A DNA stretch of 64,000 bases from Pseudomonas alkylphenolica (GTDB lineage Bacteria > Pseudomonadota > Gammaproteobacteria > Pseudomonadales > Pseudomonadaceae). Below the pieces are notes generated by a model that was given only the letters and a program-made list of their open reading frames with translations, ran no database searches and had not been told where the DNA came from. The position numbers and the translations under genes are program-made. Location of the stretch: the NCBI RefSeq assembly GCF_004025535.1, contig NZ_QJRG01000050.1, forward strand, positions 177,589-241,588, given 5' to 3'. Shown here in pieces: positions 1 to 64,000 of this stretch (positions within the stretch are counted from its first letter, which is position 1; each line of letters begins with the position of its first letter).

Positions 1-2
1 TC

Positions 3-233
3 GGCCTTGCCGAAGCTGCCGATCATCCCCACAGTCGGGCCCGCGGCAGCTTCATCGAGGTCGATGGCGTGGTACAGCCGGTTCCTGCCCCGCGTTTTCT
101 TGGCACCCCTTCGGCGCAGCCGCGACCCGCCCCGCAACGCGGCGAGCTGGGTCATGCGGCATTGCGCGACTGGGGCTTCGACAGCGTTGCCATCGAGCGT
201 CTGCAGGCGTCAGGCCTGGGTTTCAAAGCCTGA
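3..233 (+). CDS. CaiB/BaiF family CoA-transferase or alpha-methylacyl-CoA racemase, C-terminal fragment
   Basis: Only the last 76 residues lie in the window; the gene enters from the left edge in frame 3 and stops at TGA 231-233. The segment with ADHPHSRARGSF followed by VDGVVQPVPAPRF is the typical C-terminal part of class III CoA-transferases and alpha-methylacyl-CoA racemases, just before the C-terminal helix. The family moves CoA between acids or epimerises alpha-methyl acyl-CoA esters in the cytoplasm. The complete relative at 31,905 shares the layout of this region and has the racemase residues, so racemase is my preferred guess here too, but the catalytic part is outside the window. 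The downstream enoyl-CoA hydratase starts 51 bases later, so this is probably part of the same operon. Confidence 0.8.
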   Translation, partial: GLAEAADHPHSRARGSFIEVDGVVQPVPAPRFLGTPSAQPRPAPQRGELGHAALRDWGFDSVAIERLQASGLGFKA

Positions 234-284
234 TAGCGCAGCCGTGAACACCCCCTGGAAGTCCCGCAGCGCTGGAGTTAGGCC

Positions 285-1088
285 ATGACCATTCAGTTCA
301 AAATCATCAACCACGTGGCACTGATCACGCTCGATGCGCAGCCGTTGAACAACGCGCTCACCGTCAGCGACCTGATGCACCTGCGCAAGACCCTGGTGGC
401 CTGCCAGGATGATGAGCAGGTCCGCGTCATTGTGCTCACCGGTGCCGGAGATCGCGCGTTCTGCTGCGGTGGCGCTCACCGCGAACCGCTGCTGGCAGCT
501 CAAGGCTACGTTGCCGGCGCGATGAAAAGCCGCGAAACCGAAGCCGAGGAGGGCGGTTACGCCCGACTGTTCGACTTCACTGATCTGGAAATCTGGAAAC
601 CGGTGATCGCCGCGGTCAATGGTGCCTGCCTGGGTGGCGGACTGGAGCTGGCGCTGCAGTGCGATGTGCGTATCGCCACGGCCAGCGCCATATTCGGCTT
701 GCCTGAAGTACATGAGGCCAGCATTCCGGCCGCCGGTGGCGTGCAATACCTGCTGCGCGCGGTGCCAGCGGCCCATGCGATGAAAATTGCCCTGAGCGGC
801 GAGCCGATCGACGCCGAGCATGCCTTGCGCATTGGCCTGGTCAGCGATCTGGTAACCCGCGACCAACTGCTGCCGTGCGCCCTGGAACTGGCTGAGCGCA
901 TTGCCGCCAACGGGCCACTGGCGGTGCAATCGATCAAGCGTCTGGCGGTGCAGACGGCTCACTTGTCTTCCCGGGAGTTCGTTGCCCAGGCCCATCTTTA
1001 CTGGGGGCTGCTGCGAGACAGCAACGACCTTGCCGAAGGGCGTGCAGCGCTTGCCGAGAAACGCCCGCCCAAATACACCGGTGCCTGA
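285..1088 (+). CDS. enoyl-CoA hydratase (crotonase family)
   Basis: A 267-residue cytoplasmic crotonase, the usual family length. The oxyanion-hole segments are CGGAH (about residues 61-65) and ACLGGG (114-119). Both glutamates used by true hydratases are present: E121 in GGGLELAL and E141 in FGLPEV, 20 residues apart as in mitochondrial enoyl-CoA hydratase. The enzyme should therefore add water to a 2-enoyl-CoA in a beta-oxidation spiral. The start follows a GGAG ribosome-binding site. It lies between a CaiB-family gene and two acyl-CoA synthetases. The second crotonase of this operon (8,929) lacks these glutamates, so this one is the likely hydratase. The exact substrate cannot be told. Confidence 0.9.
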   Translation: MTIQFKIINHVALITLDAQPLNNALTVSDLMHLRKTLVACQDDEQVRVIVLTGAGDRAFCCGGAHREPLLAAQGYVAGAMKSRETEAEEGGYARLFDFTDLEIWKPVIAAVNGACLGGGLELALQCDVRIATASAIFGLPEVHEASIPAAGGVQYLLRAVPAAHAMKIALSGEPIDAEHALRIGLVSDLVTRDQLLPCALELAERIAANGPLAVQSIKRLAVQTAHLSSREFVAQAHLYWGLLRDSNDLAEGRAALAEKRPPKYTGA

Positions 1089-1148
1089 TAGCGCCTCCCA
1101 CCGTTGTGTTCTTCCTTGCCCGACAACAATAATTTTCAGGAGAACCCC

Positions 1149-2705
1149 ATGTACCTCACTCAAGGCCTGCACCATGTGCTGCAGCAACGCCCTCATTCCC
1201 TGGCAACGGTGTTTCGCGGTCGACGCCACACCTACGCCCAACTGGCCGAGCGGGTGGCGCGCCTGGCAGGTGCGCTGCAGCAGCTGGGTATGCACAGCGG
1301 CGACCGGGTCGGCCTGCTCGCACTGAACTCCGACCGCTTTCTTGAATACTACCTGGCCACCTGGTGGGGCGGCGGCGTGGTCAACCCGGTCAACATTCGC
1401 TGGAGCGTGGCAGAAATTGTCTACTCGCTGGACGACTGCGACACCCGCGTCCTGATGATCGACGACAGTTTCCTGCCCATGGCCGAAGCCATCGCCGGCA
1501 GTGCCAAGGTGCGACCCCTGCTGATTCATGTTGGCGACGGTCCAGCTCCCGAGGGCATGCTTTCGTACGAACAGCTGATCCACGACACTGCACCGGTCGG
1601 CGATGCCTTTCGCGGTGGCGACGACCTCGCCAGCATCATGTACACCGGCGGCACCACGGGGCGGCCCAAAGGTGTGATGCAGTCGCACATGAACCTGTGG
1701 TCGGCGGCCGTGGCGCGGGCTGCCGATGTGCCGGTGCCGGCCGATGCCTTGACCCTGCACATTGCGCCGATGTTCCACCTTGCGGCGTTGTCACGGGTGA
1801 TCCTGATCTCGTTGCTGGGACTGCCCGCCGTCTTTGTGCCGGCGTTCGAGCCGCTGGACGTGATGCAGACCATCGAGCGCGAGCGCATTACCGACATTCT
1901 CATCGTACCGACCATGATCCAGGCGTTGATCATGCACCCGGACTTTGCCCGCTACGACCTCGGCTGTCTGCGCGACCTGACCTACGGCGCTTCGCCGATC
2001 GCCGTGCCGCTGCTGGAACTTGCCCTCAAGGCATTGCCGAACGTGAGGTTCACCCAGGGTTACGGGATGACCGAAGCGGCGCCACCCATCAGCGCCAACG
2101 GCCCGGAAAACCATGGCCCTGAAGGCATCGCCAATGGCCGCCTGCGTTCTGCCGGGCGCCCGGGGCTGGGGGTGATGGTGCGCATCGTCGACGAACATGA
2201 CAACGAAGTGCCCCGGGGCACGGTCGGTGAAGTGGTGGTACGCGGCCCGAACATCATGCTCGGTTACTGGAACAAGCCCGAGGAAACCGCCCAGGTGCTG
2301 CGTGGCGGCTGGATGCACACCGGTGACGGTGCCTACATGGACGAGGACGGCTACCTGTACATCGTCGACCGCTTCAAGGACATGATCGTCAGTGGGGGCG
2401 AAAACGTGTACTCCGGCGAAGTCGAAAGTGCCATTGCCAGTCATCCTGCCGTGGCTGCCTGTGCGGTGATCGGCATTCCCTGCCAGCAATGGGGCGAAGC
2501 GGTGCACGCGGTGATCGTCCTCAAGGCCGATCGCCAGGCGCTGGGTGCCGAGATCATTGAACACTGCCGCCAGCAGATTGCCGGTTACAAGACGCCGAAG
2601 TCGGTCGAGTTTCGCGCTGCCTTGCCGCTGTCGGGCGCCGGCAAGGTGCTCAAGCGGGATTTGCGCGAGCCTTACTGGGCTGGCAAGGACCGAGGGGTGA
2701 GCTGA
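1149..2705 (+). CDS. acyl-CoA synthetase (AMP-forming), first tandem copy
   Basis: A 518-residue adenylate-forming enzyme that activates a carboxylic acid to its CoA thioester with ATP. The phosphate-binding loop YTGGTTGRPKG is at about residues 165-175, a YGMTEA motif follows near 310, the hinge and TGD motif are present, and the C-terminal lysine motif GAGKVLKRDLR is intact. I start it at ATG 1149, which has AGGAG just upstream. An upstream in-frame ATG at 1104 would add 15 unlikely residues. The next gene, also an acyl-CoA synthetase, begins five bases after the stop and shares an N-terminus of the form MYxTQxL, so the two arose by tandem duplication. A third copy is at 37,460. The substrate is unknown, presumably a medium- or branched-chain acid of the island's pathway. 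Confidence 0.92.
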   Translation: MYLTQGLHHVLQQRPHSLATVFRGRRHTYAQLAERVARLAGALQQLGMHSGDRVGLLALNSDRFLEYYLATWWGGGVVNPVNIRWSVAEIVYSLDDCDTRVLMIDDSFLPMAEAIAGSAKVRPLLIHVGDGPAPEGMLSYEQLIHDTAPVGDAFRGGDDLASIMYTGGTTGRPKGVMQSHMNLWSAAVARAADVPVPADALTLHIAPMFHLAALSRVILISLLGLPAVFVPAFEPLDVMQTIERERITDILIVPTMIQALIMHPDFARYDLGCLRDLTYGASPIAVPLLELALKALPNVRFTQGYGMTEAAPPISANGPENHGPEGIANGRLRSAGRPGLGVMVRIVDEHDNEVPRGTVGEVVVRGPNIMLGYWNKPEETAQVLRGGWMHTGDGAYMDEDGYLYIVDRFKDMIVSGGENVYSGEVESAIASHPAVAACAVIGIPCQQWGEAVHAVIVLKADRQALGAEIIEHCRQQIAGYKTPKSVEFRAALPLSGAGKVLKRDLREPYWAGKDRGVS

Positions 2706-2709
2706 GTCC

Positions 2710-4242
2710 ATGTACATGACCCAATGCCTGCAGCGCATGCTGCAGCAGGACCCGGAGCATACCGCGACGGTTTTTGCCGGGCGCCGGCAGACCTACCGCC
2801 AGTTTGGCCGGCGCGTGGCGCGCCTGGCCGGTGCATTGCAACACCTGGGCATGGCAGCGGGTGACCGGGTCGGCATGCTGGCGTGCAATTCAGATCGCTA
2901 CCTTGAATACATCATGGGGGTGTGGTGGGGCGGCGGGGTACTCAACCCGGTCAACATCCGCTGGAGCGTGGCGGAAATCGTCTATTCGCTGGACGATTGC
3001 GCCACCGGTATCCTCATCGTCGACGCGCACTTTGCGCCGATGGCCGAGGCCATCCGCCAGAGCGCCCGCCAGGCGCCGCTGTTCATTTATGCGGGGGACG
3101 GCGAAGTGCCGCCGGGCATGCTCGGTTTCGAGCAGTTGATTGAGCAGGCAAAGGCAGTTGACGATGCCGGCCGTGGCGGTGACGACCTGGCCTGCATCAT
3201 GTACACCGGCGGTACCACCGGGTCGCCCAAAGGGGTGATGCAATCCCACTTGAACCTGTGGTCGGCGTGCATGCCGCGCATGGTCGATATGCCGCCGATA
3301 CGCGGCGGACGGCTGCTGCACGTGGCGCCGCTGTTCCATGTTGCCGGTATGGCGCGTGCACTGATTCAGTTTCTGGCCGGCGAAAGCCATGTGCTGGTGG
3401 CAGGCTTCGATGCCGGGCAGGTACTACAGGTGATCGAGCAGGAGCGAATCACCGAGACACTGTTGGTACCGACCATGATCCTTGCCCTGTTGGCCCATCC
3501 GGACATTGACCGCTACGACCTCGGCAGCCTCAAACGCCTGACCTACGGTGCCTCACCCAGTGCCGGCGAGATGGTCGAGCAGGTGCTGGCACGCTTTCCC
3601 GACATTGAGCTGTCGCATTCATACGGCCTGACCGAAGCCTGCCCGGTGGTCTCAAGCAATCTGCCCTGGAACCACACGCCGCAAGCGCGCAAGTGTGGCT
3701 TGTCGCGCTCGGTCGGGCGCGGCGGGCTGGGCGTGAATGTAAAGATCGTTGACCCTCAAGGCCACGAGGTGCCGCGTGGCACGGTGGGCGAAATCATTGT
3801 GCGCGGGCCGAACATCATGCTCGGCTACTGGAACCGTCCCGAAGAAACCGCCCGGGCCTTGCGTAACGGCTGGCTGTACACCGGCGATGCGGCGTACATG
3901 GACAAGCAGGGGTACCTGTTCATTGTCGACCGCCTCAAAGACATGATCGTCAGTGGCGGCGAGAACGTGTATTGCGCCGAGGTGGAGAACGTCCTTGCGC
4001 GCCACCCGGCGGTGGCGCAGTGCGCTGTCATCGGCATCCCCCATGCGCAGTGGGGCGAAGCCGTGCATGCGGTGGTGGTCCTCAAGCCGGGTGCTAAAAC
4101 CGACGCTGAGCAATTGAAGGCCCATTGCCGCGCCTACATTGCCGGCTACAAATGCCCCAGGAGCGTGGCGTTTCGCGACCAACTCCCGCTTTCCGCTGCC
4201 GGCAAGGTCCTCAAGCGCGAGCTGCGCAAACCCACGCTATAG
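2710..4242 (+). CDS. acyl-CoA synthetase (AMP-forming), second tandem copy
   Basis: A 510-residue acid:CoA ligase aligning end to end with the preceding gene. The loop YTGGTTGSPKG is at about residues 165-175, YGLTEA lies mid-protein, and AAGKVLKRELR at the C-terminus holds the adenylation lysine. The start ATG lies only four bases after the previous stop, so translation is probably coupled. The protein has clearly diverged from its neighbour in the region between the P-loop and the YGxTE motif, where the acyl-binding pocket lies. The two copies may therefore activate different intermediates. After this gene comes a dyad at 4252-4283, so the operon may pause or be re-initiated here. Function as a CoA ligase is secure; specificity is not. 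Confidence 0.92.
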   Translation: MYMTQCLQRMLQQDPEHTATVFAGRRQTYRQFGRRVARLAGALQHLGMAAGDRVGMLACNSDRYLEYIMGVWWGGGVLNPVNIRWSVAEIVYSLDDCATGILIVDAHFAPMAEAIRQSARQAPLFIYAGDGEVPPGMLGFEQLIEQAKAVDDAGRGGDDLACIMYTGGTTGSPKGVMQSHLNLWSACMPRMVDMPPIRGGRLLHVAPLFHVAGMARALIQFLAGESHVLVAGFDAGQVLQVIEQERITETLLVPTMILALLAHPDIDRYDLGSLKRLTYGASPSAGEMVEQVLARFPDIELSHSYGLTEACPVVSSNLPWNHTPQARKCGLSRSVGRGGLGVNVKIVDPQGHEVPRGTVGEIIVRGPNIMLGYWNRPEETARALRNGWLYTGDAAYMDKQGYLFIVDRLKDMIVSGGENVYCAEVENVLARHPAVAQCAVIGIPHAQWGEAVHAVVVLKPGAKTDAEQLKAHCRAYIAGYKCPRSVAFRDQLPLSAAGKVLKRELRKPTL

Positions 4243-4251
4243 AGGTCGCCC

Positions 4252-4283
4252 GCCACCCGGTATCGCTACCCGATCCGGGTGGC
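4252..4283 (+). promoter_or_regulatory. inverted repeat containing the shared motif ACCCGATCCGGGTGGC
   Basis: Nine-base arms GCCACCCGG (4252-4260) and CCGGGTGGC (4275-4283) are perfect complements with 14 bases between. The right half contains the 16-mer at 4268-4283, itself with an ACCCG-ATC-CGGGT dyad. Near-identical 16-mers sit at 13,188 and 15,406. It ends 77 bases before the ATG of the acyl-CoA dehydrogenase gene. It could also be a terminator for the synthetase genes, but there is no T-run, and its recurrence upstream of other genes favours an operator. Confidence 0.55.
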
Positions 4284-4360
4284 TTCAAGACCTGCCCCCC
4301 TCAATACATTGGACTCACATACCAGGCGGACAGCCGCCTGGCCAGCCACTGGAGAGTCCG

Positions 4361-5500
4361 ATGCACATCAACCGTACCGTTTACCGTGAAGACCATGAAA
4401 TGCTGCGCGAAACCGCGCGCCGCTTCTTCGAGCGCGAGTGCCTGCCCAAACAGGCGCAATGGGACGAAGACGGGCAGGTCGACCGGGAAACCTGGCTCAA
4501 GGCCGGCCGCCACAACCTGTTGTGCCTGACCGTGCCGGTCGAATACGGCGGCGGCGGTGGCGACTTCGGTCACTCGGCAGTGCTGATTGAAGAGCTGTAC
4601 CGCGCCGGTGTTTCGGGCTGGAGCCTGGGCGTGCATTCGGACATCGTCGCGCCATACATCGTGCGCCTGGGCACCGAAGCGCAGAAACAGCAATGGCTGC
4701 CGAAAATCTGCAGCGGTGAAACCGTGCTGGCTGTGGCCATGACCGAGCCGGGTACCGGCTCCGACCTCAAGGCGATCCGCACCACGGCAGTGCGCGACGG
4801 TGACGAGTGGGTCATCAACGGCAGCAAGACCTTCATCAGCAACGGCCTGACCTGCGACATGGTCGTGGTGGTGTGCAAGACCGACCCGAGCGCCGGCGCC
4901 AAGGGCTGCAGCCTGATCATGGTCGAGTGCGACCGCGAAGGCTTCCGTCGGGGCAACAAGCTGGAAAAGGTCGGCCAGGCAGCTGCCGACACCGCCGAAC
5001 TGTTTTTCGACAACGTGCGGGTGCCGGTGGGCAACCTGCTCGGTGAAGAAAACAAGGGCTTCATGCACCTGATGGAGGAGCTCCCGCAGGAGCGTCTGGT
5101 GATTGCGCTGTACAGCGCCGCGAAGCTTGAGCGCCTGCTGGAGCAGACCATCGAGTACGTCAAGGACCGCAAGGCCTTCAACCAGACGGTGTGGGACTTC
5201 CAGAACACCAAATTCAAACTCGCCGACATCAAGGCCCAGGCCACGGCCGTGCGGCTGACCATCGACCACTACATCAGCGAGCACATGCGCCGGCGCCTCA
5301 CCGTGCAGGAGTCGGCAATCGCCAAGCTGCTGGCCACCGAAACCTTGTGCAAGTGCATTGACGACATGGTCCAGCTGCACGGCGGCTACGGCTACATGCT
5401 GGAGTACCCGATTGCCCGTGCCTTCGTCGACATGCGGGTGACCCGCATTTTCGGCGGTACCAGCGAAGTGCTGCGCGAGTTGATCGCGCGCCAGTTGTGA
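4361..5500 (+). CDS. acyl-CoA dehydrogenase
   Basis: A 379-residue flavoprotein that introduces an alpha-beta double bond into acyl-CoA, passing electrons to ETF. The signature AMTEPGTGSD is at about residues 126-135, and the FAD-binding RKAF...DFQNTKF region and QLHGGYGY are present. At the usual medium-chain catalytic position the protein has IFGGTSE, with no glutamate. A glutamate instead lies in LPQERLVI (about E244), the position used by isovaleryl-CoA and long-chain acyl-CoA dehydrogenases. ATG 4361 after GGAGAG fits the family N-terminus; the longer in-frame extension runs back into the synthetase gene. It is followed 29 bases later by the thiolase gene. A paralogue with the same features is at 36,179. 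Confidence 0.93.
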   Translation: MHINRTVYREDHEMLRETARRFFERECLPKQAQWDEDGQVDRETWLKAGRHNLLCLTVPVEYGGGGGDFGHSAVLIEELYRAGVSGWSLGVHSDIVAPYIVRLGTEAQKQQWLPKICSGETVLAVAMTEPGTGSDLKAIRTTAVRDGDEWVINGSKTFISNGLTCDMVVVVCKTDPSAGAKGCSLIMVECDREGFRRGNKLEKVGQAAADTAELFFDNVRVPVGNLLGEENKGFMHLMEELPQERLVIALYSAAKLERLLEQTIEYVKDRKAFNQTVWDFQNTKFKLADIKAQATAVRLTIDHYISEHMRRRLTVQESAIAKLLATETLCKCIDDMVQLHGGYGYMLEYPIARAFVDMRVTRIFGGTSEVLRELIARQL

Positions 5501-5529
5501 TCTTTCCCCCCTCATTTTCAGGTGACAGC

Positions 5530-6741
5530 ATGAGCGAAAAAGTACTGGTGGCCGGCGTTGGCATGATCCCGTTCAGCAAGCCGAGCGCCAGCCCGACCTA
5601 TGTGCAGATGGGCGCCGAAGCCGTACGGCGTGCCCTGGCCGATGCGGGTATCGATTACACCCTGGTCCAGGAGGCCTACGCCGGTTACGTCTATGGCGAT
5701 TCCACCTGCGGCCAGACCGTGCTCTACGAAGTCGGCATGACCGGCATTCCGGTGGTCAACGTCAACAACAACTGCTCCACCGGCTCCACGGCGCTGTATC
5801 TGGCACGCAAGGCGATCGAATCCGGTTCGGCCGATTGCGTGCTGGCGGTGGGTTTCGAGCAGATGCAGGCCGGGGCGCTGAAGTCCCATTGGGACGACCG
5901 GCCGCCGACCCGCGAACGCTTCCTGCCGATCCTGCGCGGGCTGACCGCCGATGTGGGTGCCGACATGGCGCAAGCCCTGCGCACCTTCGGCGGTGCCGGG
6001 CGCGAGTACATGCAAAAGTACGGTACACGTATGGAGACCTTCGCTGCCGTGCGTGCCAAGGCCAGCCGCCATGCCGCGAACAATCCGCTGGCACTGTTTC
6101 GCAAGGTATTGAGTAGCGAAGAAGTGATGGCTGACCCGGTGCTGTGGCCGGGAGTGATGACCCGTTTGATGGCGTGCCCGCCAACCTGTGGTGGTGCTGC
6201 CGCGATCCTGGTGTCGGAGCGCTTTGCGAAAAAGCATGGACTGCGCCGTGACGTGCAGATCGTCGCCCAGGCCATGACCACCGATACGCCTGAGTCCTTC
6301 AATTTCGAAAAGCCGTCGATGCTCGATTGGGTCGGCACCCACATGACCCGAGCGGCGGTCGACCAGGTGTATCAGAAAGCCGGTGTCGGCCCGCAGGACA
6401 TCGATGTCTGCGAACTGCACGACTGCTTCGCACAGAACGAAGTCATCTGCTACGAGTCACTGGGATTTTGCCCCGAGGGTGGCGCAGAAAAGTTCGTGAT
6501 GGACGGCGACAACACCTACGGCGGGCAGATCGTCATCAACCCGTCCGGAGGCCTGCTTTCCAAGGGCCACCCACTGGGCGCCACCGGGCTTGCGCAGTGC
6601 TACGAACTCACCCAGCAACTGCGCGGCAACGCTGACCAGCGCCAGGTTGACGGTGCGCGCCTGGCGATGGCGCACAACCTCGGGCTGGGTGGCGCCTGTG
6701 TCGTGACGCTGTATGGCAAAGTCAACGGAGGTGACCTGTGA
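5530..6741 (+). CDS. thiolase of the SCP-x / lipid-transfer type
   Basis: A 403-residue thiolase-fold protein of the SCP-x branch, often annotated lipid-transfer protein. The catalytic cysteine is in NNNCSTGS (C82). The CELHDCFAQNE segment and NPSGGLLSKGHPLGATG near the C-terminus supply the histidine and second-site residues. Members cleave 3-ketoacyl-CoA, notably of branched or steroid side chains, and some work as retro-aldolases with a DUF35 partner. No DUF35 gene is visible here. The start is ATG 5530, preceded by CAGGTGACAGC. The end overlaps the next gene by four bases (GTGA), indicating translational coupling. The second copy at 33,181 is interrupted at the codon equivalent to E30 of this protein, so this is the only intact thiolase in the window. 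Confidence 0.9.
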   Translation: MSEKVLVAGVGMIPFSKPSASPTYVQMGAEAVRRALADAGIDYTLVQEAYAGYVYGDSTCGQTVLYEVGMTGIPVVNVNNNCSTGSTALYLARKAIESGSADCVLAVGFEQMQAGALKSHWDDRPPTRERFLPILRGLTADVGADMAQALRTFGGAGREYMQKYGTRMETFAAVRAKASRHAANNPLALFRKVLSSEEVMADPVLWPGVMTRLMACPPTCGGAAAILVSERFAKKHGLRRDVQIVAQAMTTDTPESFNFEKPSMLDWVGTHMTRAAVDQVYQKAGVGPQDIDVCELHDCFAQNEVICYESLGFCPEGGAEKFVMDGDNTYGGQIVINPSGGLLSKGHPLGATGLAQCYELTQQLRGNADQRQVDGARLAMAHNLGLGGACVVTLYGKVNGGDL

Positions 6742-7895
6742 GCAGCCTGCTCGATGCCTTCCGCCTGACCGCGTTACCCGCGCATGCCGAGGCCTTCCGC
6801 GCTGAAGTGAAACGCTTTCTGCGTGACCACCTGCCCACCGTGTCGGCCGATGTGCGGGCACGCAGCTGGACCGGGTTCGACGCAGCCTTCAGTCGCAAGC
6901 TGGCGCAGCGCGGCTGGGTCGGCTTGACCCTGCCCAGCGCCTATGGTGGCGCGGGGCTGGATGCGTTCAGCCGCTTTGTGCTGGTCGAAGAACTGCTGGC
7001 TGCCGGCGCTCCGGTCGCAGCGCACTGGATCGCCGACCGCCAGAGCGGGCCGCTGATCCTCAAGTTCGGCAGTGAGGCGCAGAAAGATTTCTACTTGCCG
7101 CGCATCTGTGCCGGCCAGGCGTTTTTCTGCATTGGCATGAGCGAGCCCAATGCCGGCTCCGACCTTGCCAGCGTGCGCAGCCGCGCCACGCCCGGCGAAG
7201 GCGGTTGGCGCCTGAACGGGCGCAAGATCTGGACCACCAATGCCCACCATGCTGACTACATGATCGCCCTAGTGCGCACCAGCGGCGCCCCCGAGGACCG
7301 TCACCACGGGCTGTCGCAGTTCATCATCGACCTCAAGCAGCCGGGCATCAGTGTGCGGCCGATCCTTGACCTTGCCGGTGATGCGCATTTCTCCGAAGTG
7401 GCCTTTGACGATGTACTGCTACCACACGAGGCGCTGGTGGGCGAGGAGGGCAGTGGCTGGAAGCAGGTCAACGCCGAACTGGCCTTCGAGCGCAGCGGCC
7501 CGGAGCGTTTCTATTCCAGCGTAGTACTGCTCGACCTTTGGGCCGACACCTTGCGCCGCCACGGCGCCAGTGCCGCCGAGACCGCCTTGTTGGGCAGCTT
7601 CATTAGCCAACTGGCGAGTTTGCGCAGCCTGTCGGTGGCGTTGACGGCATTGCTGGCCCGGGGTGAAAGCCCGGTGGTGGAGGCCGCCCTGGTCAAGGAC
7701 ATCGGCACCGAGTTCGAACAGTCGATTCCGGCGGCGATCGCTGCGGCGATCAGCGCCGCGCCAGACACACCGATTGACGACGAGCTGTACCGCACCGTTG
7801 CCTACCTGAACCAGGTTGCGCCGACCTTCTCGTTGCGTGGCGGCACCCGGGAAATCTTGCGCGGCATGATCGCCCGTGGCCTTGGCCTGCGCTGA
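6738..7895 (+). CDS. acyl-CoA dehydrogenase, large subunit of a pair
   Basis: A 385-residue ACAD beginning with GTG 6738, which overlaps the thiolase stop as GTGA. The signature GMSEPNAGSD, the WTTNAHHADY strand and the C-terminal RGGTREILRGMI are present. The usual C-terminal catalytic glutamate is absent; the glutamate in the AFERSGPERF segment is the likely base. The next gene is a short ACAD lacking the TEPGxGSD signature. This arrangement matches heteromeric ACADs such as PimC/PimD or the steroid side-chain enzymes, in which FAD sits at the subunit interface. I infer that the two gene products form an alpha2beta2 complex. A similar pair is encoded at 18,049/19,253. The substrate is unknown. 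Confidence 0.88.
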   Translation: MSSLLDAFRLTALPAHAEAFRAEVKRFLRDHLPTVSADVRARSWTGFDAAFSRKLAQRGWVGLTLPSAYGGAGLDAFSRFVLVEELLAAGAPVAAHWIADRQSGPLILKFGSEAQKDFYLPRICAGQAFFCIGMSEPNAGSDLASVRSRATPGEGGWRLNGRKIWTTNAHHADYMIALVRTSGAPEDRHHGLSQFIIDLKQPGISVRPILDLAGDAHFSEVAFDDVLLPHEALVGEEGSGWKQVNAELAFERSGPERFYSSVVLLDLWADTLRRHGASAAETALLGSFISQLASLRSLSVALTALLARGESPVVEAALVKDIGTEFEQSIPAAIAAAISAAPDTPIDDELYRTVAYLNQVAPTFSLRGGTREILRGMIARGLGLR

Positions 7896-7916
7896 TATCG
7901 AAGAGGAAAGATCGTC

Positions 7917-8918
7917 ATGTTCACTGAAGCAATTGAAAAAATTCTTGCTGACCTATGTACGCCGGCACGCGTCCGTGCGGTGGAAAACGGCGACGGCGCA
8001 CTGGCGCTGTGGCGCGCCCTGGAGGACGGCGGATTCCTTCAGCTGCTGACGCCGGAGTCGCAAGACGGTGCGGGGCTGTCGCTGGCTGCGTTGTTCCCCG
8101 TGTTGCTTGCTTTCGGTCGCCATGCATTGCCGGTGCCGGCGGCCCAGAGCATCGCCGCACGGGCGTTGATGCAGGGCTGCTCGCAGCAGCCACCGGCCGG
8201 CATGCTGAGCCTGGCCGGCAGCAGTCACAGCGATGCCGAGGGTGGCGTGTGCGTGCCGCGATTGGCCTACGGCATGCTCGCCGGGCATGTCCTGGTAAAC
8301 CGCGGCGGCGACCTGCTGCTGCTCGATTGCAGCCTGGCCCGGCGCGAGCCTGTGGGTGTCCATGCCAGCCAGTGCGCCACGCTGTACTGGCCCAGGGACG
8401 CTGTCGGTACGCCGCTGGGCAGCAACGGCGAAGCGGTGCGTCTGTTCGCCGCGGCGATTCACGCAGCGAGCATGGCCGGTGCCATGGAGCGGGTACTGGA
8501 CATGACGCTCGCCTACTGCAACGACCGGATCCAGTTCGGCAAGGCCATTGGCAAGTTCCAGGCCGTTCAGCATCAGCTCAGCGTGATGGCCGAACAGGTG
8601 GCTGCTTCACGCATGGCGGCCGAACTGGCCTTTGCCTCTGAACAAGCGGTTCCGGCAATGATCCCGGTGGCCATCGCCAAGGCGCGCACCAGCATGGCCG
8701 TGCCCCGGGTTACTGCCACGGCCCATGCCTTGTTTGGCGCTATCGGCGTGACCGAGGAACTGGACCTGCAGCTGTTCACCCGACGCTTGCACGAGTGGCG
8801 TGTCAGCGAAGGGTCGGAAACCTGGTGGAACGGCCAGGTAGGGCAGGCACTGCTGGCGCAACCACACATGACAGCCTGTGAATTCGTGCGCCATGTCACC
8901 GAATCGACCATCGCCTGA
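7917..8918 (+). CDS. acyl-CoA dehydrogenase-like, small subunit of a pair
   Basis: A 333-residue ACAD-fold protein, shorter than the usual 380-400. The C-terminal helical half is recognisable by RIQFGKAIGKFQAVQHQL, with the flavin-contacting arginine and glutamine, and by HALFGAIGVTEE. The beta-barrel middle is much reduced and lacks the TEPGxGSD signature, so it is unlikely to work alone. It starts 21 bases after the preceding large subunit, with GAGGAAAG as ribosome-binding site. By analogy with known heteromeric ACADs it would complete the flavin site of its neighbour. An alternative is a solitary degenerate ACAD, but the conserved large/small order at two places in this window argues against it. 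Confidence 0.85.
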   Translation: MFTEAIEKILADLCTPARVRAVENGDGALALWRALEDGGFLQLLTPESQDGAGLSLAALFPVLLAFGRHALPVPAAQSIAARALMQGCSQQPPAGMLSLAGSSHSDAEGGVCVPRLAYGMLAGHVLVNRGGDLLLLDCSLARREPVGVHASQCATLYWPRDAVGTPLGSNGEAVRLFAAAIHAASMAGAMERVLDMTLAYCNDRIQFGKAIGKFQAVQHQLSVMAEQVAASRMAAELAFASEQAVPAMIPVAIAKARTSMAVPRVTATAHALFGAIGVTEELDLQLFTRRLHEWRVSEGSETWWNGQVGQALLAQPHMTACEFVRHVTESTIA

Positions 8919-8928
8919 GGAGGCATCC

Positions 8929-9717
8929 GTGAGCAATTTTCTGAAGTATGAGCAAGCGGGTCATGTCGTCACCCTGACGATGAATGACCCGGAGCGGCGC
9001 AATCCATTGACCGGCAACAGTGCCGTAGCCGAGTTTCTTGAGGCCATCGAGCGGATCGAGCGCGACAGCAGCGTTCGCGCGGTAATCATTACCGGTGCCG
9101 GCAGTGCGTTTTGCTCAGGTGGTAACGTGCGCGACATGGAGCGCTACGGGCAAATGTCGGGGATGGCGTTGCGTCAGGAGTATCGCACCGGCATCCAGCG
9201 CCTGCCGTTGGCGCTGTTCAATCTGGAAGTGCCGGTGATCGCCGCGGTGAATGGCGCGGCCATTGGCGCCGGCCTTGATCTGGCCTGCATGTGCGATATC
9301 CGCGTGGCCTCTGAAAACGCCCGGTTTGCCGAAAGCTTCGTCAAACTGGGGATTATTCCCGGTGACGGCGGTGCATGGTTGTTGCCGCGCATTATCGGCC
9401 TGTCCCGGGCCACCGAGCTGACCCTGACCGGGCAGATGATCGATGCCCGCCAGGCTGAGCAATGGAACCTGGTGTCGCGGGTGGTGCCGCCCGAGCTGTT
9501 GCTCGAGAGTGCTCGCGAGATCGCTGCAGCCATTGCCGAAAACCCGCCCCATGCGGTGCGCCTGGCCAAGCGCCTGTTGCGCGAAGCCTTGCATACCCGG
9601 CTCGACACACTGCTGGAAATGTCCGCGACCTTTCAGGTGCTGTCGCACCAGACCGCGGATCACCGCGAGGCCGTAGCAGCGTTTATCGAGAAGCGTCCGG
9701 CGACTTTCACCGGTTGA
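8929..9717 (+). CDS. crotonase-family protein, PaaG-like, without hydratase glutamates
   Basis: A 262-residue enoyl-CoA hydratase/isomerase superfamily member. The oxyanion-hole motifs CSGGN (62-66) and AAIGAG (110-115) are present. The two hydratase glutamates are replaced: D117 in GAGLDLA, and F137 in AESFVKLG. This matches isomerases of the PaaG type or other crotonases better than a classical hydratase. I start it at GTG 8929, seven bases after GAGGAGG; an in-frame ATG at 8878 lies inside the previous gene. It is the last gene of the first operon and is followed by a strong hairpin. It may shift a double bond to the 2-position before hydration by the product of the gene at 285. Confidence 0.87.
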   Translation: MSNFLKYEQAGHVVTLTMNDPERRNPLTGNSAVAEFLEAIERIERDSSVRAVIITGAGSAFCSGGNVRDMERYGQMSGMALRQEYRTGIQRLPLALFNLEVPVIAAVNGAAIGAGLDLACMCDIRVASENARFAESFVKLGIIPGDGGAWLLPRIIGLSRATELTLTGQMIDARQAEQWNLVSRVVPPELLLESAREIAAAIAENPPHAVRLAKRLLREALHTRLDTLLEMSATFQVLSHQTADHREAVAAFIEKRPATFTG

Positions 9718-9736
9718 GTGTCACCGCACGTAACGT

Positions 9737-9759
9737 CCGCTGCGCACCCCGCGCAGCGG
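9737..9759 (+). terminator. hairpin at end of first catabolic operon
   Basis: Perfect nine-base stem CCGCTGCGC/GCGCAGCGG with a five-base loop, 20 bases after the crotonase stop. GTAAC and GTTAC just outside extend the pairing with small bulges. There is no long T-run, so it is either a weak intrinsic terminator or an mRNA-stabilising stem. Confidence 0.55.
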
Positions 9760-9804
9760 GTTGTTACACCCTCGAACAGCAGACGAAAAACACTTCATCC
9801 AAAT

Positions 9805-9818
9805 CACCCGTTCGGGTG
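9805..9818 (+). promoter_or_regulatory. palindrome CACCCGTTCGGGTG upstream of the DUF1302 gene
   Basis: Six-base arms CACCCG and CGGGTG flank TT, 66 bases before the DUF1302 start codon. The half-site resembles the ACCCG/CGGGT dyad of the motif at 4268. A LuxR-type regulator is encoded three genes downstream. Candidate operator; no binding evidence can be drawn from sequence alone. Confidence 0.45.
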
Positions 9819-9884
9819 TGAGGGCCTCACCGCAGCCTCGCTAGCATGAGCGCTCACCACGTCATTCTTTACCGGGGAAACCGC

Positions 9885-11717
9885 ATGACAAAAACAACAA
9901 TGCGCGGCGTCTTTCAGCCCAGCCTGCTGGCGGTAGCCGTGATGGTTGCCTCCTGTGCGAGCCACCAGGCGCAGGCTGTCGATTTTGCGATTGGCGAGAT
10001 TCAGGGGTCGTTCGATTCATCGCTGTCAATCGGGGCCAGCTGGTCGACAGCCGATCCCGACAAGCAGTTCATCTCCAACTTCAACTCCCAGGGTGTCAGC
10101 GGTGGCGAGTCCGCTTCGCGCACCACCGACGACAACCGCTTGAACTTCAAAAAGGGCGAGACCTTCTCGAAGATCTTCAAGGGCGTGCATGACCTGGAGC
10201 TGAAATACGCCGACAGCGGTGTGTTCGTACGGGGCAAGTACTGGTACGACTTTGAACTGATGGACGAAAGCCGTCCGTTCTACGACATCGATGATGCGGG
10301 GCGTGACCGCGCTGCCAAATCGTCCGGGGCGATGTTCCTCGACAGCTTCATCTACCACAACTACACCCTTGGCGATCAGGTCGGTAATGTGCGCCTGGGC
10401 AAGCAGGTGGTGAGCTGGGGCGAGAGCACCTTTATCGGTAACTCGATCAACAGCATCAACCCGATTGACGTGGCCGCCTTGCGTCGCCCCGGCGCCGAAG
10501 TCAAAGAAGGTCTGATTCCGGTCAACCTGCTCTACGTGTCCCAGGGCATGGCCGACAACATCACCGCCGAAGCGTTCTACCAGCTGGAGTGGGACAAATC
10601 GGTGGTCGACAACTGCGGCACCTTCTTCGGCAGCGATGGCGTGCCGCAAGGCTGCAACGACCGCCTGGTAGTCGCCGGGCTGGACCTGCCGCCTGGTGTG
10701 GCGCGCAACACCGGTGGAGCGGCCGCGGTCGCTGCGGGCACCGACAATGCCTTCATTCCACGCCTGAAAGACAACGATGCCCGCGACAGCGGCCAGTATG
10801 GCGTGGCCCTGCGCTGGTATGTTCCGGAGGCGAACGACACCGAGTTCGGCGCCTATGCGATGAACTATCACAGCCGCAACCCGTACCTGAGCATCAACCA
10901 GATGACCAGTGCGGCAGGTGGCGTGACCTCGGCGCGCAGCGTGCGCTACTTCATCGACTACCCGCAAGACATCCGCCTTTACGGCCTGAGCTTCCAGACC
11001 AACGTGTCTGGCATGGCACTGGGCGGCGAAGTCAGTTATCGGCCGAACATGCCCTTGCAACTCAACACCGCAGACCTGCTGTCGGCAGGCACCTTTGGCG
11101 CCACCTCGCCACTGATCACCAGCGGCTTTGCCGGCCGCACGCTGGGCGCCCAGGTCAATGGCTACAAGCGCATGCCGGTTACCCAGGCGCAGGTCACGGC
11201 AACGCAGTTTTTCGACCAGGTGTTGGGCGCCAGTCGTCTGACCCTGGTGGGCGAGGTCGGCTACAACCACATCAATGGTCTGGGCAAGGCCGATGGCTCC
11301 GACCTGCGCTTCGGGCGCAGCCCGGCCTTCGGTTCCGGCGAGCTGCAGGGCGCAGCCGGGGCAGCAACCTGCCGAGGAACGGCGGCGGGCACGCCAACGG
11401 CGAGCAACCCGGCGCAGGAGTGCAACGACGACGGCTTCTATACCAGCAACAGCTGGGGCTACCGCCTGCGCGGCAAGCTCGATTACCAGAACGTGGTCGC
11501 CGGCATCAACCTGTCGCCCAACCTGGCCTGGTCCCATGACGTCCAAGGCTATGGCCCGAACTTCGATGAAGGCTCCAAAGCAGTCAGCGTCGGCGTCGAT
11601 GCCGACTACCTGAACACCTATACCGCCAGCCTCAGTTACACCAACTACTTCGATGGCGATTTCAACACCAACGTCGACCGTGACTTCGTTGCGCTGAGCT
11701 TCGGCGTGAATTTCTGA
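9885..11717 (+). CDS. DUF1302 family exported protein, copy A
   Basis: A 610-residue protein with a signal peptide ending near AQA (about residue 31) and many alternating aromatic strands ending in a C-terminal phenylalanine (FGVNF). This is typical of an outer-membrane beta-barrel. DUF1302 proteins are found in Pseudomonas and other proteobacteria next to DUF1329 genes and pathways for hydrophobic compounds; an uptake or surface role is inferred, not proven. ATG 9885 is preferred because the region before it (from 9846) is not signal-like and the GGGG before ATG can act as ribosome-binding site. The DUF1329 gene follows after 29 bases. Copy B at 24,482 on the other strand has exactly the same length and long identical blocks, for example around FKKGETFSKIFKGVHDLELK. 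Confidence 0.9.
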   Translation: MTKTTMRGVFQPSLLAVAVMVASCASHQAQAVDFAIGEIQGSFDSSLSIGASWSTADPDKQFISNFNSQGVSGGESASRTTDDNRLNFKKGETFSKIFKGVHDLELKYADSGVFVRGKYWYDFELMDESRPFYDIDDAGRDRAAKSSGAMFLDSFIYHNYTLGDQVGNVRLGKQVVSWGESTFIGNSINSINPIDVAALRRPGAEVKEGLIPVNLLYVSQGMADNITAEAFYQLEWDKSVVDNCGTFFGSDGVPQGCNDRLVVAGLDLPPGVARNTGGAAAVAAGTDNAFIPRLKDNDARDSGQYGVALRWYVPEANDTEFGAYAMNYHSRNPYLSINQMTSAAGGVTSARSVRYFIDYPQDIRLYGLSFQTNVSGMALGGEVSYRPNMPLQLNTADLLSAGTFGATSPLITSGFAGRTLGAQVNGYKRMPVTQAQVTATQFFDQVLGASRLTLVGEVGYNHINGLGKADGSDLRFGRSPAFGSGELQGAAGAATCRGTAAGTPTASNPAQECNDDGFYTSNSWGYRLRGKLDYQNVVAGINLSPNLAWSHDVQGYGPNFDEGSKAVSVGVDADYLNTYTASLSYTNYFDGDFNTNVDRDFVALSFGVNF

Positions 11718-11746
11718 TGCAACTCTGCCCCCAGAGGTACCTGGAA

Positions 11747-13129
11747 ATGACTCATTTCACTATCAATGCACGTACGATCCTGCGCGCTGGCGCGCTGAGC
11801 CTGTCGCTGCTGGCCAGCGCGGTCATGGCGGCGGTATCGCCCCAGGAAGCCGCCCAGCTGGGCACTACCCTGACGCCGTTGGGGGCCCAGAAAGAGGGCA
11901 ACGCCAGTGGCAGCATTCCGCCCTGGACCGGGGGCTTGAAACCCGGTGCGGCGCCGCTCGACAACGGCTTTCTCGGTGATCCGTTTGCCGCAGACAAACC
12001 GCAAATGATCATCACTGCGGCCAATGCCGAACAGTACAAGGACAATCTGACGCCGGGGCAACTGGCTATGTTCAAGCGTTACCCGGATAGCTACAGGATT
12101 CCGGTGTACAAGACGCAACGAACCGCAGCCGTGCCACAGAACATTTATGACCTCGCGAAAAAGAGTGCGGTAACCACCGAGCTGACGCCGGACGGCAACG
12201 GTCTGCTGAACTTCTCGCAAACCCGCTATTACCCGTTCCCGATTCCGAAAAACGGTGTCGAGGTCTACTGGAACCACGCCAACCGTTACCGCGGTGGCAA
12301 CATGGAACGCCAGGCGGCCCAGGCGGCCCCGCAAACCAACGGTTCGTACTCCATCGTCGAATACGTGGACAAACTGGCCTTTCCGCAATTGATGGAAGGG
12401 GTCGAAGGCGGGCAGGGCGACAACGTCCTGTACTACTACAAGCAGGAAATCACCGCTCCGTCGCGCATGGCCGGCAGTGTGATCCTCATTCACGAAACCA
12501 TCGACCAGGTGAAGGAACCACGCCTGGCGTGGGTCTACAACGCCGGTCAACGCCGGGTACGCCGGGCTCCTCAGGTGGCCTATGACGGCCCGGGCAGCGG
12601 CTCGGACGGCATGCGCACCGCCGACAACACCGACATGATGAACGGCGCTCCGGATCGCTATGACTGGAAACTGGTCGGCAAAAAGGAGCTGTACATCCCG
12701 TACAACAACTACAAGCTGCAGTCGCCAGCGCTCAAGTACGACGAGATTATCAAACCGGGGCACATCAACCAGGACCTGACCCGCTATGAGCTACACCGGG
12801 TGTGGCACGTCGAGGCGACATTGAAGCCGGGTCAGCGTCATATCTACGCCAAGCGCGACATGTACTTCGACGAAGACACCTGGCAGCTGGCCGAGGTCGA
12901 CCACTACGACGGCCGTGGCCAACTGTGGCGGGTGGCGGAAGGTTATGCGATCAACGACTACGAACGCGGCGCGCCCAACTTCGCCATGCTCGGAATTTAT
13001 GACCTGATGGCCGGTCGTTACAACGTCCTGGCAATGACCAACCAGTCCCGGCATGCCACTACCTATGGCATGAGCGCGAAAATGAACGACTTCACCCCGT
13101 CGGCACTGCGCAACGCCGGTATCCGCTGA
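11747..13129 (+). CDS. DUF1329 family exported protein, copy A
   Basis: A 460-residue protein with a classical signal peptide ending near VMA (about residue 28), followed by AVSPQEAAQLGTTLTPLGA, the usual DUF1329 opening. The family has a predicted fold related to lipoprotein-binding LolA/LolB and nearly always neighbours DUF1302. A periplasmic or outer-membrane role in handling lipophilic molecules is inferred. I choose ATG 11747; an in-frame ATG at 11,717 overlaps the stop of DUF1302 but would bury the signal peptide. Two further paralogues lie at 23,088 and 41,791. The MMPL/RND and BNR (YCF48-like) genes that often accompany this pair elsewhere are not in this window. Confidence 0.9.
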   Translation: MTHFTINARTILRAGALSLSLLASAVMAAVSPQEAAQLGTTLTPLGAQKEGNASGSIPPWTGGLKPGAAPLDNGFLGDPFAADKPQMIITAANAEQYKDNLTPGQLAMFKRYPDSYRIPVYKTQRTAAVPQNIYDLAKKSAVTTELTPDGNGLLNFSQTRYYPFPIPKNGVEVYWNHANRYRGGNMERQAAQAAPQTNGSYSIVEYVDKLAFPQLMEGVEGGQGDNVLYYYKQEITAPSRMAGSVILIHETIDQVKEPRLAWVYNAGQRRVRRAPQVAYDGPGSGSDGMRTADNTDMMNGAPDRYDWKLVGKKELYIPYNNYKLQSPALKYDEIIKPGHINQDLTRYELHRVWHVEATLKPGQRHIYAKRDMYFDEDTWQLAEVDHYDGRGQLWRVAEGYAINDYERGAPNFAMLGIYDLMAGRYNVLAMTNQSRHATTYGMSAKMNDFTPSALRNAGIR

Positions 13130-13144
13130 CCGTTGGTCTTAATC

Positions 13145-13170
13145 ACAACGCCCTGTTCGCAGGGCGTTGT
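13145..13170 (+). terminator. hairpin after DUF1329 copy A
   Basis: Perfect ten-base stem ACAACGCCCT/AGGGCGTTGT with loop GTTCGC, beginning 16 bases after the stop codon. There is no marked T-tract, but stem strength and position support a terminator between the envelope genes and the regulator. Confidence 0.7.
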
Positions 13171-13187
13171 GCGATCAACGGGCGACC

Positions 13188-13203
13188 ACCTGATGTGGGT
13201 GGC
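13188..13203 (+). promoter_or_regulatory. shared motif ACCTGATGTGGGTGGC upstream of the LuxR gene
   Basis: This 16-mer matches the ones at 4268 and 15,406 at 13 and 14 positions respectively. With the CC before it, it forms CCACC...GGTGG. It ends 57 bases before the regulator's start codon, so autoregulation by the LuxR protein is possible. Confidence 0.5.
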
Positions 13204-13260
13204 GCGTAACACGCAGGCGAAGCCAATGATGGTCACCTCACTCTATCAGCGAGGTGCGCC

Positions 13261-15381
13261 ATGTTTGTACCACGGCCGCATTTGTGCGACTTACTCAGGC
13301 GCGAGCAGCGCCGCCTGCAACTGCTCTGTGCGCCTGCAGGTTACGGAAAGACAGTGCTGCTGCGCCGCTATGTGCAGGACCTGCCATCGTCCACCAGGGT
13401 GGTCTGGCTGGACCTGGAAGGGCAGGCGCCGAGTTTGCTGGAGTTGATCAGGATCCTGGCCGGTGAGCTGGGGCTGGCTGCCGAGACATCACCTGAAGCC
13501 CTGTTGGTGTATCTGGCTGCCACGGGCCGGGCAGTCCAGGCCACAGACGACGATCACATCCGCCTTCGCCTGGTCTTCGACGACCTGCCAGGTGTTATGC
13601 CTGCGGACCTCAACCGCTGGTTCGACCAACTCTTGTGCCTGCACAACCCGCACCTGCAGCTACTGGTCAGCTGTCGCCAGCGCCCCGACTGGAACCTGCC
13701 GCAACTGATGCTCACGGGTGAACTGCTGGAGCTGGACGCCCGGCAACTGGCACTGCGCCCTGATGAGTTCGATGCCCTGGTTGCACTGATCGCGCCTGAA
13801 TCCGACACGGCATGGAGGGAAAACCTCTGGCATCAGACCGGCGGGTGGTGTGCCGGTGTTCGCTTGCTGCCCGCGTCATTGCTCGGTGCCTACCTTGAGC
13901 GCGAGCTGCTCCAGCGTCTGGGCGATGAACAACGGGAAATGCTTTACGGTCTGGCCCATTTGTCCAAGGCCAGCGCCGAACTTTGCGAGCAACTCTGGGA
14001 AGGGCAGCAAGGCGCGCACGTGTTTGGTGGCCTGGTGGCAGCCCAGGCCTTTTTGTTTCCTATCGATAATCAGCCGGGCTGGTTTCGCTTGTTGCCGGCG
14101 GTGGCGCAGGCACTGCAACCGCACCTCAGTGGTGCACCCTTGCTACGGCTGCGCTTGCGTGCCTGTCAGCGGCTCAATGTACTGGGGCAGGTCGATGATG
14201 CCGTCGAGCAGGCACTCAGTGCCGATCGGCCGGAAGTGGCGGCCAGTTACATGGAGCGCTTGTGGCTGAGCTGGATTTTGGCCGAGCGGCACCTGGGCCG
14301 GTTCATGGACTGGCGTGAGCGTATCGAGCCGCAGCTGCTGCAGAGTAGCCCGCGGCTGATCTACCTGTGCGCTAAGGCCCTGGTGTTCAGTGGACGGCTG
14401 GAAGAAGCCGAGGACTGCCTGCAACGGCTCGGGCAGTTTTTGCCGCTGCCCGAGCCGCAGCGCAACCGGCGCCTGCTGGCGAACTGGCAGGCGCTGTATG
14501 GCACCCTCCAGGCGATCCGAGGCAACCTTGATCCGGCGCGCGAGCATTGCCTCGACTCACTGCCGGCACTCACGGCACAGGACTGGCTGTCGGTGCTGTT
14601 GTGCCATTGCACCCTGGCGCGCATTGCCATGCAACGCGGCGAACTGCAGGAGGCCCACAGGCTGCTGGAACAGTCGCTGGAGCTTGCCCGGCGCCAGGGC
14701 AGTCGCGACGCCGAGGTGCTGGTGAACACCGACCGGGTGCGCTTGCTGCTGCTTCAGGGCCGGCTGAGCCTGGCACAGGCGGTATTGCGCAACGAGTGTG
14801 CGTACCTCAAAGGTGCCAACACCCAACCCAATCCCTTGCTGGGCCGCTTGCTGTTTATGCACGGCGAACTGTTGCTGCTGCAGGGGCGCGGCGATGAGGC
14901 CGAGCAGGTCTTGCAGAACGGGCTGTTGCAGGTACGCGACGTGTGCGCTCCGTTTGTGCTGGCGGCCTACTTGCTGTTGTCCGAGTGTGCCGCGCGCAAG
15001 GGGGAGGCCGACAAGGCGCAGCTGCTGCTTTACGACGGCGAGCGTCGCATGCAATGGGCAAAAATCGACACGGCCTGCTTCCAGGGGCCTATTGCTGCGC
15101 AGCAAGCACGCAACCAGGCCTTTGCGCAGGGCAAGGCTGCTGATGCTGCGCCGCCGGCCCAGGCCGCTGGCGTAGCGGATTACCAGGATGACCTGACCCC
15201 TCGGGAAGTGTCGGTGCTCAAGTTGCTGGCAGAAGGCATGTCGGTGCGTGAAGTCGGCCATCGCCTGTTCATTTCGGAGAACACGGTGAAAAGCCATGCC
15301 AAGAACATCAACGTCAAGCTGGGTGCGTGTCGCCGTACCCAGGCCATCAACAGCGCCAAGGCCATGGGCATTCTTGCCTGA
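13261..15381 (+). CDS. LuxR family ATP-binding regulator, MalT-like, copy 1
   Basis: A 706-residue one-component regulator. A Walker A motif APAGYGKT stands near residues 24-31, and LVFDDLP near 105 is a Walker B-like acid pair. A long helical repeat region like that of MalT follows, and a LuxR-type helix-turn-helix fills the last 60 residues (LTPREVSVL, then FISENTVKSHAKNI). MalT-type proteins bind a small inducer and ATP, oligomerise and activate promoters. The start leaves an unusually short tail before the P-loop. The gene stands between the DUF1302/DUF1329 pair and the aldehyde/alcohol dehydrogenase genes and has copies of the shared motif on both sides, so it is the best candidate to control region 1. 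It resembles the regulator at 26,520 most closely. Confidence 0.92.
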   Translation: MFVPRPHLCDLLRREQRRLQLLCAPAGYGKTVLLRRYVQDLPSSTRVVWLDLEGQAPSLLELIRILAGELGLAAETSPEALLVYLAATGRAVQATDDDHIRLRLVFDDLPGVMPADLNRWFDQLLCLHNPHLQLLVSCRQRPDWNLPQLMLTGELLELDARQLALRPDEFDALVALIAPESDTAWRENLWHQTGGWCAGVRLLPASLLGAYLERELLQRLGDEQREMLYGLAHLSKASAELCEQLWEGQQGAHVFGGLVAAQAFLFPIDNQPGWFRLLPAVAQALQPHLSGAPLLRLRLRACQRLNVLGQVDDAVEQALSADRPEVAASYMERLWLSWILAERHLGRFMDWRERIEPQLLQSSPRLIYLCAKALVFSGRLEEAEDCLQRLGQFLPLPEPQRNRRLLANWQALYGTLQAIRGNLDPAREHCLDSLPALTAQDWLSVLLCHCTLARIAMQRGELQEAHRLLEQSLELARRQGSRDAEVLVNTDRVRLLLLQGRLSLAQAVLRNECAYLKGANTQPNPLLGRLLFMHGELLLLQGRGDEAEQVLQNGLLQVRDVCAPFVLAAYLLLSECAARKGEADKAQLLLYDGERRMQWAKIDTACFQGPIAAQQARNQAFAQGKAADAAPPAQAAGVADYQDDLTPREVSVLKLLAEGMSVREVGHRLFISENTVKSHAKNINVKLGACRRTQAINSAKAMGILA

Positions 15382-15405
15382 ACCAGCCGTTTGCACCCAC
15401 CCACC

Positions 15406-15421
15406 ACCTGATCCGGGTGGC
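15406..15421 (+). promoter_or_regulatory. shared motif ACCTGATCCGGGTGGC upstream of the aldehyde dehydrogenase gene
   Basis: Third 16-mer copy, differing from the one at 4268 at a single base. It is part of CCACC-TGATCC-GGGTGG, ends 94 bases before the ATG and begins 24 bases after the regulator's stop. It marks a probable separate promoter for the dehydrogenase operon. Confidence 0.55.
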
Positions 15422-15515
15422 GGCGCGACGTCGGGCGATGGTCAACCATGCGGCCATCCCCGACGCACGGCTGCGCACTTGCACTGGCGTCCAGACAACC
15501 ACAAGAGAGGTAGTG

Positions 15516-16868
15516 ATGAGCGCCATCGAAAGCTGGACCGGCACCGACATCCGCACGATCCTGGACAAACAGCGGACGGCCTTCCTGGCCAATGAACCCT
15601 GGACGGCGGAGCAACGCTGCGAACTGCTCGACCGGGCGATTGGCCTGCTGGTCAACCACGAACAGGCGTTCATCGAGGCGCTGACGGCTGACTTTGGCCA
15701 TCGCAGCCCGAGTTTCTCGAAGGGTAGCGAAGTGCTGTCGCCGCTGGCCACGCTCAAGCAGACCAAGGCGGAACTGGCCGAATGGATGCGCCCGGAGCAG
15801 CGCAAGGCCCGGGGTGGCGAGGCGTGGGTTCAGTACCAGCCGCTCGGCGTGGTGGGTATCGTCACGGCCTGGAACGTGCCGGGCTATATGGTTTTCAGTG
15901 GCCTCGCCGGCGCCCTGGCGGCGGGTAACCGGGTGATCATCAAGCCCTCGGAGTTTACCCCTCACACTTCGGCACTGATCGCCCGCCTGCTGCGTTCGGT
16001 GTATGCCGAGGACGAAGTGGCGGTGGTGCTTGGCGGGGCCGAGGTTGGCCAGGCGTTTTGCGCCCAGCCGTTCGACCATTTGCTCTTCACCGGTGCCACC
16101 AGCATCGGCAAGCACGTGCTGCGTGCCGCGGCTGAGCACCTGGTGCCGGTAACCCTTGAACTGGGCGGCAAATCACCGACCATCATCTCGCGCAGCGCCG
16201 ACCTCAAGGAGGCGGTGGCCAGAACCGTGGTCGGCAAGTTGCTCAACAGCGGCCAGCTGTGTGTGGCGCCAGACTACGTGTTCGTTCCGCGTGAGTCGGT
16301 GGAGGCGTTCATCCACATCGCCAGAGCGGTGGTCGCCGGCTTCCTGCCGACGCTCAAGGACAATCCCGAGTACACCGCAATCATCAATACCCGCCATTAC
16401 CAGCGGTTGCAGGGGTACCTGAGCGAAGCGCGGGCGGCCGGTGTCGAGCTGATCGAACTGAATCCGGCCAATGAGGATTTAACCACCGCGACACACAACA
16501 AGATTGTGCCGACTTTGCTGCTCAACCCGGGCGACAACCTGCAGGTGATGCAGGACGAAATCTTCGGTCCGCTGCTGCCGATCAAACCTTACGACAACAT
16601 TGCCGAAGTGATCGCCCAGGTCAATGCCCGGCCACGGCCGCTGGCGCTGTACTACTTCGGCCAAGATGCCGACGAGCAGGCCCGGGTACTGAGCCGCACC
16701 TGCTCTGGCGGCGTGACCCTGAACGGGGTCATGAGCCATGCCAGTAGCGAAGGCCTGCCATTCGGCGGCGTCGGCCAGAGCGGTATGGGTGCCTATCACG
16801 GTATCGACGGCTTCCGCACCTTCAGCCATGCCAAAGCGGTACTGCGTACTGCACCAACCCCAGCCTGA
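15516..16868 (+). CDS. aldehyde dehydrogenase (coniferyl-aldehyde-dehydrogenase-like)
   Basis: A 450-residue NAD(P)-dependent aldehyde dehydrogenase. The catalytic cysteine is C249 in NSGQLCVAPDY and the general base is E215 in LELGGKSP. The short length and absence of a long C-terminal oligomerisation extension match class 3 enzymes such as coniferyl aldehyde dehydrogenase and fatty aldehyde dehydrogenases. It should convert the aldehyde made by the neighbouring alcohol dehydrogenase to the acid used by the acyl-CoA synthetases. The start is ATG 15516 after AGAGAGG; the open frame upstream is non-coding regulatory DNA. The alcohol dehydrogenase gene follows after 29 bases, in the same operon. 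Confidence 0.9.
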   Translation: MSAIESWTGTDIRTILDKQRTAFLANEPWTAEQRCELLDRAIGLLVNHEQAFIEALTADFGHRSPSFSKGSEVLSPLATLKQTKAELAEWMRPEQRKARGGEAWVQYQPLGVVGIVTAWNVPGYMVFSGLAGALAAGNRVIIKPSEFTPHTSALIARLLRSVYAEDEVAVVLGGAEVGQAFCAQPFDHLLFTGATSIGKHVLRAAAEHLVPVTLELGGKSPTIISRSADLKEAVARTVVGKLLNSGQLCVAPDYVFVPRESVEAFIHIARAVVAGFLPTLKDNPEYTAIINTRHYQRLQGYLSEARAAGVELIELNPANEDLTTATHNKIVPTLLLNPGDNLQVMQDEIFGPLLPIKPYDNIAEVIAQVNARPRPLALYYFGQDADEQARVLSRTCSGGVTLNGVMSHASSEGLPFGGVGQSGMGAYHGIDGFRTFSHAKAVLRTAPTPA

Positions 16869-16897
16869 GCCCCCATTTACCAGTCGAGAGAATTGCC

Positions 16898-17983
16898 ATG
16901 AAAGCTGCCGTATTCCACCAGGTTGGAGCCCCGTTGGTCATTGAAGAAGTGGGCATCAGCAAACCGGGCCCGCGTGAAGTGCTGATCCGTACCCGAGCGG
17001 TTGGCGTCTGTCACTCGGACCTGCACGTCATTGACGGTTCGTTCCCGTACCCCGGCCCGATGGTGTTGGGCCACGAAGCCGCCGGTGTTGTCGAGCAGGT
17101 CGGTTCCGAAGTGCGTTCGGTCAAGCCGGGCGATCACGTGGTCACCTGCCTGACGGTATTCTGCGGCCATTGCGATCATTGCGTGACAGGGCACCTGGCC
17201 CGTTGCGTGTCGCCGGAAACCAAGCGTGGCAAGGAAGAAGAACCGCGCCTGACCTACGTGCAAAAGCCGATGCCGCAGTTCGTCAACCTGTCGGGTTTTG
17301 CCGAGCAGATGCTGGTGCACGAGAACGCCTGCGTCGCCATTCGCCGCGACATGCCGCTGGACCGCGCCGCGCTGCTGGGCTGCGCGGTCACTACAGGTAC
17401 TGGCGCGGTGTTCAACACCGCCAAGGTACGGCCGGGCGAAACCGTTGCGGTGATCGGCTGTGGCGGCATCGGTCTGGCGGCGATCAACGGTGCGGCACTG
17501 GCCGGGGCAGGGCGGATCATTGCCATCGACATGCTGGATTCAAAGCTGGAGCTGGCCAGACAGTTCGGTGCCACCGACCTGATCAACGGCAAGGACGGTG
17601 ACGCCGCCAAACAGGTACTGGAGCTGACCCGTGGCGGTGTGCATCACGCCTTCGAATGCATCGGTCTCAAACAGACCGCCGAACAGGCCTTCGCCATGCT
17701 CGCGCGCGGCGGCACCGCCACAGTGATCGGCATGCTCAAACCCGGCCTGAAGATCGAGCTGGACCCGCTGCAGCTGTTGCACGAGCGGCGCATCCAGGGC
17801 TCCTTGATGGGCTCCAACCGTTTCCCGGTCGATATGCCGCGGCTGGTGGATTTCTACCTGAGCGGCAAGCTCAAACTCGACCAGATGATTTCCCAGCGGA
17901 TCAGGCTTGAGCAGATCAACGACGCCTTCGATGAACTGCGCCGTGGCGAACTGGCGCGCTCGGTGATCGTTTTCGACGCGTGA
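16898..17983 (+). CDS. zinc-dependent alcohol dehydrogenase (MDR superfamily)
   Basis: A 361-residue medium-chain dehydrogenase. Catalytic zinc ligands are C38 and H59-E60 (GHEAAGVVEQVG). The structural zinc set is C89, C92, C95 and C103 in CGHCDHC...C. The Rossmann motif GCGGIG is near residue 185, and an acidic residue after the second strand (IAIDML) suggests NAD. The layout is that of class III-like or aryl/alkyl alcohol dehydrogenases. It should oxidise a primary alcohol to the aldehyde taken by the enzyme encoded just upstream. The start follows GAGAG. The next gene begins 65 bases downstream after a GC-rich hairpin-like stretch. Confidence 0.9.
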   Translation: MKAAVFHQVGAPLVIEEVGISKPGPREVLIRTRAVGVCHSDLHVIDGSFPYPGPMVLGHEAAGVVEQVGSEVRSVKPGDHVVTCLTVFCGHCDHCVTGHLARCVSPETKRGKEEEPRLTYVQKPMPQFVNLSGFAEQMLVHENACVAIRRDMPLDRAALLGCAVTTGTGAVFNTAKVRPGETVAVIGCGGIGLAAINGAALAGAGRIIAIDMLDSKLELARQFGATDLINGKDGDAAKQVLELTRGGVHHAFECIGLKQTAEQAFAMLARGGTATVIGMLKPGLKIELDPLQLLHERRIQGSLMGSNRFPVDMPRLVDFYLSGKLKLDQMISQRIRLEQINDAFDELRRGELARSVIVFDA

Positions 17984-18048
17984 CCGCGCCCCGCACGAAC
18001 CTGCTGCCGGCCTGGGGGCCGGCACGCCCCTGGCTACGGAGTAGAAGG

Positions 18049-19242
18049 ATGGACATTGATTTCACCGTGCACGAGCGTGCCTTTCGCGATGAAGTGCGCG
18101 CCTACCTGCGTGATCACTTGCCGGATGAGTTTGCCCAGCGCATCGCCCAGGGCAAGCGCCTGAGCAAGGACCATCAAGTGCAGTGGATGCGCACGCTCAA
18201 CCAGCAAGGCTGGCTCGCACCGGGCTGGCCGGTCGAGTTTGGCGGAACCGGCTGGACGGAGGTGCAAAAGCATATATTTGATGAAGAGTGCTTTGCCGCC
18301 GGTGCGCCGAAGGTGGTGTCTTTCGGGTTGAAGATGGTCGCCCCGGTCATCATCAAATTTGGCACGCCGGAGCAGAAAGCGCGGTTTCTGCCGCGCATCC
18401 TCAGTTGCGACGACTGGTGGTGCCAGGGGTACTCCGAACCGGGCGCAGGCTCGGACCTGTCTTCGCTGAAGACCCGTGCGGTGCGCGAGGGCGAACATTA
18501 CCGGGTCAACGGCCAGAAAACCTGGACCACCCTGGCGCACTATGCCGACTGGATGTTCTGCCTGGTGCGCACCGACCCCGAAGCTCGCCAGCAACAGGGC
18601 ATTTCCTTTCTGTTGATCGACATGAAAACGCCTGGCATCACCGTGCGGCCAATCATCACCCTGGATGGCGAGCACGAAGTTAACGAAGTGTTCTTCGACA
18701 ACGTACGGGTGCCGGTCGCCAACCTGGTCGGCCAGGAAAACCAGGGCTGGACCTGCGCCAAATACCTGCTCACCCACGAGCGCACCAGCATCGGCGGCAT
18801 TGCCCAGAACAAGGCATTGCTCGGCCGACTCAAGCGCATTGCCAGCCAGGAGCTGCGCAACGGCGTGCCGTTGATCGAAGAGCCGATGTTCCGCGCGCAG
18901 ATCGCCGAAGTCGAAATACAGTTGATGGCTGCCGAAATGAGCAGCCTGCGCACCCTGGCGGCGGTCAGTGGCGGCGGCGTACCGGGCGCGGAAAGCTCGT
19001 TCCTGAAGATCAGGGGCACCGAGATTCGCCAGGCGATCACCTACCTGATCAGTAAAGCCGTAGGGCCTTATGCCATGCCGTTCATTGAGGATGAGCTGGG
19101 CTATGGCGAAGAGCCGCTGCTGTACACCGACTACAGCAGCGCGGCCACCTACCAGTACCTGGATGCGCGCAAGGCGTCGATTTACGGCGGGGCGAACGAA
19201 ATCCAGAAGAACATCATTGCCAAAATGATTCTCGAACTCTGA
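18049..19242 (+). CDS. acyl-CoA dehydrogenase, large subunit (PimC-like)
   Basis: A 397-residue ACAD. GYSEPGAGSD carries the family signature, KTWTTLAHYADWMF is the flavin-facing strand, and the C-terminus ends IYGGANEIQKNIIAK without the classical glutamate. A glutamate in LTHERTSIGG is the possible catalytic base. It resembles the large subunit of pimeloyl-CoA-type dehydrogenases. ATG 18049 follows AGAAGG; earlier in-frame codons overlap the alcohol dehydrogenase. The partner gene begins 10 bases after its stop. By family knowledge the pair forms a heterotetramer oxidising bulky or carboxylated acyl-CoAs. I infer a role in the island's pathway. Confidence 0.9.
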   Translation: MDIDFTVHERAFRDEVRAYLRDHLPDEFAQRIAQGKRLSKDHQVQWMRTLNQQGWLAPGWPVEFGGTGWTEVQKHIFDEECFAAGAPKVVSFGLKMVAPVIIKFGTPEQKARFLPRILSCDDWWCQGYSEPGAGSDLSSLKTRAVREGEHYRVNGQKTWTTLAHYADWMFCLVRTDPEARQQQGISFLLIDMKTPGITVRPIITLDGEHEVNEVFFDNVRVPVANLVGQENQGWTCAKYLLTHERTSIGGIAQNKALLGRLKRIASQELRNGVPLIEEPMFRAQIAEVEIQLMAAEMSSLRTLAAVSGGGVPGAESSFLKIRGTEIRQAITYLISKAVGPYAMPFIEDELGYGEEPLLYTDYSSAATYQYLDARKASIYGGANEIQKNIIAKMILEL

Positions 19243-19252
19243 GGAGCCGACC

Positions 19253-20395
19253 ATGGACTTCAAACTGAACGACGAGCAGTTGATGCTGCAAGACACCGTG
19301 GCGCGGCTGGTGCGTGACACATACGGGTTTGAGCAGCGCGAGCACTTTCGGCAAAGCGAGCACGGCTTCAGTACTGCGTTCATGCAGCAGCTGGCAGATC
19401 TTGGCCTGTGCGCCGTACCTTTTGCAGAGGCCTACGGGGGCTTTGGCGGCAGTGGCGTGGAAACCATGCTGATCATGACCGAGCTGGGCCGCGGGCTGTG
19501 CCTTGAGCCGTTCCTGCATTCGGTGATCTTTGCCGGTGGGCTGGTCTCCCAATTGGGCACCGAGGCGCAGAAAGCCGAGCTGCTGCCGCAACTGGCCACT
19601 GGCACCTTGCAGATGGCGGTCGCCGTCGATGAGCCGCAAAGTCACTACCAGTTGCATGATGTACAGACTGTCGCGCAACCGGTGGCCGGTGGCTGGACAC
19701 TCAACGGTCGCAAGTCGGTGGTGGTTGCAGGCCAGAGCGCCGGGTTGATCCTGGTGTCGGCCCGCACCGGGCAGGGTGTTCGGGACGAACAGGGGGTCAG
19801 CCTGTTTCTACTTGACCCCCAGGCTCGCGGCGTTTGTCGGCGTGCGTTTGCAACCATGGACGGACGCATGGCGTGTGAGGTGTACCTGGAGGACGTATTC
19901 GTCGACAGCAGCGCGATACTCGGGGAGGTCGGGCACGCGCTGTCAGCCTTGCGTTACCAGCAGGGTCGCTGTATTGCCGCGCAATGTGCCGAGGCAGTCG
20001 GCAGCATGGAGGCGGCCTGCCAGTTGACCCATGACTACCTGAAAACCCGCCAGCAGTTCGGTCAGCCGATCGGCAAGTTCCAGGCCTTGCAGCACCGCAT
20101 GGTCGACATGCGCATCGAACTCGACCAGGCCACTTCCATGACCTTGCTCGCGGCCTGTGTGGCCGATCAGCAGGACAGCGACCAGCGTAACCGGGTACTG
20201 GCGGCGGCAAAGTTCATCGTCAGTCGCGCCAGCCGCTTCGTTGCCGACCAGGGCATTCAGTTGCATGGCGGCATCGGCCTGACATGGGAGTACGTGTTGT
20301 CGCACCATGCCAAGCATCTGCTGATGGTAGCCCGGCAGTTTGGTGATGACGATCATCACCTGCAGGCGTACGCGAGGCTTTTGCAGGTGGCCTGA
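19253..20395 (+). CDS. acyl-CoA dehydrogenase, small subunit (PimD-like)
   Basis: A 380-residue ACAD partner. The N-terminal helices (DEQLMLQDTVARLV) and C-terminal flavin-site elements (RQQFGQPIGKFQALQHR, then QLHGGIGLTWEY) are clear. The middle domain has VAVDEPQSHY where active members have TEPGxGSD, and no catalytic glutamate is visible. It is therefore a structural or FAD-completing subunit. It lies ten bases after the large subunit with GAGGAG before the ATG. Unlike the short partner at 7917 it has kept full length. It is the last gene before an interval with a long inverted repeat. Confidence 0.88.
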   Translation: MDFKLNDEQLMLQDTVARLVRDTYGFEQREHFRQSEHGFSTAFMQQLADLGLCAVPFAEAYGGFGGSGVETMLIMTELGRGLCLEPFLHSVIFAGGLVSQLGTEAQKAELLPQLATGTLQMAVAVDEPQSHYQLHDVQTVAQPVAGGWTLNGRKSVVVAGQSAGLILVSARTGQGVRDEQGVSLFLLDPQARGVCRRAFATMDGRMACEVYLEDVFVDSSAILGEVGHALSALRYQQGRCIAAQCAEAVGSMEAACQLTHDYLKTRQQFGQPIGKFQALQHRMVDMRIELDQATSMTLLAACVADQQDSDQRNRVLAAAKFIVSRASRFVADQGIQLHGGIGLTWEYVLSHHAKHLLMVARQFGDDDHHLQAYARLLQVA

Positions 20396-20435
20396 GCCGC
20401 GCCAATTCTCCAACCCCACTCCCCAGGAGCGGTGC

Positions 20436-20486
20436 GGATCCCACTCGACTGATGCATAAGCTGCCAGTGCTTCAACGAGTGGATCC
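20436..20486 (+). promoter_or_regulatory. inverted repeat upstream of the DUF1254 genes
   Basis: GGATCCCACTCG (20436-20447) pairs with CGAGTGGATCC (20476-20486), apart from one extra C, across 28 bases. It ends 15 bases before the ATG of the first DUF1254 gene, so it could occlude or present the ribosome-binding site GGAG. Either an operator or a leader hairpin. Confidence 0.4.
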
Positions 20487-20501
20487 CCAAGGAGAATAAC
20501 A

Positions 20502-21857
20502 ATGTATCGCTCATCACCTTTTGCGTTTGCCAGAAGTGCACTCGCCGCTGCCTGCCTGGCGGCGACGCTGCAGCCGGCACTGGTTCATGCCGCGCAAACA
20601 CCCCCGGCCGCCTCGGTGCAGGCGTTCTCGGACCAGGACGTCAGCGACGCCTACACCTATCTGCTCGGGCGCCTGCTGGTGCTGCGCCAGCAGCAACTGG
20701 ATTTCCAGGCCGGGATGCAGTGGAACCAGCTGGTACACCGCAAACCGGGGGACGTCGAATGGCCCAACCCCAACCTCGACGTGGCCTATTCCGAGGCATG
20801 GCTGGCACTGGACGCACACAGTTGCACCCTGGTCGGGGTGCCGAAGATCGTCGATCGCTACTACACGGTGCAGTTCCTCAATGGCTGGGGTGAAACCCTG
20901 GCCAACATCAACGAGCGCAGCCAGCCCGACCATCCTTATGGCGACTATGCGGTGTGCCTGAAGGGGGCAAAGGTCACGCTGCCGGTCGGGGTCAAGCGCA
21001 TCGACCTGCCGGTGCGCACGGCACGCATACTGTCGCGGGTTGAACTGGGCGCTGACTGGAAGCAGGCCGAGCACTTGCAGCAGCAGTTCAGCCTGCGTGC
21101 CAGCGGCACGCCCGTCACCGAAGCGATCCCTAAAACGCCGATGTTTGCCCTTAACAAACTGCCGGGCGTCGAAGCGTTCGACAGCGCCGTGGTTGCCTTG
21201 CAGGAGCCCGACCTCAACCCGGGTATGCAGGCGCTGCAGGCCAAGGTGCGCGCCATTGCAGCGCAGATCGGTGATCCGGCGGCACGTAATGCCATCGACC
21301 GGCAGATCAGGGCGCACGCTTTTCCCGCCCTGGCCAAGGCGACGCTGACCATCGGCCCGGGTACCTTGCGCAACGGCTGGGTGCGTCCGGCAGTGTCCGG
21401 GGCCTACGGCGAGGATTACCTCACGCGCACCCTGGTCGACTACGGCGGCATCTGGGCCAATACCCAGGCGGAAGTTCACTATTTCCGCGGCGGTGCGCTG
21501 GAGAACGGCGAACTGCTCGACGGCGGCAACAGCTACTCGCTGACGTTCCCGGCCGACCAGCTGCCGTCGAAATTCGCCCGCTATTTCTGGTCGATCACCG
21601 CCACTGACGCTAAACAGTTCCGGGTGCTGCCCAATGCTCAGGGGCGCTTTCTGCTCAACAACCAGTCCAGCCTGAGCTACAACGCCGACGGTTCGCTGAC
21701 CCTCTACTTCGGGCCGAAAGCGCCAGAGCAGGGCGCCGAGGCCAACTGGTTGCCTACGGTGGCCGGGCAGCCGTTCAAGCTGACGTTCCGTTACTACGGT
21801 GCCAAGGGCCTGGTCGCCGATGGCAACTACTTCCCGCCGGCGTTGGTTAAACGCTGA
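20502..21857 (+). CDS. exported DUF1254/DUF1214 domain protein, first copy
   Basis: A 451-residue protein with a signal peptide ending near VHA (about residue 29). The N-terminal DUF1254 part contains LVGVPKIVDRYYTVQFLNGWGE. The C-terminal DUF1214 part contains NGWVRPAVSGAYGEDYLTRT and YSLTFPADQLP. The biochemical function of these proteins is not established to my knowledge; they are common in catabolic regions of Pseudomonas. The start follows AAGGAG. A second, shorter member lies 57 bases downstream. Location is periplasmic or outer membrane by inference from the signal peptide. No catalytic residues can be named. Confidence 0.85.
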   Translation: MYRSSPFAFARSALAAACLAATLQPALVHAAQTPPAASVQAFSDQDVSDAYTYLLGRLLVLRQQQLDFQAGMQWNQLVHRKPGDVEWPNPNLDVAYSEAWLALDAHSCTLVGVPKIVDRYYTVQFLNGWGETLANINERSQPDHPYGDYAVCLKGAKVTLPVGVKRIDLPVRTARILSRVELGADWKQAEHLQQQFSLRASGTPVTEAIPKTPMFALNKLPGVEAFDSAVVALQEPDLNPGMQALQAKVRAIAAQIGDPAARNAIDRQIRAHAFPALAKATLTIGPGTLRNGWVRPAVSGAYGEDYLTRTLVDYGGIWANTQAEVHYFRGGALENGELLDGGNSYSLTFPADQLPSKFARYFWSITATDAKQFRVLPNAQGRFLLNNQSSLSYNADGSLTLYFGPKAPEQGAEANWLPTVAGQPFKLTFRYYGAKGLVADGNYFPPALVKR

Positions 21858-21914
21858 GTTCAATCCGGGCCGCGGGCAGGCGCCCCGGTCCCTTCACTTG
21901 CATGGATAATAACA

Positions 21915-22952
21915 ATGACTGCATTGAAACCCTTGGCAGCCGCCATCGCTTTGTACGCGGCCTGCCTGCCGGTCGCCCACGCCCAGGCCACAGCCGAAGC
22001 GCCTGTGGCGGTGACCGTTGACAATTTCATTCGTGCCGAAACCGATCGCTATTTCGGCCTGACCGTTCAGCGTGGCGGTTTTGGCACGTTCTCCCACTGG
22101 CGCGACCTGATCCCGGTGGATCGCCCGACCGTGATCCGTCCCAACCGGGATACCCTGTATTCCACGGCAATTTTCGACATGAACGCCGGCCCCGTCAGCG
22201 TGACCCTGCCGGATGCCGGTAAACGCTTCATGTCGCTGGTGATGATCGATGAAGACCATCAGGTCATTGGCGTGCACTATGGCGCCGGTGAGTACCGCCT
22301 GAACCCGGCGGATGTGTCTACCCGTTATGTGATGTTCGGTGTCCGCACGCTGATCAACCCCGCCGACCCGCAAGACCTCAAGAAGATCGCGGCACTGCAG
22401 GATGCCATCGTCGTCAGGCAGGAAAACGGTCCGGGGCAGTTTCAGGTACCAACGTGGGATGAAGCCAGCCGTGCGCAGATCAGGCAGACGTTGTTTGCCC
22501 TGGGTTCGACCCTGAGCGATTCACGGGGAATGTTCGGCAAACGCGGTGAGGTCGATCCGGTACGCCACCTGATCGGCAGCGCCATGGCCTGGGGCGGCAA
22601 TCCGGAGAAGGACGCCTATTACCAGGTGGTGACCCCGGCGCACAACGATGGCGCCACTGTATACCGGCTGGATGTTCCACCGGTGCCGGCCGGTGCGTTC
22701 TGGTCGGTCAGCGTGTATGACGCGCAAGGGCATTTCCACAAGAACCCGCAAGAGGCGTATGCGTTGAACAACCTCAATGCGCAAAAGGGCGATGACGGCA
22801 GCGTTTCGGTGCGCTTTGGCGGGTGCACGGCCACGGTCGCCAACTGCCTGCCGATCATGCCGGGCTGGAACTACATGGTGCGTTTCTATCAGCCGGCCAA
22901 GGCGGTGCTGGATGGAACCTGGAAGTTGCCTGACGCACAGCCGGCGTCCTGA
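21915..22952 (+). CDS. exported DUF1254/DUF1214 domain protein, second copy
   Basis: A 345-residue protein with a signal peptide ending near AHA-QA (about residue 23). The DUF1254-type segment RPTVIRPNRDTLYSTAIFD and the DUF1214-type segment VYRLDVPPVPAGAFWSVSVYD are clear. It is about 100 residues shorter than the preceding gene product, mainly between the two domains, so this is not a simple recent duplication. It is the last gene of the plus-strand block, followed by a REP element and a strong bidirectional terminator. Function is unknown. Co-occurrence with the pathway suggests a role in substrate handling outside the cytoplasm, which is inference only. Confidence 0.85.
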   Translation: MTALKPLAAAIALYAACLPVAHAQATAEAPVAVTVDNFIRAETDRYFGLTVQRGGFGTFSHWRDLIPVDRPTVIRPNRDTLYSTAIFDMNAGPVSVTLPDAGKRFMSLVMIDEDHQVIGVHYGAGEYRLNPADVSTRYVMFGVRTLINPADPQDLKKIAALQDAIVVRQENGPGQFQVPTWDEASRAQIRQTLFALGSTLSDSRGMFGKRGEVDPVRHLIGSAMAWGGNPEKDAYYQVVTPAHNDGATVYRLDVPPVPAGAFWSVSVYDAQGHFHKNPQEAYALNNLNAQKGDDGSVSVRFGGCTATVANCLPIMPGWNYMVRFYQPAKAVLDGTWKLPDAQPAS

Positions 22953-22973
22953 AGGCGTCCATTGCACTTCCCC

Positions 22974-22997
22974 TGTAGGAGCGGATTTATCCGCGAA
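22974..22997 (+). repeat. Pseudomonas REP palindrome
   Basis: TGTAGGAGCGG followed by ATTTATCCGCGAA is the well-known Pseudomonas repetitive extragenic palindrome. It lies between converging genes, the usual location. A 15-base partial match in the other orientation is at 41,704. Confidence 0.85.
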
Positions 22998-23040
22998 TGG
23001 GCCGACGCGGATGAGTTCGTTGTTACTGTGGCCAGGCAAT

Positions 23041-23076
23041 AAAAAAGCGGCGGTCAATTGACCGCCGCTTTTTTTT
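23041..23076. terminator. bidirectional intrinsic terminator
   Basis: A-tract, GCGGCGGTCAA/TTGACCGCCGC perfect stem, T-tract (eight Ts). Equally good on both strands, it separates the DUF1254 gene (plus) from DUF1329 copy B (minus, stop at 23,088). Confidence 0.95.
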
Positions 23077-23087
23077 GCGCTTCGGAC

Positions 23088-24458
23088 TCAGCGAACGCCA
23101 GCGTTACGCAGGGCTGCCGGGGTGTAGTCGTTCATGCGTGCTTGCTTGCCATAGAAAGTCGCGTGCTTGGACTCATTGGTCATCGCCAGGACGTTGTAGC
23201 GGCCGGCCATCAGGTCGTAGATACCTTGCATGGCGTAGGCCGGCGCGCCCCGTTCGAAGTCGTTGACGGCGTAGCCTTCAGCCACGCGCCAGAGCTGGCC
23301 ACGGCCGTCATAGTGATCGACCTCGGCAAGCTGCCAGGTGTCTTCGTCGAAGTACATGTCGCGCTTGGCATAGATGTGGCGCTGACCGGCCTTGAGCGTG
23401 GCCTCCACATGCCATACCCGGTGCAGCTCGTAACGGGACAGGTCCTGGTTGATGTGCCCGGGCTTGATGATGTCGTCGTACTTGAGGCTCGGCGACCACA
23501 GTTTGTAGTTGTTGTAGGGAATGTAGAGTTCTTTCTTGCCGACCAGCTTCCAGTCGTAGCGGTCCGGTGCACCATTCATCAGGTCGGTGTTGTCGGCGGT
23601 GCGCAGGCCGTCGGCGCCTGAACCCGGACCGTCGTAGGCGATCTGCGGTGCACGTCGAACACGGCGCTGACCGGCGTTGTAGACCCAGGCCAGGCGGGGT
23701 TCCTTGACCTGGTCGATGGTTTCATGGATGAGCACGACGTTGCCGGCCAGGCGCGATGGCGCGGTGATGCGCTGTTTGTAGAAGTAGAAGATGTTCTCGG
23801 CCTGTTTGTTGTCGACGCCGTCCATGTACTGCGGGTAGCTCAGCTCGTCGTCATATTCGACGATGGAGTAGGAACCGTTCGCCTGCGGCGCAGCCTGGGC
23901 AGCCTGGCGAAACATGTTGCCACCGCGGTAGCGGTTGTTGTGGTTCCAGTACACCTCGACGCCGTTTTTCGGGATCGGGAAGGGGTAGTAGCGGGTTTCG
24001 ACGAAGTTGCGCAGGCCGTTGCCGTCGTCGCTCAGTTCGGTGTTCAGTGCACTCTTTTTCGCCAGGGCATAGATGTTGTCCGGTACAGCGGCGGTACGCT
24101 GGCTCTTGTACACCGGAATCTTGTAGCTGTCCGGGTAGCGTTTGAACATTGCCATCTGGCCGGGGGTCAGCTTGTCCTTGTATTGCTCGGCGTTGGCGGC
24201 GGTGATGACGAACAGCGGTTTGTCGCTGGCAAACGGGTTGCCCAGAAAGCCATTGGCATCCACCGGCGCGGCACCGGGCTTGAGGCCGCCGGTCCAGGCC
24301 GGGATGCTGCCGTCGGCATTGCCCTCTTTTTGTGCCCCCAACGGTGTGAGGGTGGTGCCCAGTTGTTGCGCTTCCTGCGGCGAAACGGCGGCGATCACAC
24401 TGGTCGCCAGCAGCGACAGCGCCAGGGCGCCGGTACGCATCATGATTCGGGTGTTCAT
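23088..24458 (-). CDS. DUF1329 family exported protein, copy B
   Basis: A 456-residue protein with a signal peptide ending near VIA (about residue 23), then AVSPQEAQQLGTTLTPLGAQ. It is very similar to copy A at 11,747 over its whole length, for example in YPFPIPKNGVEVYWNH and ETIDQVKEPRLAWVYNAGQ. ATG at 24,458 follows GAGCGGAGAA in the 23-base gap after DUF1302 copy B, so the two form an operon. The role is inferred as for copy A: an envelope protein handling lipophilic compounds together with DUF1302. The open frame extending further upstream overlaps DUF1302 and is not coding. Confidence 0.9.
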   Translation of the reverse strand: MNTRIMMRTGALALSLLATSVIAAVSPQEAQQLGTTLTPLGAQKEGNADGSIPAWTGGLKPGAAPVDANGFLGNPFASDKPLFVITAANAEQYKDKLTPGQMAMFKRYPDSYKIPVYKSQRTAAVPDNIYALAKKSALNTELSDDGNGLRNFVETRYYPFPIPKNGVEVYWNHNNRYRGGNMFRQAAQAAPQANGSYSIVEYDDELSYPQYMDGVDNKQAENIFYFYKQRITAPSRLAGNVVLIHETIDQVKEPRLAWVYNAGQRRVRRAPQIAYDGPGSGADGLRTADNTDLMNGAPDRYDWKLVGKKELYIPYNNYKLWSPSLKYDDIIKPGHINQDLSRYELHRVWHVEATLKAGQRHIYAKRDMYFDEDTWQLAEVDHYDGRGQLWRVAEGYAVNDFERGAPAYAMQGIYDLMAGRYNVLAMTNESKHATFYGKQARMNDYTPAALRNAGVR

Positions 24459-24481
24459 GCTGGTGGTTCTCCGCTCTTGTG

Positions 24482-26314
24482 TCAGAAGTTCACGCCGAAG
24501 CTGAGCGCGACATAGTCGCGGTCGACGTTGGTGTTGAAGTCGCCACCGAAAAAGTCGGTGTAGCTGAGGCTGGTGGTGTAGGTGTTGAGGTAGTCGGCAT
24601 CCAGGCCAATGCTGATGGCCTTGTTGCCTTCCTCGAAGTTCGGGCCGTAACCGTCGACATCGTGCGACCAGGCCAGGTTGGGCGAGAGGTTGATGCCGGC
24701 GATCACGTTCGGGTAGTCGAGCTTGGCGCGCAGGCGGTAGCCCCAGGAGTTGGTGGTGTAGAAGCCTTTGTCGTTGCACTGCTGGGCCGGGTTGCTGGCG
24801 GTGGGCGTACCCACACCGGTGCCCTGGCAGGTAGCGAGCCCAGCGACGCCCGGCAGAATGCCGGAACCGTAGGCAGGGCTGCGGCCAAAACGCAGGTCGG
24901 TGCCGTCTTGCTCGCCCAGGCCGTTGATCCGGTTGTAGCCCACTTCACCCACCAGGGTCAGGCGGCTGGCCCCCATGACCTGGTCAAAGAACTGCGTGGC
25001 GGTCAACTGTGCCTGGAGTACCGGCATGCGCTTGTAGCCATTGATATCGGTACCGGCGACCGCCGCTGACGGCGGGGCGATGAAGCCGGTGGTGATCAGC
25101 GGCGAGGTCAGGCTGTTGAGCGTGCCGTTGAGCAGATCGGCGGTGTTGAGCTGCAGGGGCATGTTTGGCCGGTAGCTGACTTCACCGCCCAGCGAAACAC
25201 TGCTCAGCGTGGTCTGGAAGCTCAGGCCATACAGGCGGATGTCTTCGGGATAATCAATGAAGTAACGGGCGTTGCGCGGCACGTTCAGGGCGCTGGCGGG
25301 GGTGCCTGCTCCGGTGGTGCGTACGGTACTCAGGAACGGCGAACGGCTGTGGTAGTTCATGGCGTACAGGCCGAACTCGGTGTCGTGCAGCTCGGGCACG
25401 TACCAGCGCAAGGCCAGGCCGTACTGGCCGCTGTCACCGGGTTCGTTGTCCTGCAGGCGCGGGATGTACACGTTGCTGTTGGCATCCGGTGCACCCAGGT
25501 TGTCGGAAACTCCGGGCGCCAGGTCCAGGCCGGCGACCACCAGGCGGTCGTTGCAGCCGCGTGGTACACCGTCGTTACCAAAGAACGTGCCGCAGTTGTC
25601 GACCACCGAGTTGTCCCACTCCAGCTGATAGAACGCCTCGGCGGTGATGTTGTCGGTCAGGCCCTGGGAAACGTACAGCATGTTCACCGGGATCAGGCCT
25701 TCCTTGATCTCGGCACCGGGGCGGCGCAGGGCCGCCACGTCGATCGGGTTGATGCTGTTGATGGAGTTGCCGATGAAGGTGCTTTCGCCCCAGCTCACCA
25801 CCTGCTTGCCCAGGCGCACGTTGCCGGCCAGGTCACCCAGGGTGTAGTTGTGGTAGACGAAGGCATCGAGGAATTCGGCGCCGGACGACTTGGCCAGGTC
25901 ATCGCGACCGCTGTCATCGATGTCGTAGAACAGGCGGTGCTCGTCTTTGAGTTCAAAGTCGTACCAGTACTTGCCGCGGACGAACACGCCGCTGTCGCCG
26001 TACTTGAGCTCCAGGTCGTGGACACCTTTGAAGATCTTCGAGAAGGTTTCGCCTTTCTTGAAGTTCAGGCGGTTGTCGTCGACGGTGCGCGACGAGGCGG
26101 TGCCACGCTTGCCCATCGAGTTGAAGTTGGAAATCAGTGAAGGGTCGGCACCCCGTACCGCCCAGCTGGCTCCGATCGACAGGGAAGAATCGAACTGCCC
26201 CTCGATTTCCCCGATGTTGAAGTCAACGGCACTCGCCATTTGGCTTGCGCCGAGAGCGACGGCAGCAGCCAGCAGACTTGGCTGAAACACTCCGCGCTTT
26301 CTTGTTGTTGTCAT
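24482..26314 (-). CDS. DUF1302 family exported protein, copy B
   Basis: A 610-residue predicted outer-membrane barrel with signal peptide ending near ASA (about residue 29) and C-terminal FGVNF. It has the same length as copy A and shares long blocks such as GNSINSINPIDVAALRRPGA. Differences concentrate in presumed loops, for example the stretch after the NCGTFFG segment and the region around the cysteine pair near residue 490-510, which might tune ligand specificity. ATG 26,314 is preceded by GGAGAACCGC. It is transcribed divergently from a LuxR/MalT-type regulator, so the 205-base region between them should hold both promoters. Confidence 0.9.
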   Translation of the reverse strand: MTTTRKRGVFQPSLLAAAVALGASQMASAVDFNIGEIEGQFDSSLSIGASWAVRGADPSLISNFNSMGKRGTASSRTVDDNRLNFKKGETFSKIFKGVHDLELKYGDSGVFVRGKYWYDFELKDEHRLFYDIDDSGRDDLAKSSGAEFLDAFVYHNYTLGDLAGNVRLGKQVVSWGESTFIGNSINSINPIDVAALRRPGAEIKEGLIPVNMLYVSQGLTDNITAEAFYQLEWDNSVVDNCGTFFGNDGVPRGCNDRLVVAGLDLAPGVSDNLGAPDANSNVYIPRLQDNEPGDSGQYGLALRWYVPELHDTEFGLYAMNYHSRSPFLSTVRTTGAGTPASALNVPRNARYFIDYPEDIRLYGLSFQTTLSSVSLGGEVSYRPNMPLQLNTADLLNGTLNSLTSPLITTGFIAPPSAAVAGTDINGYKRMPVLQAQLTATQFFDQVMGASRLTLVGEVGYNRINGLGEQDGTDLRFGRSPAYGSGILPGVAGLATCQGTGVGTPTASNPAQQCNDKGFYTTNSWGYRLRAKLDYPNVIAGINLSPNLAWSHDVDGYGPNFEEGNKAISIGLDADYLNTYTTSLSYTDFFGGDFNTNVDRDYVALSFGVNF

Positions 26315-26519
26315 GCGGTTCTCCAGGTTCGGATGATGTGGCGTTGCCATCCTAGGTGGCTGAACCTGGGTGATGAATTGCCTGATTGGATGTTTCTAGC
26401 GACTACCCGAAAGCATTAGTGGCGGCGGTTTACGCTGCAAAATACCTCGATTGGCGGATGGGTTAGTGGCGTCTCGCGCGCGAATATGCAGCCTGACTTG
26501 ATTGATTTCAGGAGCCGCC
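26315..26519. promoter_or_regulatory. divergent promoter region between DUF1302 copy B and LuxR copy 2
   Basis: The stretch holds no gene. It contains AGGTGGC and CTGGGTGA about ten bases apart (26,354-26,372), a loose relative of the 16-base motif seen in region 1. No convincing -35/-10 pair can be asserted. Confidence 0.4.
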
Positions 26520-28985
26520 GTGTCCCAGCCCCTTTCCCCGATGGCCCCGCCCAGAGCGCCGTCGGGCCATCTTCAGCGCGAACCGCTGGAAGAGCGGTTG
26601 CTCGGCCGTACGTACCGGCTGCGTTTGCTGTGTGCCCCGGCGGGCTATGGCAAGACGGTGCTGCTCAACGATTGCATGCGTCGCTGCAATGACGGTGTAC
26701 GCTGCCTGTGGCTCGACCTTGGCGGGCACGCACCTACCCTTGCGCAGTTTTGCCGACGCTTGGCCGATGGCCTCGGCCTGGGCCCCGAAGTGGCCGAAGA
26801 CACCGAGGCTTTGCTCTGCGCGTTGACGTCCAGCAAGGATCATTGCTGGCTGGCCCTGGACGACTTTCCCGCCGACGCCAGCGCAGAGCTCAACACCTGG
26901 ATCGACCGCCTGATGCGCTCGCAGGCCCCGGTGCAACTGTGGGTCAGTTGCCGCCAGCGGCCGGCCTGGAAGCTGGCGCGCCTGTTGCTCGAAGGTGAAT
27001 TGCTGGAATTGGGCGCCCGCCAGCTTGCGTTCAGTCGTGACGAGCTTGAAACACTGGTAGGGCGCCTCGATCCGTTGGCCAACGCCACCAACACTGCACG
27101 TTTATGGCAGCAGACCCAGGGCTGGTGCGCCGGCGTGCGCCTGCTATTGGGCACTTCCGGGCGCAATGAGCGGGCGGGGGCGAGCTGGATGCGCGAATAC
27201 CTGGGCGGTGAGTTGCTTGCGCCCCTGTCAGAAGAGGAACGTATGCTACTGATGAGCGCAGCCCACCTGCCGCGGCTATCGGTGGATTTCTGCGAGCGGT
27301 TGTGGCCACAGGGCAACGCCGGTGCGTTGTTGCGGGGCTTGCTGCAATCCGAGTCGTTTTTTTTACCGGTTGGCACCGATGGCCTGTGGTACCGATTGCT
27401 GCCTGCCGTGGCGCTGGCGTTGCAAGGCGAGCTGCCGGCGCCTGCGCTCAACCGCTTGCGTCTCGACGCCTGCCGGCTGTTATGCGAAGCCGGGTTCATC
27501 GATGAAGCGATTGAACTGGCGCTGAGCACCCAGCAGCCGGAAATGGCCGCCAGCCTGATGGAGCGTTTGACCCTGGACTGGATGTTCAGCGAGCGCCACC
27601 TGCACACCTGGCTCGACTGGCTGACGCGGCTGCCGCAGCGGGCGCTGGAAAGTTCGCCCAGCCTGATTTACCTGAATGGGCGGGCGCTGCTGAGCAGCTG
27701 GCGCCTGGACGATGCCCGGGCCCACATCGCCAGGCTCGCCTGGGCAACGCCACAGCCAAAGGCCAGTCACCACAGCCGACTCCTGGCCAACTGGCAGGCC
27801 TTGCAAGGCACGTTGTCGGGGCTCAGTGGTGATGCGGCCAGCGCACGCGCGCATTGCCAGTCGGCCTTGCAGCACCTGGAACTGCGTGACTGGCCTTCGT
27901 CATTTTTGTGCTACTCGACCCTGGCGCGGGTGGCGATGGCCGCCGGTGAACCGGAGCAGGCGCGGGCACTGCTGGACTCGTCGCTGCAATTGGCACGGCG
28001 CCATGGCTGCATTGCCAGCGAGGTATTGATCAGCGCCGACCGAATCCGCCAGCTGATTCTCTACGGTGAACTGGACCTGGCCGGGGCCGTACTGCAGGAG
28101 TGTTTCGACCTGGTCGCCGCCGATGGTGGTAGCCACGATCTGTTGCTCAGTCGCCTGATGCTGCTGCGCGGTGAGTTGTACCTGTTGCGTGGCGACCTGG
28201 CGGCTAGCGAACGGCTGTTGCGCGCAGGCCTGGAGCGCGGCATCGAAAGCAGCGATCCCTATGTGCTGCATGCCTTGATCGGCCTCTCGGAGGTGGCGGC
28301 GTGCAAAGGCGAACTCGAGCAGGCGCGATTGCACCTGCGTAATGCCGAGCGGCATATGCAGCGGGGGCGGGTCAGCGAGGTGTGCTACAAGGGGTTGATC
28401 GACTACCAGTACCTGCGTCTGCTGGCCCGCCAGCAGGACTGGCAAAGCATACTGCCGCTGGTGCGCAAGGCGATCGCAGACGGCGCGGCGTGCCTGCCAC
28501 CCTTGCACGCGCCGTCTTTGCCGCAACGCCTGCAAATGCTCCTGGCCCTGGCCGAGTGGGGCGTTGGCAAACTGGATCACGCGGTTGCGCGTTTGCAGGC
28601 ATTGCTCGACACCTGTGAGCGCCTGGGTTTTTACAGCCTGTTGCCGGAAGTGCAGGTTGCGCGGGCGCGTATTGATCAACAGCGCGGGGTGTTGCGCCCG
28701 GGCGATGCACCGGCACTGGCGCGTACCAGCCTGCTGGCAGGTTGGGGCGGTCAGGGCAGCGCGTTGATGCTGGCGGCGCCCGGGGCCCGCGACAGCCTGA
28801 CATCGCGAGAAATTTCGGTGCTGCAACTGGTCGCCCATGGCCTGTCCAACCAGGAAATCAGCGAGCAGCTGTTCATCTCCTTGAATACGGTCAAGGCCCA
28901 CACCGTGAAAATCAATCACAAACTGGGGGTCAAGCGCCGTACCCAGGCGGTGATGCGCGCCAAGTCGCTGGGAATGCTGGCCTGA
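26520..28985 (+). CDS. LuxR family ATP-binding regulator, MalT-like, copy 2
   Basis: An 821-residue regulator with Walker A APAGYGKT at about residues 39-46, acid pair LALDDFP near 125, a long helical repeat domain, and a LuxR helix-turn-helix in the last 60 residues (LTSREISVLQLV, then FISLNTVKAHTVKI). I choose GTG 26520, eight bases after CAGGAG; a TTG 18 bases upstream is also in frame. It is divergent from DUF1302/DUF1329 copy B, which it probably controls. The TGA is directly followed by the reverse-strand stop of another LuxR gene, sharing TGATCA. It is about 115 residues longer than copy 1, mostly in the repeat region. Confidence 0.92.
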   Translation: MSQPLSPMAPPRAPSGHLQREPLEERLLGRTYRLRLLCAPAGYGKTVLLNDCMRRCNDGVRCLWLDLGGHAPTLAQFCRRLADGLGLGPEVAEDTEALLCALTSSKDHCWLALDDFPADASAELNTWIDRLMRSQAPVQLWVSCRQRPAWKLARLLLEGELLELGARQLAFSRDELETLVGRLDPLANATNTARLWQQTQGWCAGVRLLLGTSGRNERAGASWMREYLGGELLAPLSEEERMLLMSAAHLPRLSVDFCERLWPQGNAGALLRGLLQSESFFLPVGTDGLWYRLLPAVALALQGELPAPALNRLRLDACRLLCEAGFIDEAIELALSTQQPEMAASLMERLTLDWMFSERHLHTWLDWLTRLPQRALESSPSLIYLNGRALLSSWRLDDARAHIARLAWATPQPKASHHSRLLANWQALQGTLSGLSGDAASARAHCQSALQHLELRDWPSSFLCYSTLARVAMAAGEPEQARALLDSSLQLARRHGCIASEVLISADRIRQLILYGELDLAGAVLQECFDLVAADGGSHDLLLSRLMLLRGELYLLRGDLAASERLLRAGLERGIESSDPYVLHALIGLSEVAACKGELEQARLHLRNAERHMQRGRVSEVCYKGLIDYQYLRLLARQQDWQSILPLVRKAIADGAACLPPLHAPSLPQRLQMLLALAEWGVGKLDHAVARLQALLDTCERLGFYSLLPEVQVARARIDQQRGVLRPGDAPALARTSLLAGWGGQGSALMLAAPGARDSLTSREISVLQLVAHGLSNQEISEQLFISLNTVKAHTVKINHKLGVKRRTQAVMRAKSLGMLA

Positions 28986-31712
28986 TCAGTCGAGCAGGCC
29001 GCGGGCCCGGGCGATCGCCACGGCTTCGGTGCGGCCCTGGGCACCGAGCTTGGCGCTGATGTTGCGCAGGTGCGTCTTGACCGTGTGCTCGGACAGGTGC
29101 ATCTGCTGCGCAATGGCGCGGTTGCGGTTGCCGGCGGCCAGCAAGCGAATGACCTGCAGCTCGCGGATGGTGAGCAGCAGGTCGTCCGCAGGTTCGGCAC
29201 CTTCACTGCTCTCGCCCTGGGCGCCACTGCGCTTGAGCAGTTCCACAAGAAACTCCGGGGCGATATCCAGGCTGCTGGACAATGCCTGGCAGGCTACCGC
29301 CCAGCGCTCCAGGAGCTTGACCAGCGCCGGCCCTTCTTCGAGAAACGTGCGCAAAAAGCCTTCCTGGCTGGCCAGGCGCAGGGCCGGGGTGAGCGTCTCC
29401 AGGGCCTGCTTTTGCCGGCCATTGCCAGCCTGCGCCATGGCCAGCAACAGGCGCAGCTTGAGGGCGCGGCGCCGGTGCTGACGCTGTTCGGCTTCCTCCA
29501 GCGCTGCGCTCAGTGCGCGGGTGGCCGGGACATGATCACCACGGGCGATCAGCAGGCGCTGGCGGGCAATGAACGGTGTGTCGGCGTCGCAGGCAAAGGT
29601 CAGTACCTGCGGCACGTCCCATTGCCCGGCCAGTTCGGCCGTCGCCAATGCCTGGGCGGCGCTGTCCAGGCGCCCCTCCAGTGTGGCCACGCGGGTGCGC
29701 TCAAGCCAGGCGGCGCAGAGAATGCGCTCGCAGCCGCTGCGTCGGCCCAGTTGTTCAAGGTCGGCAAGATGGCGCATCCAGCTCTGGCGATCGTCGCGTT
29801 GCAGCGCGATACGTGCCAGCACGATTCGCTGCGCGATTAACAAGTCGGGGCCGCCCAGATCAAGGACATGGGGCGGGATGCGGTCGAGAATGGCGCTGGC
29901 CTGGTCAAGGGCATCCCCCTCGTACAGCACCAGGGCATGGAGGATCTCCAGGGTTGCCCGTGGGCCGACTCGCTTGCCCTGGGCGCTGTTGATACGGTCG
30001 GCATTGGCACGGTCGGTTGCGGCGGCCTCGAGGCGGGCAAGCGCTGCTCGGCGCTGGCCTTGGGTCAACTCCAGTGAGCTTTCTATATAGACGACGATGC
30101 CGTCGACCAGCACAGAGCGCTCCTGCGGCGCCTGCCTTGCCAGGCGCATCAGCAGTGCCCGGGCTTCGTCGTGGCGGCCGGTGGCAATCATGCAGAAGGC
30201 CAGCGGGGTGGCGACCATGCCGAATTGCAGGATGTCGTTGGCGGGCAACTGTTCAAGGTGGGCCTGGGCCGTGCTCAAGGCTGCTTCGAGCTGGTCGGTG
30301 AACGCCAGCAGCAGGCAACGGATGGTCTCGGTTTCCAGCGTTACGCTGTTGCGTTGCACCACCTGCATGGCGTCGCGATAACGGCGGTCCAGGATCAGCA
30401 GCCAGGCATGCGCCAGCACCAGGCGCGGGCGTTCCTGCAATGTGCGCACGGGCAACTGGTCCAGCCAGCGCAGCAGCATGCGCAGGCGCCCGGCGTCGAC
30501 CAGTTCATCCAGGCGTCGGTCCAGTTCGGCAACCACCTGATCGATGTCGCCAGCCTGCAGTAAATGGTCGATGGCAGCGGCGGGGTGGTTCTGCTCCAGG
30601 TACCAATGGGCAGCTGCGCGGTGCAGGTCCTGCACCTGTTGCGCCGATTGCCGGGTCATGGCATTGCGCAGGTAACCATGCATCAGCCGGTGATAACGGA
30701 ACCACTGGTGTTGCGGGTCGGCAGGCTGAATGAACAGGTTGGCGCGTTGCAGCTGCCCGATCAGCACGGCGCTGTTATTACGCTGGGTGAGCGCATCGCA
30801 CAACGGGGCGCTGAAACGCTCCAGAACACTGGTCTGCAGTAAAAACTGGCGCAGCTCGTCGCTTAGCCTGGCGAGAATGTCTTCGGTGAGGTATTCGGCC
30901 AATTGCTGGTTGTTGCCACAGAAAGCACCGACTCCCTCACCCAGGTCCGTGCGGCCATTGAGCGACAGGGTGGCAAGGAATAGTCCGGTGATCCAGCCTT
31001 CGGTGATTTCCTGCAAGCGGGCGATGTGCTCATCGCCGATGGGTGACGGGCAGCGGCTGCGCAGGAACGCCGCCGTCTGATCCGGGCCCAGGCGCAATGC
31101 ATCGGTGCCCACGTCCAGCACCTGGCCCCGCGTGCGCAGACGCCCGAGGGCAAGTTCGGGATTGGCGCGCGAAGCGATGACCAGGCGTGCACCGGGTGCC
31201 AAAGCAGCTAGCACCTGTTGAACAAAGGCGAGGCTCTGCGGCGATTCAAGGGCTTCGAAGTCGTCCAGCATGATCGTGAAGCCCGGCTCAAGTGCCGGCA
31301 ACCGTTGCAACAGCAGGTGCTGATCGGTAATGGGCTCTCCCGCGGGTTGACCGTCGAGGGCCTGTAAACCGGCATGCAGGTGTGCGGCAAGCCTTGCCGG
31401 AGCATTGTCGGCGCGGTCGAGCGTCAACCACACCACACGACGGCCCGTGGCCAGGCAGCGCTCACGCAATTGGCGCATCAAGGTCGTTTTGCCGTAACCG
31501 GCGCCGGCACAGATCAGCATCAGACGGGTTTCTGCCGCCGCCTCCATGGCGTCGACCAGGTTATCGCGAGCAAGCAGGGGCGAGCCGCCCGTGGGGACCA
31601 CGAATTTGTCCGCATGGATCACAGGGGCGGGCGCTTGTGCCTGTTGCGCCGACGGCAGGACGCGGCTGGGTACAAGACTCAGGCGGGCAGTCAGGTCGTG
31701 ACGAGTGGGCAT
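28986..31712 (-). CDS. LuxR family ATP-binding regulator, MalT-like, copy 3
   Basis: A 908-residue MalT-type regulator. Walker A AGAGYGKTTL is at about residues 70-79, IMLDDFEALE is the Walker B region, a tetratricopeptide-like helical domain spans the middle, and the C-terminal helix-turn-helix reads LTIRELQVIRLLAAGN...LSEHTVKTHLRNI. The N-terminal FVVPTGGSPLLARDNL is the usual MalT-type lead-in and supports the start at 31,712. It is the longest of the four and the least like copies 1 and 2. It is divergent from the racemase/thiolase operon at 31,905, with two small palindromes in between, and so is the probable regulator of that operon. It converges on copy 2 with no intergenic base. Confidence 0.92.
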   Translation of the reverse strand: MPTRHDLTARLSLVPSRVLPSAQQAQAPAPVIHADKFVVPTGGSPLLARDNLVDAMEAAAETRLMLICAGAGYGKTTLMRQLRERCLATGRRVVWLTLDRADNAPARLAAHLHAGLQALDGQPAGEPITDQHLLLQRLPALEPGFTIMLDDFEALESPQSLAFVQQVLAALAPGARLVIASRANPELALGRLRTRGQVLDVGTDALRLGPDQTAAFLRSRCPSPIGDEHIARLQEITEGWITGLFLATLSLNGRTDLGEGVGAFCGNNQQLAEYLTEDILARLSDELRQFLLQTSVLERFSAPLCDALTQRNNSAVLIGQLQRANLFIQPADPQHQWFRYHRLMHGYLRNAMTRQSAQQVQDLHRAAAHWYLEQNHPAAAIDHLLQAGDIDQVVAELDRRLDELVDAGRLRMLLRWLDQLPVRTLQERPRLVLAHAWLLILDRRYRDAMQVVQRNSVTLETETIRCLLLAFTDQLEAALSTAQAHLEQLPANDILQFGMVATPLAFCMIATGRHDEARALLMRLARQAPQERSVLVDGIVVYIESSLELTQGQRRAALARLEAAATDRANADRINSAQGKRVGPRATLEILHALVLYEGDALDQASAILDRIPPHVLDLGGPDLLIAQRIVLARIALQRDDRQSWMRHLADLEQLGRRSGCERILCAAWLERTRVATLEGRLDSAAQALATAELAGQWDVPQVLTFACDADTPFIARQRLLIARGDHVPATRALSAALEEAEQRQHRRRALKLRLLLAMAQAGNGRQKQALETLTPALRLASQEGFLRTFLEEGPALVKLLERWAVACQALSSSLDIAPEFLVELLKRSGAQGESSEGAEPADDLLLTIRELQVIRLLAAGNRNRAIAQQMHLSEHTVKTHLRNISAKLGAQGRTEAVAIARARGLLD

Positions 31713-31808
31713 GGGTCTCTCTGGCCAAAGGGGCCGCCTGTGACGGGCAGCTCTGGTTGTTCTGTGGTGCAGATAATGCCACGGGCGCGCAACCTCGCGT
31801 CAATTTCA

Positions 31809-31872
31809 CTCGTTCGAGCGATAGGTTGGCCCCGGCCCTCTGGCTAGCCTGTTGCAGGTCGGTACGCCGACC
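31809..31872. promoter_or_regulatory. two palindromes in the divergent promoter region
   Basis: CTCGTTCGAG at 31,809-31,818 has the same arm-TT-arm form as the palindrome at 9805. GGTCGG-TACG-CCGACC at 31,857-31,872 is a perfect six-base dyad ending 32 bases before the CoA-transferase-family start. Both are candidate regulator sites in the 192-base gap between the LuxR gene and the operon. Confidence 0.4.
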
Positions 31873-31904
31873 GTAATGCCACTAACCAATAAGAGAGAAA
31901 AAGC

Positions 31905-33032
31905 ATGGCAGGACCATTGGCCGGGGTAAAGGTAGTCGAGATGAACGCGATCGGGCCCGCACCGTTCGCCACCATGCTGCTTGCAGACATGGGCGCGGAG
32001 GTGATCCGCATCGACCGCCAGCAATCGGGCTTTCTCAACGGCGATGACAGTGTGATCGGTCGGGGCCGTCGCAGCCTGGTCATCGATCCGCGCAAGCCGG
32101 GGGCGACCGATGTGCTTTTGCGCCTGATCGACGGCGCCGATGTGTTGATCGAAGGCTTCCGACCCGGTGTGATGGAGCGCCTGGGGTTGGGACCTGAGGT
32201 GTGCATTGCGCGCAATCCCAGGCTGGTTTATGGGCGCATGACCGGCTGGGGCCAGTCCGGGCCGCTGGCGCAGACCGCGGGCCATGACCTCAATTACCTG
32301 GCCATTACCGGTGCCCTGCATGCCATGGGCCACGCCGACCGGCCCCCGACGCCGCCCTTGCACCTGGTCGGCGACATGGGCGGCGGTGCAATGTTTCTTG
32401 CCTTCGGAGTTGTCTGTGCCTTGCTGGAGGCTCGTCGCTCCGGCCAGGGCCAGGTGGTGGATGCCGCTATCTGCGATGGTGCGGCGCTGCTCAGCACCAT
32501 GTACTACGAGTTCAAGCAGGGTGGCCAATGGACCGACCGCGGCGAGAACATTTTCGACGGCGGCGCGCCGTTCTATGGCTGCTACACCTGTGCAGATGGC
32601 GGTTTCATCTCCATCGGTTCGATCGAACCGCAGTTCTACCAGCAGTTACTGACGTTGTGCCAGATCGACGACCCGCTGTTCAAGAACCAGTGGGACCGAA
32701 GCCTGTGGCCAGCGCAGCGCGAGAAGCTGCAGGCGCTGTTCGCCACGCGCACGCGCGACCAGTGGTGCGCATTGCTGGAAGGGAGTGACGTCTGTTTCGC
32801 CCCGGTACTGGACTTCAGCGAGGCGCCGGCTTACGCCCACAGCCAGGCCCGCGGCGCCTTCATGGACAGCGACGGGGTCAGCCATCCGGCACCGGCGCCG
32901 CGCCTGAGCCGCACCCCGGCGCAGGCGGGCAGCAAGGCCAGCAATGGCCAGCACAGCGAGGAAATTCTCCGCGAACTGGGCCTGGACGCAGCTGCCATTG
33001 CGGCCCTGCGCGAGACCGGCGCAATCGCCTGA
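31905..33032 (+). CDS. CaiB/BaiF superfamily protein, alpha-methylacyl-CoA racemase type
   Basis: A 375-residue protein, the length of alpha-methylacyl-CoA racemases. Three residues shown to be catalytic in the mycobacterial racemase are in equivalent places: H127 in AGHDLNY, D157 in VGDMGGG and E241 in GSIEPQFY. The reaction would be R/S epimerisation of 2-methylacyl-CoA, needed before stereospecific ACADs can act on isoprenoid or sterol side chains. The alternative, CoA transfer through an aspartyl-CoA, is less likely given the histidine and glutamate. It begins the second catabolic operon with an AAGAGAG ribosome-binding site and is followed by a hairpin and the interrupted thiolase gene. 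Confidence 0.88.
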
Positions 33033-33040
33033 ACCGGGGA

Positions 33041-33059
33041 GGGTGGGATGACCCCACCC
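33041..33059 (+). terminator. hairpin after the racemase-type gene
   Basis: GGGTGGG/CCCACCC seven-base perfect stem with loop ATGAC, followed by TTTCCCC. It starts nine bases after the stop and could attenuate transcription into the thiolase gene. The downstream genes may have a second promoter in the 148-base gap. Confidence 0.6.
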
Positions 33060-33180
33060 TTTCCCCACCCCTTTCTACTCGTGGAGGGCGGGGTACAGGC
33101 GAAAAGCGTTGCGCAACCATGATGCCAGGGCCCCGGAAACACCGGTGAGCCAGCCAAGTCTACTGACCGCGGAGAATACG

Positions 33181-34368
33181 ATGTCCCAGAAAACCTACGT
33201 TGCCGGTGTCGGCATGATCCAGTTCGCCAAGCCCGGTGCCAGCGGCAGCTACATCGAAATGGGCGCCTAGGCTGTGCGCCAGGCGCTGCAGGATGCCGGT
33301 ATCGGTTACGAGCTGGTGCAACAGGCCTACGCCGGCTACGTGTATGGCGACTCCACCTGCGGCCAGTCGGCGCTGTATGAAGTGGGCATGACCGGCATTC
33401 CGGTGATCAACGTCAACAACAACTGCGCCAGCGGTTCCACGGCGCTGTTCATGGCCCGCCAGGCGGTAGAAAGCGGTGCTGTCGACTGCGCCCTGGCGTT
33501 TGGCTTCGAACAGATGCAGCCCGGCGCTCTGAAAAACTTCTGGACCGACCGTCCGCTGACCATGGGCAAGGGCTTTGACAGCGCCGCGCTGGCGTTCCCG
33601 GAGGGCGTCGGTATGCCGGGCGCACTGATGTTCTTCGGCGGCGCCGGCCGCGAACACATGAACAAGTACGGCACGCGCATGGAAACCTTCGCCGCAATCC
33701 GTGCCAAAGCCAGCCGCCATGCCGCCAATAACCCGCTGGCGGTGTTCAAGAAAGTCGTCAGCACTGAAGAAGTGATGGCCGACCAGGTGGTCTGGGAAGG
33801 GGTGATGACCCGCCTGATGGCCTGCCCGCCGACCTGCGGTGGTGCTGCGGCGATCATCGTTTCCGAGCGTTTTGCCAAGCGTCATGGCCTGCGCACCGAT
33901 GTGTCGATCCTGGCCCAGGCGATGACCACTGATACGCCCGATGCCTTCGAGCCGCCGTCGATGATCGACATCGTCGGTACCGGCATGACCCGCTCGGCTG
34001 CCTGGCAGGTTTACGACAAGGCCGGCGTCGGCCCGGAGGATATCCGCGTCTGCGAACTGCACGACTGTTTCGCCCACAACGAATTGCTCACCTATGAAGG
34101 CCTGGGTTTCTGCCCGGTCGGCGGCGGCGAGCAGTTCGTTCTCGATGGCGACAACACCTACGGCGGCAAGGTGGTGGTCAACCCGTCCGGTGGCCTGCTT
34201 TCCAAGGGCCACCCGCTGGGCGCCACCGGTCTTGCGCAGTGCTACGAGCTGACCCATCAGCTGCGCGGCAGCGCCGAAGCGCGCCAGGTGGAAGGGCTGC
34301 AGCACGCCTTGCAGCACAACCTGGGCCTGGGTGGCGCCGGCGTCGTGACCCTGTACGGTCGCGGCTGA
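33181..34368 (+). pseudogene. SCP-x-type thiolase interrupted by an in-frame TAG
   Basis: Reading from ATG 33181, the first 29 codons encode an N-terminus matching the intact thiolase at 5530 (SQKTYVAGVGMIQFAKPGA and so on). Codon 30 is TAG (33,268-33,270), where the paralogue has glutamate. The frame then continues uninterrupted to TGA at 34,368 with all active-site motifs, including NNNCASGS, CELHDCFAHNE and NPSGGLLSKGHPLGATG. A single G-to-T change of GAG would explain it. A GTG at 33,274 could in principle restart translation, but no ribosome-binding site stands before it and the product would lack the first strand of the thiolase fold. Either a true null allele, a sequencing error or suppressed stop. 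The rest is not decayed, so the event is recent. Confidence 0.85.
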
Positions 34369-34399
34369 TCGTCCCGCCAATCACCAGGAAACCATCGAA

Positions 34400-34840
34400 A
34401 TGGCAGATAAAAGTCTGATCGGTCGTGCCCTTGGCACCACCACCAGTGCCGTGGAAAAGGGGCGTCTGCGCTTCTTCGCCAAGGCCATTGGCGAGACCGA
34501 CCCGGTTTACACCGACGAAGAAGCGGCGAGGGCGGCGGGTTATCCGGCCCTGCCGGTACCCCCCACCTTCCTGCTGTGCCTGGAAAGTGAAGGCCGTGAC
34601 CCGCAAGCGATCGTTGAAGACATCATGGGCTTTGACCTCGGGCGCATCCTGCATGCCGAGCAGGAATTCAGTTACCACCACATGGCCTTTGCCGGCGATG
34701 TACTGACCTTCGACACGCGCATTGCCGATGTCTACGAGAAGAAAGGCGGGGCCTTGCAGTTCGTGGTCCAGCAGACCCGTATCACCAACCAGGACGGCGT
34801 ACACATCGCCGACCTTCGCTCCTCGCTCGTGCAGCGCTGA
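34400..34840 (+). CDS. MaoC-like hydratase, non-catalytic half
   Basis: A 146-residue hot-dog-fold protein of the N-terminal MaoC type. Where active hydratases have a GDxNPxH motif this one reads GETDPVYTDEEAA, with the histidine replaced by tyrosine, so it probably serves as the structural half of a heterodimer, as HadA or HadC does in mycobacteria. The next gene, nine bases downstream, encodes the half with the intact motif. Together they would form an R-specific 2-enoyl-CoA hydratase suited to bulky acyl chains. The ribosome-binding site AGGAAACC precedes the ATG. It lies 31 bases after the interrupted thiolase. Confidence 0.85.
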   Translation: MADKSLIGRALGTTTSAVEKGRLRFFAKAIGETDPVYTDEEAARAAGYPALPVPPTFLLCLESEGRDPQAIVEDIMGFDLGRILHAEQEFSYHHMAFAGDVLTFDTRIADVYEKKGGALQFVVQQTRITNQDGVHIADLRSSLVQR

Positions 34841-34849
34841 GGCCTAGTC

Positions 34850-35284
34850 ATGACCCATACCCCGACCCGTGCCCTCCAGTACAGCGATGTACACGTCGGC
34901 ACCGAATTGCCGCTGCTCAGGCTACGTCCGGTCAATCGCACCATGCTGGCGTTGTACGCCGGTGCGTCCGGCGACCACAACCAGATCCACATAGACATCG
35001 ACTTTGCCCGCAAGGCCCGCGTCCCTGACGTGTTCGCCCACGGCATGTTGTCGGCCGCCTACCTGGGCCGTCTGCTGACCAGCTGGGTGCCGCAAACGCA
35101 AATCCGCAGCTTTTCCATGCGCTTTGTCGGCATTACCCAGATTGGCCACATCCCGCACCTGACCGGCCGCGTAACGGAAAAATTCGAGGCCGACGGCGAG
35201 CAACGCGTGCGCCTGCAGATCCAGTGCGCCAACCAGTACGGCGAACCCAAGGTCGTCGGCGAAGCCGTTGTCGCCCTGGCCTGA
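34850..35284 (+). CDS. MaoC-like hydratase, catalytic half
   Basis: A 144-residue hot-dog-fold protein carrying the hydratase-2 motif YAGASGDHNQIHID, with catalytic D42 and H47. It would hydrate 2-enoyl-CoA to the (R)-3-hydroxyacyl-CoA. The start is nine bases after the preceding MaoC-like gene, and both are half-size, so an obligate heterodimer is likely. The product fits the following short-chain dehydrogenase, since MaoC plus SDR is the logic of peroxisomal multifunctional enzyme 2. The first operon instead uses a crotonase hydratase, so the island can make either hydroxy stereoisomer, or treat two different rounds of the cycle. Specificity remains inferred. Confidence 0.88.
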   Translation: MTHTPTRALQYSDVHVGTELPLLRLRPVNRTMLALYAGASGDHNQIHIDIDFARKARVPDVFAHGMLSAAYLGRLLTSWVPQTQIRSFSMRFVGITQIGHIPHLTGRVTEKFEADGEQRVRLQIQCANQYGEPKVVGEAVVALA

Positions 35285-35329
35285 CCCCTCCCTTACAGAT
35301 GCTAGAAGACGTTTAAGAAGGTAATAACA

Positions 35330-36160
35330 ATGAAAAAACTCGAAGGCAAAGTCGCCCTGGTCACTGGCTCCGGTCGTGGAATCGGCCGCAGTGTCGCCCT
35401 GAAACTGGCCGCCGATGGCGCCCGCGTGGTGGTCAATGACCTCGATGCCGGCCCGGCCGAAGAAGTCGTGGGCGAAATTCGCGCTGCCGGTGGCGACGCC
35501 GTTGCCTGCGTGGGTAGTGTCACCGCCGTGGATTTTGCCGAGCGCTTCATCAAGACGGCGGTCGACAGCTTTGGCGGCATCGACATCATCGTCAACAATG
35601 CCGGTTATACCTGGGACAACGTGATCCAGAAGATGAGCGATGAGCAGTGGTACGCCATCATCGACTGCCACCTGACCGCACCGTTCCGCATCCTGCGCGC
35701 TGCGCAGCCCGTCATCAGTGCCCTGGCCAAGCAAGAAGCCGCCGAAGGCCGCGTGGTCAACCGCAAGGTGGTCAACATTTCATCCATCGCTGCCGGCGGC
35801 AACGCCGGTCAGGCCAACTACTCGTCTGCCAAGGCGGGCATCCTCGGCATGACCAAATCGCTGTCCAAGGAGTGGGGGCGTTACAACGTCAACGTCAACG
35901 CCGTGGCCTTCGGTCATATCGATACGCGCATGACCCAGGCCCTGGCGGGTGATGCCAGCAAGACCGTCAACATCGAAGGCCGTGAAATCAAGGTCGGCAT
36001 CCAGCCGGCGGCCATCGCCGCCAGCAACCAGCTGTGCCCGCTGGGCCGCCCGGGCACGCCTGACGAAGCGGCAGGCTCGGTCTACCTGTTCTGCATCCCT
36101 GAATCCAATTTCGTCTCCGGCCAGGTGCTGGTGTGCGGCGGCGGTTTCGGCAACGTCTGA
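35330..36160 (+). CDS. short-chain dehydrogenase/reductase, probable 3-hydroxyacyl-CoA dehydrogenase
   Basis: A 276-residue classical SDR. The cofactor motif TGSGRGIG is at residues 12-19, NNAG is at 89-92, the catalytic serine is in NISS (about 151-152), and Y164 and K168 are in YSSAK. An acidic residue after the second strand (NDLD) indicates NAD rather than NADP. An insertion between strands near residues 195-225 and the sequence type recall the dehydrogenase part of multifunctional enzyme 2. With the MaoC pair upstream, oxidation of (R)-3-hydroxyacyl-CoA to the 3-keto form is the natural reading. It is the only 3-hydroxyacyl-CoA dehydrogenase candidate in the island. The ACAD gene follows after 18 bases. 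Confidence 0.88.
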   Translation: MKKLEGKVALVTGSGRGIGRSVALKLAADGARVVVNDLDAGPAEEVVGEIRAAGGDAVACVGSVTAVDFAERFIKTAVDSFGGIDIIVNNAGYTWDNVIQKMSDEQWYAIIDCHLTAPFRILRAAQPVISALAKQEAAEGRVVNRKVVNISSIAAGGNAGQANYSSAKAGILGMTKSLSKEWGRYNVNVNAVAFGHIDTRMTQALAGDASKTVNIEGREIKVGIQPAAIAASNQLCPLGRPGTPDEAAGSVYLFCIPESNFVSGQVLVCGGGFGNV

Positions 36161-36178
36161 CTGAGTGAGGAGAACACC

Positions 36179-37330
36179 ATGCGTGTAGCGAACTATGTGT
36201 CGCCTTGGGAAGATGCCGACCTGGTTGCCTTCCGTGACAGCATCCGCCGATTCGTACGCGAGCAGCTGCTGCCGCACGAAGACAAATGGCGCGAACAGCA
36301 CCGTTCCGACCGCAGCGCCTGGCTGGCCTGCGGCGAGATGGGCATGATCCTCCCGGACATGCCCTCCGAGTACGGTGGTGCCGACGGTACGCCTGCCCAC
36401 TACGCAGTGGCGATGGAAGAACTGACCTATGCCGGCGCGATGAGTATCGCCCTGAGCATCAACCACATCGTTGGCCATTACATTCTCGCCGGTGGTACCG
36501 AGGCGCAGAAACGCCACTGGCTGCCGAAGATCGCTTCCGGCGAGTGCATCTGCTCGATCGCCATGACTGAGCCGGGTACCGGTTCCGACCTGCAGGGCGT
36601 GCGTACCCGTGCAGTGAAGCACGGCGACAAGTACCTGATCAGTGGCTCGAAGACCTTCATCAGCAACGGCCAGAACAGTGACATGGTGGTGGTGATCGCC
36701 AAGACCGACCTGGAGGCCAAGGGCTCGCGTGGCATCTCGCTGTTCCTGGTCGATACCGCGACCCCGGGTTTCCAGCGCGGCAAGTGCCTCGACAAGATCG
36801 GCCTGCCGGGCCAGGACACCTCGGAAATGTTCTTCCAGGACTGCGAAGTACCGGCGGACTGCCTGCTTGGCGGCGTAGAAGGCCAGGGTTTTGCCCAGCT
36901 GATGCAGCAATTGCCGTATGAACGCGCGGAAATTTCCATCCAAGCGGCGGCTTCCCTTGAGCGTGCGCTGGCGTTGACGGTGGAGTACACCCGCGAGCGC
37001 AAGGCATTTGGCAAGTCGATCCTGGACTTCCAGAACACCCGTTTCACCCTGGCTGAAGTCAAGGCCACCACGCTGGCCTCGCGCCTGTTCGCCGACCTGA
37101 TCGTGCAGCGTTGGGTGGACGGCACCCTCGACACCACCCTGGCGTCGATGGGCAAGTTCTGGCTGACCGACCGCCAGGGCGAAGTGATCGATGATTGCCT
37201 GCAGTTCTTCGGTGGTTTCGGCTACATGAACGAATACCCGATCGCGCGGATGTTCGCCGATGCGCGGGTGGCCCGTATCTATGGCGGTGCCAACGAAATC
37301 CAGCGTGAGCTGGTGGGACGCTCGCTGTAA
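36179..37330 (+). CDS. acyl-CoA dehydrogenase
   Basis: A 383-residue ACAD related to that at 4361. It has AMTEPGTGSD, KTFISNGQNSDMVVV, RKAFGKSILDFQNTRF and C-terminal RIYGGANEIQRELV. No glutamate stands in the C-terminal position; the glutamate in LPYERAEI is at the site used by isovaleryl-CoA and long-chain enzymes. FAD and ETF dependence is assumed from the family. It follows the SDR gene by 18 bases with GAGGAG before the ATG. A dyad lies between it and the acyl-CoA synthetase gene. Probably acts on the acyl-CoA supplied by that ligase and the racemase of this operon. Confidence 0.92.
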   Translation: MRVANYVSPWEDADLVAFRDSIRRFVREQLLPHEDKWREQHRSDRSAWLACGEMGMILPDMPSEYGGADGTPAHYAVAMEELTYAGAMSIALSINHIVGHYILAGGTEAQKRHWLPKIASGECICSIAMTEPGTGSDLQGVRTRAVKHGDKYLISGSKTFISNGQNSDMVVVIAKTDLEAKGSRGISLFLVDTATPGFQRGKCLDKIGLPGQDTSEMFFQDCEVPADCLLGGVEGQGFAQLMQQLPYERAEISIQAAASLERALALTVEYTRERKAFGKSILDFQNTRFTLAEVKATTLASRLFADLIVQRWVDGTLDTTLASMGKFWLTDRQGEVIDDCLQFFGGFGYMNEYPIARMFADARVARIYGGANEIQRELVGRSL

Positions 37331-37338
37331 GGGGCCAG

Positions 37339-37374
37339 GCCGGGCGGCGTTCATCCACGAGAGGGTCGCCCGGC
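37339..37374 (+). terminator. inverted repeat after the ACAD gene
   Basis: GCCGGGCG (37,339-37,346) and CGCCCGGC (37,367-37,374) are perfect complements across a 20-base loop, beginning nine bases after the stop. The long loop and lack of a T-run make it a weak terminator or processing stem inside the operon. The 129-base gap around it may hold an internal promoter. Confidence 0.45.
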
Positions 37375-37459
37375 TTGCCAGGGAAGGCATCAACGATTCT
37401 GCGCCGGACAGCAAATCCCTTTCAGATTCGATCCTAAAATAATAAGACAGGAGGCTCCG

Positions 37460-39028
37460 ATGTACATTACTCAAGGGTTGCAACGCCATCTTCAGCAGCG
37501 CCCCAACGCGGTAGCCATTCGTGAAATGGGCCGTAGCCTGACCTTCGCCGGCCTGGCCGAGCGCGTTGCGCGCCTGGCCGGGGCGCTCAAGGCGCTGGGC
37601 ATGGCCAGCGACGACTGCATTGCCATGCTCTCGCGCAACTCGCAGCGCTATATCGAATATGCCCTGGGCGTGCCGTGGGCCGATTGCGTGCTCAATCCGG
37701 TCAACACCCGCTGGAGCGTTGCAGAAATCGTCTATTCGCTGTGCGATTCGAATTCCCGCGTGTTGATCGTCGACGACACGTTCAAAGACATGGGCGCCGC
37801 CATCGCCGCGCAGTCGCCATGCGTTCGCCACGTCATTTATGCCGGCGACGGCCCGACCCCGGCCGGCATGCTCAACTATGAAACCTTGCTGGCCGAAGCG
37901 ATCCCGCAGGAGGATGCGCGCCGTGGCGGCGATGCCCTGCTGGGCATTTTCTACACCGGCGGCACCACCGGCTTCCCCAAAGGCGTGATGATCAGTCACG
38001 CCAACCTGGCATTCGCCGGGCTCTCGGCCATGACCCGTGGGTTCTTCGGCGAAGACGCCGTGTTCCTGCATGCCATGCCGATGTTCCACCTTGCCGACTT
38101 CTCGGCCCTGTACTGCCTGACTGTCAGTGGCGGCACCCATGTGGTCCTGCCAGCCTTCAGCGGCGAAGCGGCGATCAGTACCATCATCAGCGAACAGGTC
38201 ACCGACCTGATGCTGGCCCCGACCATGATCCAGATGATGCTTGATGCGCGCCAGGCGGACACCCAGACCTGCGACATTGCCCTGGGCTCCATTCGCTACA
38301 TCGTCTATGGCGCTTCACCGATTACCCCGGCACTGCTCGATCGTGCCTGCGAGGCCTTCCCGGCAGCGGGCTTTTTTCAGGGTTACGGCATGACCGAGCT
38401 GACCACCGGCGGCACCATGCTTGATGCCGAGTACCACTGCGCCCATCACCAGCAAAGCGGCAAGATGTATTCGGCGGGGCGTGCAGTGAACTGCGTGGAG
38501 CTTAAGAAGGTCGACAGCGAGGATCGTGAAGTGCCTCGTGGCACGGTAGGCGAGATCATCGTGCGTGGCCCGAATGTCATGCTCGGCTACTGGAACCGGC
38601 CTGAAGATACCGCCCAGGTGCTCAGGCAGGGCTGGATGCACACTGGCGACGGTGGCTACATGGATGACGAGGGCTTTGTCTACATCGTCGATCGGCTCAA
38701 GGACATGATCGTCAGTGGCGGCGAAAACATCTATTCGGCAGAAGTGGAGAACGCCCTCAGCAGTCATCCGGCGGTCGCCCAGTGCGCGGTGATCGGCATT
38801 CCGTCAGACAAGTGGGGAGAAAGCGTACACGCGGTGATCGTGCTCAAAGCTGAAAATCACGTCCATGCCGATACGCTGGTTGCCCATTGCCGCGAGCGGA
38901 TCGCCGGCTACAAATGCCCGCGCAGTATCGAATTCCGTGAAGCCATGCCGCTCTCGGGGGTCGGCAAGATCCTCAAGAACGAGCTGCGAAAGTCCTTTTG
39001 GGAAAATCGCACGCGTAATGTTGGTTGA
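37460..39028 (+). CDS. acyl-CoA synthetase (AMP-forming), third copy
   Basis: A 522-residue acid:CoA ligase with the same N-terminal form (MYITQGL) as the tandem copies at 1149 and 2710. P-loop YTGGTTGFPKG is at about 165-175, YGMTELT is mid-protein, VDRLKDMIVSGGENIYSAE is the hinge region, and GVGKILKNELRK has the catalytic lysine. The nucleotide-binding half is strongly conserved among the three copies, while the region between residues 185 and 330 differs, suggesting different acyl groups. It is preceded by ACAGGAGG and followed 12 bases later by a LuxR-type gene, so ligase and regulator are probably co-transcribed. Confidence 0.92.
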   Translation: MYITQGLQRHLQQRPNAVAIREMGRSLTFAGLAERVARLAGALKALGMASDDCIAMLSRNSQRYIEYALGVPWADCVLNPVNTRWSVAEIVYSLCDSNSRVLIVDDTFKDMGAAIAAQSPCVRHVIYAGDGPTPAGMLNYETLLAEAIPQEDARRGGDALLGIFYTGGTTGFPKGVMISHANLAFAGLSAMTRGFFGEDAVFLHAMPMFHLADFSALYCLTVSGGTHVVLPAFSGEAAISTIISEQVTDLMLAPTMIQMMLDARQADTQTCDIALGSIRYIVYGASPITPALLDRACEAFPAAGFFQGYGMTELTTGGTMLDAEYHCAHHQQSGKMYSAGRAVNCVELKKVDSEDREVPRGTVGEIIVRGPNVMLGYWNRPEDTAQVLRQGWMHTGDGGYMDDEGFVYIVDRLKDMIVSGGENIYSAEVENALSSHPAVAQCAVIGIPSDKWGESVHAVIVLKAENHVHADTLVAHCRERIAGYKCPRSIEFREAMPLSGVGKILKNELRKSFWENRTRNVG

Positions 39029-39040
39029 CCGGATAGTGCC

Positions 39041-41698
39041 ATGCCCTGTGTTCAGTTGATTACCACCCAGTTCACTCCTGCGCGGCTGAGTACCCGTACC
39101 GTCCTGCGCGAGCAGTTGCTGGAAAAGCTCCAGCACTGGCGGCATAGCCGCCTGGTGCTGGTCACCGGCAGCGCCGGGTTCGGCAAGACGACGCTGATTG
39201 CCCAATGGCGACAGGCATTGATCACCGCTGGCGCGCAGGTGGCGTGGCTGTCGCTGGCGGTGGACGATGGCCGGCTCGAAACGTTTTGCGCCCACCTGAT
39301 CGGCGCCTTGCGCCACGCGGGCCTGGCGATTGACGATGAGCTGCTGCAACCGATGCCGACCGCCGACGCCAGCGTGCAGGCGGCCTCGGCGTTGCTGATC
39401 AACGCCTTGGCGCAGCTCGGCGGCAAGCTCTACCTGATGGTCGATGATGCTCATCACATTACCGATGCACGCACGGTTGCGCTGATACAGATGCTCTGCG
39501 AGAACCTGCCCGAGGACGTGCACCTGGTACTGGCTTCGCGGGTTGTCTCGCCCCTGCAATTGGGGCGGCTGCGCGCGCTGGGCCAGGTGTGTGAAATCGA
39601 CAGCGCAAAGCTGGCCTTCGATTTTCGTGAGTCGCTGGCGTTTCTCAGGGGGCATCTGGATGAGCAGCTGGAGCTTGAGACGGTCCATGCCGCCCATGCG
39701 TTGACCGACGGCTGGCCGATCGGCCTGCAGCTACTGGCCATCGCGCTGAAGAACAACCCGCGTACGCCCCTGCAAAGTGCTGCATTTGCGCACAACAATG
39801 CGGCGTTGGCCGACTACCTGGCGCAGGATGTCGTGGCGGGCTTGCCTGGCGAGTTGTTGGTGTTTCTGCAAAAGCTCTCCGTGCTGCGTCGCTTCAACGC
39901 TGAAGTGGCGGCGTACGTCTTTGAAGAGCCCGACGCGGTGCAGAAAATTGCCGCCCTGGAGGCACACAACCTGTTCATCCAGCCGCTTGCTGTTGAGGGG
40001 CAGGGCTGGTACCGCATGCATCCACTGTTCGCCGAGTTTCTGGCCCAGCGTCTGCGCGCCAGCGGTGTGGATGAGCGGTCGCTGCACGGGCGTGCGGCGC
40101 ACTGGTTCGAACGCGCGGGGCTGGTTCAGGAGGCCTTTCGCCACGGTTTGCAATGTGAAGATTTCGGCCTGATCGTCGGGCTGCTGGAGCGCGTGCAACC
40201 GTCTACCCGCCGGGTGAGCCATCTGAGCCAGTTCATGCGCTGGCTGGAGCAACTGCCCCCGGGGGTGTTGAGCACGCACCCGAACCTGCTGTTGCTGGGG
40301 ATCTGGGGTGCGGTGCTGACGGTGCTCACGCGCCAGGCGCACGACTGGATCGGCCTGCTTGAACGTGTGCCCCTGACCGATGACTGGGAAGGGCAACTGA
40401 CATTGCTCAAGGCGGCATTGGCCATGCACCAGGATGACGACACCCGCTGCATGGTGCTGCTCGAATCCCTGGAGGGCAAAACGTTGCCAACCCCTTTTCA
40501 GGAGCAGGTGCGTATCGCGCTGACCATCAGTTGCCTGGCCTTGCGCGGGCACCATGGCCAGGCCCGCAACCTGTATCGGCAGCCCGCCGCGCGTTGCCTG
40601 CGCAGCGATGACGAAATGGCCTTGATGGGCCAGGTAACCATGGCCTCGGCGAGCCTGCTCGAAGGCAAGGCCGCTGAAGCCGAGCGCTTGTGCGCGCCCG
40701 TGCTGGACCAGGCAGAACGGCTGCATGGCAGGCGCTCGGTGAGTGCCTGCAGCGCTGCGGTGGTGATGGCCGAAGTGTGCTACGAGCTCAATCGGGTAGA
40801 GCAGGCCGGTGAAATCCTCGCCAACCGCCTGGACATCCTGCGCTTTTCGGCGCCGATGTTCATGATCGGTGCCGCACTGTGTCACGGGCGCTTGATCAAC
40901 CTGCAGGCGTCGCCACGGGCGGCGCTGGATTATCTGGCGGAAAAAGAAGAGCACTTCGCCAACCTGGAACTGGACCGTGGCGTTGGCAGCATGTTGGCCG
41001 AGCAATTGCGCCTGGCCTTGATGTGTGGCGATTGCAGCCATGCCGAAGTGCTGCAGGGCAGGCTTGAAGAACTGGCGCGCAACCACCGTGGGGCGACGCC
41101 CTGCGATGCCGAGATCATGACCCTCGCGGGCTTGTCGAGAGCGCGATTGTCCCTGGCCAGGCAGCAGCACGAAGCCGCCCTGCAGGCGCTGGATATCGCC
41201 CAGCGTTATGCCGGGGAGTTCAACCGCGGGCGCTGGCGGGTTCAGGTCGATTTGTTGCGGGCGTTCGCCTTGCACGCACTCAAGCGCGAGGGCGAAGCGC
41301 AGGACAGCCTCAAGGCGGCAGTCGCCTGCGCTTATCGACTGGGCCTGGTGCGTACCTTGCTGGACGAAGGGAGCCTGTTCCAGTCGATGCTGGGCGAACT
41401 GAAGCTGGAGGAGGGGTCGGTGCTGGCCGAGTACCGCCAGGAGCTGCTCAGTACCGCACCGCCTGTCGCGGCGGTTGCGGTGGCGGCGCCAGTAACGCGA
41501 GAGCAGGGCCCGACGATGACCCGCCGTGAGCAGGAGATCCTTGACCTGCTGGAACAGTCGATGTCCAACAAGCATATTGCCCTGGCACTGAACCTGAGCC
41601 TGCAGACGGTCAAATGGAACCTGAAGAACATCTTCGCCAAGCTGGGTGTTTTCAGCCGTTACGATGCGATCCTGGCGATGCGCAGGCAGCGCCAGTGA
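39041..41698 (+). CDS. LuxR family ATP-binding regulator, MalT-like, copy 4
   Basis: An 885-residue MalT-type protein. Walker A TGSAGFGKTTL is at about residues 42-52, LMVDDAHHI gives the Walker B acids, helical repeats fill the middle, and the last 60 residues are a LuxR helix-turn-helix (MTRREQEILDLLEQS...LSLQTVKWNLKNI). It differs from the other three in having Phe in the P-loop (GFGKT). It starts 12 bases after the acyl-CoA synthetase stop, so its level likely rises with the operon, a positive-feedback arrangement. It converges on a third DUF1329 gene with two hairpins between. Targets could be its own operon or the minus-strand operon. Confidence 0.9.
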   Translation: MPCVQLITTQFTPARLSTRTVLREQLLEKLQHWRHSRLVLVTGSAGFGKTTLIAQWRQALITAGAQVAWLSLAVDDGRLETFCAHLIGALRHAGLAIDDELLQPMPTADASVQAASALLINALAQLGGKLYLMVDDAHHITDARTVALIQMLCENLPEDVHLVLASRVVSPLQLGRLRALGQVCEIDSAKLAFDFRESLAFLRGHLDEQLELETVHAAHALTDGWPIGLQLLAIALKNNPRTPLQSAAFAHNNAALADYLAQDVVAGLPGELLVFLQKLSVLRRFNAEVAAYVFEEPDAVQKIAALEAHNLFIQPLAVEGQGWYRMHPLFAEFLAQRLRASGVDERSLHGRAAHWFERAGLVQEAFRHGLQCEDFGLIVGLLERVQPSTRRVSHLSQFMRWLEQLPPGVLSTHPNLLLLGIWGAVLTVLTRQAHDWIGLLERVPLTDDWEGQLTLLKAALAMHQDDDTRCMVLLESLEGKTLPTPFQEQVRIALTISCLALRGHHGQARNLYRQPAARCLRSDDEMALMGQVTMASASLLEGKAAEAERLCAPVLDQAERLHGRRSVSACSAAVVMAEVCYELNRVEQAGEILANRLDILRFSAPMFMIGAALCHGRLINLQASPRAALDYLAEKEEHFANLELDRGVGSMLAEQLRLALMCGDCSHAEVLQGRLEELARNHRGATPCDAEIMTLAGLSRARLSLARQQHEAALQALDIAQRYAGEFNRGRWRVQVDLLRAFALHALKREGEAQDSLKAAVACAYRLGLVRTLLDEGSLFQSMLGELKLEEGSVLAEYRQELLSTAPPVAAVAVAAPVTREQGPTMTRREQEILDLLEQSMSNKHIALALNLSLQTVKWNLKNIFAKLGVFSRYDAILAMRRQRQ

Positions 41699-41703
41699 GT
41701 TAA

Positions 41704-41718
41704 TTCGCGGATAAATCC
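41704..41718 (-). repeat. partial REP element
   Basis: TTCGCGGATAAATCC is the reverse complement of the inner 15 bases of the REP at 22,974. The outer part is lost and replaced by the terminator-like stem that follows. Probably a decayed REP. Confidence 0.6.
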
Positions 41719-41770
41719 ACACCTGATCTGTTTGAGCAGGTGTGGTCTGCGATGGGCTGCGTAGCAGCCC
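41717..41770. terminator. two hairpins between converging LuxR and DUF1329 genes
   Basis: CCACACCTG/CAGGTGTGG (41,717-41,745, 11-base loop) and GGGCTGC-GTA-GCAGCCC (41,754-41,770) are both perfect stems in the 92-base gap. They can act on either strand; neither has a long T-run. Confidence 0.6.
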
Positions 41771-41790
41771 TAACTACGATGATTGTGCGA

Positions 41791-43164
41791 TTAACGCACA
41801 CCTGCCTGGCGCAGTGCCGCCGGGGTGTAGTTGTGCGCCGACGCGACAGCGCCGAACTCGATACTGCGTTTTTCCTCGTTCTTCAAACCCAGTACCGAAT
41901 AGCGACCGGCCTGCAGGTCATACAGCACTTCTGCGGTATAGCCGGGGGCCTGCTTGTGGTAGTACTGCTGCGCATGCCCTTCGCCCACGCGCCACAGTTG
42001 GCCGCGTCCGTCGTAATGGTCCACTTCGGCCAACTGCCAGGTATCTTCATCGAAGTACATATGGCGGGTTGAATAGATATGGCGTTGATCGGGCTTGACC
42101 TTGGCCACCACCTCCCAGACGCGGTGCAGTTCGTAGCGGGTCAGGTCCTGGTTGATGTGCCCGGCCTTGAGAATGTCGGCATATTTGAGCGTGGGTGAGT
42201 CGAGCTTGTAGCTGTTGTACGGGATGTACAGTTCCTTTTTTCCAACCAGTTCCCAGGTGTAGCGGTCCGGGGCGCCGTTGAACATGTCGAAGTTGTCGGC
42301 GGTAGCCAGGCCATCGGCGGCCGTCGCCGGGCCATCGTAGGCAACCTGTGGCGCACGGCGCACGCGGCGCTGGCCGGCGTTGTAGAGCCAGGCACCGCGT
42401 GGCTCCTTCACTTGGTCGATGGTCTCGTGCAGCAGCATCACGGTGCCGGCAAGGCGAGCCGGGCCTGTTACCCGCTGGATGAAGTAAAAGAGGATGTTGT
42501 CGGCCTTGCTTTTGTCCAGGTCTGGTAGATTGCTTGGGTAGGAAATCTCGTCCTCCATCTGGATCATGCTGTAGGACCCGTTCGCCTGGGGCTGCACGCG
42601 CGTTGTCAGACGGTTGAGGTTTCCGCCACGATAACGGGTCAGGTGGTTCCACAGTACCTCGATACCGTTTTTCGGAACCGGGAAGGCATAGTAGCGCGTA
42701 TCGCCAAAACCGCTCAGACCGTTGCCGCCATCCACTTCTTCGGTCTTGACTGCGCTGGCCTTGATGATCGAATAAATGTCTGCTGGCAGCGCCGCGGTAC
42801 GATGGGTGGGGTAGACCGGAATTTTATAGCTGTCCGAGTAACGCTTGAACATCGCCAACTGTCCGGCCGTAAGCTTGTCCTTGTAGGTGTCTGCAGTGGC
42901 AGCGGTGATCACGAACAAGGGCTTTTCGTTGGCAAACGGGTCACTCAAAAAGCCTTTGCTGTCGACCTTGCCCGCCGTGGTTGGCAGGCCACCGGTCCAG
43001 GCCGGGATACTGCCGTCGGCGTTCGCCGCTTTGACGCCGCCCATAGGCGTCAAGGTGGTGCCTAGCTGCGCGGCCTCCTCGGGGGAAACCTTTGCCATTA
43101 CGGCCGTGGCCAGAAGCGAAAGCGCCAGGGCGCTGGTTTGCACAACTGTTTTTATTGTTTTCAT
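41791..43164 (-). CDS. DUF1329 family exported protein, copy C
   Basis: A 457-residue protein with a signal peptide ending near VMA (about residue 24), then KVSPEEAAQLGTTLTPMGG. It keeps the family landmarks YAFPVPKNGIEVLWNHLTRYRGG and ETIDQVKEPRGAWLYNAGQRRVRRAP, but is more divergent from copies A and B than those are from each other. It has no DUF1302 partner. It begins 33 bases after the GFA-family gene and so forms the end of the monooxygenase operon. A role in getting the monooxygenase substrate across the envelope is inferred. Confidence 0.88.
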   Translation of the reverse strand: MKTIKTVVQTSALALSLLATAVMAKVSPEEAAQLGTTLTPMGGVKAANADGSIPAWTGGLPTTAGKVDSKGFLSDPFANEKPLFVITAATADTYKDKLTAGQLAMFKRYSDSYKIPVYPTHRTAALPADIYSIIKASAVKTEEVDGGNGLSGFGDTRYYAFPVPKNGIEVLWNHLTRYRGGNLNRLTTRVQPQANGSYSMIQMEDEISYPSNLPDLDKSKADNILFYFIQRVTGPARLAGTVMLLHETIDQVKEPRGAWLYNAGQRRVRRAPQVAYDGPATAADGLATADNFDMFNGAPDRYTWELVGKKELYIPYNSYKLDSPTLKYADILKAGHINQDLTRYELHRVWEVVAKVKPDQRHIYSTRHMYFDEDTWQLAEVDHYDGRGQLWRVGEGHAQQYYHKQAPGYTAEVLYDLQAGRYSVLGLKNEEKRSIEFGAVASAHNYTPAALRQAGVR

Positions 43165-43197
43165 AACGTTGCTCTCACGTGGCGGAACCGCTTTGTT

Positions 43198-43611
43198 TCA
43201 CTCGGTAGGGGACTGTTCAAAGCACGGTATCGTGCGGTCGATCGCCACCCATGGCTGTGCCGAGGCGCACCACAGGTGCAGGTTCGGTTTGGCGCTGGCC
43301 GGATCGCTCAGGGTTCCGGTTTTGACCGCCAGAACGCCAGGCATCGTTGCCACTTCGCTGTACAGCGCCGAGCCGCACTCTGCGCAGAAGTAGCGCTTGA
43401 CCGGCAGGCCACTGCCACCAGCCTTGGCATAGCAGCCCAGGCTCGGGCCCTTGACCACAAAGCCTTCGGCCGGTACCAGCAGATTGACCGAAAAAGCGCT
43501 GCCAGACTGTTTCTGGCAGTCGCTGCAATGGCAGACCGCAACCGACAGCGGGGCCAGTTGGCTGGAATAATGGATGGCGCCGCACAAGCAGTTGCCGTTG
43601 ATCGTGTTCAT
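43198..43611 (-). CDS. GFA / CENP-V family zinc protein
   Basis: A 137-residue member of the glutathione-dependent formaldehyde-activating enzyme-like family. Cysteines fall in the expected zinc-binding pattern: CLCGAIHY near the N-terminus, CHCSDCQKQSG around residue 30, and CAECGS around residue 78. Some members form S-hydroxymethylglutathione from formaldehyde; most have unknown substrates. ATG at 43,611 lies 11 bases after the MFS gene stop, so they are probably co-transcribed. In a monooxygenase operon it could handle a released small aldehyde, but that is speculation. Confidence 0.88.
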   Translation of the reverse strand: MNTINGNCLCGAIHYSSQLAPLSVAVCHCSDCQKQSGSAFSVNLLVPAEGFVVKGPSLGCYAKAGGSGLPVKRYFCAECGSALYSEVATMPGVLAVKTGTLSDPASAKPNLHLWCASAQPWVAIDRTIPCFEQSPTE

Positions 43612-43622
43612 ATGGGTTCTCG

Positions 43623-45023
43623 TCAGATTGAGGGGGTGATTGCAGTCGCGCCGGCGGGCCGCCATTCGCGGGCACGCAGGGCGGTGTGGTTGAAACTGTG
43701 GCGGGCGCGCAGCAGCAGCGGGCAAGCCAGCAGGCAGGCGATCAGGGTGACGATCAGGATCGAATAGCCGATAGCGGCGGGGTCGACCAGCAGGTAGTCG
43801 GTGATCACCCCCACCGCGAGTGGCCCGATACCGACACCGAGCAGGTTGAGCACACCGGTGAACAGGGCAATGAATTGCCCGCGCATCGGTGCCGGCGCAA
43901 TCTCCACAATCAGCGCCGGGCCGATACCGAACAGGCACACCCACAGGGCGGCCGAGAGGGCCAGGAACGGCAGCGCCAGCGTGGCACTGGGGGCCAGCAG
44001 CAGCGGTGTGGCGCACAGCGGCAGGACGATGCAGGCAATAATCGCCACATTCAGGTTGCCATTGTTGATGCCACGGCGGCGCCAGTGCTCGCCCAGCCAG
44101 CTGGCGCCAAGCACACCGAGCGGCGAGCTTACACACATGATCAGCCCCATCACGGTTCCGGCCTTGGCGTAACTCCAGCCGAATTCGCGCACCAGGTAGC
44201 TGGGCACCCAGGCGCCGCTGCCATACACGGCGGCGTTGTAGCAGCCCATACCGATGATGATGGCGACGAAGGTGCGTCGGTTGCTGCGCAGGAATTTCAT
44301 CACCTCGCCCAGCGGCACTGCCGCCACAGTGGTCGTCGCACCGACTCGCCCGCTGCCACTGCCTCGCGGTTCCGGCACGCCGAGCATCAGTAGCAGGATG
44401 AACAGGCCCGGCAGGCCGATCGACATCAGTGTGGTTTGCCAGGGCGCCAAGGCGCCGAGCACCGGTAACGTCAACGGGTGGGCGCTGAAGTAGCCAAGCA
44501 CCAGGCCGGTGGCAAGCAGGCCACCACCAACGCCTACCGGCCCACCTGCGCCGAACACGCCGAGGGCGCGGCCACGCTTTTCGGCCACGAACAGGTCGCT
44601 GATCAGCGATACGGCACCGGGCAGCAGCACTGCCTCGCCAACCGCCACACCGACCCGCGCCAGCAGCAGGTGCCAGAACTCGGTGGCCAGGCCGCTGGCA
44701 GCCGTAGCCAGGCACCACAGGCCGATGCCGGTGGCGATGATCCGCCGGCGGTTGCCACGGTCGATCAGGCGCGCGATCGGCAGGCCGGCCAGCGAGTAGA
44801 AGGCCGCGAAGGTGAAACCATGGAGCATGCCCATCCAGGTGTCGTTGACGTGCAGCGCTTGCTGGATCGGGCCAACCAGCAGGCTCAGTACCTGACGGTC
44901 CATGATCGAGAAGACGTAGGCAAGCATCAGCACGCCAAGGGCATAGCGGGCTCGGCCACGGCCGGGCAGCAGGTGTGCCGCCTCGCCCATGGCAGTGGCA
45001 TTCAGGGTTGTGGAACGGGTCAT
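43623..45023 (-). CDS. MFS transporter
   Basis: A 466-residue polytopic membrane protein with about 12 hydrophobic segments. The loop-2/3 motif LIDRGNRRR and the GRALGVFGAGGPVG segment mark the major facilitator superfamily. The opening MDRQVLSLLVGPIQ resembles Spinster-like and organic-anion symporters. It probably imports the substrate or exports a product of the monooxygenase system in the inner membrane. The start at 45,023 has GAGG ten bases upstream. It lies 73 bases after the flavin reductase gene in the same direction. Direction of transport cannot be decided from sequence. Confidence 0.9.
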   Translation of the reverse strand: MTRSTTLNATAMGEAAHLLPGRGRARYALGVLMLAYVFSIMDRQVLSLLVGPIQQALHVNDTWMGMLHGFTFAAFYSLAGLPIARLIDRGNRRRIIATGIGLWCLATAASGLATEFWHLLLARVGVAVGEAVLLPGAVSLISDLFVAEKRGRALGVFGAGGPVGVGGGLLATGLVLGYFSAHPLTLPVLGALAPWQTTLMSIGLPGLFILLLMLGVPEPRGSGSGRVGATTTVAAVPLGEVMKFLRSNRRTFVAIIIGMGCYNAAVYGSGAWVPSYLVREFGWSYAKAGTVMGLIMCVSSPLGVLGASWLGEHWRRRGINNGNLNVAIIACIVLPLCATPLLLAPSATLALPFLALSAALWVCLFGIGPALIVEIAPAPMRGQFIALFTGVLNLLGVGIGPLAVGVITDYLLVDPAAIGYSILIVTLIACLLACPLLLRARHSFNHTALRAREWRPAGATAITPSI

Positions 45024-45096
45024 CGACAGCGTCCTCTTGTGGGCCTGTTCGTGTGATCGAGGCCGCGCGGCGAGCAGGGCGCCGCGCAGTACTGCG

Positions 45097-46095
45097 TCAG
45101 CGTGCCGAGGCGATGGCGTCGGGTTGCTGCCAGAGGTTGTTGTCCTGCCAGATGTTCTCCTTGCGCCAATGCGCCGGCAGTTCGCTACCGGTGTGCTGGA
45201 TGACGCGCCCGATCAGGAGCTTCAGCTGCTGGGCTTCGTCGAAAGCCAGCGCCTCAAGGGCATTCATCTCGGCGGCCTTGGCGAATGCCAGCCACTGGAT
45301 CGCCAGTTGCCGGCCCTTGTCGGTAAACAGTACGCGGCCGCTGTCCAGCGTCAGCAGGCCCTTCTGCAACCACAACGCCAGCTGTTCTTCGGCCAGCGCC
45401 TTGCCGGTGAACTCGAACAGCCTGAACAGTTCGTCCAGCGTGCGGCCTTCGCTGAAACTCAAGATACCCAGCAACTCGAAATCCTGGTCCTGCATGCCCA
45501 TGGCCTGCAGCTGCTGGCGAATCGGCAACTGCAGCTGGTAATAGGCGCGACCGAGCAGGAAACCCAGCCAGTTTTCACCATAAATGGCAGATGTCGGGCG
45601 CTGCGCAGCTGCTGGCTGCAAGCGTCGGTAGCCACCGCTGTGGAACACCAGCGGGGCTTTATCGAAGCGGTCGAACGCCAGTACTTCACCGACCAGGATG
45701 ATGTGGTCGCCGCCCTCGTACTGATAGGTGGTTTTGCACTGGAAGCGCGCCGAGCAGCCTTCCAGCAGTGGAATGTCGCTGGGGCCGCGCTGCAGGTTGA
45801 GGCCGGTGAATTTGTCCGCGCCGCTTTTGGCAAAGCGGTTGGACAGCGCTTCCTGGTCGGTTGCCAGGATGTGCACGGCGAAGTGTGCGCCTTCGGTGAA
45901 GGCCTGGGCCGAAGAGGAATCCTTGTTGATGCTCCACAACACCATCGGCGGGTCGATGGATACCGAGTTGAAGCTGTTGGCGGTCATGCCGTAGTCCTGA
46001 GCGTCCGCACCACGGGTGGTGACAATGGTCACGCCGGTGGTGAAGGCGCCGAGTGCCTGGCGGAACTGCTTGGGGTCGAACGGGGTGGTGTTCAT
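45097..46095 (-). CDS. flavin reductase with C-terminal winged-helix domain
   Basis: A 332-residue protein. Residues 1 to about 165 are a flavin reductase-like domain (LGAFTTGVTIVTTR, GMTANSFNSVSIDPP, GGDHIILVGEV), which supplies reduced FMN or FAD to a partner monooxygenase. The remaining half contains a predicted MarR-like winged helix (FELLGILSFSEGRTLDELFRLFEFTG). This architecture is known in the reductase component C1 of Acinetobacter p-hydroxyphenylacetate hydroxylase, where the extra domain senses substrate and relieves autoinhibition. ATG 46,095 is preferred over one 30 bases earlier because it follows GGGGACTCC-like purine-rich sequence on the coding strand. The partner is the LLM monooxygenase encoded immediately upstream. 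Confidence 0.88.
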   Translation of the reverse strand: MNTTPFDPKQFRQALGAFTTGVTIVTTRGADAQDYGMTANSFNSVSIDPPMVLWSINKDSSSAQAFTEGAHFAVHILATDQEALSNRFAKSGADKFTGLNLQRGPSDIPLLEGCSARFQCKTTYQYEGGDHIILVGEVLAFDRFDKAPLVFHSGGYRRLQPAAAQRPTSAIYGENWLGFLLGRAYYQLQLPIRQQLQAMGMQDQDFELLGILSFSEGRTLDELFRLFEFTGKALAEEQLALWLQKGLLTLDSGRVLFTDKGRQLAIQWLAFAKAAEMNALEALAFDEAQQLKLLIGRVIQHTGSELPAHWRKENIWQDNNLWQQPDAIASAR

Positions 46096-46161
46096 CGAGG
46101 GGACTCCAGTTACCGCCGGGTGCACCGGCGGCTGATTGTTATTGGGCAGGAGTGCAAGGGC

Positions 46162-47223
46162 TCAGCGCTTGAGCAGTGGCATGACCAGGCGACCGAAGCG
46201 TTCGGCTTCTTCGTGGTGCGGGTAGCCGGACAGGCAGAAACCGCTGCATCCGGCGTCGACGAACGCCAGCAACTGGTCGGCGACCTGTTGCGGGTTGCCC
46301 ACCACCGCAATCCCGGCGCCAGGACGCACCTCGGTGATGCCGGTCCACAGGTGCGGCGTCATCTTGCGGCCGACGGTGTTGGAGAGCTCTTTCATGCGTT
46401 GGTTGGCAACCGACTCGGCCATCATGGTTTTGACCTGTTCGGTCCAGGCCGGGTCGGCGCCGTTGACCAGCGTGTCTGCCGCTGCCCAGGCCTCTTCCTC
46501 AGTTTCACGGCAGATGATCTGCAGGCGCATGGCAAATTCGATTTCCTCGCCGCGACCGTATTGAGCGGCGCGCTCACGCATGGCCTTGATCTGCTCGGCG
46601 ATGCGCTCCGGGTAGTCGCCCCAGAACAGGTGCACCGCAGAGTGCTTGGCGGAAATTTCGGCCGCATGCTCAGAACCACCACCAAGGAAGAACGGTGGGT
46701 GGGGTTGCTGGTACGGCGCCGGGATCACTTTCGGGCCGTGGGCCTGGTGATACTTGCCTGCGTATTCCACGTTCTGCTCGGTCCACAGGCGCTTCATCAG
46801 CTCGACTTCTTCTTCCAGCTGTTCATAGCGAGCGTCCTTGGAAACGATCTGGCCTTCGGCGTAAGCGTCTTTTTCGCTGAGGCCGGCGATCAGGTTGATG
46901 TAGATACGGCCTTTGGACAGCTGGTCGAAGGTGGCGAACATCTTGGCCTGGGCGACCGGATGGATGAAGCCGGGTTTTACCGCCACCAGGGCTTTGAGTT
47001 TCTCGGTGCGGGCGATGATGAACGAGGCGGTCACCCAGGCATCCCAGCAAAACGGGGTTACCGGCACCAGTACATAGTCGAAGCCGGCCTGTTCGGCAGC
47101 GACGGCGACGCGCTCGAAGTGCTCCAGGGACTGCGGGATGCTCTTGCTCGGATCGCTGAACGCCGTGGTGTCGCCAATCGTTGGAATGAACCAACCCATC
47201 TGCAGGGATTTTTTATTGTTCAT
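46162..47223 (-). CDS. LLM-class flavin-dependent monooxygenase (SsuD-like)
   Basis: A 353-residue bacterial-luciferase-like TIM barrel. The stretches FERVAVAAEQAGFDYVLVP, GRIYINLIAGLSEKD and PPFFLGGGSEHA are those of the alkanesulfonate monooxygenase branch. It would use reduced flavin from the downstream reductase and O2 to oxidise a sulfonate, ketone or similar substrate. No sulfonate ABC transporter is nearby, and the surrounding genes concern hydrophobic acids, so a Baeyer-Villiger-type or terpenoid reaction is as plausible as desulfonation. It is the first gene of the minus-strand operon, divergent from a LysR gene with an 85-base gap. Confidence 0.9.
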   Translation of the reverse strand: MNNKKSLQMGWFIPTIGDTTAFSDPSKSIPQSLEHFERVAVAAEQAGFDYVLVPVTPFCWDAWVTASFIIARTEKLKALVAVKPGFIHPVAQAKMFATFDQLSKGRIYINLIAGLSEKDAYAEGQIVSKDARYEQLEEEVELMKRLWTEQNVEYAGKYHQAHGPKVIPAPYQQPHPPFFLGGGSEHAAEISAKHSAVHLFWGDYPERIAEQIKAMRERAAQYGRGEEIEFAMRLQIICRETEEEAWAAADTLVNGADPAWTEQVKTMMAESVANQRMKELSNTVGRKMTPHLWTGITEVRPGAGIAVVGNPQQVADQLLAFVDAGCSGFCLSGYPHHEEAERFGRLVMPLLKR

Positions 47224-47278
47224 GCTGGGGCTCTTTCACTGAGGGAAGGATGGAGCCACTACAACAAACCCTGTACTG

Positions 47279-47305
47279 TGAGAAAAATGAATAGTTGGAA
47301 TCTCA
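47279..47305. promoter_or_regulatory. candidate LysR-type binding site
   Basis: TGAGA (47,279-47,283) and TCTCA (47,301-47,305) form a dyad in AT-rich sequence between the divergent monooxygenase and LysR genes, the usual place for a LysR operator. It abuts the LysR start codon, which fits autorepression. Confidence 0.45.
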
Positions 47306-47308
47306 GGT

Positions 47309-48226
47309 ATGCACAACATAAATACAAGAACGCTCGACCTGAATCTGCTGGTGGTCTTTGCAACCCTGTGGGACACGCAGAACGTGACGCGCGCCGGCGA
47401 ACGCCTGGCGCTCAGCCAACCGGCGGTCAGCCATGCGCTGCGCCGGTTGCGCGAGCGTTTGGGCGATGAACTGTTTGTCAGCGGACGCCACAGCCTGGTC
47501 CCCACCGCACGTGCAGCCGAACTCATCGGGCCGGTGCGCGAAGCACTGGCGCGTCTGGATGAAGCGCTGCAAGGCACTACACCCTTTGTGCCGGCAACCG
47601 CGCAGCGCACGTTCCGTATTGCCTCCGGCGATTTCGTCGAATTCCTGATTCTGCCCAGGCTGATCCAGCACATCGCCCGTGAAGCCCCCGGGGTGATGAT
47701 CGAAGTGGTGCCGCTGCCCGCGAACAACGTCTTGCCGGCGCTACTGGAGAGCGGCGAAATCAACCTGGTCATCAGCACGCCCACGGTGTTCGGGGCGGGC
47801 CTGAGTGAAGAGTCGATTACCACGGTTTCGCTGCTGACGCTGATCTGGCAACGCGAAGGATTGCCGCCTGGTCGTTTTCCGCTCGACCTTTACCTGCAGC
47901 GGCCGCAGGTGATGATCGAAATGCACCAGCGTGAGGGCAATATCATTGATGAAACCTTAAGGGCTCAGGGGTTGGCCCGACGTATTGGCGTGCTGGTACA
48001 AAACTTCATGGCGATGCCGGTGATCGCCGCGCAAACCGGCTACATCTGCAACCTCCCGGGCCCGATTGCCAAGGCATTCGCCGCCACATTCGGCCTGAGC
48101 TGCCACGAGCCGCCGGTCGATTTCCCGGCCCCCGAACTGGTTGCCCACTGGCATTCGCGTTTCGATACCGATCCAGGCCTGAAATGGTTGCGCGGGCAGA
48201 TCAAGGCGTGTGCTCAGACCGAATAA
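47309..48226 (+). CDS. LysR family transcriptional regulator
   Basis: A 305-residue LysR regulator. The winged helix-turn-helix is in residues 10-70 (NVTRAGERLALSQPAVSHAL, then RLRERLGDELFV), followed by a periplasmic-binding-like effector domain. Divergence from the LLM monooxygenase operon is the classical arrangement for a local activator that also represses itself. The effector is probably the monooxygenase substrate or a metabolite of it. The sequence resembles NodD/NahR-type members (EFLILPRLIQHI...). The 66 bases before the next gene show no clear terminator. Confidence 0.92.
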   Translation: MHNINTRTLDLNLLVVFATLWDTQNVTRAGERLALSQPAVSHALRRLRERLGDELFVSGRHSLVPTARAAELIGPVREALARLDEALQGTTPFVPATAQRTFRIASGDFVEFLILPRLIQHIAREAPGVMIEVVPLPANNVLPALLESGEINLVISTPTVFGAGLSEESITTVSLLTLIWQREGLPPGRFPLDLYLQRPQVMIEMHQREGNIIDETLRAQGLARRIGVLVQNFMAMPVIAAQTGYICNLPGPIAKAFAATFGLSCHEPPVDFPAPELVAHWHSRFDTDPGLKWLRGQIKACAQTE

Positions 48227-48292
48227 ACTTTCACGGTGCCGCGCAGTCACTTCAGATAGGCATCCGGCATTTACCGGCCGAGGAGGTGATTG

Positions 48293-49138
48293 ATGGCCAG
48301 GGCAATCTGGAAAGGCGCGATCAGTTTCGGGCTGGTGCATATTCCTGTCTCCCTCAACACCGCCGTGCGCACCGAACGGATCGATTTCGACTGGCTCGAC
48401 AAGCGCAGCATGGAACCGGTGGGCTATAAGCGCATCAACAAGGTCACCGGCAAGGACATCGACGCGGACAACATCGTCAAAGGCGTGGAGTACGAGAAAG
48501 GGCGCTATGTGGTGATCAGCGAAGACGAGATCCGCAAGGCCCGGCCCGAGGCGACCCAGACCATCGACATCTTCTCGTTTGTGGCAGCCAGCGAAATCCC
48601 CCTGCAGCAATTTGATACGCCGTACTACCTGAGCCCCGACCGACGGGGCGGCAAGGTCTATGCGCTGCTGCGCGAAACCCTGGAAAGCACCGGCAAGGTC
48701 GCATTGGCCACGGTGGTGCTGCACACCCGCCAGCACCTGGCGTTGTTGCGCCCGCTGGATCAGGCGCTGGTGATGATCACCTTGCGCTGGCCCGAGGAAG
48801 TCCGGGACATTGAGTCGCTGGAACTGGACAGCAGCGTGACCGAGAGCAAAGTCGACAAGCGCGAACTGGACATGGCCAGGCGGCTGGTCGAGGACATGAG
48901 CGGGCCTTGGGCACCGGGTGAATACCATGATGCTTTTCGCGACACGATCATGGACCTGGTCGAAGAGAAGGCCAGCAAGGGCAAGATCAGCGTGGTGGAC
49001 AAAGGTGAAGCGGTTACAGAGAAGGGTGCCGACATCATCGACCTGACCGAATTGCTCAAGCGCAGCCTGGCGGGCAAGGTTGGCAAAAAGGCAGCACCCG
49101 AGAAAAAGCCGGTAAAACGCCCGCGCAAAGCTTCTTGA
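48293..49138 (+). CDS. ku: Ku DNA end-binding protein
   Basis: A 281-residue bacterial Ku, the homodimeric ring that binds DNA ends and recruits LigD in non-homologous end joining. The opening ARAIWKGAISFGLVHIPVSL is diagnostic. The C-terminal tail is lysine-rich (KKAAPEKKPVKRPRK), as in other Ku proteins where it aids DNA binding. ATG 48293 is seven bases after an excellent AGGAGGTG. The ligase gene lies in the converging operon whose last gene ends 21 bases from this one. In pseudomonads these functions are linked to stationary phase (family knowledge); I see no clear promoter to confirm that here. Confidence 0.96.
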   Translation: MARAIWKGAISFGLVHIPVSLNTAVRTERIDFDWLDKRSMEPVGYKRINKVTGKDIDADNIVKGVEYEKGRYVVISEDEIRKARPEATQTIDIFSFVAASEIPLQQFDTPYYLSPDRRGGKVYALLRETLESTGKVALATVVLHTRQHLALLRPLDQALVMITLRWPEEVRDIESLELDSSVTESKVDKRELDMARRLVEDMSGPWAPGEYHDAFRDTIMDLVEEKASKGKISVVDKGEAVTEKGADIIDLTELLKRSLAGKVGKKAAPEKKPVKRPRKAS

Positions 49139-49159
49139 AAGGGACGCCATCGCAACCCG

Positions 49160-49822
49160 CTACAGGGGCGATGTTTCCAGCCTCGCCAGGTAATCCCCAA
49201 AGCCTTCCCGCGCCCGGCTATCGCGGCGGCTGCTGGTGGCCACACTGTGCCTGGCCGTCCACACGATCTGTGCGCCATTGGCCTCCAGCTCTTGTACCAG
49301 TTGCACATCCTCATGCGCGGACAGGGGCTGAAAGCCACCCGCACGTTCATAGGCGCGGGCACAGATGCCAAGGTTAGCCCCATGGACATGACGATGCCCT
49401 TCGTGCGCCTCGTAGGCACTGAGGTAAAGCTTGCGCAATGCAGCCTTCTGCCAGGGTTGCCAGTGGCTGATATGCACTGTCCCGCAGACCACGTCTGCCG
49501 TACAGGCGAGCTGCGACAGCAGCCAGTGCGGTGGCACCTGACTGTCGGCATCGGTGCACGCCAGCCAGCAGGCCCCACGTTCGAGCATCAGCCCCGCACC
49601 CAGCCGCCGAGCCATCCCGACATTGCCAGCTTCAATCGCCAGGGTGCTGACCCCATAACGCCGGGCGATCGCGGCACTGCTATCGGTGCATCGATCCAGC
49701 ACCACCAGCACTTCAACCCGCAGGCCGGCCTGCTCCGCCACCGCCACAGCCGCGGCCATTGCCGTCAGGCAACGTCCCAGCCGCCGCGCTTCGTTATGGG
49801 CAGGTATGACGACTGCGATCAT
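49160..49822 (-). CDS. family 2 glycosyltransferase
   Basis: A 220-residue GT-A fold enzyme. The nucleotide-sugar-binding opening IAVVIPAHNEARRLGRCL and the metal-binding acid cluster TDADS near residue 95 are clear. It transfers a sugar from a nucleotide donor to an unknown acceptor. The ATG at 49,822 overlaps the stop of the methyltransferase gene as ATGA; an alternative GTG lies six bases earlier. It has no membrane segment, so a soluble acceptor such as a small molecule or a nascent glycolipid headgroup is possible. It is the last gene of the ligD operon and converges on ku. Confidence 0.88.
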   Translation of the reverse strand: MIAVVIPAHNEARRLGRCLTAMAAAVAVAEQAGLRVEVLVVLDRCTDSSAAIARRYGVSTLAIEAGNVGMARRLGAGLMLERGACWLACTDADSQVPPHWLLSQLACTADVVCGTVHISHWQPWQKAALRKLYLSAYEAHEGHRHVHGANLGICARAYERAGGFQPLSAHEDVQLVQELEANGAQIVWTARHSVATSSRRDSRAREGFGDYLARLETSPL

Positions 49823-50418
49823 GGGCACCTCTCGTCGAGGTCGACGCCACCGGGCTGAGATGACCAGTACTCCAGGAGGAAATCCGCTTCCTCATGGCGA
49901 CATAGCGGATGCAATTGCAGGTGCCGGGCCAGCAACTGATGCACCTGGTCGCCGTTCTGCGGGCAGCCAGCGATCGGATGCCGCCAGTGGCAGGCCAGCA
50001 GGCCGCCGTCGCAGGTCAGACTGGCGATCGACTGTTCGATCACCTGCAACCACTGGGCGGCGCCCAGGTAGTAACCCACTTCGCTGAGTACGATCAGGTC
50101 GAAACGCCCGTCGGGCCAGTCGGCTGGCAACCGGCCCTGGCTTACCGAAGCGTTGCCCAGCCCGGCTAGCCGCCGTGAGGCCAGACGCACCGCCGTGGGG
50201 TCGAGGTCGTGGCACACCAACTCAGCACAGCGCTCGGCCAGCCCGGCGCTCAGCTCGCCATTGGCGCAGGCAGGCTCGAACACCCGCTGATAGTACTGGC
50301 GCGGCAGGCTCGCCATCACCAACGTGCGTTTGCGCTGTTCATACCAACGGGTGCGAAACGCCCACGGATCATCGCTGGTGGCGTACAAGTCAGCGAAATA
50401 GTGCGCATCAAGGCTCAT
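49819..50418 (-). CDS. SAM-dependent methyltransferase (NodS-like)
   Basis: A 199-residue class I methyltransferase. Motif I is atypical, FEPACANGELSAGLAERC; the acid at the end of strand 2 is in CHDLDPTAV, and RFDLIVLSEVGYYL is motif II. The NodS type methylates amino groups of deacetylated glucosamine in rhizobia, which is suggestive because a PIG-L deacetylase gene is next to it. The ATG at 50,418 has GGAG seven bases upstream. Order in the operon: ligD, ACAD-like, PIG-L, this gene, glycosyltransferase. I infer that the three latter enzymes act together on an amino-sugar compound. Confidence 0.87.
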   Translation of the reverse strand: MSLDAHYFADLYATSDDPWAFRTRWYEQRKRTLVMASLPRQYYQRVFEPACANGELSAGLAERCAELVCHDLDPTAVRLASRRLAGLGNASVSQGRLPADWPDGRFDLIVLSEVGYYLGAAQWLQVIEQSIASLTCDGGLLACHWRHPIAGCPQNGDQVHQLLARHLQLHPLCRHEEADFLLEYWSSQPGGVDLDERCP

Positions 50419-50429
50419 GATCACTCCGT

Positions 50430-51185
50430 TTACAGGAACACCAGTTCAAAAGGTTGCAGCAGACACTCCAGCAGCGCCGGGGGCACTACCGCAGGCCGGT
50501 CCTGGTCTGGCTCCAGCTGGCTGTGATGCGCGGCAATAGCCTGGCGCTTGCGTGCCACGCCGGCTTCGTCCAGTTCTATGCGGTGCGCCCGTGACCAGGG
50601 CAGGCGACTGTCGTCCGGTTTGGCCCAATGCCAGGCCCACACCGGCACCTCGGCCAGTTGCACCTTGCGCACCAGGGCGGCCTGCGCCGCCGCGCGGCCG
50701 AGGGCTTCGTGGTCACAGTGGCCGTCACCGCGCCAGGTGGTCATCAATAGGTCTTCGGGGCGGAGCAACTGGTTGAGGTGGTTGACCAGAAAGGCTTCGT
50801 CGCGGGGTACCGCGCCGTCTTTGAGGTGCAGCCGGCGCCAATCCAGCTGGGTGAGGTCCAGGTCCAGCTGTTGCAGGGCATGACGGCTTTCCAGGGGGCG
50901 CTGGTGGCGCAAGCGTTGCTCGGTCCAGGTCGAGGAACCGGGGTGGCTGCCTTCACCGTCGGTGGCTGAGATCAACAGCAGGTCCTGCTCGCGACCGCGA
51001 AACGCTGTCAGCAAGCCACCGGCCATGAGCACCTCGTCATCCGGGTGCGGGGCCAGCAACACCAGCCGTCGACCCGGCGGGCACAGGCTGTCGGGGCTGA
51101 TCCAGGTGGCGCGGGCCAGGTGCGCCGACTGCTGCCACGCCGTCCACGGCGTACCCGTGCTGGCCTGAATCAGGTTTTTGCTCAT
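50430..51185 (-). CDS. PIG-L family deacetylase
   Basis: A 251-residue zinc hydrolase of the PIG-L/LmbE family. The metal motif APHPDDE has H47, D49 and D50, and the second histidine region is GDGHCDHEALG. Relatives remove acetyl from N-acetylglucosamine conjugates (MshB in mycothiol synthesis, PIG-L in GPI anchors). ATG at 51,185 overlaps the stop of the upstream ACAD-like gene by four bases. With a methyltransferase and glycosyltransferase downstream, it probably acts in a small glycoconjugate pathway. The product is unknown. Confidence 0.9.
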   Translation of the reverse strand: MSKNLIQASTGTPWTAWQQSAHLARATWISPDSLCPPGRRLVLLAPHPDDEVLMAGGLLTAFRGREQDLLLISATDGEGSHPGSSTWTEQRLRHQRPLESRHALQQLDLDLTQLDWRRLHLKDGAVPRDEAFLVNHLNQLLRPEDLLMTTWRGDGHCDHEALGRAAAQAALVRKVQLAEVPVWAWHWAKPDDSRLPWSRAHRIELDEAGVARKRQAIAAHHSQLEPDQDRPAVVPPALLECLLQPFELVFL

Positions 51186-52213
51186 AGCTGCCAAGCCCCC
51201 GCCGGCAACTGGGCCAGCTGTTGGCCAAGTGCCGCCAGGTCCCGTTCGGCATGGCTCTGGCGCAGGAACACCGGGAGGTCGGCGCTGAGCCGGGCGAAGT
51301 GGCTACTACGGCAGAAGGGTGTTGCGCCGAGGGCACGGCCTACATGGTGGATGACCTGCTCGGCTGCCTGTTCCACCTGGGCGCGAACCCGGCGCACCAC
51401 AAAGCTGGCGTCAGCTGCCGGCTGGCGGTCGATCCATGCCGCACATTCGTGCAATGCCGCGCGGGCACCGCAGAGCGCGGCATCGACGGCACCAAGATGG
51501 GCTTGGGCATGGGGATCGGGGTGTGGCTTGCTGCAGTGATTGCGCAAGTAGTGCGCCAATGCTTCGGCGGCCCCGTACCAACAGGCGGCGATGCCGGCAC
51601 CGCCATGCCAGAAGCCAGGGCGCGACAGGTATTGACCGGGTTGACCGACCGCAATGCCCGGCGTCTGGTCAAACGCGAGCGCTACGCTGGCGGTAGCGGC
51701 CATCCCGACAGCTTGCCAGTGATCGGTTTGCTGGCGCTGACTCACCTGCTTCAAAGTGATGGCCACTAACTGGGGTTGCTCATCATCGGTCCATGCGGTG
51801 ATCAAGGCACGGTCGATCTGCAAGGCGCCAGAGCACCACGCCTTACGCCCGGTCAGCCGAACGTTGTCGCCATCACAGGCAACGATACGCGTGCGGGCAT
51901 CGGGTGGCTCGGCTGCCCAGACACCCCAGACGGCTTCGCCGAGCAAATGCGTGGCGTCGCATTCGCTGAGAATTGCCAAGGCGTCGGTGTGTCCTTCGTA
52001 GAGCTTTGCCAGCGCCAAGTCACAGCCTGCCACATGCGCCAGAGTCTGCCAGCGATGTAGGGTTTGGCCCTGGCCAGGCAGCGGCAGGTGGTCGAAGCGA
52101 CAGCTCACAAGCGCCCGCATCAGCTCTGCCAGCTGACTGTCCAGGTTCAGTGCCTGTGGGCGCTCGCTGAAGGTTCGCAGCAGGCTGTCGAGGGTGTTCA
52201 GATCCAGGCTCAT
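51182..52213 (-). CDS. acyl-CoA dehydrogenase-like flavoprotein
   Basis: A 343-residue ACAD-superfamily protein, diverged. The middle strand LTGRKAWCSGALQIDRALI and the C-terminal FARLSADLPVFLRQSHAERDL are recognisable and resemble flavin-dependent N- or S-hydroxylases of the superfamily as much as true ACADs. No TEPGxGSD signature or catalytic glutamate is visible. The start at 52,213 overlaps the ligD stop (ATGA) and its own stop overlaps the PIG-L start. It is not part of the fatty-acid island; its job is tied to the four genes around it. It may oxidise an amine or acyl group of the operon's product. Confidence 0.83.
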   Translation of the reverse strand: MSLDLNTLDSLLRTFSERPQALNLDSQLAELMRALVSCRFDHLPLPGQGQTLHRWQTLAHVAGCDLALAKLYEGHTDALAILSECDATHLLGEAVWGVWAAEPPDARTRIVACDGDNVRLTGRKAWCSGALQIDRALITAWTDDEQPQLVAITLKQVSQRQQTDHWQAVGMAATASVALAFDQTPGIAVGQPGQYLSRPGFWHGGAGIAACWYGAAEALAHYLRNHCSKPHPDPHAQAHLGAVDAALCGARAALHECAAWIDRQPAADASFVVRRVRAQVEQAAEQVIHHVGRALGATPFCRSSHFARLSADLPVFLRQSHAERDLAALGQQLAQLPAGAWQL

Positions 52214-54663
52214 GCCATCTCCAGTTGCTTGCGCATGCGTGCGGTGATCGATTGGCGGGTCTTGTTAATGTCTGCCCACGGGTCGTCGATCTCTGCCAAG
52301 CGTGCGTGCAAGTTGCCGATGTGCCACTGGTTGGCGCTTTTGAGCTCGGGCAGCTCGTCGCGCCAGATCGGCACCGACACCGGCAGCCCCTCCCGAGCGC
52401 GCAGGGAGTAGGCACAGGCGGTGGTGGCGCCCTGGCTGTTGCGCAGGTAGTCGATAAAGATCCGCCCCACGCGATTCTTCGGTCCGGACACGGCGCTCAG
52501 GCGATCCGGAAACAGTCGGGCGAGGTAGTCAACGATGGCGTGACTGAACGCCTTGACTTCGTCCCAGTCGGCGCGACGGGTCAGCGGCACGACAAGGTGC
52601 ATGCCTTTGCCACCGCTGGTCTTGAGAAACACCTTGAGGCCCAGTTCGTCTAACAATGTCAGGGTCAGCTGGGTGGCTTCGAACATGGCCTTCCACGGTA
52701 GCGCCGGGTCGGGGTCGAGGTCGAGCACGAAGCGGTCCGGCCTGTCGAAGTCCTTGTTGGTGGCGCTCCAGGTGTGCAGTTCGAGCATGTTCATCTGCAC
52801 GGCGCCAAGCAATGTGTCCGGGTAGTTGATGACCATGGCCGCCTGTCCGGCCTGGGCTTTGTCGTAGGTGAGCACCTTGGGCAAGTGCAACTGGCCGCCA
52901 TGCTTCTGGAAGAACAGTTCACCTGCCAGGCCTTCCGGTGCGCGCACCAGCGCGACCGGGCGGTCCTTGAGCTGTGGCAGTATCCATGGGGCTACCGCCG
53001 CGTAGTACTCGGCGACGTCGCGCTTGGTCACGCCGCTGGTGGCATCGATCACCCGTTCTGGGTGGGTCAAACTCATGTGTGGGGTTATTGCATTGGCGGA
53101 CATCGGGCGCTCCAGGTCGATGGCGCTGGCCGCTTTGTCATCGCGCAGGCCGTGAAATACCGCATGGCGTACCACCCCGTCGCGGGTCATCTGGGCGTAG
53201 GCGACTTCCGCCAGCAGGTGCGGTTTGAGCCAATGCACACCGCGCGCCTCGGAACCGGTGGGTGGCTTTGCCAAAGCGGGCCTGGCAACTTCCAGCGGCT
53301 TGAGGCGGTCATGCAGGCTATCGAGGGTGGCGACGCTGAACCCGGTGCCTACCTTACCGGCGTAACGCAGCTCGCCACTGTCGTTGTCATGCAGGGCCAG
53401 CAGCAGCGCACCGAAGCCATTGCGGCTGCCCTTGGGGTCGGTGTAGCCGACGACCACGAACTCCTGGCGCTGCGAGCATTTGAGCTTTATCCAGTCAGCG
53501 CTGCGCCGCCCCTGATACAGACTGTCGGCGCGCTTGCCGACCAGCCCTTCGAGGCCAAGACGGCAGGCACTGTCGAGCAGGGCGGTAACCGGTTCATCAA
53601 AGTTTGCGGAAAACCTCAGGATGTCCGACGGGTTGCTTTCAAGCAGTTGGCTCAAGGTGCTGCGCCGCGCCTGCAATGGCGTCTGGCGCAGATCCCGGCC
53701 GCCAAGGTAGGGCAGGTCGAACAGGTAATAGGTAATCTGTTCGTCATCCTGCGTGTCGAAAGCGTTCTGCAAGGCCTGAAAGTCAGCGACGCCATTGGCG
53801 TCGTTCACCACCATCTCGCCGTCGAGCCAGGCCGAGGTAAGGCCCAACGTGCGCAGCGCCGCTACCTGATGGGGCATTTTTGCGCTCCAGTCATGGCCAT
53901 TACGGGTGAACAGGTGTACGTCATCGCCTTCGATACGGGCCAGAATGCGGTAGCCGTCGAATTTCACTTCGTAGCGCCAGTCACCGGCCGGGGGCGAATC
54001 GACCAGCGTCGCCAGCTGCGGTTGCAGCTGTGCAGGCAGCTGTACCTTGCGCCCGGTGGCGGAACGTGTCGCTTTAGAGCGAGGGGCCGTCACTTTGGCC
54101 CGGCGTGGCACTAGGGTACGTTCGCTGAGCACGCTGTCGGGCTGGGCCTCGACAATGCTGTAGTCAGCTTCGCTACGCGCGGCATCGTCGTTGGACTTGA
54201 CCAGCATCCATTGCTCTTTCTTGCCCGCCAGGCGGGTACGGAACAGGTGCCAGACACCGCTGAGCTTCTCGCCTTGCAGGCGAAAGCGCAGCTTGCCCTT
54301 GGCATAGCCTTCGCGGGCGTTGTCTTCGGGTATCCAGACGCCCCGGTCCCAGACGATGACGTCGCCCGCGCCATAGTGGCCTTCGGGGATATGACCTTCG
54401 AAACTGGCATAGTCGAGCGGGTGATCCTCCACATGCACCGCCAGGCGCTTTACCGAAGGGTCCAGTGATGGGCCTTTGGGAATGGCCCAGCTTTTCAGGG
54501 TGCCGTCCAGTTCCAGGCGGAAGTCGTAGTGCAGGTGACTGGCGTCGTGCTTCTGAATGCAGTACTGCAGGGCATGGGCTTTACCGCGTCCGGGTTTGCC
54601 GCTGGGCTCGGGCGTGGCGTTGAAATCGCGCTTGCGCTGGTACTCCTGCAGCGGCTTGGCCAT
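52210..54663 (-). CDS. ligD: multifunctional NHEJ DNA ligase LigD
   Basis: An 817-residue three-domain enzyme in the Pseudomonas order. A 3'-phosphoesterase domain occupies residues ~25-170 (HDASHLHYDFRLELDG; GHYGAGDVIVWDRG). An ATP-dependent ligase domain at ~215-500 has nucleophile K234 in YEVKFDGYRI. A C-terminal primase-like polymerase domain at ~530-817 carries the acids in LDLDPDPALPWK. It trims, fills and seals DNA ends bound by Ku. ATG 54,663 is used because the 12 extra codons upstream have no domain homology. It is the first of five overlapping genes and divergent from a metallothionein gene. Confidence 0.96.
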   Translation of the reverse strand: MAKPLQEYQRKRDFNATPEPSGKPGRGKAHALQYCIQKHDASHLHYDFRLELDGTLKSWAIPKGPSLDPSVKRLAVHVEDHPLDYASFEGHIPEGHYGAGDVIVWDRGVWIPEDNAREGYAKGKLRFRLQGEKLSGVWHLFRTRLAGKKEQWMLVKSNDDAARSEADYSIVEAQPDSVLSERTLVPRRAKVTAPRSKATRSATGRKVQLPAQLQPQLATLVDSPPAGDWRYEVKFDGYRILARIEGDDVHLFTRNGHDWSAKMPHQVAALRTLGLTSAWLDGEMVVNDANGVADFQALQNAFDTQDDEQITYYLFDLPYLGGRDLRQTPLQARRSTLSQLLESNPSDILRFSANFDEPVTALLDSACRLGLEGLVGKRADSLYQGRRSADWIKLKCSQRQEFVVVGYTDPKGSRNGFGALLLALHDNDSGELRYAGKVGTGFSVATLDSLHDRLKPLEVARPALAKPPTGSEARGVHWLKPHLLAEVAYAQMTRDGVVRHAVFHGLRDDKAASAIDLERPMSANAITPHMSLTHPERVIDATSGVTKRDVAEYYAAVAPWILPQLKDRPVALVRAPEGLAGELFFQKHGGQLHLPKVLTYDKAQAGQAAMVINYPDTLLGAVQMNMLELHTWSATNKDFDRPDRFVLDLDPDPALPWKAMFEATQLTLTLLDELGLKVFLKTSGGKGMHLVVPLTRRADWDEVKAFSHAIVDYLARLFPDRLSAVSGPKNRVGRIFIDYLRNSQGATTACAYSLRAREGLPVSVPIWRDELPELKSANQWHIGNLHARLAEIDDPWADINKTRQSITARMRKQLEMA

Positions 54664-54815
54664 GGTCGGCTCCGGGGTGTTCCGTGGGGCTATAGCCATG
54701 GGAGGGACGGGTGGGGAGCGGAGTTCAAAATTTTACGAGGGGCAGATATTCGGAATCATTGTCCGTGGGTGGTGGTCGACCGGATGTGTGGCAATCAGAA
54801 CGCGAGGAGACAACC
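54664..54815. promoter_or_regulatory. divergent promoter region ligD / metallothionein
   Basis: 152 bases without a gene. AT-rich core around CAAAATTTTACGAGG (about 54,726-54,740) is the most promoter-like stretch. A specific sigma-factor consensus cannot be claimed. Confidence 0.35.
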
Positions 54816-55046
54816 ATGAACGAGCAACGATGCGCCTGCCCCGAATGTTCTTGTGCGGTGGATCAGAATGCCCTGATGCAGGGGGGGCAGGCCTACTGCT
54901 GCGAGGCCTGTGCTACCGGGCACCGGAACGCTGAGCCGTGCCGCATGAGCGATTGCAAGTGCGGCGCGGCGATGCGCCCCAGTGAGCATCGGGTCGACAA
55001 TGCACTGGAAGAGACGTTTCCGGCCAGTGACCCGATTTCGCCTTGA
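54816..55046 (+). CDS. bacterial metallothionein
   Basis: A 76-residue protein with ten cysteines (6, 8, 11, 13, 28, 29, 32, 42, 47, 49) and two histidines, arranged as CxCxxCxC...CCxxC...C...CxC. This is the pattern of SmtA/PmtA-type zinc metallothioneins that sequester Zn or Cd. After residue 58 it carries an acidic tail, VDNALEETFPASDP, that is not part of the metal-binding fold. ATG 54816 follows CGAGGAGAC. The TGA is immediately followed by the reverse-strand stop of the YbhN-like gene. Divergent to ligD, so it might share stationary-phase or stress control. Confidence 0.9.
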   Translation: MNEQRCACPECSCAVDQNALMQGGQAYCCEACATGHRNAEPCRMSDCKCGAAMRPSEHRVDNALEETFPASDPISP

Positions 55047-55988
55047 TCAACTGTGCCTTGCACGCATGGTCCGGGCGCGCTTTTCCAGCACCAGGTAGGT
55101 AACCAACGCCAGCAACAGGGGAATCAGGTAGTACAGGGTGCGGTACCCCAGCAACGCCGCGATGAGGCTTCCCTGGCCCAGCTGGCCGTGGAGCAGGGCG
55201 AGGAATACTGCCTCAAGCACGCCGAGCCCGGCAGGGATGTGCGCAACCACGCCCGCCACGCAACTGATCAGCAACACGCCGAGGATCGACGGGTAGAACA
55301 GGTCGCCAGGCAGCAGCCAGTAGATCAGCGCTGCCATCAACGCCCAGTTGCTGGCCCCTAGCAGCACCTGGCACAGCGCCAGGCGCAGCGAGGGTAGGGT
55401 GATTTCATGGTCGCGCACGCTCCAGGTGCGGCGTTTGGAAAAGGCGCAGGCCAGCAGATACGCCAGGGCGACGCCGAGCATCAACAGGCCGATCATCTGC
55501 AACCCGGTCACGCCCACGGCCCAGCGCTCCGGCACCTTGACCAGGCGCAGGGCGAACACCGTGCCGGCCAGCAGCAGGTAGCCCATCCAGTTGGTCAACA
55601 GGCCCAGGGTCAGGATGCGGGTGATGGTTGCGGTATCCAGGCCCAGCCGGCCGTACAGCCGGTAACGCAAGGCCACGCCGCCGACCCAGGTGGTGAAATT
55701 GAGGTTGAAGGCATAACAGACGAAGGCCACCGGCAGCACCTGGCGGGCCGGCAGGTGGTGGCCGGTATAGGCCCGGGCCAGCAGGTCATAGCTGGCGAAC
55801 GTCAGGTAGCTGCACAGCGCCAGGCCCAGGCCGATGATCAGCGTGCCCGGCGTATAGGCCACCAGCGACTGACGCACTTCGTTCCAGTCAAGGTTGCGCA
55901 CCAGCAGGTACAACAGCACCGGGATCAGTACCACGAACAGCAGGGTCAGCAAGCGCTTGCCCCAGGTATGCCAGGGTTTGTGCGCCAT
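55047..55988 (-). CDS. YbhN-like integral membrane protein (UPF0104 / LPG synthase TM family)
   Basis: A 313-residue membrane protein with about eight hydrophobic segments and the family segment AHIPAGLGVLEAVFLALL. It is related to the membrane domain of lysylphosphatidylglycerol synthase and to E. coli YbhN, a gene beside clsB. Its start overlaps the clsB stop as TGATG, so it is the third gene of an operon with the EEP-family and ClsB genes. A role in lipid translocation or modification alongside cardiolipin synthesis is inferred from this association. It has no soluble aminoacyl-transfer domain. Confidence 0.88.
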   Translation of the reverse strand: MAHKPWHTWGKRLLTLLFVVLIPVLLYLLVRNLDWNEVRQSLVAYTPGTLIIGLGLALCSYLTFASYDLLARAYTGHHLPARQVLPVAFVCYAFNLNFTTWVGGVALRYRLYGRLGLDTATITRILTLGLLTNWMGYLLLAGTVFALRLVKVPERWAVGVTGLQMIGLLMLGVALAYLLACAFSKRRTWSVRDHEITLPSLRLALCQVLLGASNWALMAALIYWLLPGDLFYPSILGVLLISCVAGVVAHIPAGLGVLEAVFLALLHGQLGQGSLIAALLGYRTLYYLIPLLLALVTYLVLEKRARTMRARHS

Positions 55989-57190
55989 CAGGTATGGCCC
56001 TCGTGAAGATCACGTGGCGCCTCGACATCAGGTTGCAGCGATTGCAACCGTTGACGATGGGCCGGGAGCCAGCCGGCGATGCGCGGAAAGTGACGAATGA
56101 GGTGAAAGCACAAAAAGATCAACGGCGCCCGCCACCAGTAACCGCGGATCATCCGCTCCAGGGTGACGGCTTTGCATTGTTCGCTGGCGAGCGAGGTGAG
56201 GTGCTCATAGAGCAGCTGGTTGAAGGCCCGGTCGCGAATCAGCAGGTTGGCCTCAAGGTTGAACGACAGGCTCAAGGGGTCGAGGTTGCTTGAGCCGACC
56301 GTCGACCACTCATCGTCGACCAGCGCCACTTTGCCGTGCAGCGGCCGTTGGCAGTATTCGTGAATCCGTACACCGTCGCGCAACAGGTAGTTGTACAGCA
56401 GCCGGGACAGCGCCCGAACCCAACGCAAATCCGGTTGCCCCTGCAGGATCAGGGTGACCTCCACCCCGCGCCGGGCCGCGTTGCGCAGCTCACGCAACAG
56501 CCGGTAGCCGGGAAAGAAATAGGCGTTGGCCACCACGATGCGTTGGCGCGCGGCGCGAAAGGCCTCGAGATAGCGCACCTCGATATCAATGCGGCGGCGG
56601 CCGTTATCGCGTTCGACCAATACCGCGCTGGCCGGGCCGGCCGGTTCGGTAACCGGGCGCACCTGACTGGGCGGGTCGAGCACCGGGGCCATCAGGCGAC
56701 GACTGACTGCATGCACCTGGGCCACTACCGGGCCTTCGACTTCCACCGCATAGTCCTGCTTGGCCATCGGTCCGTAATCGTCGAGGTGGTCGGCGCTGTA
56801 ATTGATCCCGCCAATGAACGCGAGTTTGCCGTCGATCACCACGATCTTGCGGTGCAGGCGGCGGAACAGGTTGGTACGCATGCCCGCCAGGCGCGGTTGC
56901 GGGTCGAACGCATGAAAGCGGATGCCCGCTTCAGTCATCGCCGCAATGTACGTATCCGGCAGGTCGGCCGCTCCATAGCCATCGGCTACCAATTCCACCC
57001 GCACCCCACGACGCGCGGCAGCGATCAGCACCTGCTGCAACTGCTGACCGACCTTGTCGTCGTAGATGATGAAGGTTTCAAGGAGGATTTCCTCCCGCGC
57101 CTGGGCCATGGCCTCGAACACGCGGGGGTAGTACTGCTCGCCGTTGATCAGCAGCGCCACACGGTTACCGTCTACCCAGGGTCTGTTCAC
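55988..57190 (-). CDS. clsB: cardiolipin synthase B (phospholipase D family)
   Basis: A 400-residue protein with two HxK(x4)D motifs: HRKIVVID at residues 113-120 and HGKVALVD in the second half, followed by GSSNLDPLSLSFNLE. ClsB-type enzymes make cardiolipin from phosphatidylglycerol at the inner membrane. It starts with GTG 57,190, which overlaps the EEP gene stop by four bases. The order EEP/clsB/ybhN-like matches E. coli ybhP-clsB-ybhN, which strongly supports the assignment. There is no N-terminal transmembrane pair, unlike ClsA. Confidence 0.93.
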   Translation of the reverse strand: MNRPWVDGNRVALLINGEQYYPRVFEAMAQAREEILLETFIIYDDKVGQQLQQVLIAAARRGVRVELVADGYGAADLPDTYIAAMTEAGIRFHAFDPQPRLAGMRTNLFRRLHRKIVVIDGKLAFIGGINYSADHLDDYGPMAKQDYAVEVEGPVVAQVHAVSRRLMAPVLDPPSQVRPVTEPAGPASAVLVERDNGRRRIDIEVRYLEAFRAARQRIVVANAYFFPGYRLLRELRNAARRGVEVTLILQGQPDLRWVRALSRLLYNYLLRDGVRIHEYCQRPLHGKVALVDDEWSTVGSSNLDPLSLSFNLEANLLIRDRAFNQLLYEHLTSLASEQCKAVTLERMIRGYWWRAPLIFLCFHLIRHFPRIAGWLPAHRQRLQSLQPDVEAPRDLHEGHT

Positions 57191-57981
57191 AGGTTGATCT
57201 CCGCAGCCAGCGGGGCATGGTCGGATAAATGCGACCAGGGATAACTGGACAGCACCCGGGCTTTGCTCGGCATGGCGTTGCGCAGGTAGATGCGGTCCAG
57301 ACGCAGCAGCGGCAGGCGTGCCGGAAAACTGCGCGCCGGCGTGCCGAAGTGCTCACCGAAGGCTTCTACCAGGCGTTGGCCGAGCAGGGCGTCGGCCTTC
57401 AGGCGCCAATCGTTGAAATCTCCGGCGACGATCACAGGCGCCTTGGCCGGCAAGCTGTCCAGCAGGTCGAGCAGCAGACGCACCTGGCGTTGCCGGTGTG
57501 TCTCGCGCAGCCCCAGGTGCACACAGATCGCATGCACCTGGTCATGCCCCGGAACGTCCAGGCGGCAGTGCAGCAGCCCCCGCTGCTCGTTGCCGTGGAT
57601 CGAGACGTCGAGGTTGTTGTGTTCAACAATCGGGAATTTCGACAACAGCGCGTTGCCGTGATCGCCATGCGGATAGACCGCATTGCGCCCGTAGGCGAAT
57701 TGCGGCCACATACTGTCGGCGAGGAATTCGTACTGCGGCGCCTGTGGCCAGCTCGCGTGCCGCTGTGCATGGCCCTGGTGGCTGCCGTGAACTTCTTGCA
57801 GGAACACCAGGTCGGCCCCGGTGGCGCGTACCGCTTCGCGCAGTTCCGGCAGGATGAAGCGCCGGTTGAACAGGGTGAAGCCCTTGTGCACGTTGATTGT
57901 CAGTACGTTCAGGCGCTGGACCTCGGAGGCCGGGCCGATACCGGGTTCGGTGACGCGTTCGCCGCTGCGGATCTCGTTCAC
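57187..57981 (-). CDS. endonuclease/exonuclease/phosphatase family protein (YbhP-like)
   Basis: A 264-residue EEP-fold protein. NVHKGFTLFNRRF, DLVFLQEVHG, VIVAGDFNDWRL and the final SDHAPLAAEI are the metal-binding and catalytic segments, including the Asp-His pair. It hydrolyses a phosphodiester, perhaps of a lipid, but its substrate is not known. I prefer GTG 57,981, which has GAGGA upstream; an in-frame start at 58,029 would add 16 residues. First gene of the operon with clsB and the YbhN-like gene. No signal peptide with the chosen start. Confidence 0.88.
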   Translation of the reverse strand: MNEIRSGERVTEPGIGPASEVQRLNVLTINVHKGFTLFNRRFILPELREAVRATGADLVFLQEVHGSHQGHAQRHASWPQAPQYEFLADSMWPQFAYGRNAVYPHGDHGNALLSKFPIVEHNNLDVSIHGNEQRGLLHCRLDVPGHDQVHAICVHLGLRETHRQRQVRLLLDLLDSLPAKAPVIVAGDFNDWRLKADALLGQRLVEAFGEHFGTPARSFPARLPLLRLDRIYLRNAMPSKARVLSSYPWSHLSDHAPLAAEINL

Positions 57982-58221
57982 GCTGCGTTCCTCATTGCAG
58001 ACTCCCGGGTTGCAGGGCAGGGCACCCATCTAGTGCGACCCGGCCTGAAGGGTCAGGGTTCAGCAGGATTGACGAGTGGCTGGAAGTACAGGGCGGTTGA
58101 ACGTCGCGGCGGCCGCAAGCGGGCAGACTACAATTGTCACAGTAACCGTGGGGATGAATGCTGATACTTGCCAGGCTGCCTGCCGCGCCTGGACTCTGTT
58201 CATTAACCAATGGAGCGTATC

Positions 58222-58539
58222 ATGGCCAAGATTTATAACTATGTGTGCACATCCAGCGTTGATGGCGATTCACCCTCAACCTACGCCTGCACACTGGCGC
58301 TTACTGACGATGCGTTGATTGGCTCCTCAGGCACCTGGGTGGCAGGAGGCCCTTCGCCTACCAGGATTTTCATTGCTCAACGCGGTAAATGGGCAAAATT
58401 GTCGAGCCGGATCACACTTGACTCCGCGAGCGGAGCCCATGATGAACAGGTGGTGATGTTGAATGCCGACTCGGATTTCGGCGAAATGATCGGTGATGGC
58501 CTGGTATCGGCCAACACCGTCAAATGGAAGCGATCTTGA
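58222..58539 (+). CDS. hypothetical protein, 105 residues
   Basis: I do not recognise this family. ATG 58222 follows GGAG at ideal spacing; the reading is AKIYNYVCTSSVDGDSPSTY at the N-terminus and ends NTVKWKRS. Composition is that of a small soluble protein rich in S, D and G, without signal peptide or membrane segment. Beta-strand-like spacing of hydrophobic residues suggests a small barrel or sandwich. Codon use is less GC-biased than its neighbours, as for an accessory gene. It stands alone between the ybhP-like operon (divergent) and a converging diguanylate cyclase gene. Confidence 0.7.
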   Translation: MAKIYNYVCTSSVDGDSPSTYACTLALTDDALIGSSGTWVAGGPSPTRIFIAQRGKWAKLSSRITLDSASGAHDEQVVMLNADSDFGEMIGDGLVSANTVKWKRS

Positions 58540-58573
58540 TGGAGCCGTACCTTGGTTCGCCTCAGGCAGCCTG

Positions 58574-60130
58574 CTATGAGACAACCCGATTGCGTCCCTG
58601 AGACTTGGCACGATACAGGCACTCGTCAGCCGCCCTCATGACCGCATCCGCCGTTGGCGCCTCGTTGCTTCGACACGCTACTCCGACTGAGAGCGTAAGT
58701 TTTCCAATCCCGGGAATTTCACTGGCAGCAATGTTTTCCCTAATCCGTTCGGCAATGGCAATGGCGACCTCCAGCGCTGTATTGGGCAATACCAAAGTGA
58801 ATTCTTCACCGCCATAACGGCACGCCAGGTCGCCGGTCCTGGAGTTTCGCTTGAGGATATCCGAGATGAACTGAAGTGCGCTGTCGCCTGCGTCATGTCC
58901 ATGGGTATCGTTGACGCGCTTGAAGTGATCGATGTCCATTGCCAACAGCGAATAAGGCTGTTCGGCTTGCTCAAGCACCTCCAGTACATCGGTCATTGCC
59001 CGACGGTTGGCCAGCCCCGTCAGAGGGTCGCTCTGAGCCTCCCGGGCAAGCCGACCAAGCTTTTGCTGCAACAGCTGCACGCCGGTCAACATGGCCTGGC
59101 GGATCGACGAGGCTTCAAGGTACCAGGCATGAACCCGTTGCAACCGAGTGGTCGTTTCCGGCGTCGACAACTGGCCGGCAATCGACGATAGCTGGCGCAA
59201 TGGCCGTGCAATCAGCGCGGCAGCAGCGAAGACCAGGCCGAAGCCGATGATGCCCGCCGGGATCATGCCCTGGAACACTTCGCGTAGCAGTTGCGCGAGT
59301 GTGGAAAGCGCGCGCTCGGCAGGTAGCTCGACGACCACTGCCCAATTTGCCGCGGGCACCGGTGCGTAACCCGTGAGCATTGACACGCCCGTGGGGGAGC
59401 TGACCTGCATTGAGCCACTGTGCCCTTGCAAGGCCGCGTCAACCGCTGCATTGCGGTCCATTCCCTGTCCAATTCGCTTGTAGTTCGGGTGGTACAACAG
59501 CCGCCGGTTGCCATCGACTACCAGCGCCAGGGTGCCCTCACGATGAAAGTGGTTGCTGATGACGCTATGCAGCGCGCTTTGCTTGAGCAAATACACTGAA
59601 CCACCGATCGAACCGATGAACTGCCCGGTTACGCTGAATATCGGTTGGGATATCGCCACGACCAGATTGCCGGTCATCGACAGGTAGGCAGCACTGATCA
59701 AGGGGCGCTGCTGGGCTAGCGCCGACTCAAGGCCCTCGGGGCGAAGCGTGGCACCGACAATGCGCAGGGTTTCCGGAGAGGTCTGCAGTACCTTGCCGTT
59801 GGCATCGACGATCACGATGGCATTGAAGTCAGCATCCTGCGCCTGCAAACGAAGGGCCTCGGCCCGTAGTGCAGCAGGATCATCCCAACGTGTCGCCAAG
59901 ACATCGGCGCTGTACTTAAGGCGGCTTTGTGCTGCCGTCAGGAAGTCACCGATGCTGGAGGCCATTTTCGCCGCGTAGGCGTTATTGGCCTCGAGTGCCG
60001 AGTGGATCAATGCGTCACGCTGAATGCGATAGGCGACGATCAGGCCATTGGCGAGCGTGGCCAGTACAGACAGTACGACGACGAAGAAAATCAGTCCGCG
60101 CAAATTAATGGGCAAAAGCCTGTGTCGCAT
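58574..60130 (-). CDS. membrane-bound diguanylate cyclase with periplasmic sensor domain
   Basis: A 518-residue protein. One transmembrane helix is near residues 9-31, then a periplasmic double-Cache-like sensor to about residue 280, a second helix near 285-305, a linker, and a GGDEF domain from about 350. The active-site loop is RYGGEEF (GGEEF at 440-444). An RTGD at 431-434 stands exactly five residues before it, the product-inhibition I-site. It should make cyclic-di-GMP in response to an external small ligand and be feedback-inhibited. ATG 60,130 is used instead of a farther codon that would lengthen the cytoplasmic tail. Confidence 0.92.
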   Translation of the reverse strand: MRHRLLPINLRGLIFFVVVLSVLATLANGLIVAYRIQRDALIHSALEANNAYAAKMASSIGDFLTAAQSRLKYSADVLATRWDDPAALRAEALRLQAQDADFNAIVIVDANGKVLQTSPETLRIVGATLRPEGLESALAQQRPLISAAYLSMTGNLVVAISQPIFSVTGQFIGSIGGSVYLLKQSALHSVISNHFHREGTLALVVDGNRRLLYHPNYKRIGQGMDRNAAVDAALQGHSGSMQVSSPTGVSMLTGYAPVPAANWAVVVELPAERALSTLAQLLREVFQGMIPAGIIGFGLVFAAAALIARPLRQLSSIAGQLSTPETTTRLQRVHAWYLEASSIRQAMLTGVQLLQQKLGRLAREAQSDPLTGLANRRAMTDVLEVLEQAEQPYSLLAMDIDHFKRVNDTHGHDAGDSALQFISDILKRNSRTGDLACRYGGEEFTLVLPNTALEVAIAIAERIRENIAASEIPGIGKLTLSVGVACRSNEAPTADAVMRAADECLYRAKSQGRNRVVS

Positions 60131-60262
60131 TCTGGGCCCTCTTTTTGCCGGAAACGCCAAAACCGGCTTTCACCGTGTGCAGTCTGAGCATAGCTGCACG
60201 ACGGGCAGCCAACCTGATTCGTCGGCGCTATTCTGAATAAACAGTCCCGTGGGGCGTTGATC

Positions 60263-60691
60263 ATGCGCAGGATGAAGTTATTGCTTGCAGCCTGTGTTGT
60301 TGCGGGTTGCCAGGCACCGATGCCCGCCGCCAATCCGCAGATGGCCTGGGTCGATCTATCCCTGCCTTTTCCCAATGACCGGTTGCTGTTGGCCGAGCGT
60401 CTGGACAAACAGCGCCTGCGCGACGGACGGTTTTTTCAGGTGCCCCCCGGCAGCCATGAGCTTGTCGTGCGGTTCGATTACGAAACAGGTGGCGGCGGCG
60501 GTGGCGGCAACGGCGAGATGGGCGGGTCAACGGAACGGGTCTGCTACCTGACCCTGCGTTACGACCATTTTCAGGCGGGCCAACGCTACGTGCTTGAGGG
60601 CCGTTCAATAGCCCTTACCCCTGAGGTCCGCCTGTACAACGCCAAGCGTGAGATCGTCGCAGAGCTGGGTGATTTCTACTGCCTCATGTGA
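60263..60691 (+). CDS. small lipoprotein, function unknown
   Basis: A 142-residue protein starting MRRMKLLLAACVVAGC, with a lipobox VAGC that would be cleaved before C16. The mature part has a Gly-rich run (GGGGGGG, near residue 85) in a loop and a repeated pattern of beta-strands such as YLTLRYDHFQAGQRYVLEG. An outer-membrane lipoprotein is likely; the residue after the lipid cysteine is Gln, not Asp, so no inner-membrane retention. I see no known family motif. It converges on a ClpP-like gene with only 16 bases between stops. Confidence 0.8.
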   Translation: MRRMKLLLAACVVAGCQAPMPAANPQMAWVDLSLPFPNDRLLLAERLDKQRLRDGRFFQVPPGSHELVVRFDYETGGGGGGGNGEMGGSTERVCYLTLRYDHFQAGQRYVLEGRSIALTPEVRLYNAKREIVAELGDFYCLM

Positions 60692-60707
60692 GAGGTCTCG
60701 GGAATCG

Positions 60708-61265
60708 TCAACCCCCACTGACCTTCCAGTGCTTCACATCGTCGGCAAATACCATCTGCTTCATCTCATGTGCGATGCCGTAGGCCAGTGATTCATGCGC
60801 GGCGATGACTTTCTCTTCTGCGGACAGGCAATGAAAAATATCCAGTTTGGTCGCAGCATCGGCGGTTTCCAGGGCATAGATCTGCACATAACGCGCGAGA
60901 TCGTTATCCAGGCTGGACAAGTATTCGCGCAGGCGCTGATGGTCGACTGATTTCTGGCTGAAGTACCAGTTCATCGGGTGAATCAGAAACCTGGCATGAG
61001 GGGAGGTAATACGACGAGCAGCCGCCAGAAACATGATGATCCCCATCGACTCGATATTCCCGGCATTGATGGCGCAAAGCGGCACGGGCAGCGACTTCAG
61101 GAAAGTGTAAAGGGTGAAGCCGAAATTGGTGCTGCCGCCACAGGTGGACAGGTTCAGGAGCAGCGAGGTTGCGCCCTGATCGATGGCCTCAAGGCAGCAA
61201 TCCCTGAAGCGCTCGGTGGTGGCCTGATCGATCTGGCAATGAAAGTGCACGATGTGTTCTGTCAT
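60708..61265 (-). CDS. ClpP-like serine protease (orphan)
   Basis: A 185-residue member of the ClpP/crotonase-fold protease superfamily. The nucleophile is in GNIESMGIIMFLAAA (S73), and the catalytic histidine is in ARFLIHPMNW (H96), 23 residues later. This is close to the ClpP arrangement. The CGGSTNFGFTLY segment matches the substrate-strand region (GSPGG in ClpP) with changed residues. No ATPase gene is close, so it may act alone or with a genomic ClpX/ClpA. ATG 61,265 follows GGAGGTCGACTG; a longer frame from 61,328 lacks such a site. Probably divergent from and possibly co-regulated with the KGG stress-protein gene. Confidence 0.82.
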   Translation of the reverse strand: MTEHIVHFHCQIDQATTERFRDCCLEAIDQGATSLLLNLSTCGGSTNFGFTLYTFLKSLPVPLCAINAGNIESMGIIMFLAAARRITSPHARFLIHPMNWYFSQKSVDHQRLREYLSSLDNDLARYVQIYALETADAATKLDIFHCLSAEEKVIAAHESLAYGIAHEMKQMVFADDVKHWKVSGG

Positions 61266-61496
61266 CAGTCGACCTCCTGAGTGTGATGCCTGGAGGGCTT
61301 CTTCCAAGGAAACCAGTTTAGTAAACATGGCACGTACCGAACTGGAATTCCGGCATACGGTGCTCTTTGGTAATGGACGTGCCTGTGCAACGCCACTCGT
61401 CGCGCACCCTGCGTTTCTATTTAAACTTTCCTGTTTTCGCTGTCCTCCGAATTAGACGAGCCCATGCTCGTGCTAACGATGTAGAGGTGAACAGAA
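61266..61496. promoter_or_regulatory. divergent promoter region ClpP-like / KGG protein
   Basis: 231 bases without a convincing gene. It includes the dyad CGAGC-CCAT-GCTCG about 45 bases before the KGG-protein start and several AT-rich stretches. No consensus is clear enough to name. Confidence 0.35.
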
Positions 61497-61910
61497 ATGA
61501 CCAATACAGGAAAAAACAATCCAGGCGGCTTTTCTGACCGGGACAAGCAAACCGGCAAGAAAGGTGAACAGAACACCGGTGGCAATTTTGCCGACGATCC
61601 ACAACGCGCCTCTGAGGCAGGACACAAGGGCGGCCACGCTTCGGGTGGTCAGCCATCGCGCGATTCCGACCGCATGGCCGGCGCAGGCTCGCGTCGTGGC
61701 GGCGAATTTGCCGACGACAAGGAAAACATGCCCAAGCCTGGCCAGAAAGGCGGTCAAGCGTCCGGTGCACGGCAATCGGACGATTCGGAGCGCATGAGCG
61801 GCGGTGGCCAGGGAAGTGCTCGCGGCACCCATGTTACCGACCGTGATAAATCCTCGGACAAGGCGCGCAAAGACCACGAGCAGGGTGGTGGCGGAGGGCG
61901 CAAATCCTGA
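61497..61910 (+). CDS. KGG-repeat general stress protein
   Basis: A 137-residue, highly hydrophilic, disordered protein rich in G, D, K, S and Q. KGG motifs occur as GHKGGHASGG (about residues 42-51) and GQKGGQASG (about 80-88), with related repeats GGNFADDPQ and GGEFADDKE. Such proteins are related to Bacillus GsiB and fungal con-10 and are induced by desiccation, starvation or RpoS; they may act as hydrophilins. The ribosome-binding site AGAGGTGAA lies before ATG. It is followed by an intrinsic-terminator-like hairpin. Function beyond stress association is unknown. Confidence 0.9.
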   Translation: MTNTGKNNPGGFSDRDKQTGKKGEQNTGGNFADDPQRASEAGHKGGHASGGQPSRDSDRMAGAGSRRGGEFADDKENMPKPGQKGGQASGARQSDDSERMSGGGQGSARGTHVTDRDKSSDKARKDHEQGGGGGRKS

Positions 61911-61925
61911 TTAGGTACATCTCCG

Positions 61926-61953
61926 TCAAGCCCGATATCTGTTTCGGGCTTGA
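61926..61953. terminator. hairpin between converging KGG and cupin genes
   Basis: Ten-base perfect stem TCAAGCCCGA/TCGGGCTTGA with eight-base loop, 16 bases after the KGG gene stop and 44 bases before the cupin gene stop. Suits both strands; T-run weak. Confidence 0.7.
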
Positions 61954-61996
61954 TGGGGTTTCGGCCAAAAGCCGTTTGTCGAAGTCTGCCTACCCG

Positions 61997-62524
61997 TCAG
62001 GTACAGCCCCAATACCGGTGTACCGCGCCATGCACGCCCTGAACCGGATCTTGCTCCGGAAACGACAGCGAGAGAATGCTCGCCAACTGTTGCTGGCTTG
62101 GTGCCTGGCGACAGGTGTCGGCGTGCTGGCCCGGGGGATAGGCGCCGACCACCAGAAAGTCATCACTGCATTGCGTATTGCAGTGGCCGGTACCGACCGG
62201 CAGCAGTAAGACATCACCCGCACTGACCTCTACCAGACGCCCGTTCGGGCCGCCCAGCATCAGGCGCGCAAAGCCGCTGACGACGCCAAGCACTTCGTGG
62301 CCCTGGGTGTGGTAATGGTGGTAGTCGTACACCCCGGCGCACCATTGCGGCGGCCAACCATGGGTGCTGAAGGTATTCTTGAAATCGGCCACCGGATCGC
62401 TGCCTTTGGCAGCAATGGCCTTGATGTAAATGAGTATCGGCAGGTGCGGGTTATTGGGCACCCATTCATTGGGTTCGAGCAGCAGGGTTTGCACGGGAGC
62501 ATACACAGGCTGCGACCTGACCAT
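61997..62524 (-). CDS. cupin-fold protein
   Basis: A 175-residue cupin. The first metal-binding motif is YDYHHYHTQGHEVLGVVSG (histidines and glutamate in the HxH...E pattern), and the second is PVGTGHCNTQ. The N-terminal EWVPNNPHLPILIY is common in small Pseudomonas cupins annotated as sugar- or aldehyde-binding. Catalytic function cannot be stated; cupins range from dioxygenases to isomerases. The start follows a purine-rich AGGACG-like site on the coding strand. It stands alone, converging with the KGG gene. Confidence 0.85.
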   Translation of the reverse strand: MVRSQPVYAPVQTLLLEPNEWVPNNPHLPILIYIKAIAAKGSDPVADFKNTFSTHGWPPQWCAGVYDYHHYHTQGHEVLGVVSGFARLMLGGPNGRLVEVSAGDVLLLPVGTGHCNTQCSDDFLVVGAYPPGQHADTCRQAPSQQQLASILSLSFPEQDPVQGVHGAVHRYWGCT

Positions 62525-62754
62525 GAAGCGTCCTCCGCTGGTTGTGCATCGTCTGGAAGATTCCTGTTTTTGTTATTCTCGGCAGTAGGCGGATACAATC
62601 CGGCCAACGCTGTCCTTCGCAGACCGAGCATCAACTGTGGTGGTGAAGCCCCAGTCTTTCGATAGTAGTAGGTTTCGCGCAGACACGTTCCTGACCCCCC
62701 AGCTACTTCTTACTGCAAATGGCAGGGTGGTCAGATCTATGGCGAGTGCAAATC
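62525..62754. other. 230-base interval with no gene seen
   Basis: No frame on either strand has both a start signal and gene-like composition. It carries the upstream region of the minus-strand cupin gene and the downstream region of the next minus-strand gene. No clear repeat or terminator. Confidence 0.6.
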
Positions 62755-63045
62755 TCAGGCGCTTTTCGTGACAGGAGCCCTCAGCTCACTGGCCAACTTT
62801 CGGGCCTTGCCGACACCCCATGCCAATGCGCGGGTCATGGTCTGGCCGGGTAGGTTTTGATGGGCTTCTTCGTGAAGCATCATGCCTGAGGGCCCATAAA
62901 TGCCCAGGAACATCTGGGTAGCGCCAGTGCAGGAGAGGCGGACCTGAACATCAATGACTGTTCCGTCCTCCAGCGTCTCATCATGGATGCGATGATGAAG
63001 GGTGGGATCTGCCCATGACCAGAACAGAGTTCCGCGATTCCGCAT
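62755..63045 (-). CDS. hypothetical protein, 96 residues
   Basis: A small protein that I do not assign to a family. It reads MRNRGTLFWSWADP at the start, with TVIDVQVRLSCTGATQMFLG in the middle and a basic C-terminal helix (WGVGKARKLASELRAP). A GGGA stands at good distance before ATG 63,045. There is no signal peptide or membrane segment. Its single cysteine gives no motif. It sits between an antiporter gene and a cupin gene on the same strand. The reading frame is the best of the region, but coding status is less certain than elsewhere. Confidence 0.6.
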   Translation of the reverse strand: MRNRGTLFWSWADPTLHHRIHDETLEDGTVIDVQVRLSCTGATQMFLGIYGPSGMMLHEEAHQNLPGQTMTRALAWGVGKARKLASELRAPVTKSA

Positions 63046-63181
63046 TTTCCCAAGCTCCAGTATTTGATGGGTTTACACCAGAATTTAGCGGGCCTGAGAA
63101 AACTCGCAGCGGGCAAACGGTTGCGCGAAAGTGTCTGCCGACAAACGGCGTAATGGCTGCAATCATCGCCAGATACAGGCT

Positions 63182-64000
63182 TCAATCTACGTCAGCCCGT
63201 CTGCGATGCGTCGACCCTGTCCGTTCGTACCATGCCAGCAGCGGCTGGGTGCTCACCCCGTGCGCCACAATACTCAAAGCCACCACGGAAAGTGCAAAGC
63301 CACTGCTGGTTGTCGCCATATCGCCAGGCAGTCCGTGATTGAAAGAATAGAACAGGTAGTAAAGGCTACCGATGCCCCTTATCCCGAACCAGCCCAGCAG
63401 GCTTTTCTGACGCACGTCCAGGCGGCTGCACAGGGTCTGAAGAAACACCGCCAATGGGCGTATCACCAGGAACAACGCTGTAGCCACGATCAACGCGCGT
63501 GCGTCCCAATGTTCGATTAGTACTACCCCCAGCAAAGTGACCAGGAATACCTCCAATGCGCGTTCTACCAGGTTACCGAAAGCCAGCATGTCTCCGAGCA
63601 TGATCCCGGCCGCGACCTGGGTGTCCTCCAGCGCCTGGACATCACCCTTCACCGCATGTTCGGGTGCGACATGCTGATGCCCGACCACCGGCTGCACCAG
63701 GTGTTCGGCAGGCTCATGCGCTTGCGGGCAGCTGTGTACTTCTGCCTGGCGCAATCCAAGCCCGGCGGCAAATACGGCGAGGAAACCATAGCCATCGATC
63801 ACCTCGGCCAAGACATAAGCCAGTGCGATCAGCGCGAGGCTGAGGTAATCGTTCGGGGAAACAGTACTGTCATTGTGGCGAGTACGCAGGTACAAGGTCA
63901 GCCACCCCAGGCCGCGGCCCATCCAGTAGCCACAAAGCAGGCCAACCGGCACAGCCCAGAGTACATCGTGCAATAGCCAGTAACCCAGCCACTGCTCATC
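63182..64000 (-). CDS. cation:proton antiporter (CPA1-type), C-terminal part
   Basis: The gene runs off the right edge; 272 residues and the stop are visible. Several hydrophobic helices are seen, including LSLALIALAYVLAEVIDGYG and ALIVATALFLVIRPLAVFL. The KSLLGWFGIRGIGSLYYLFY segment is characteristic of NhaP/CPA1 exchangers. An acidic/His-rich loop (HSCPQAHEPAEH) lies after the fourth visible helix. It should exchange Na+ or K+ for protons in the inner membrane. A TTG near 63,973 is not the start, since the frame is open to the edge and the N-terminal helices are missing. Confidence 0.88.
   Translation of the reverse strand, partial: DEQWLGYWLLHDVLWAVPVGLLCGYWMGRGLGWLTLYLRTRHNDSTVSPNDYLSLALIALAYVLAEVIDGYGFLAVFAAGLGLRQAEVHSCPQAHEPAEHLVQPVVGHQHVAPEHAVKGDVQALEDTQVAAGIMLGDMLAFGNLVERALEVFLVTLLGVVLIEHWDARALIVATALFLVIRPLAVFLQTLCSRLDVRQKSLLGWFGIRGIGSLYYLFYSFNHGLPGDMATTSSGFALSVVALSIVAHGVSTQPLLAWYERTGSTHRRRADVD

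Follow-up and report, generated by a model that had tools for sequence, protein, structure and literature searches.

What do the acyl-CoA genes of this locus degrade, and do they form one pathway or several? The window discussed here is the whole 64,000-nucleotide stretch taken from Pseudomonas alkylphenolica (assembly GCF_004025535.1, contig NZ_QJRG01000050.1, positions 177,589 to 241,588 of the forward strand; genome G000). A first-pass annotation had read positions 1–41698 as one island for an undescribed branched-chain pathway, isoprenoid- or sterol-like. Catabolism of alpha-methyl-branched chains is well supported by the set of racemase, SCP2-type thiolase and MFE-2-like dehydrogenase genes, and genome context favours its sterol side. 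The word "undescribed" is consistent with our searches of open-access literature: none of the papers among the matches listed deals with such a combination of genes in Pseudomonas.

Two neighbouring catabolic units

The region consists of two similar catabolic units that lie next to each other. Unit A extends from window position -9931 to 20395 and holds 23 genes, beginning with an S1 sulfatase 9.9 kb 5' of the window; its upstream part comprises the sulfatase, a further racemase, a MaoC pair, an SCP-x gene, a short-chain dehydrogenase (SDR) and an acyl-CoA dehydrogenase (ACAD). Unit B (23088–41698) lies beside unit A in this genome—it repeats the ligase-to-thiolase part without a sulfatase, alcohol dehydrogenase (ADH) or aldehyde dehydrogenase (ALDH). 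Because the two units occur apart in other genomes, we dropped the idea of a single pathway spanning 1–41698. Gene calls in the neighbourhoods come from a codon-usage script, so start positions are approximate.

In unit A, the order of all 23 genes is shared with three further genomes from the genus (G144, G120 and G256), that of 20 of 23 with G385, and that of 15 of 23 with G185, where the 20-kb piece examined ended. Median identities of the conserved genes are 88–91%, and G227 carries a variant with many of the unit's genes. The series AMACR-SCPx-MaoC-MaoC-SDR-ACAD-FadD is found together in six of the nine other genomes examined. In P. vranovensis DSM 16006, locus L058 shows the arrangement AMACR-PimC-PimD-DUF1302-DUF1329. 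A PimC orthologue (E <= 1e-140) is present in 22 of 32 racemase genomes versus 2 of 24 HsaC-positive genomes without racemase; this search covered 56 genomes, namely all 32 with the racemase and 24 of the 45 that have HsaC alone.

Enzymes encoded by the units

All genes of unit A within the window lie on the forward strand. The first is the 3' end (1–233) of a second alpha-methylacyl-CoA racemase, AMACR1, whose start is 921 bases 5' of the window (L001:19079). It is followed by a crotonase-fold enoyl-CoA hydratase (285–1088), two acyl-CoA ligases matching PRK06187 (1149–2705, 508 bits against a cut-off of 476, scanned from 1104; 2710–4242, 517 bits), ACAD2 (4361–5500, scanned from 4139) and the SCP2-type thiolase SCPx2 (5530–6741; PRK08256, 666 bits against 436). 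A heteromeric ACAD pair comes next, with N-terminal and middle domains in the large subunit (6738–7895) and, in the small subunit (7917–8918), a C-terminal domain and a weak N-terminal one. A second crotonase-fold hydratase (8929–9717; PRK09245, 429 bits against 354) precedes a DUF1302 protein (9900–11717; PF06980, 561 bits), a DUF1329 protein (11747–13129; PF07044, 502 bits) and the MalT-like LuxR-type regulator MalT2 (13354–15381). The remaining genes encode an ALDH (15516–16868), best matched by the benzaldehyde dehydrogenase MdlD at 304 bits, below the cut-off of 550; a zinc-type ADH (16898–17983, starting at 16898 or 16934); and PimC-like (18049–19242) and PimD-like (19253–20395) ACAD subunits, the latter being the final gene of the unit. 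Two DUF1254/DUF1214 proteins (20616–21857 and 21915–22952, both forward) separate the units.

Unit B begins on the reverse strand with DUF1329 (23088–24458) and DUF1302 (24482–26239) proteins, followed by the MalT-like LuxR-type regulators MalT3 (26520–28985, forward) and MalT4 (28986–31622, reverse). The rest of the unit is on the forward strand: the racemase AMACR2 (31917–33032), the SCP-x-type thiolase SCPx3 (33274–34368, approximate start), HadA-like (34400–34840) and HadB-like (34850–35284) MaoC subunits, an SDR (35330–36160), ACAD3 (36179–37330), a third ligase (37460–39028; PRK06187, 508 bits) and, at the end, the MalT-like LuxR-type regulator MalT5 (39041–41698). A further DUF1329 protein (41791–43143, reverse) is of uncertain membership.

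The enzyme inventory of the first-pass annotation—a racemase with the alpha-methylacyl-CoA racemase triad, a split MaoC hydratase, an MFE-2-like SDR, two heteromeric ACAD pairs (6738/7917 and 18049/19253), three CoA ligases, an ADH and an ALDH—was recovered in full, except that its one SCP-x thiolase proved to be two in the window. AMACR2 scores 362 bits to Mycobacterium tuberculosis MCR chains, whereas its highest-scoring match without a racemase name reaches 123 bits; it resembles known racemases more than class III CoA-transferases and is predicted to be a racemase. Its GHD, GD and IEPQFY motifs are conserved, with catalytic His, Asp and Glu roles that we presume from MCR, and AMACR1 (54% identical to it) has GHD, LVGD and IESRFY. 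SCPx2 scores 432 bits to 6HSJ, a solved SCP2-thiolase of type 1, against 191 to the next family and 77 to the Ltp2-type 6OK1, and an Ltp2-type aldolase identity was therefore dropped for the SCP-x genes. It keeps NNNC, HDCF and SKGHP, and the Cys, HDCF and GHP motifs are kept in all three SCP-x copies, SCPx3 having been compared by Pfam and motif only.

In the MaoC pair the hydratase motif (GDHNxIH) is kept by the HadB-like subunit and not by the HadA-like one. The SDR is nearest a fungal MFE-2, with 226 bits to the (3R)-hydroxyacyl-CoA dehydrogenase 2ET6 versus 161 to the best 3-oxoacyl-ACP reductase; its curated NCBIfam matches are FabG-type and below cut-off, and most NCBIfam matches of the window proteins likewise stay under theirs. 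For the pair at 18049/19253 the closest NCBIfam models are those of the pim operon, and pimelate was dropped as its identity since both subunits score below the curated cut-offs (TIGR03204, 478 against 624; TIGR03203, 343 against 653). Among solved structures, the PimC-like subunit matches 4X28 chain A (200 bits) and Tcur3483 best, which we take to be sterol side-chain enzymes.

A candidate route from a sulfated alcohol

Animal peroxisomes use AMACR, a branched-chain acyl-CoA oxidase, MFE-2 and SCPx on 2-methyl-branched acyl-CoA esters, including those of pristanate and the C27 bile acid precursors. The present gene set resembles that pathway in combining a racemase, a MaoC-type hydratase, an MFE-2-like dehydrogenase and an SCP2-type thiolase, and it differs in forming bacterial units in which dehydrogenases replace oxidases, MaoC is split into two proteins, and a sulfatase, ADH, ALDH and ligases are added. 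That the racemase, MFE-2-like and SCPx genes form a pathway for branched 2-methylacyl-CoA is very probable. Among other known systems, the pim operon has different remaining genes, and the Atu/Liu pathway for acyclic terpenoids also handles methyl-branched chains in Pseudomonas, but no subunits of its biotin-dependent geranyl-CoA/methylcrotonyl-CoA carboxylases were found among the window proteins scanned.

From what was observed, namely which genes are present, their homology and active-site residues, the conservation of the units and their linkage, we infer each reaction and the substrate of the following route for unit A. The exported S1 sulfatase would strip sulfate from a sulfated primary alcohol, which the ADH and ALDH would oxidise to a 2-methyl acid, to be converted by FadD ligases to its CoA ester. 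The racemase would then turn the 2-methyl centre into the isomer accepted by the dehydrogenase; ACADs would form the enoyl-CoA, either the MaoC pair or the crotonases would hydrate it, the MFE-2-like SDR would oxidise the product, and the SCP2-type thiolase would release propionyl-CoA. The MalT-type LuxR proteins are putative regulators, and the DUF1302 and DUF1329 proteins may act in the envelope. The likeliest substrate would be the side chain of a C27 steroid arriving pre-oxidised, for example a bile alcohol sulfate from fish; ring genes on another contig might then break down its nucleus. Taken whole, this reading—peroxisome-like β-oxidation of a 2-methyl-branched acid that derives from a primary alcohol sulfate, with the side chain of a C27 steroid as the likeliest source—has in our estimate a probability of roughly 45%.

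That the starting compound is sulfated seems somewhat favoured. The sulfatase at the start of unit A matches PF00884 at 178 bits, contains CTAGR in agreement with the C-x-(P/A/S)-x-R motif and has a signal-like N terminus, and the FGE maturase family (PF03781) is represented in the genome. This sulfatase is, however, widespread in the genus (matched in 122 of 398 genomes at E <= 1e-100), and we dropped the gene as a cluster-specific marker. A listed sulfatase lies within 30 kb of the racemase in at least 16 of 32 racemase genomes, with about 1.0 expected; 16 is a lower bound because only 24 of the 32 had a sulfatase position among the matches listed, and two of the 16 pairs (G015 and G040) are doubtful because the sulfatase in each looks like part of a different locus. 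The weight of this evidence rests mainly on position in operon-like runs. The sulfatase shares a one-strand run with β-oxidation or ADH/ALDH genes in G000 and in seven of 16 neighbourhood copies, in five different orders, a biased sample since these neighbourhoods were picked for a sulfatase near the racemase. S1 sulfatases act mostly on aryl or sugar sulfates, which speaks against the route above.

Ring genes and the nature of the substrate

The first-pass annotation had found no P450, ring-cleavage dioxygenase or biotin carboxylase. This stands for the window proteins scanned and, for P450s, genome-wide; an HsaC-like ring-cleavage gene is, however, present on a separate contig, C31, within a steroid ring-degradation locus. 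There, KshA has KshA_C and Rieske domains, FadD3 exceeds its cut-off (702 bits against 657), and HsaC has its best NCBIfam match at 278 bits, below the cut-off of 450 and followed by BphC at 268. An HsaA-like protein scores 366 bits (cut-off 450), an HsaD-like one 169, slightly below BphD at 172, and a KshB-like protein best matches PaaE, below cut-off. Two proteins assigned to CoA_trans by Pfam only are putatively IpdA- and IpdB-like; the labels KshB, HsaD, Sal, MoxR/Bat, MnxG, Ku and SsuD are likewise provisional where no match is given. The contig also carries a thiolase-like protein adjoining one with ChsH2-type OB, zinc-ribbon and MaoC domains.

Racemase and HsaC occur together in 23 of the 398 genomes compared within the genus; 9 have the racemase only, 45 HsaC only and 321 neither (odds ratio 18.2). 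That most HsaC-positive genomes (45 of 68) are without the racemase counts against the steroid reading. The association is partly one of versatile genomes, because other genes show it too: the unrelated catabolic gene PaaA occurs in 17 of 40 HsaC-positive versus 7 of 40 HsaC-negative genomes (odds ratio 3.5, P 0.013; 80 genomes picked by their position in the genome list, from 68 positives and 330 negatives), and the sulfatase associates with HsaC at an odds ratio of 7.0. The racemase–HsaC odds ratio is 9.8 within sulfatase-positive genomes, and among sulfatase-negative genomes the link involves only two genomes (P 0.05); since genomes are related, the P values overstate. Whether the substrate is a steroid side chain is, on this evidence, an even call.

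The strongest alternative is that the same enzymes act on a 2-methyl-branched compound other than a steroid. This could be an alkyl sulfate, branched or isoprenoid and of natural or detergent origin, or else an isoprenoid acid, for example pristanate. Propionyl- and acetyl-CoA would be released in repeated rounds, and the co-occurrence with ring genes would reflect versatile genomes, as the PaaA result would suggest. Nine of the 32 racemase genomes lack a ring gene, one of them with a complete unit A, which keeps a branched alkyl sulfate in play: in that genome (G144) no KshA, HsaC or IpdA-like match was found, and G227, with its variant unit, and seven others have no KshA or HsaC and at most weak (30–33%) IpdA-like matches. 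Repeated thiolytic rounds also fit unit A because it has two SCP-x genes and several ACADs, while none of its scanned proteins looked like an aldolase partner of DUF35 type. Ring genes lie in the flanks of <=10 kb at only one of 80 racemase loci from the genome_contigs collection (L075, an actinobacterium), and the racemase alone was dropped as a steroid marker. Against this alternative are the odds ratios given above for racemase and ring gene, the 1.8 kb that separate racemase and HsaC homologue in G015, and a report of FadAB-type enzymes in Alcanivorax grown on pristane, the word racemase being absent from its main text (PMC6850023). We consider it a serious prospect, if a minority one.

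Degradation of a cholesterol side chain in the actinobacterial style is improbable. The racemase is nearest the mycobacterial one, the PimC-like subunit has the sterol-enzyme matches noted above, and the actinobacterial pathway likewise uses this racemase family, heteromeric ACADs and a MaoC-type hydratase. Unlike that pathway, the units have thiolases with a catalytic Cys in place of an Ltp2-type aldolase and include a sulfatase, which cholesterol would leave without explanation. We found no P450 match in G000 or G015 (18 in G027, 5 in G031 and 33 in G032); G000 thus lacks CYP125/CYP142, the enzymes that would open the alkyl chain, and cholesterol was dropped as substrate. Tested Proteobacteria including Pseudomonas resinovorans did not metabolise cholesterol, which was linked to missing CYP125/CYP142 (Bergstrand et al., PMC4810484).

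Ordinary bile-acid degradation of C5 side chains, as in Pseudomonas sp. Chol1 and Comamonas testosteroni, is more improbable still. Members of the same phylum, those organisms use an aldolase-hydratase route, which the ring genes would fit, as would the thiolase-like protein and its ChsH2-type OB/MaoC neighbour on C31, a possible Sal/Shy pair of which no counterpart was seen in the window. The C24 side chain, however, has no methyl group adjoining the carboxyl carbon, so a racemase is unneeded; Pfam scans of window proteins showed no DUF35/ChsH2-type domain, and the racemase is missing from 45 of the 68 genomes with HsaC. The weakest alternative, a chance pile-up of ordinary β-oxidation paralogues with no shared substrate, would suit a genus rich in such genes and the many sub-cut-off NCBIfam matches, but is contradicted by the conserved gene order, the recurring AMACR-to-FadD series and the PimC distribution, and we give it hardly any credence.

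For the favoured reading, a C27 steroid side chain, a more specific form is tentative: unit A may have spread horizontally in Pseudomonas as a pathway devoted to bile alcohol sulfates with 27 carbons, such as the 5-alpha-cyprinol sulfate of carp-like fish. It would proceed by desulfation, C26/27 alcohol oxidation, C25 racemisation and a peroxisome-like thiolytic step that removes propionyl-CoA; the product would enter the ring pathway in genomes that have one, and in the others degradation would end at a shortened acid. 5-alpha-cyprinol sulfate is described as the main bile salt in Cypriniformes and as the signal from fish that triggers daily vertical migration of Daphnia (PMC6559785). In the accessible text of a bile-acid degradation review it figures only as a signal, and the word racemase is absent from the main text (PMC8399759).

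If the favoured reading is true, the units would make the turnover of C27 bile alcohol sulfates accessible at the level of genes and of enzymes that can be assayed, and would suggest how P450-free Proteobacteria could still use C27 steroids. Bacteria would then hold the peroxisomal AMACR/MFE-2/SCPx logic as a conserved catabolic unit; were the substrate instead a branched alkyl sulfate, the unit would serve to degrade compounds of that class.

Two conserved gene units and their surroundings

The window covers contig C32:177589-241588 of genome G000 (6.17 Mb, 50 contigs). Genes in this genome were called by a codon-usage script, and the larger window proteins were scanned with NCBIfam and Pfam. 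These scans found every enzyme class listed by the first-pass annotation, which had placed them in a single island at 1-41698; comparison with other genomes shows that these boundaries were wrong, as there are two units, the first beginning upstream of the window.

Unit A comprises 23 genes by genome comparison: an upstream stretch plus window 1-20395. The part before the window lies on the minus strand and holds an S1 sulfatase, an SDR, two MaoC genes, an SCP-x, an ACAD and a MalT-like regulator; a second racemase gene follows on the plus strand and spans the window start in our gene calls. All 23 genes occur in identical order, with a few extra open frames, in G144, G120 and G256; 20 of 23 are found in G385, and 15 of 23 in G185 within the 20-kb piece compared, which ends there (median identities of unit A genes in other genomes, 88-91%). 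In G120, G144, G256 and G385 the SDR and the sulfatase are separated by two more proteins (204-215 aa and 210 aa), and G144 and G120 have a 138-144 aa protein between the two unit A ligases—all absent from the G000 gene calls.

Unit B occupies window 23088-41698 and adjoins unit A in G000, with two DUF1254/DUF1214 genes between them. Its stretch AMACR (racemase)-SCPx-MaoC-MaoC-SDR-ACAD-FadD is intact in six of the nine other genomes examined (G298, G333, G284, G277, G279, G164; one extra frame inside it in G333 and G279), unit B-like genes are rearranged in G227 and G256, and the set was not seen in the stretches of G186 examined. Pseudomonas sp. 30_B (L057) has the gene order of unit B within the extent of its locus, and SCP-x, MaoC and SDR recur in Paraburkholderia saeva (L133) at 68-78%. 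The best named relatives of the racemase locus are Pseudomonas, and named loci from P. vranovensis and from P. putida ASAD reach DNA identities of up to 95-97% with G256, of the same genus; the genus is accordingly taken to be Pseudomonas.

The upstream neighbour of unit A (L001:2273-10047; contig C32:159861-167635, window -17727 to -9953) encodes a 1918-aa protein, which reads like an MnxG-type multicopper oxidase and has no Pfam match, and then a beta-propeller protein. At ~65-72 kb of the same contig (gene starts at window -112144 to -107592) a cluster can be read as a quinohemoprotein amine dehydrogenase together with an acyl-CoA ligase and a maturation protein; its counterparts in G015 are 64-88% identical. 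Just outside unit B, minus-strand genes at 43623-48226 (MFS transporter, flavin reductase, luciferase-like monooxygenase; a LysR gene adjoins) may form a separate small catabolic unit, and window 48293-54663 is apparently ordinary chromosome: it carries a DNA ligase D gene with several domains and a gene that reads as Ku-like, with glycosyltransferase and PIG-L deacetylase genes between the two.

Enzymes of the two units

Compared with M. tuberculosis racemase chains, the racemase at 31917-33032 gives 362 bits, as against 123 bits for its best match without racemase in the name, and its His, Asp and Glu positions are kept. Two SCP-x thiolases lie in the window and a third upstream of it; all three retain the NNNC, HDCF and SKGHP motifs. 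For the copy at 5530 the match to a solved SCP2-thiolase type-1 reaches 432 bits; benzoylsuccinyl-CoA thiolase follows at 191, and the lipid-transfer protein 6OK1, the Ltp2-type aldolase, at 77. Given these motifs and the higher score to the type-1 thiolase than to 6OK1, the proteins look, by sequence, like true thiolases rather than aldolases. The SDR at 35330 is nearest to 2ET6, a (3R)-hydroxyacyl-CoA dehydrogenase (226 bits; best FabG 161). Only one subunit of the MaoC pair carries the hydratase motif, the same split as in HadA/HadB; the subunit that lacks it also gives weak matches to ChsH1 and ChsH2. The ACAD pair 6738/7917 divides its Pfam domains, N-terminal and middle falling in one protein; its partner has the C-terminal domain and weakly matches the N-terminal one. 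The best solved matches of subunit 18049 are two sterol side-chain enzymes, 4X28 chain A at 200 bits and Tcur3483 at 185 bits; as the nearest curated model is PimC, which scores under its cut-off, this is only a hint of a sterol side-chain role.

A sulfatase linked to unit A

The unit A sulfatase shows a CTAGR motif and a signal-like N terminus. In G000 a gap of 112 bases separates it from the SDR, which is on the same strand, and the genome also has a sulfatase maturase family. The sulfatase family is common (122/398 genus genomes at E <= 1e-100), and among the matches listed it lies within 30 kb of a racemase in at least 16 of the 32 racemase genomes, against ~1.0 expected with random positions; two of these 16 (G015, G040) look like copies from a different locus. 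In 16 copies from neighbourhoods picked partly for sulfatase-racemase nearness, seven share a strand run (same strand, gaps < 300 bases) with genes of beta-oxidation or of ADH/ALDH type. Five arrangements occur among the seven, the sulfatase following the SDR (G120, G385, G256), the racemase (G227), ALDH-ADH (G298) or PimD (G279), or standing between MaoC and SCP-x (G333). In G144 and G185 the sulfatase adjoins unit A outside such a run; other copies stand alone or among other genes. This placement points to a sulfate ester as the substrate, and choline sulfatase (PMC5870055) is an example of an S1 enzyme that acts on an alkyl sulfate.

Steroid ring genes and the likely substrate

Contig C31 of G000 encodes KshA (KshA_C and Rieske domains), an HsaC-like protein (best NCBIfam match HsaC, 278 bits, below the cut-off of 450; BphC 268), matches to HsaA (366, below 450) and FadD3 (702, above 657), an HsaD-like hydrolase scoring slightly higher as BphD, and two proteins that are CoA-transferase-like by Pfam and were read as IpdA/IpdB. 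A thiolase-like protein there has as its neighbour a protein in which Pfam finds MaoC, zinc-ribbon and ChsH2-type OB domains, an arrangement resembling Sal/Shy.

Across 398 genus genomes, KshA_C (E <= 1e-30) and HsaC homologues (E <= 1e-60) each occur in 68, 67 of them shared. The racemase (E <= 1e-90) occurs in 32: 23 genomes have racemase and HsaC, 9 racemase only, 45 HsaC only and 321 neither (odds ratio 18.2; Fisher P 5.8e-13, too small because the genomes are related). Where racemase identity is at least 61%, HsaC is present in 9/11 genomes. As controls, the sulfatase associates with HsaC at an odds ratio of 7.0, and PaaA, which belongs to phenylacetate degradation and is unconnected with steroids, at 3.5 (17/40 HsaC-positive versus 7/40 HsaC-negative genomes, P 0.013), the racemase being in 13/40 and 0/40 of the same genomes. 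Versatile genomes thus give a background association, and the racemase-HsaC link is stronger than that background; its odds ratio is 9.8 among sulfatase-positive genomes and 8.4 among sulfatase-negative ones (from two genomes, P 0.05). A second ring locus in G015 lies 1.8 kb from a racemase gene, beside counterparts of many unit A and unit B genes, and actinobacterial locus L075 has KshA-, HsaA- and HsaC-like genes beside a racemase. Identities of genus HsaC homologues to that of G000 fall into two main bands, 80-96% and 53-61%, with G055 (69%) and G238 (47%) among the exceptions; this pattern suggests that the steroid ring genes of the genus belong to two lineages.

In Bergstrand et al. (PMC4810484), cholesterol non-use by tested Proteobacteria, including Pseudomonas resinovorans, is tied to missing CYP125/CYP142. 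Our oxygenase search here, which covered P450s through PF00067, gave no match in G000 or G015, and 18, 5 and 33 matches in G027, G031 and G032, members of the same taxonomic order that have KshA_C genes. C27 bile alcohol sulfates are already oxygenated at C26/27, and a P450-free, racemase-dependent C27 side-chain route makes sense if the substrate is so pre-oxygenated; the two steps that follow would suit the ADH and ALDH of unit A.

A substrate other than a steroid, either a branched alkyl sulfate or an isoprenoid, is possible but less probable. G144 has a complete unit A yet no KshA, HsaC or IpdA-like match by homology search, and G227, with a unit A variant, has no KshA or HsaC match. In all, HsaC is missing from nine of the 32 racemase genomes, and in these nine IpdA-like matches are absent (3) or weak (6, at 30-33% identity): either these bacteria use the side chain alone or the substrate is non-steroid. 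Ring genes lie in the examined flanks of only 1/80 racemase loci. Because of these HsaC-less genomes and this scarcity of linked ring genes, we give the steroid reading a probability of about one half.

In open-access titles and abstract beginnings we found no account of this gene combination and no bacterial pathway for bile alcohol sulfates; in the part of a bile-acid review available, cyprinol sulfate appears solely as a signal (PMC8399759). The first-pass proposal of an undescribed branched-chain, isoprenoid- or sterol-like pathway was right in kind, and its single island gives way to two conserved units. The region is best read as encoding a peroxisome-like branched-chain beta-oxidation in units that are conserved in Pseudomonas and of which one is linked to a sulfatase, and the most likely substrate of these units is a C27 steroid side chain.
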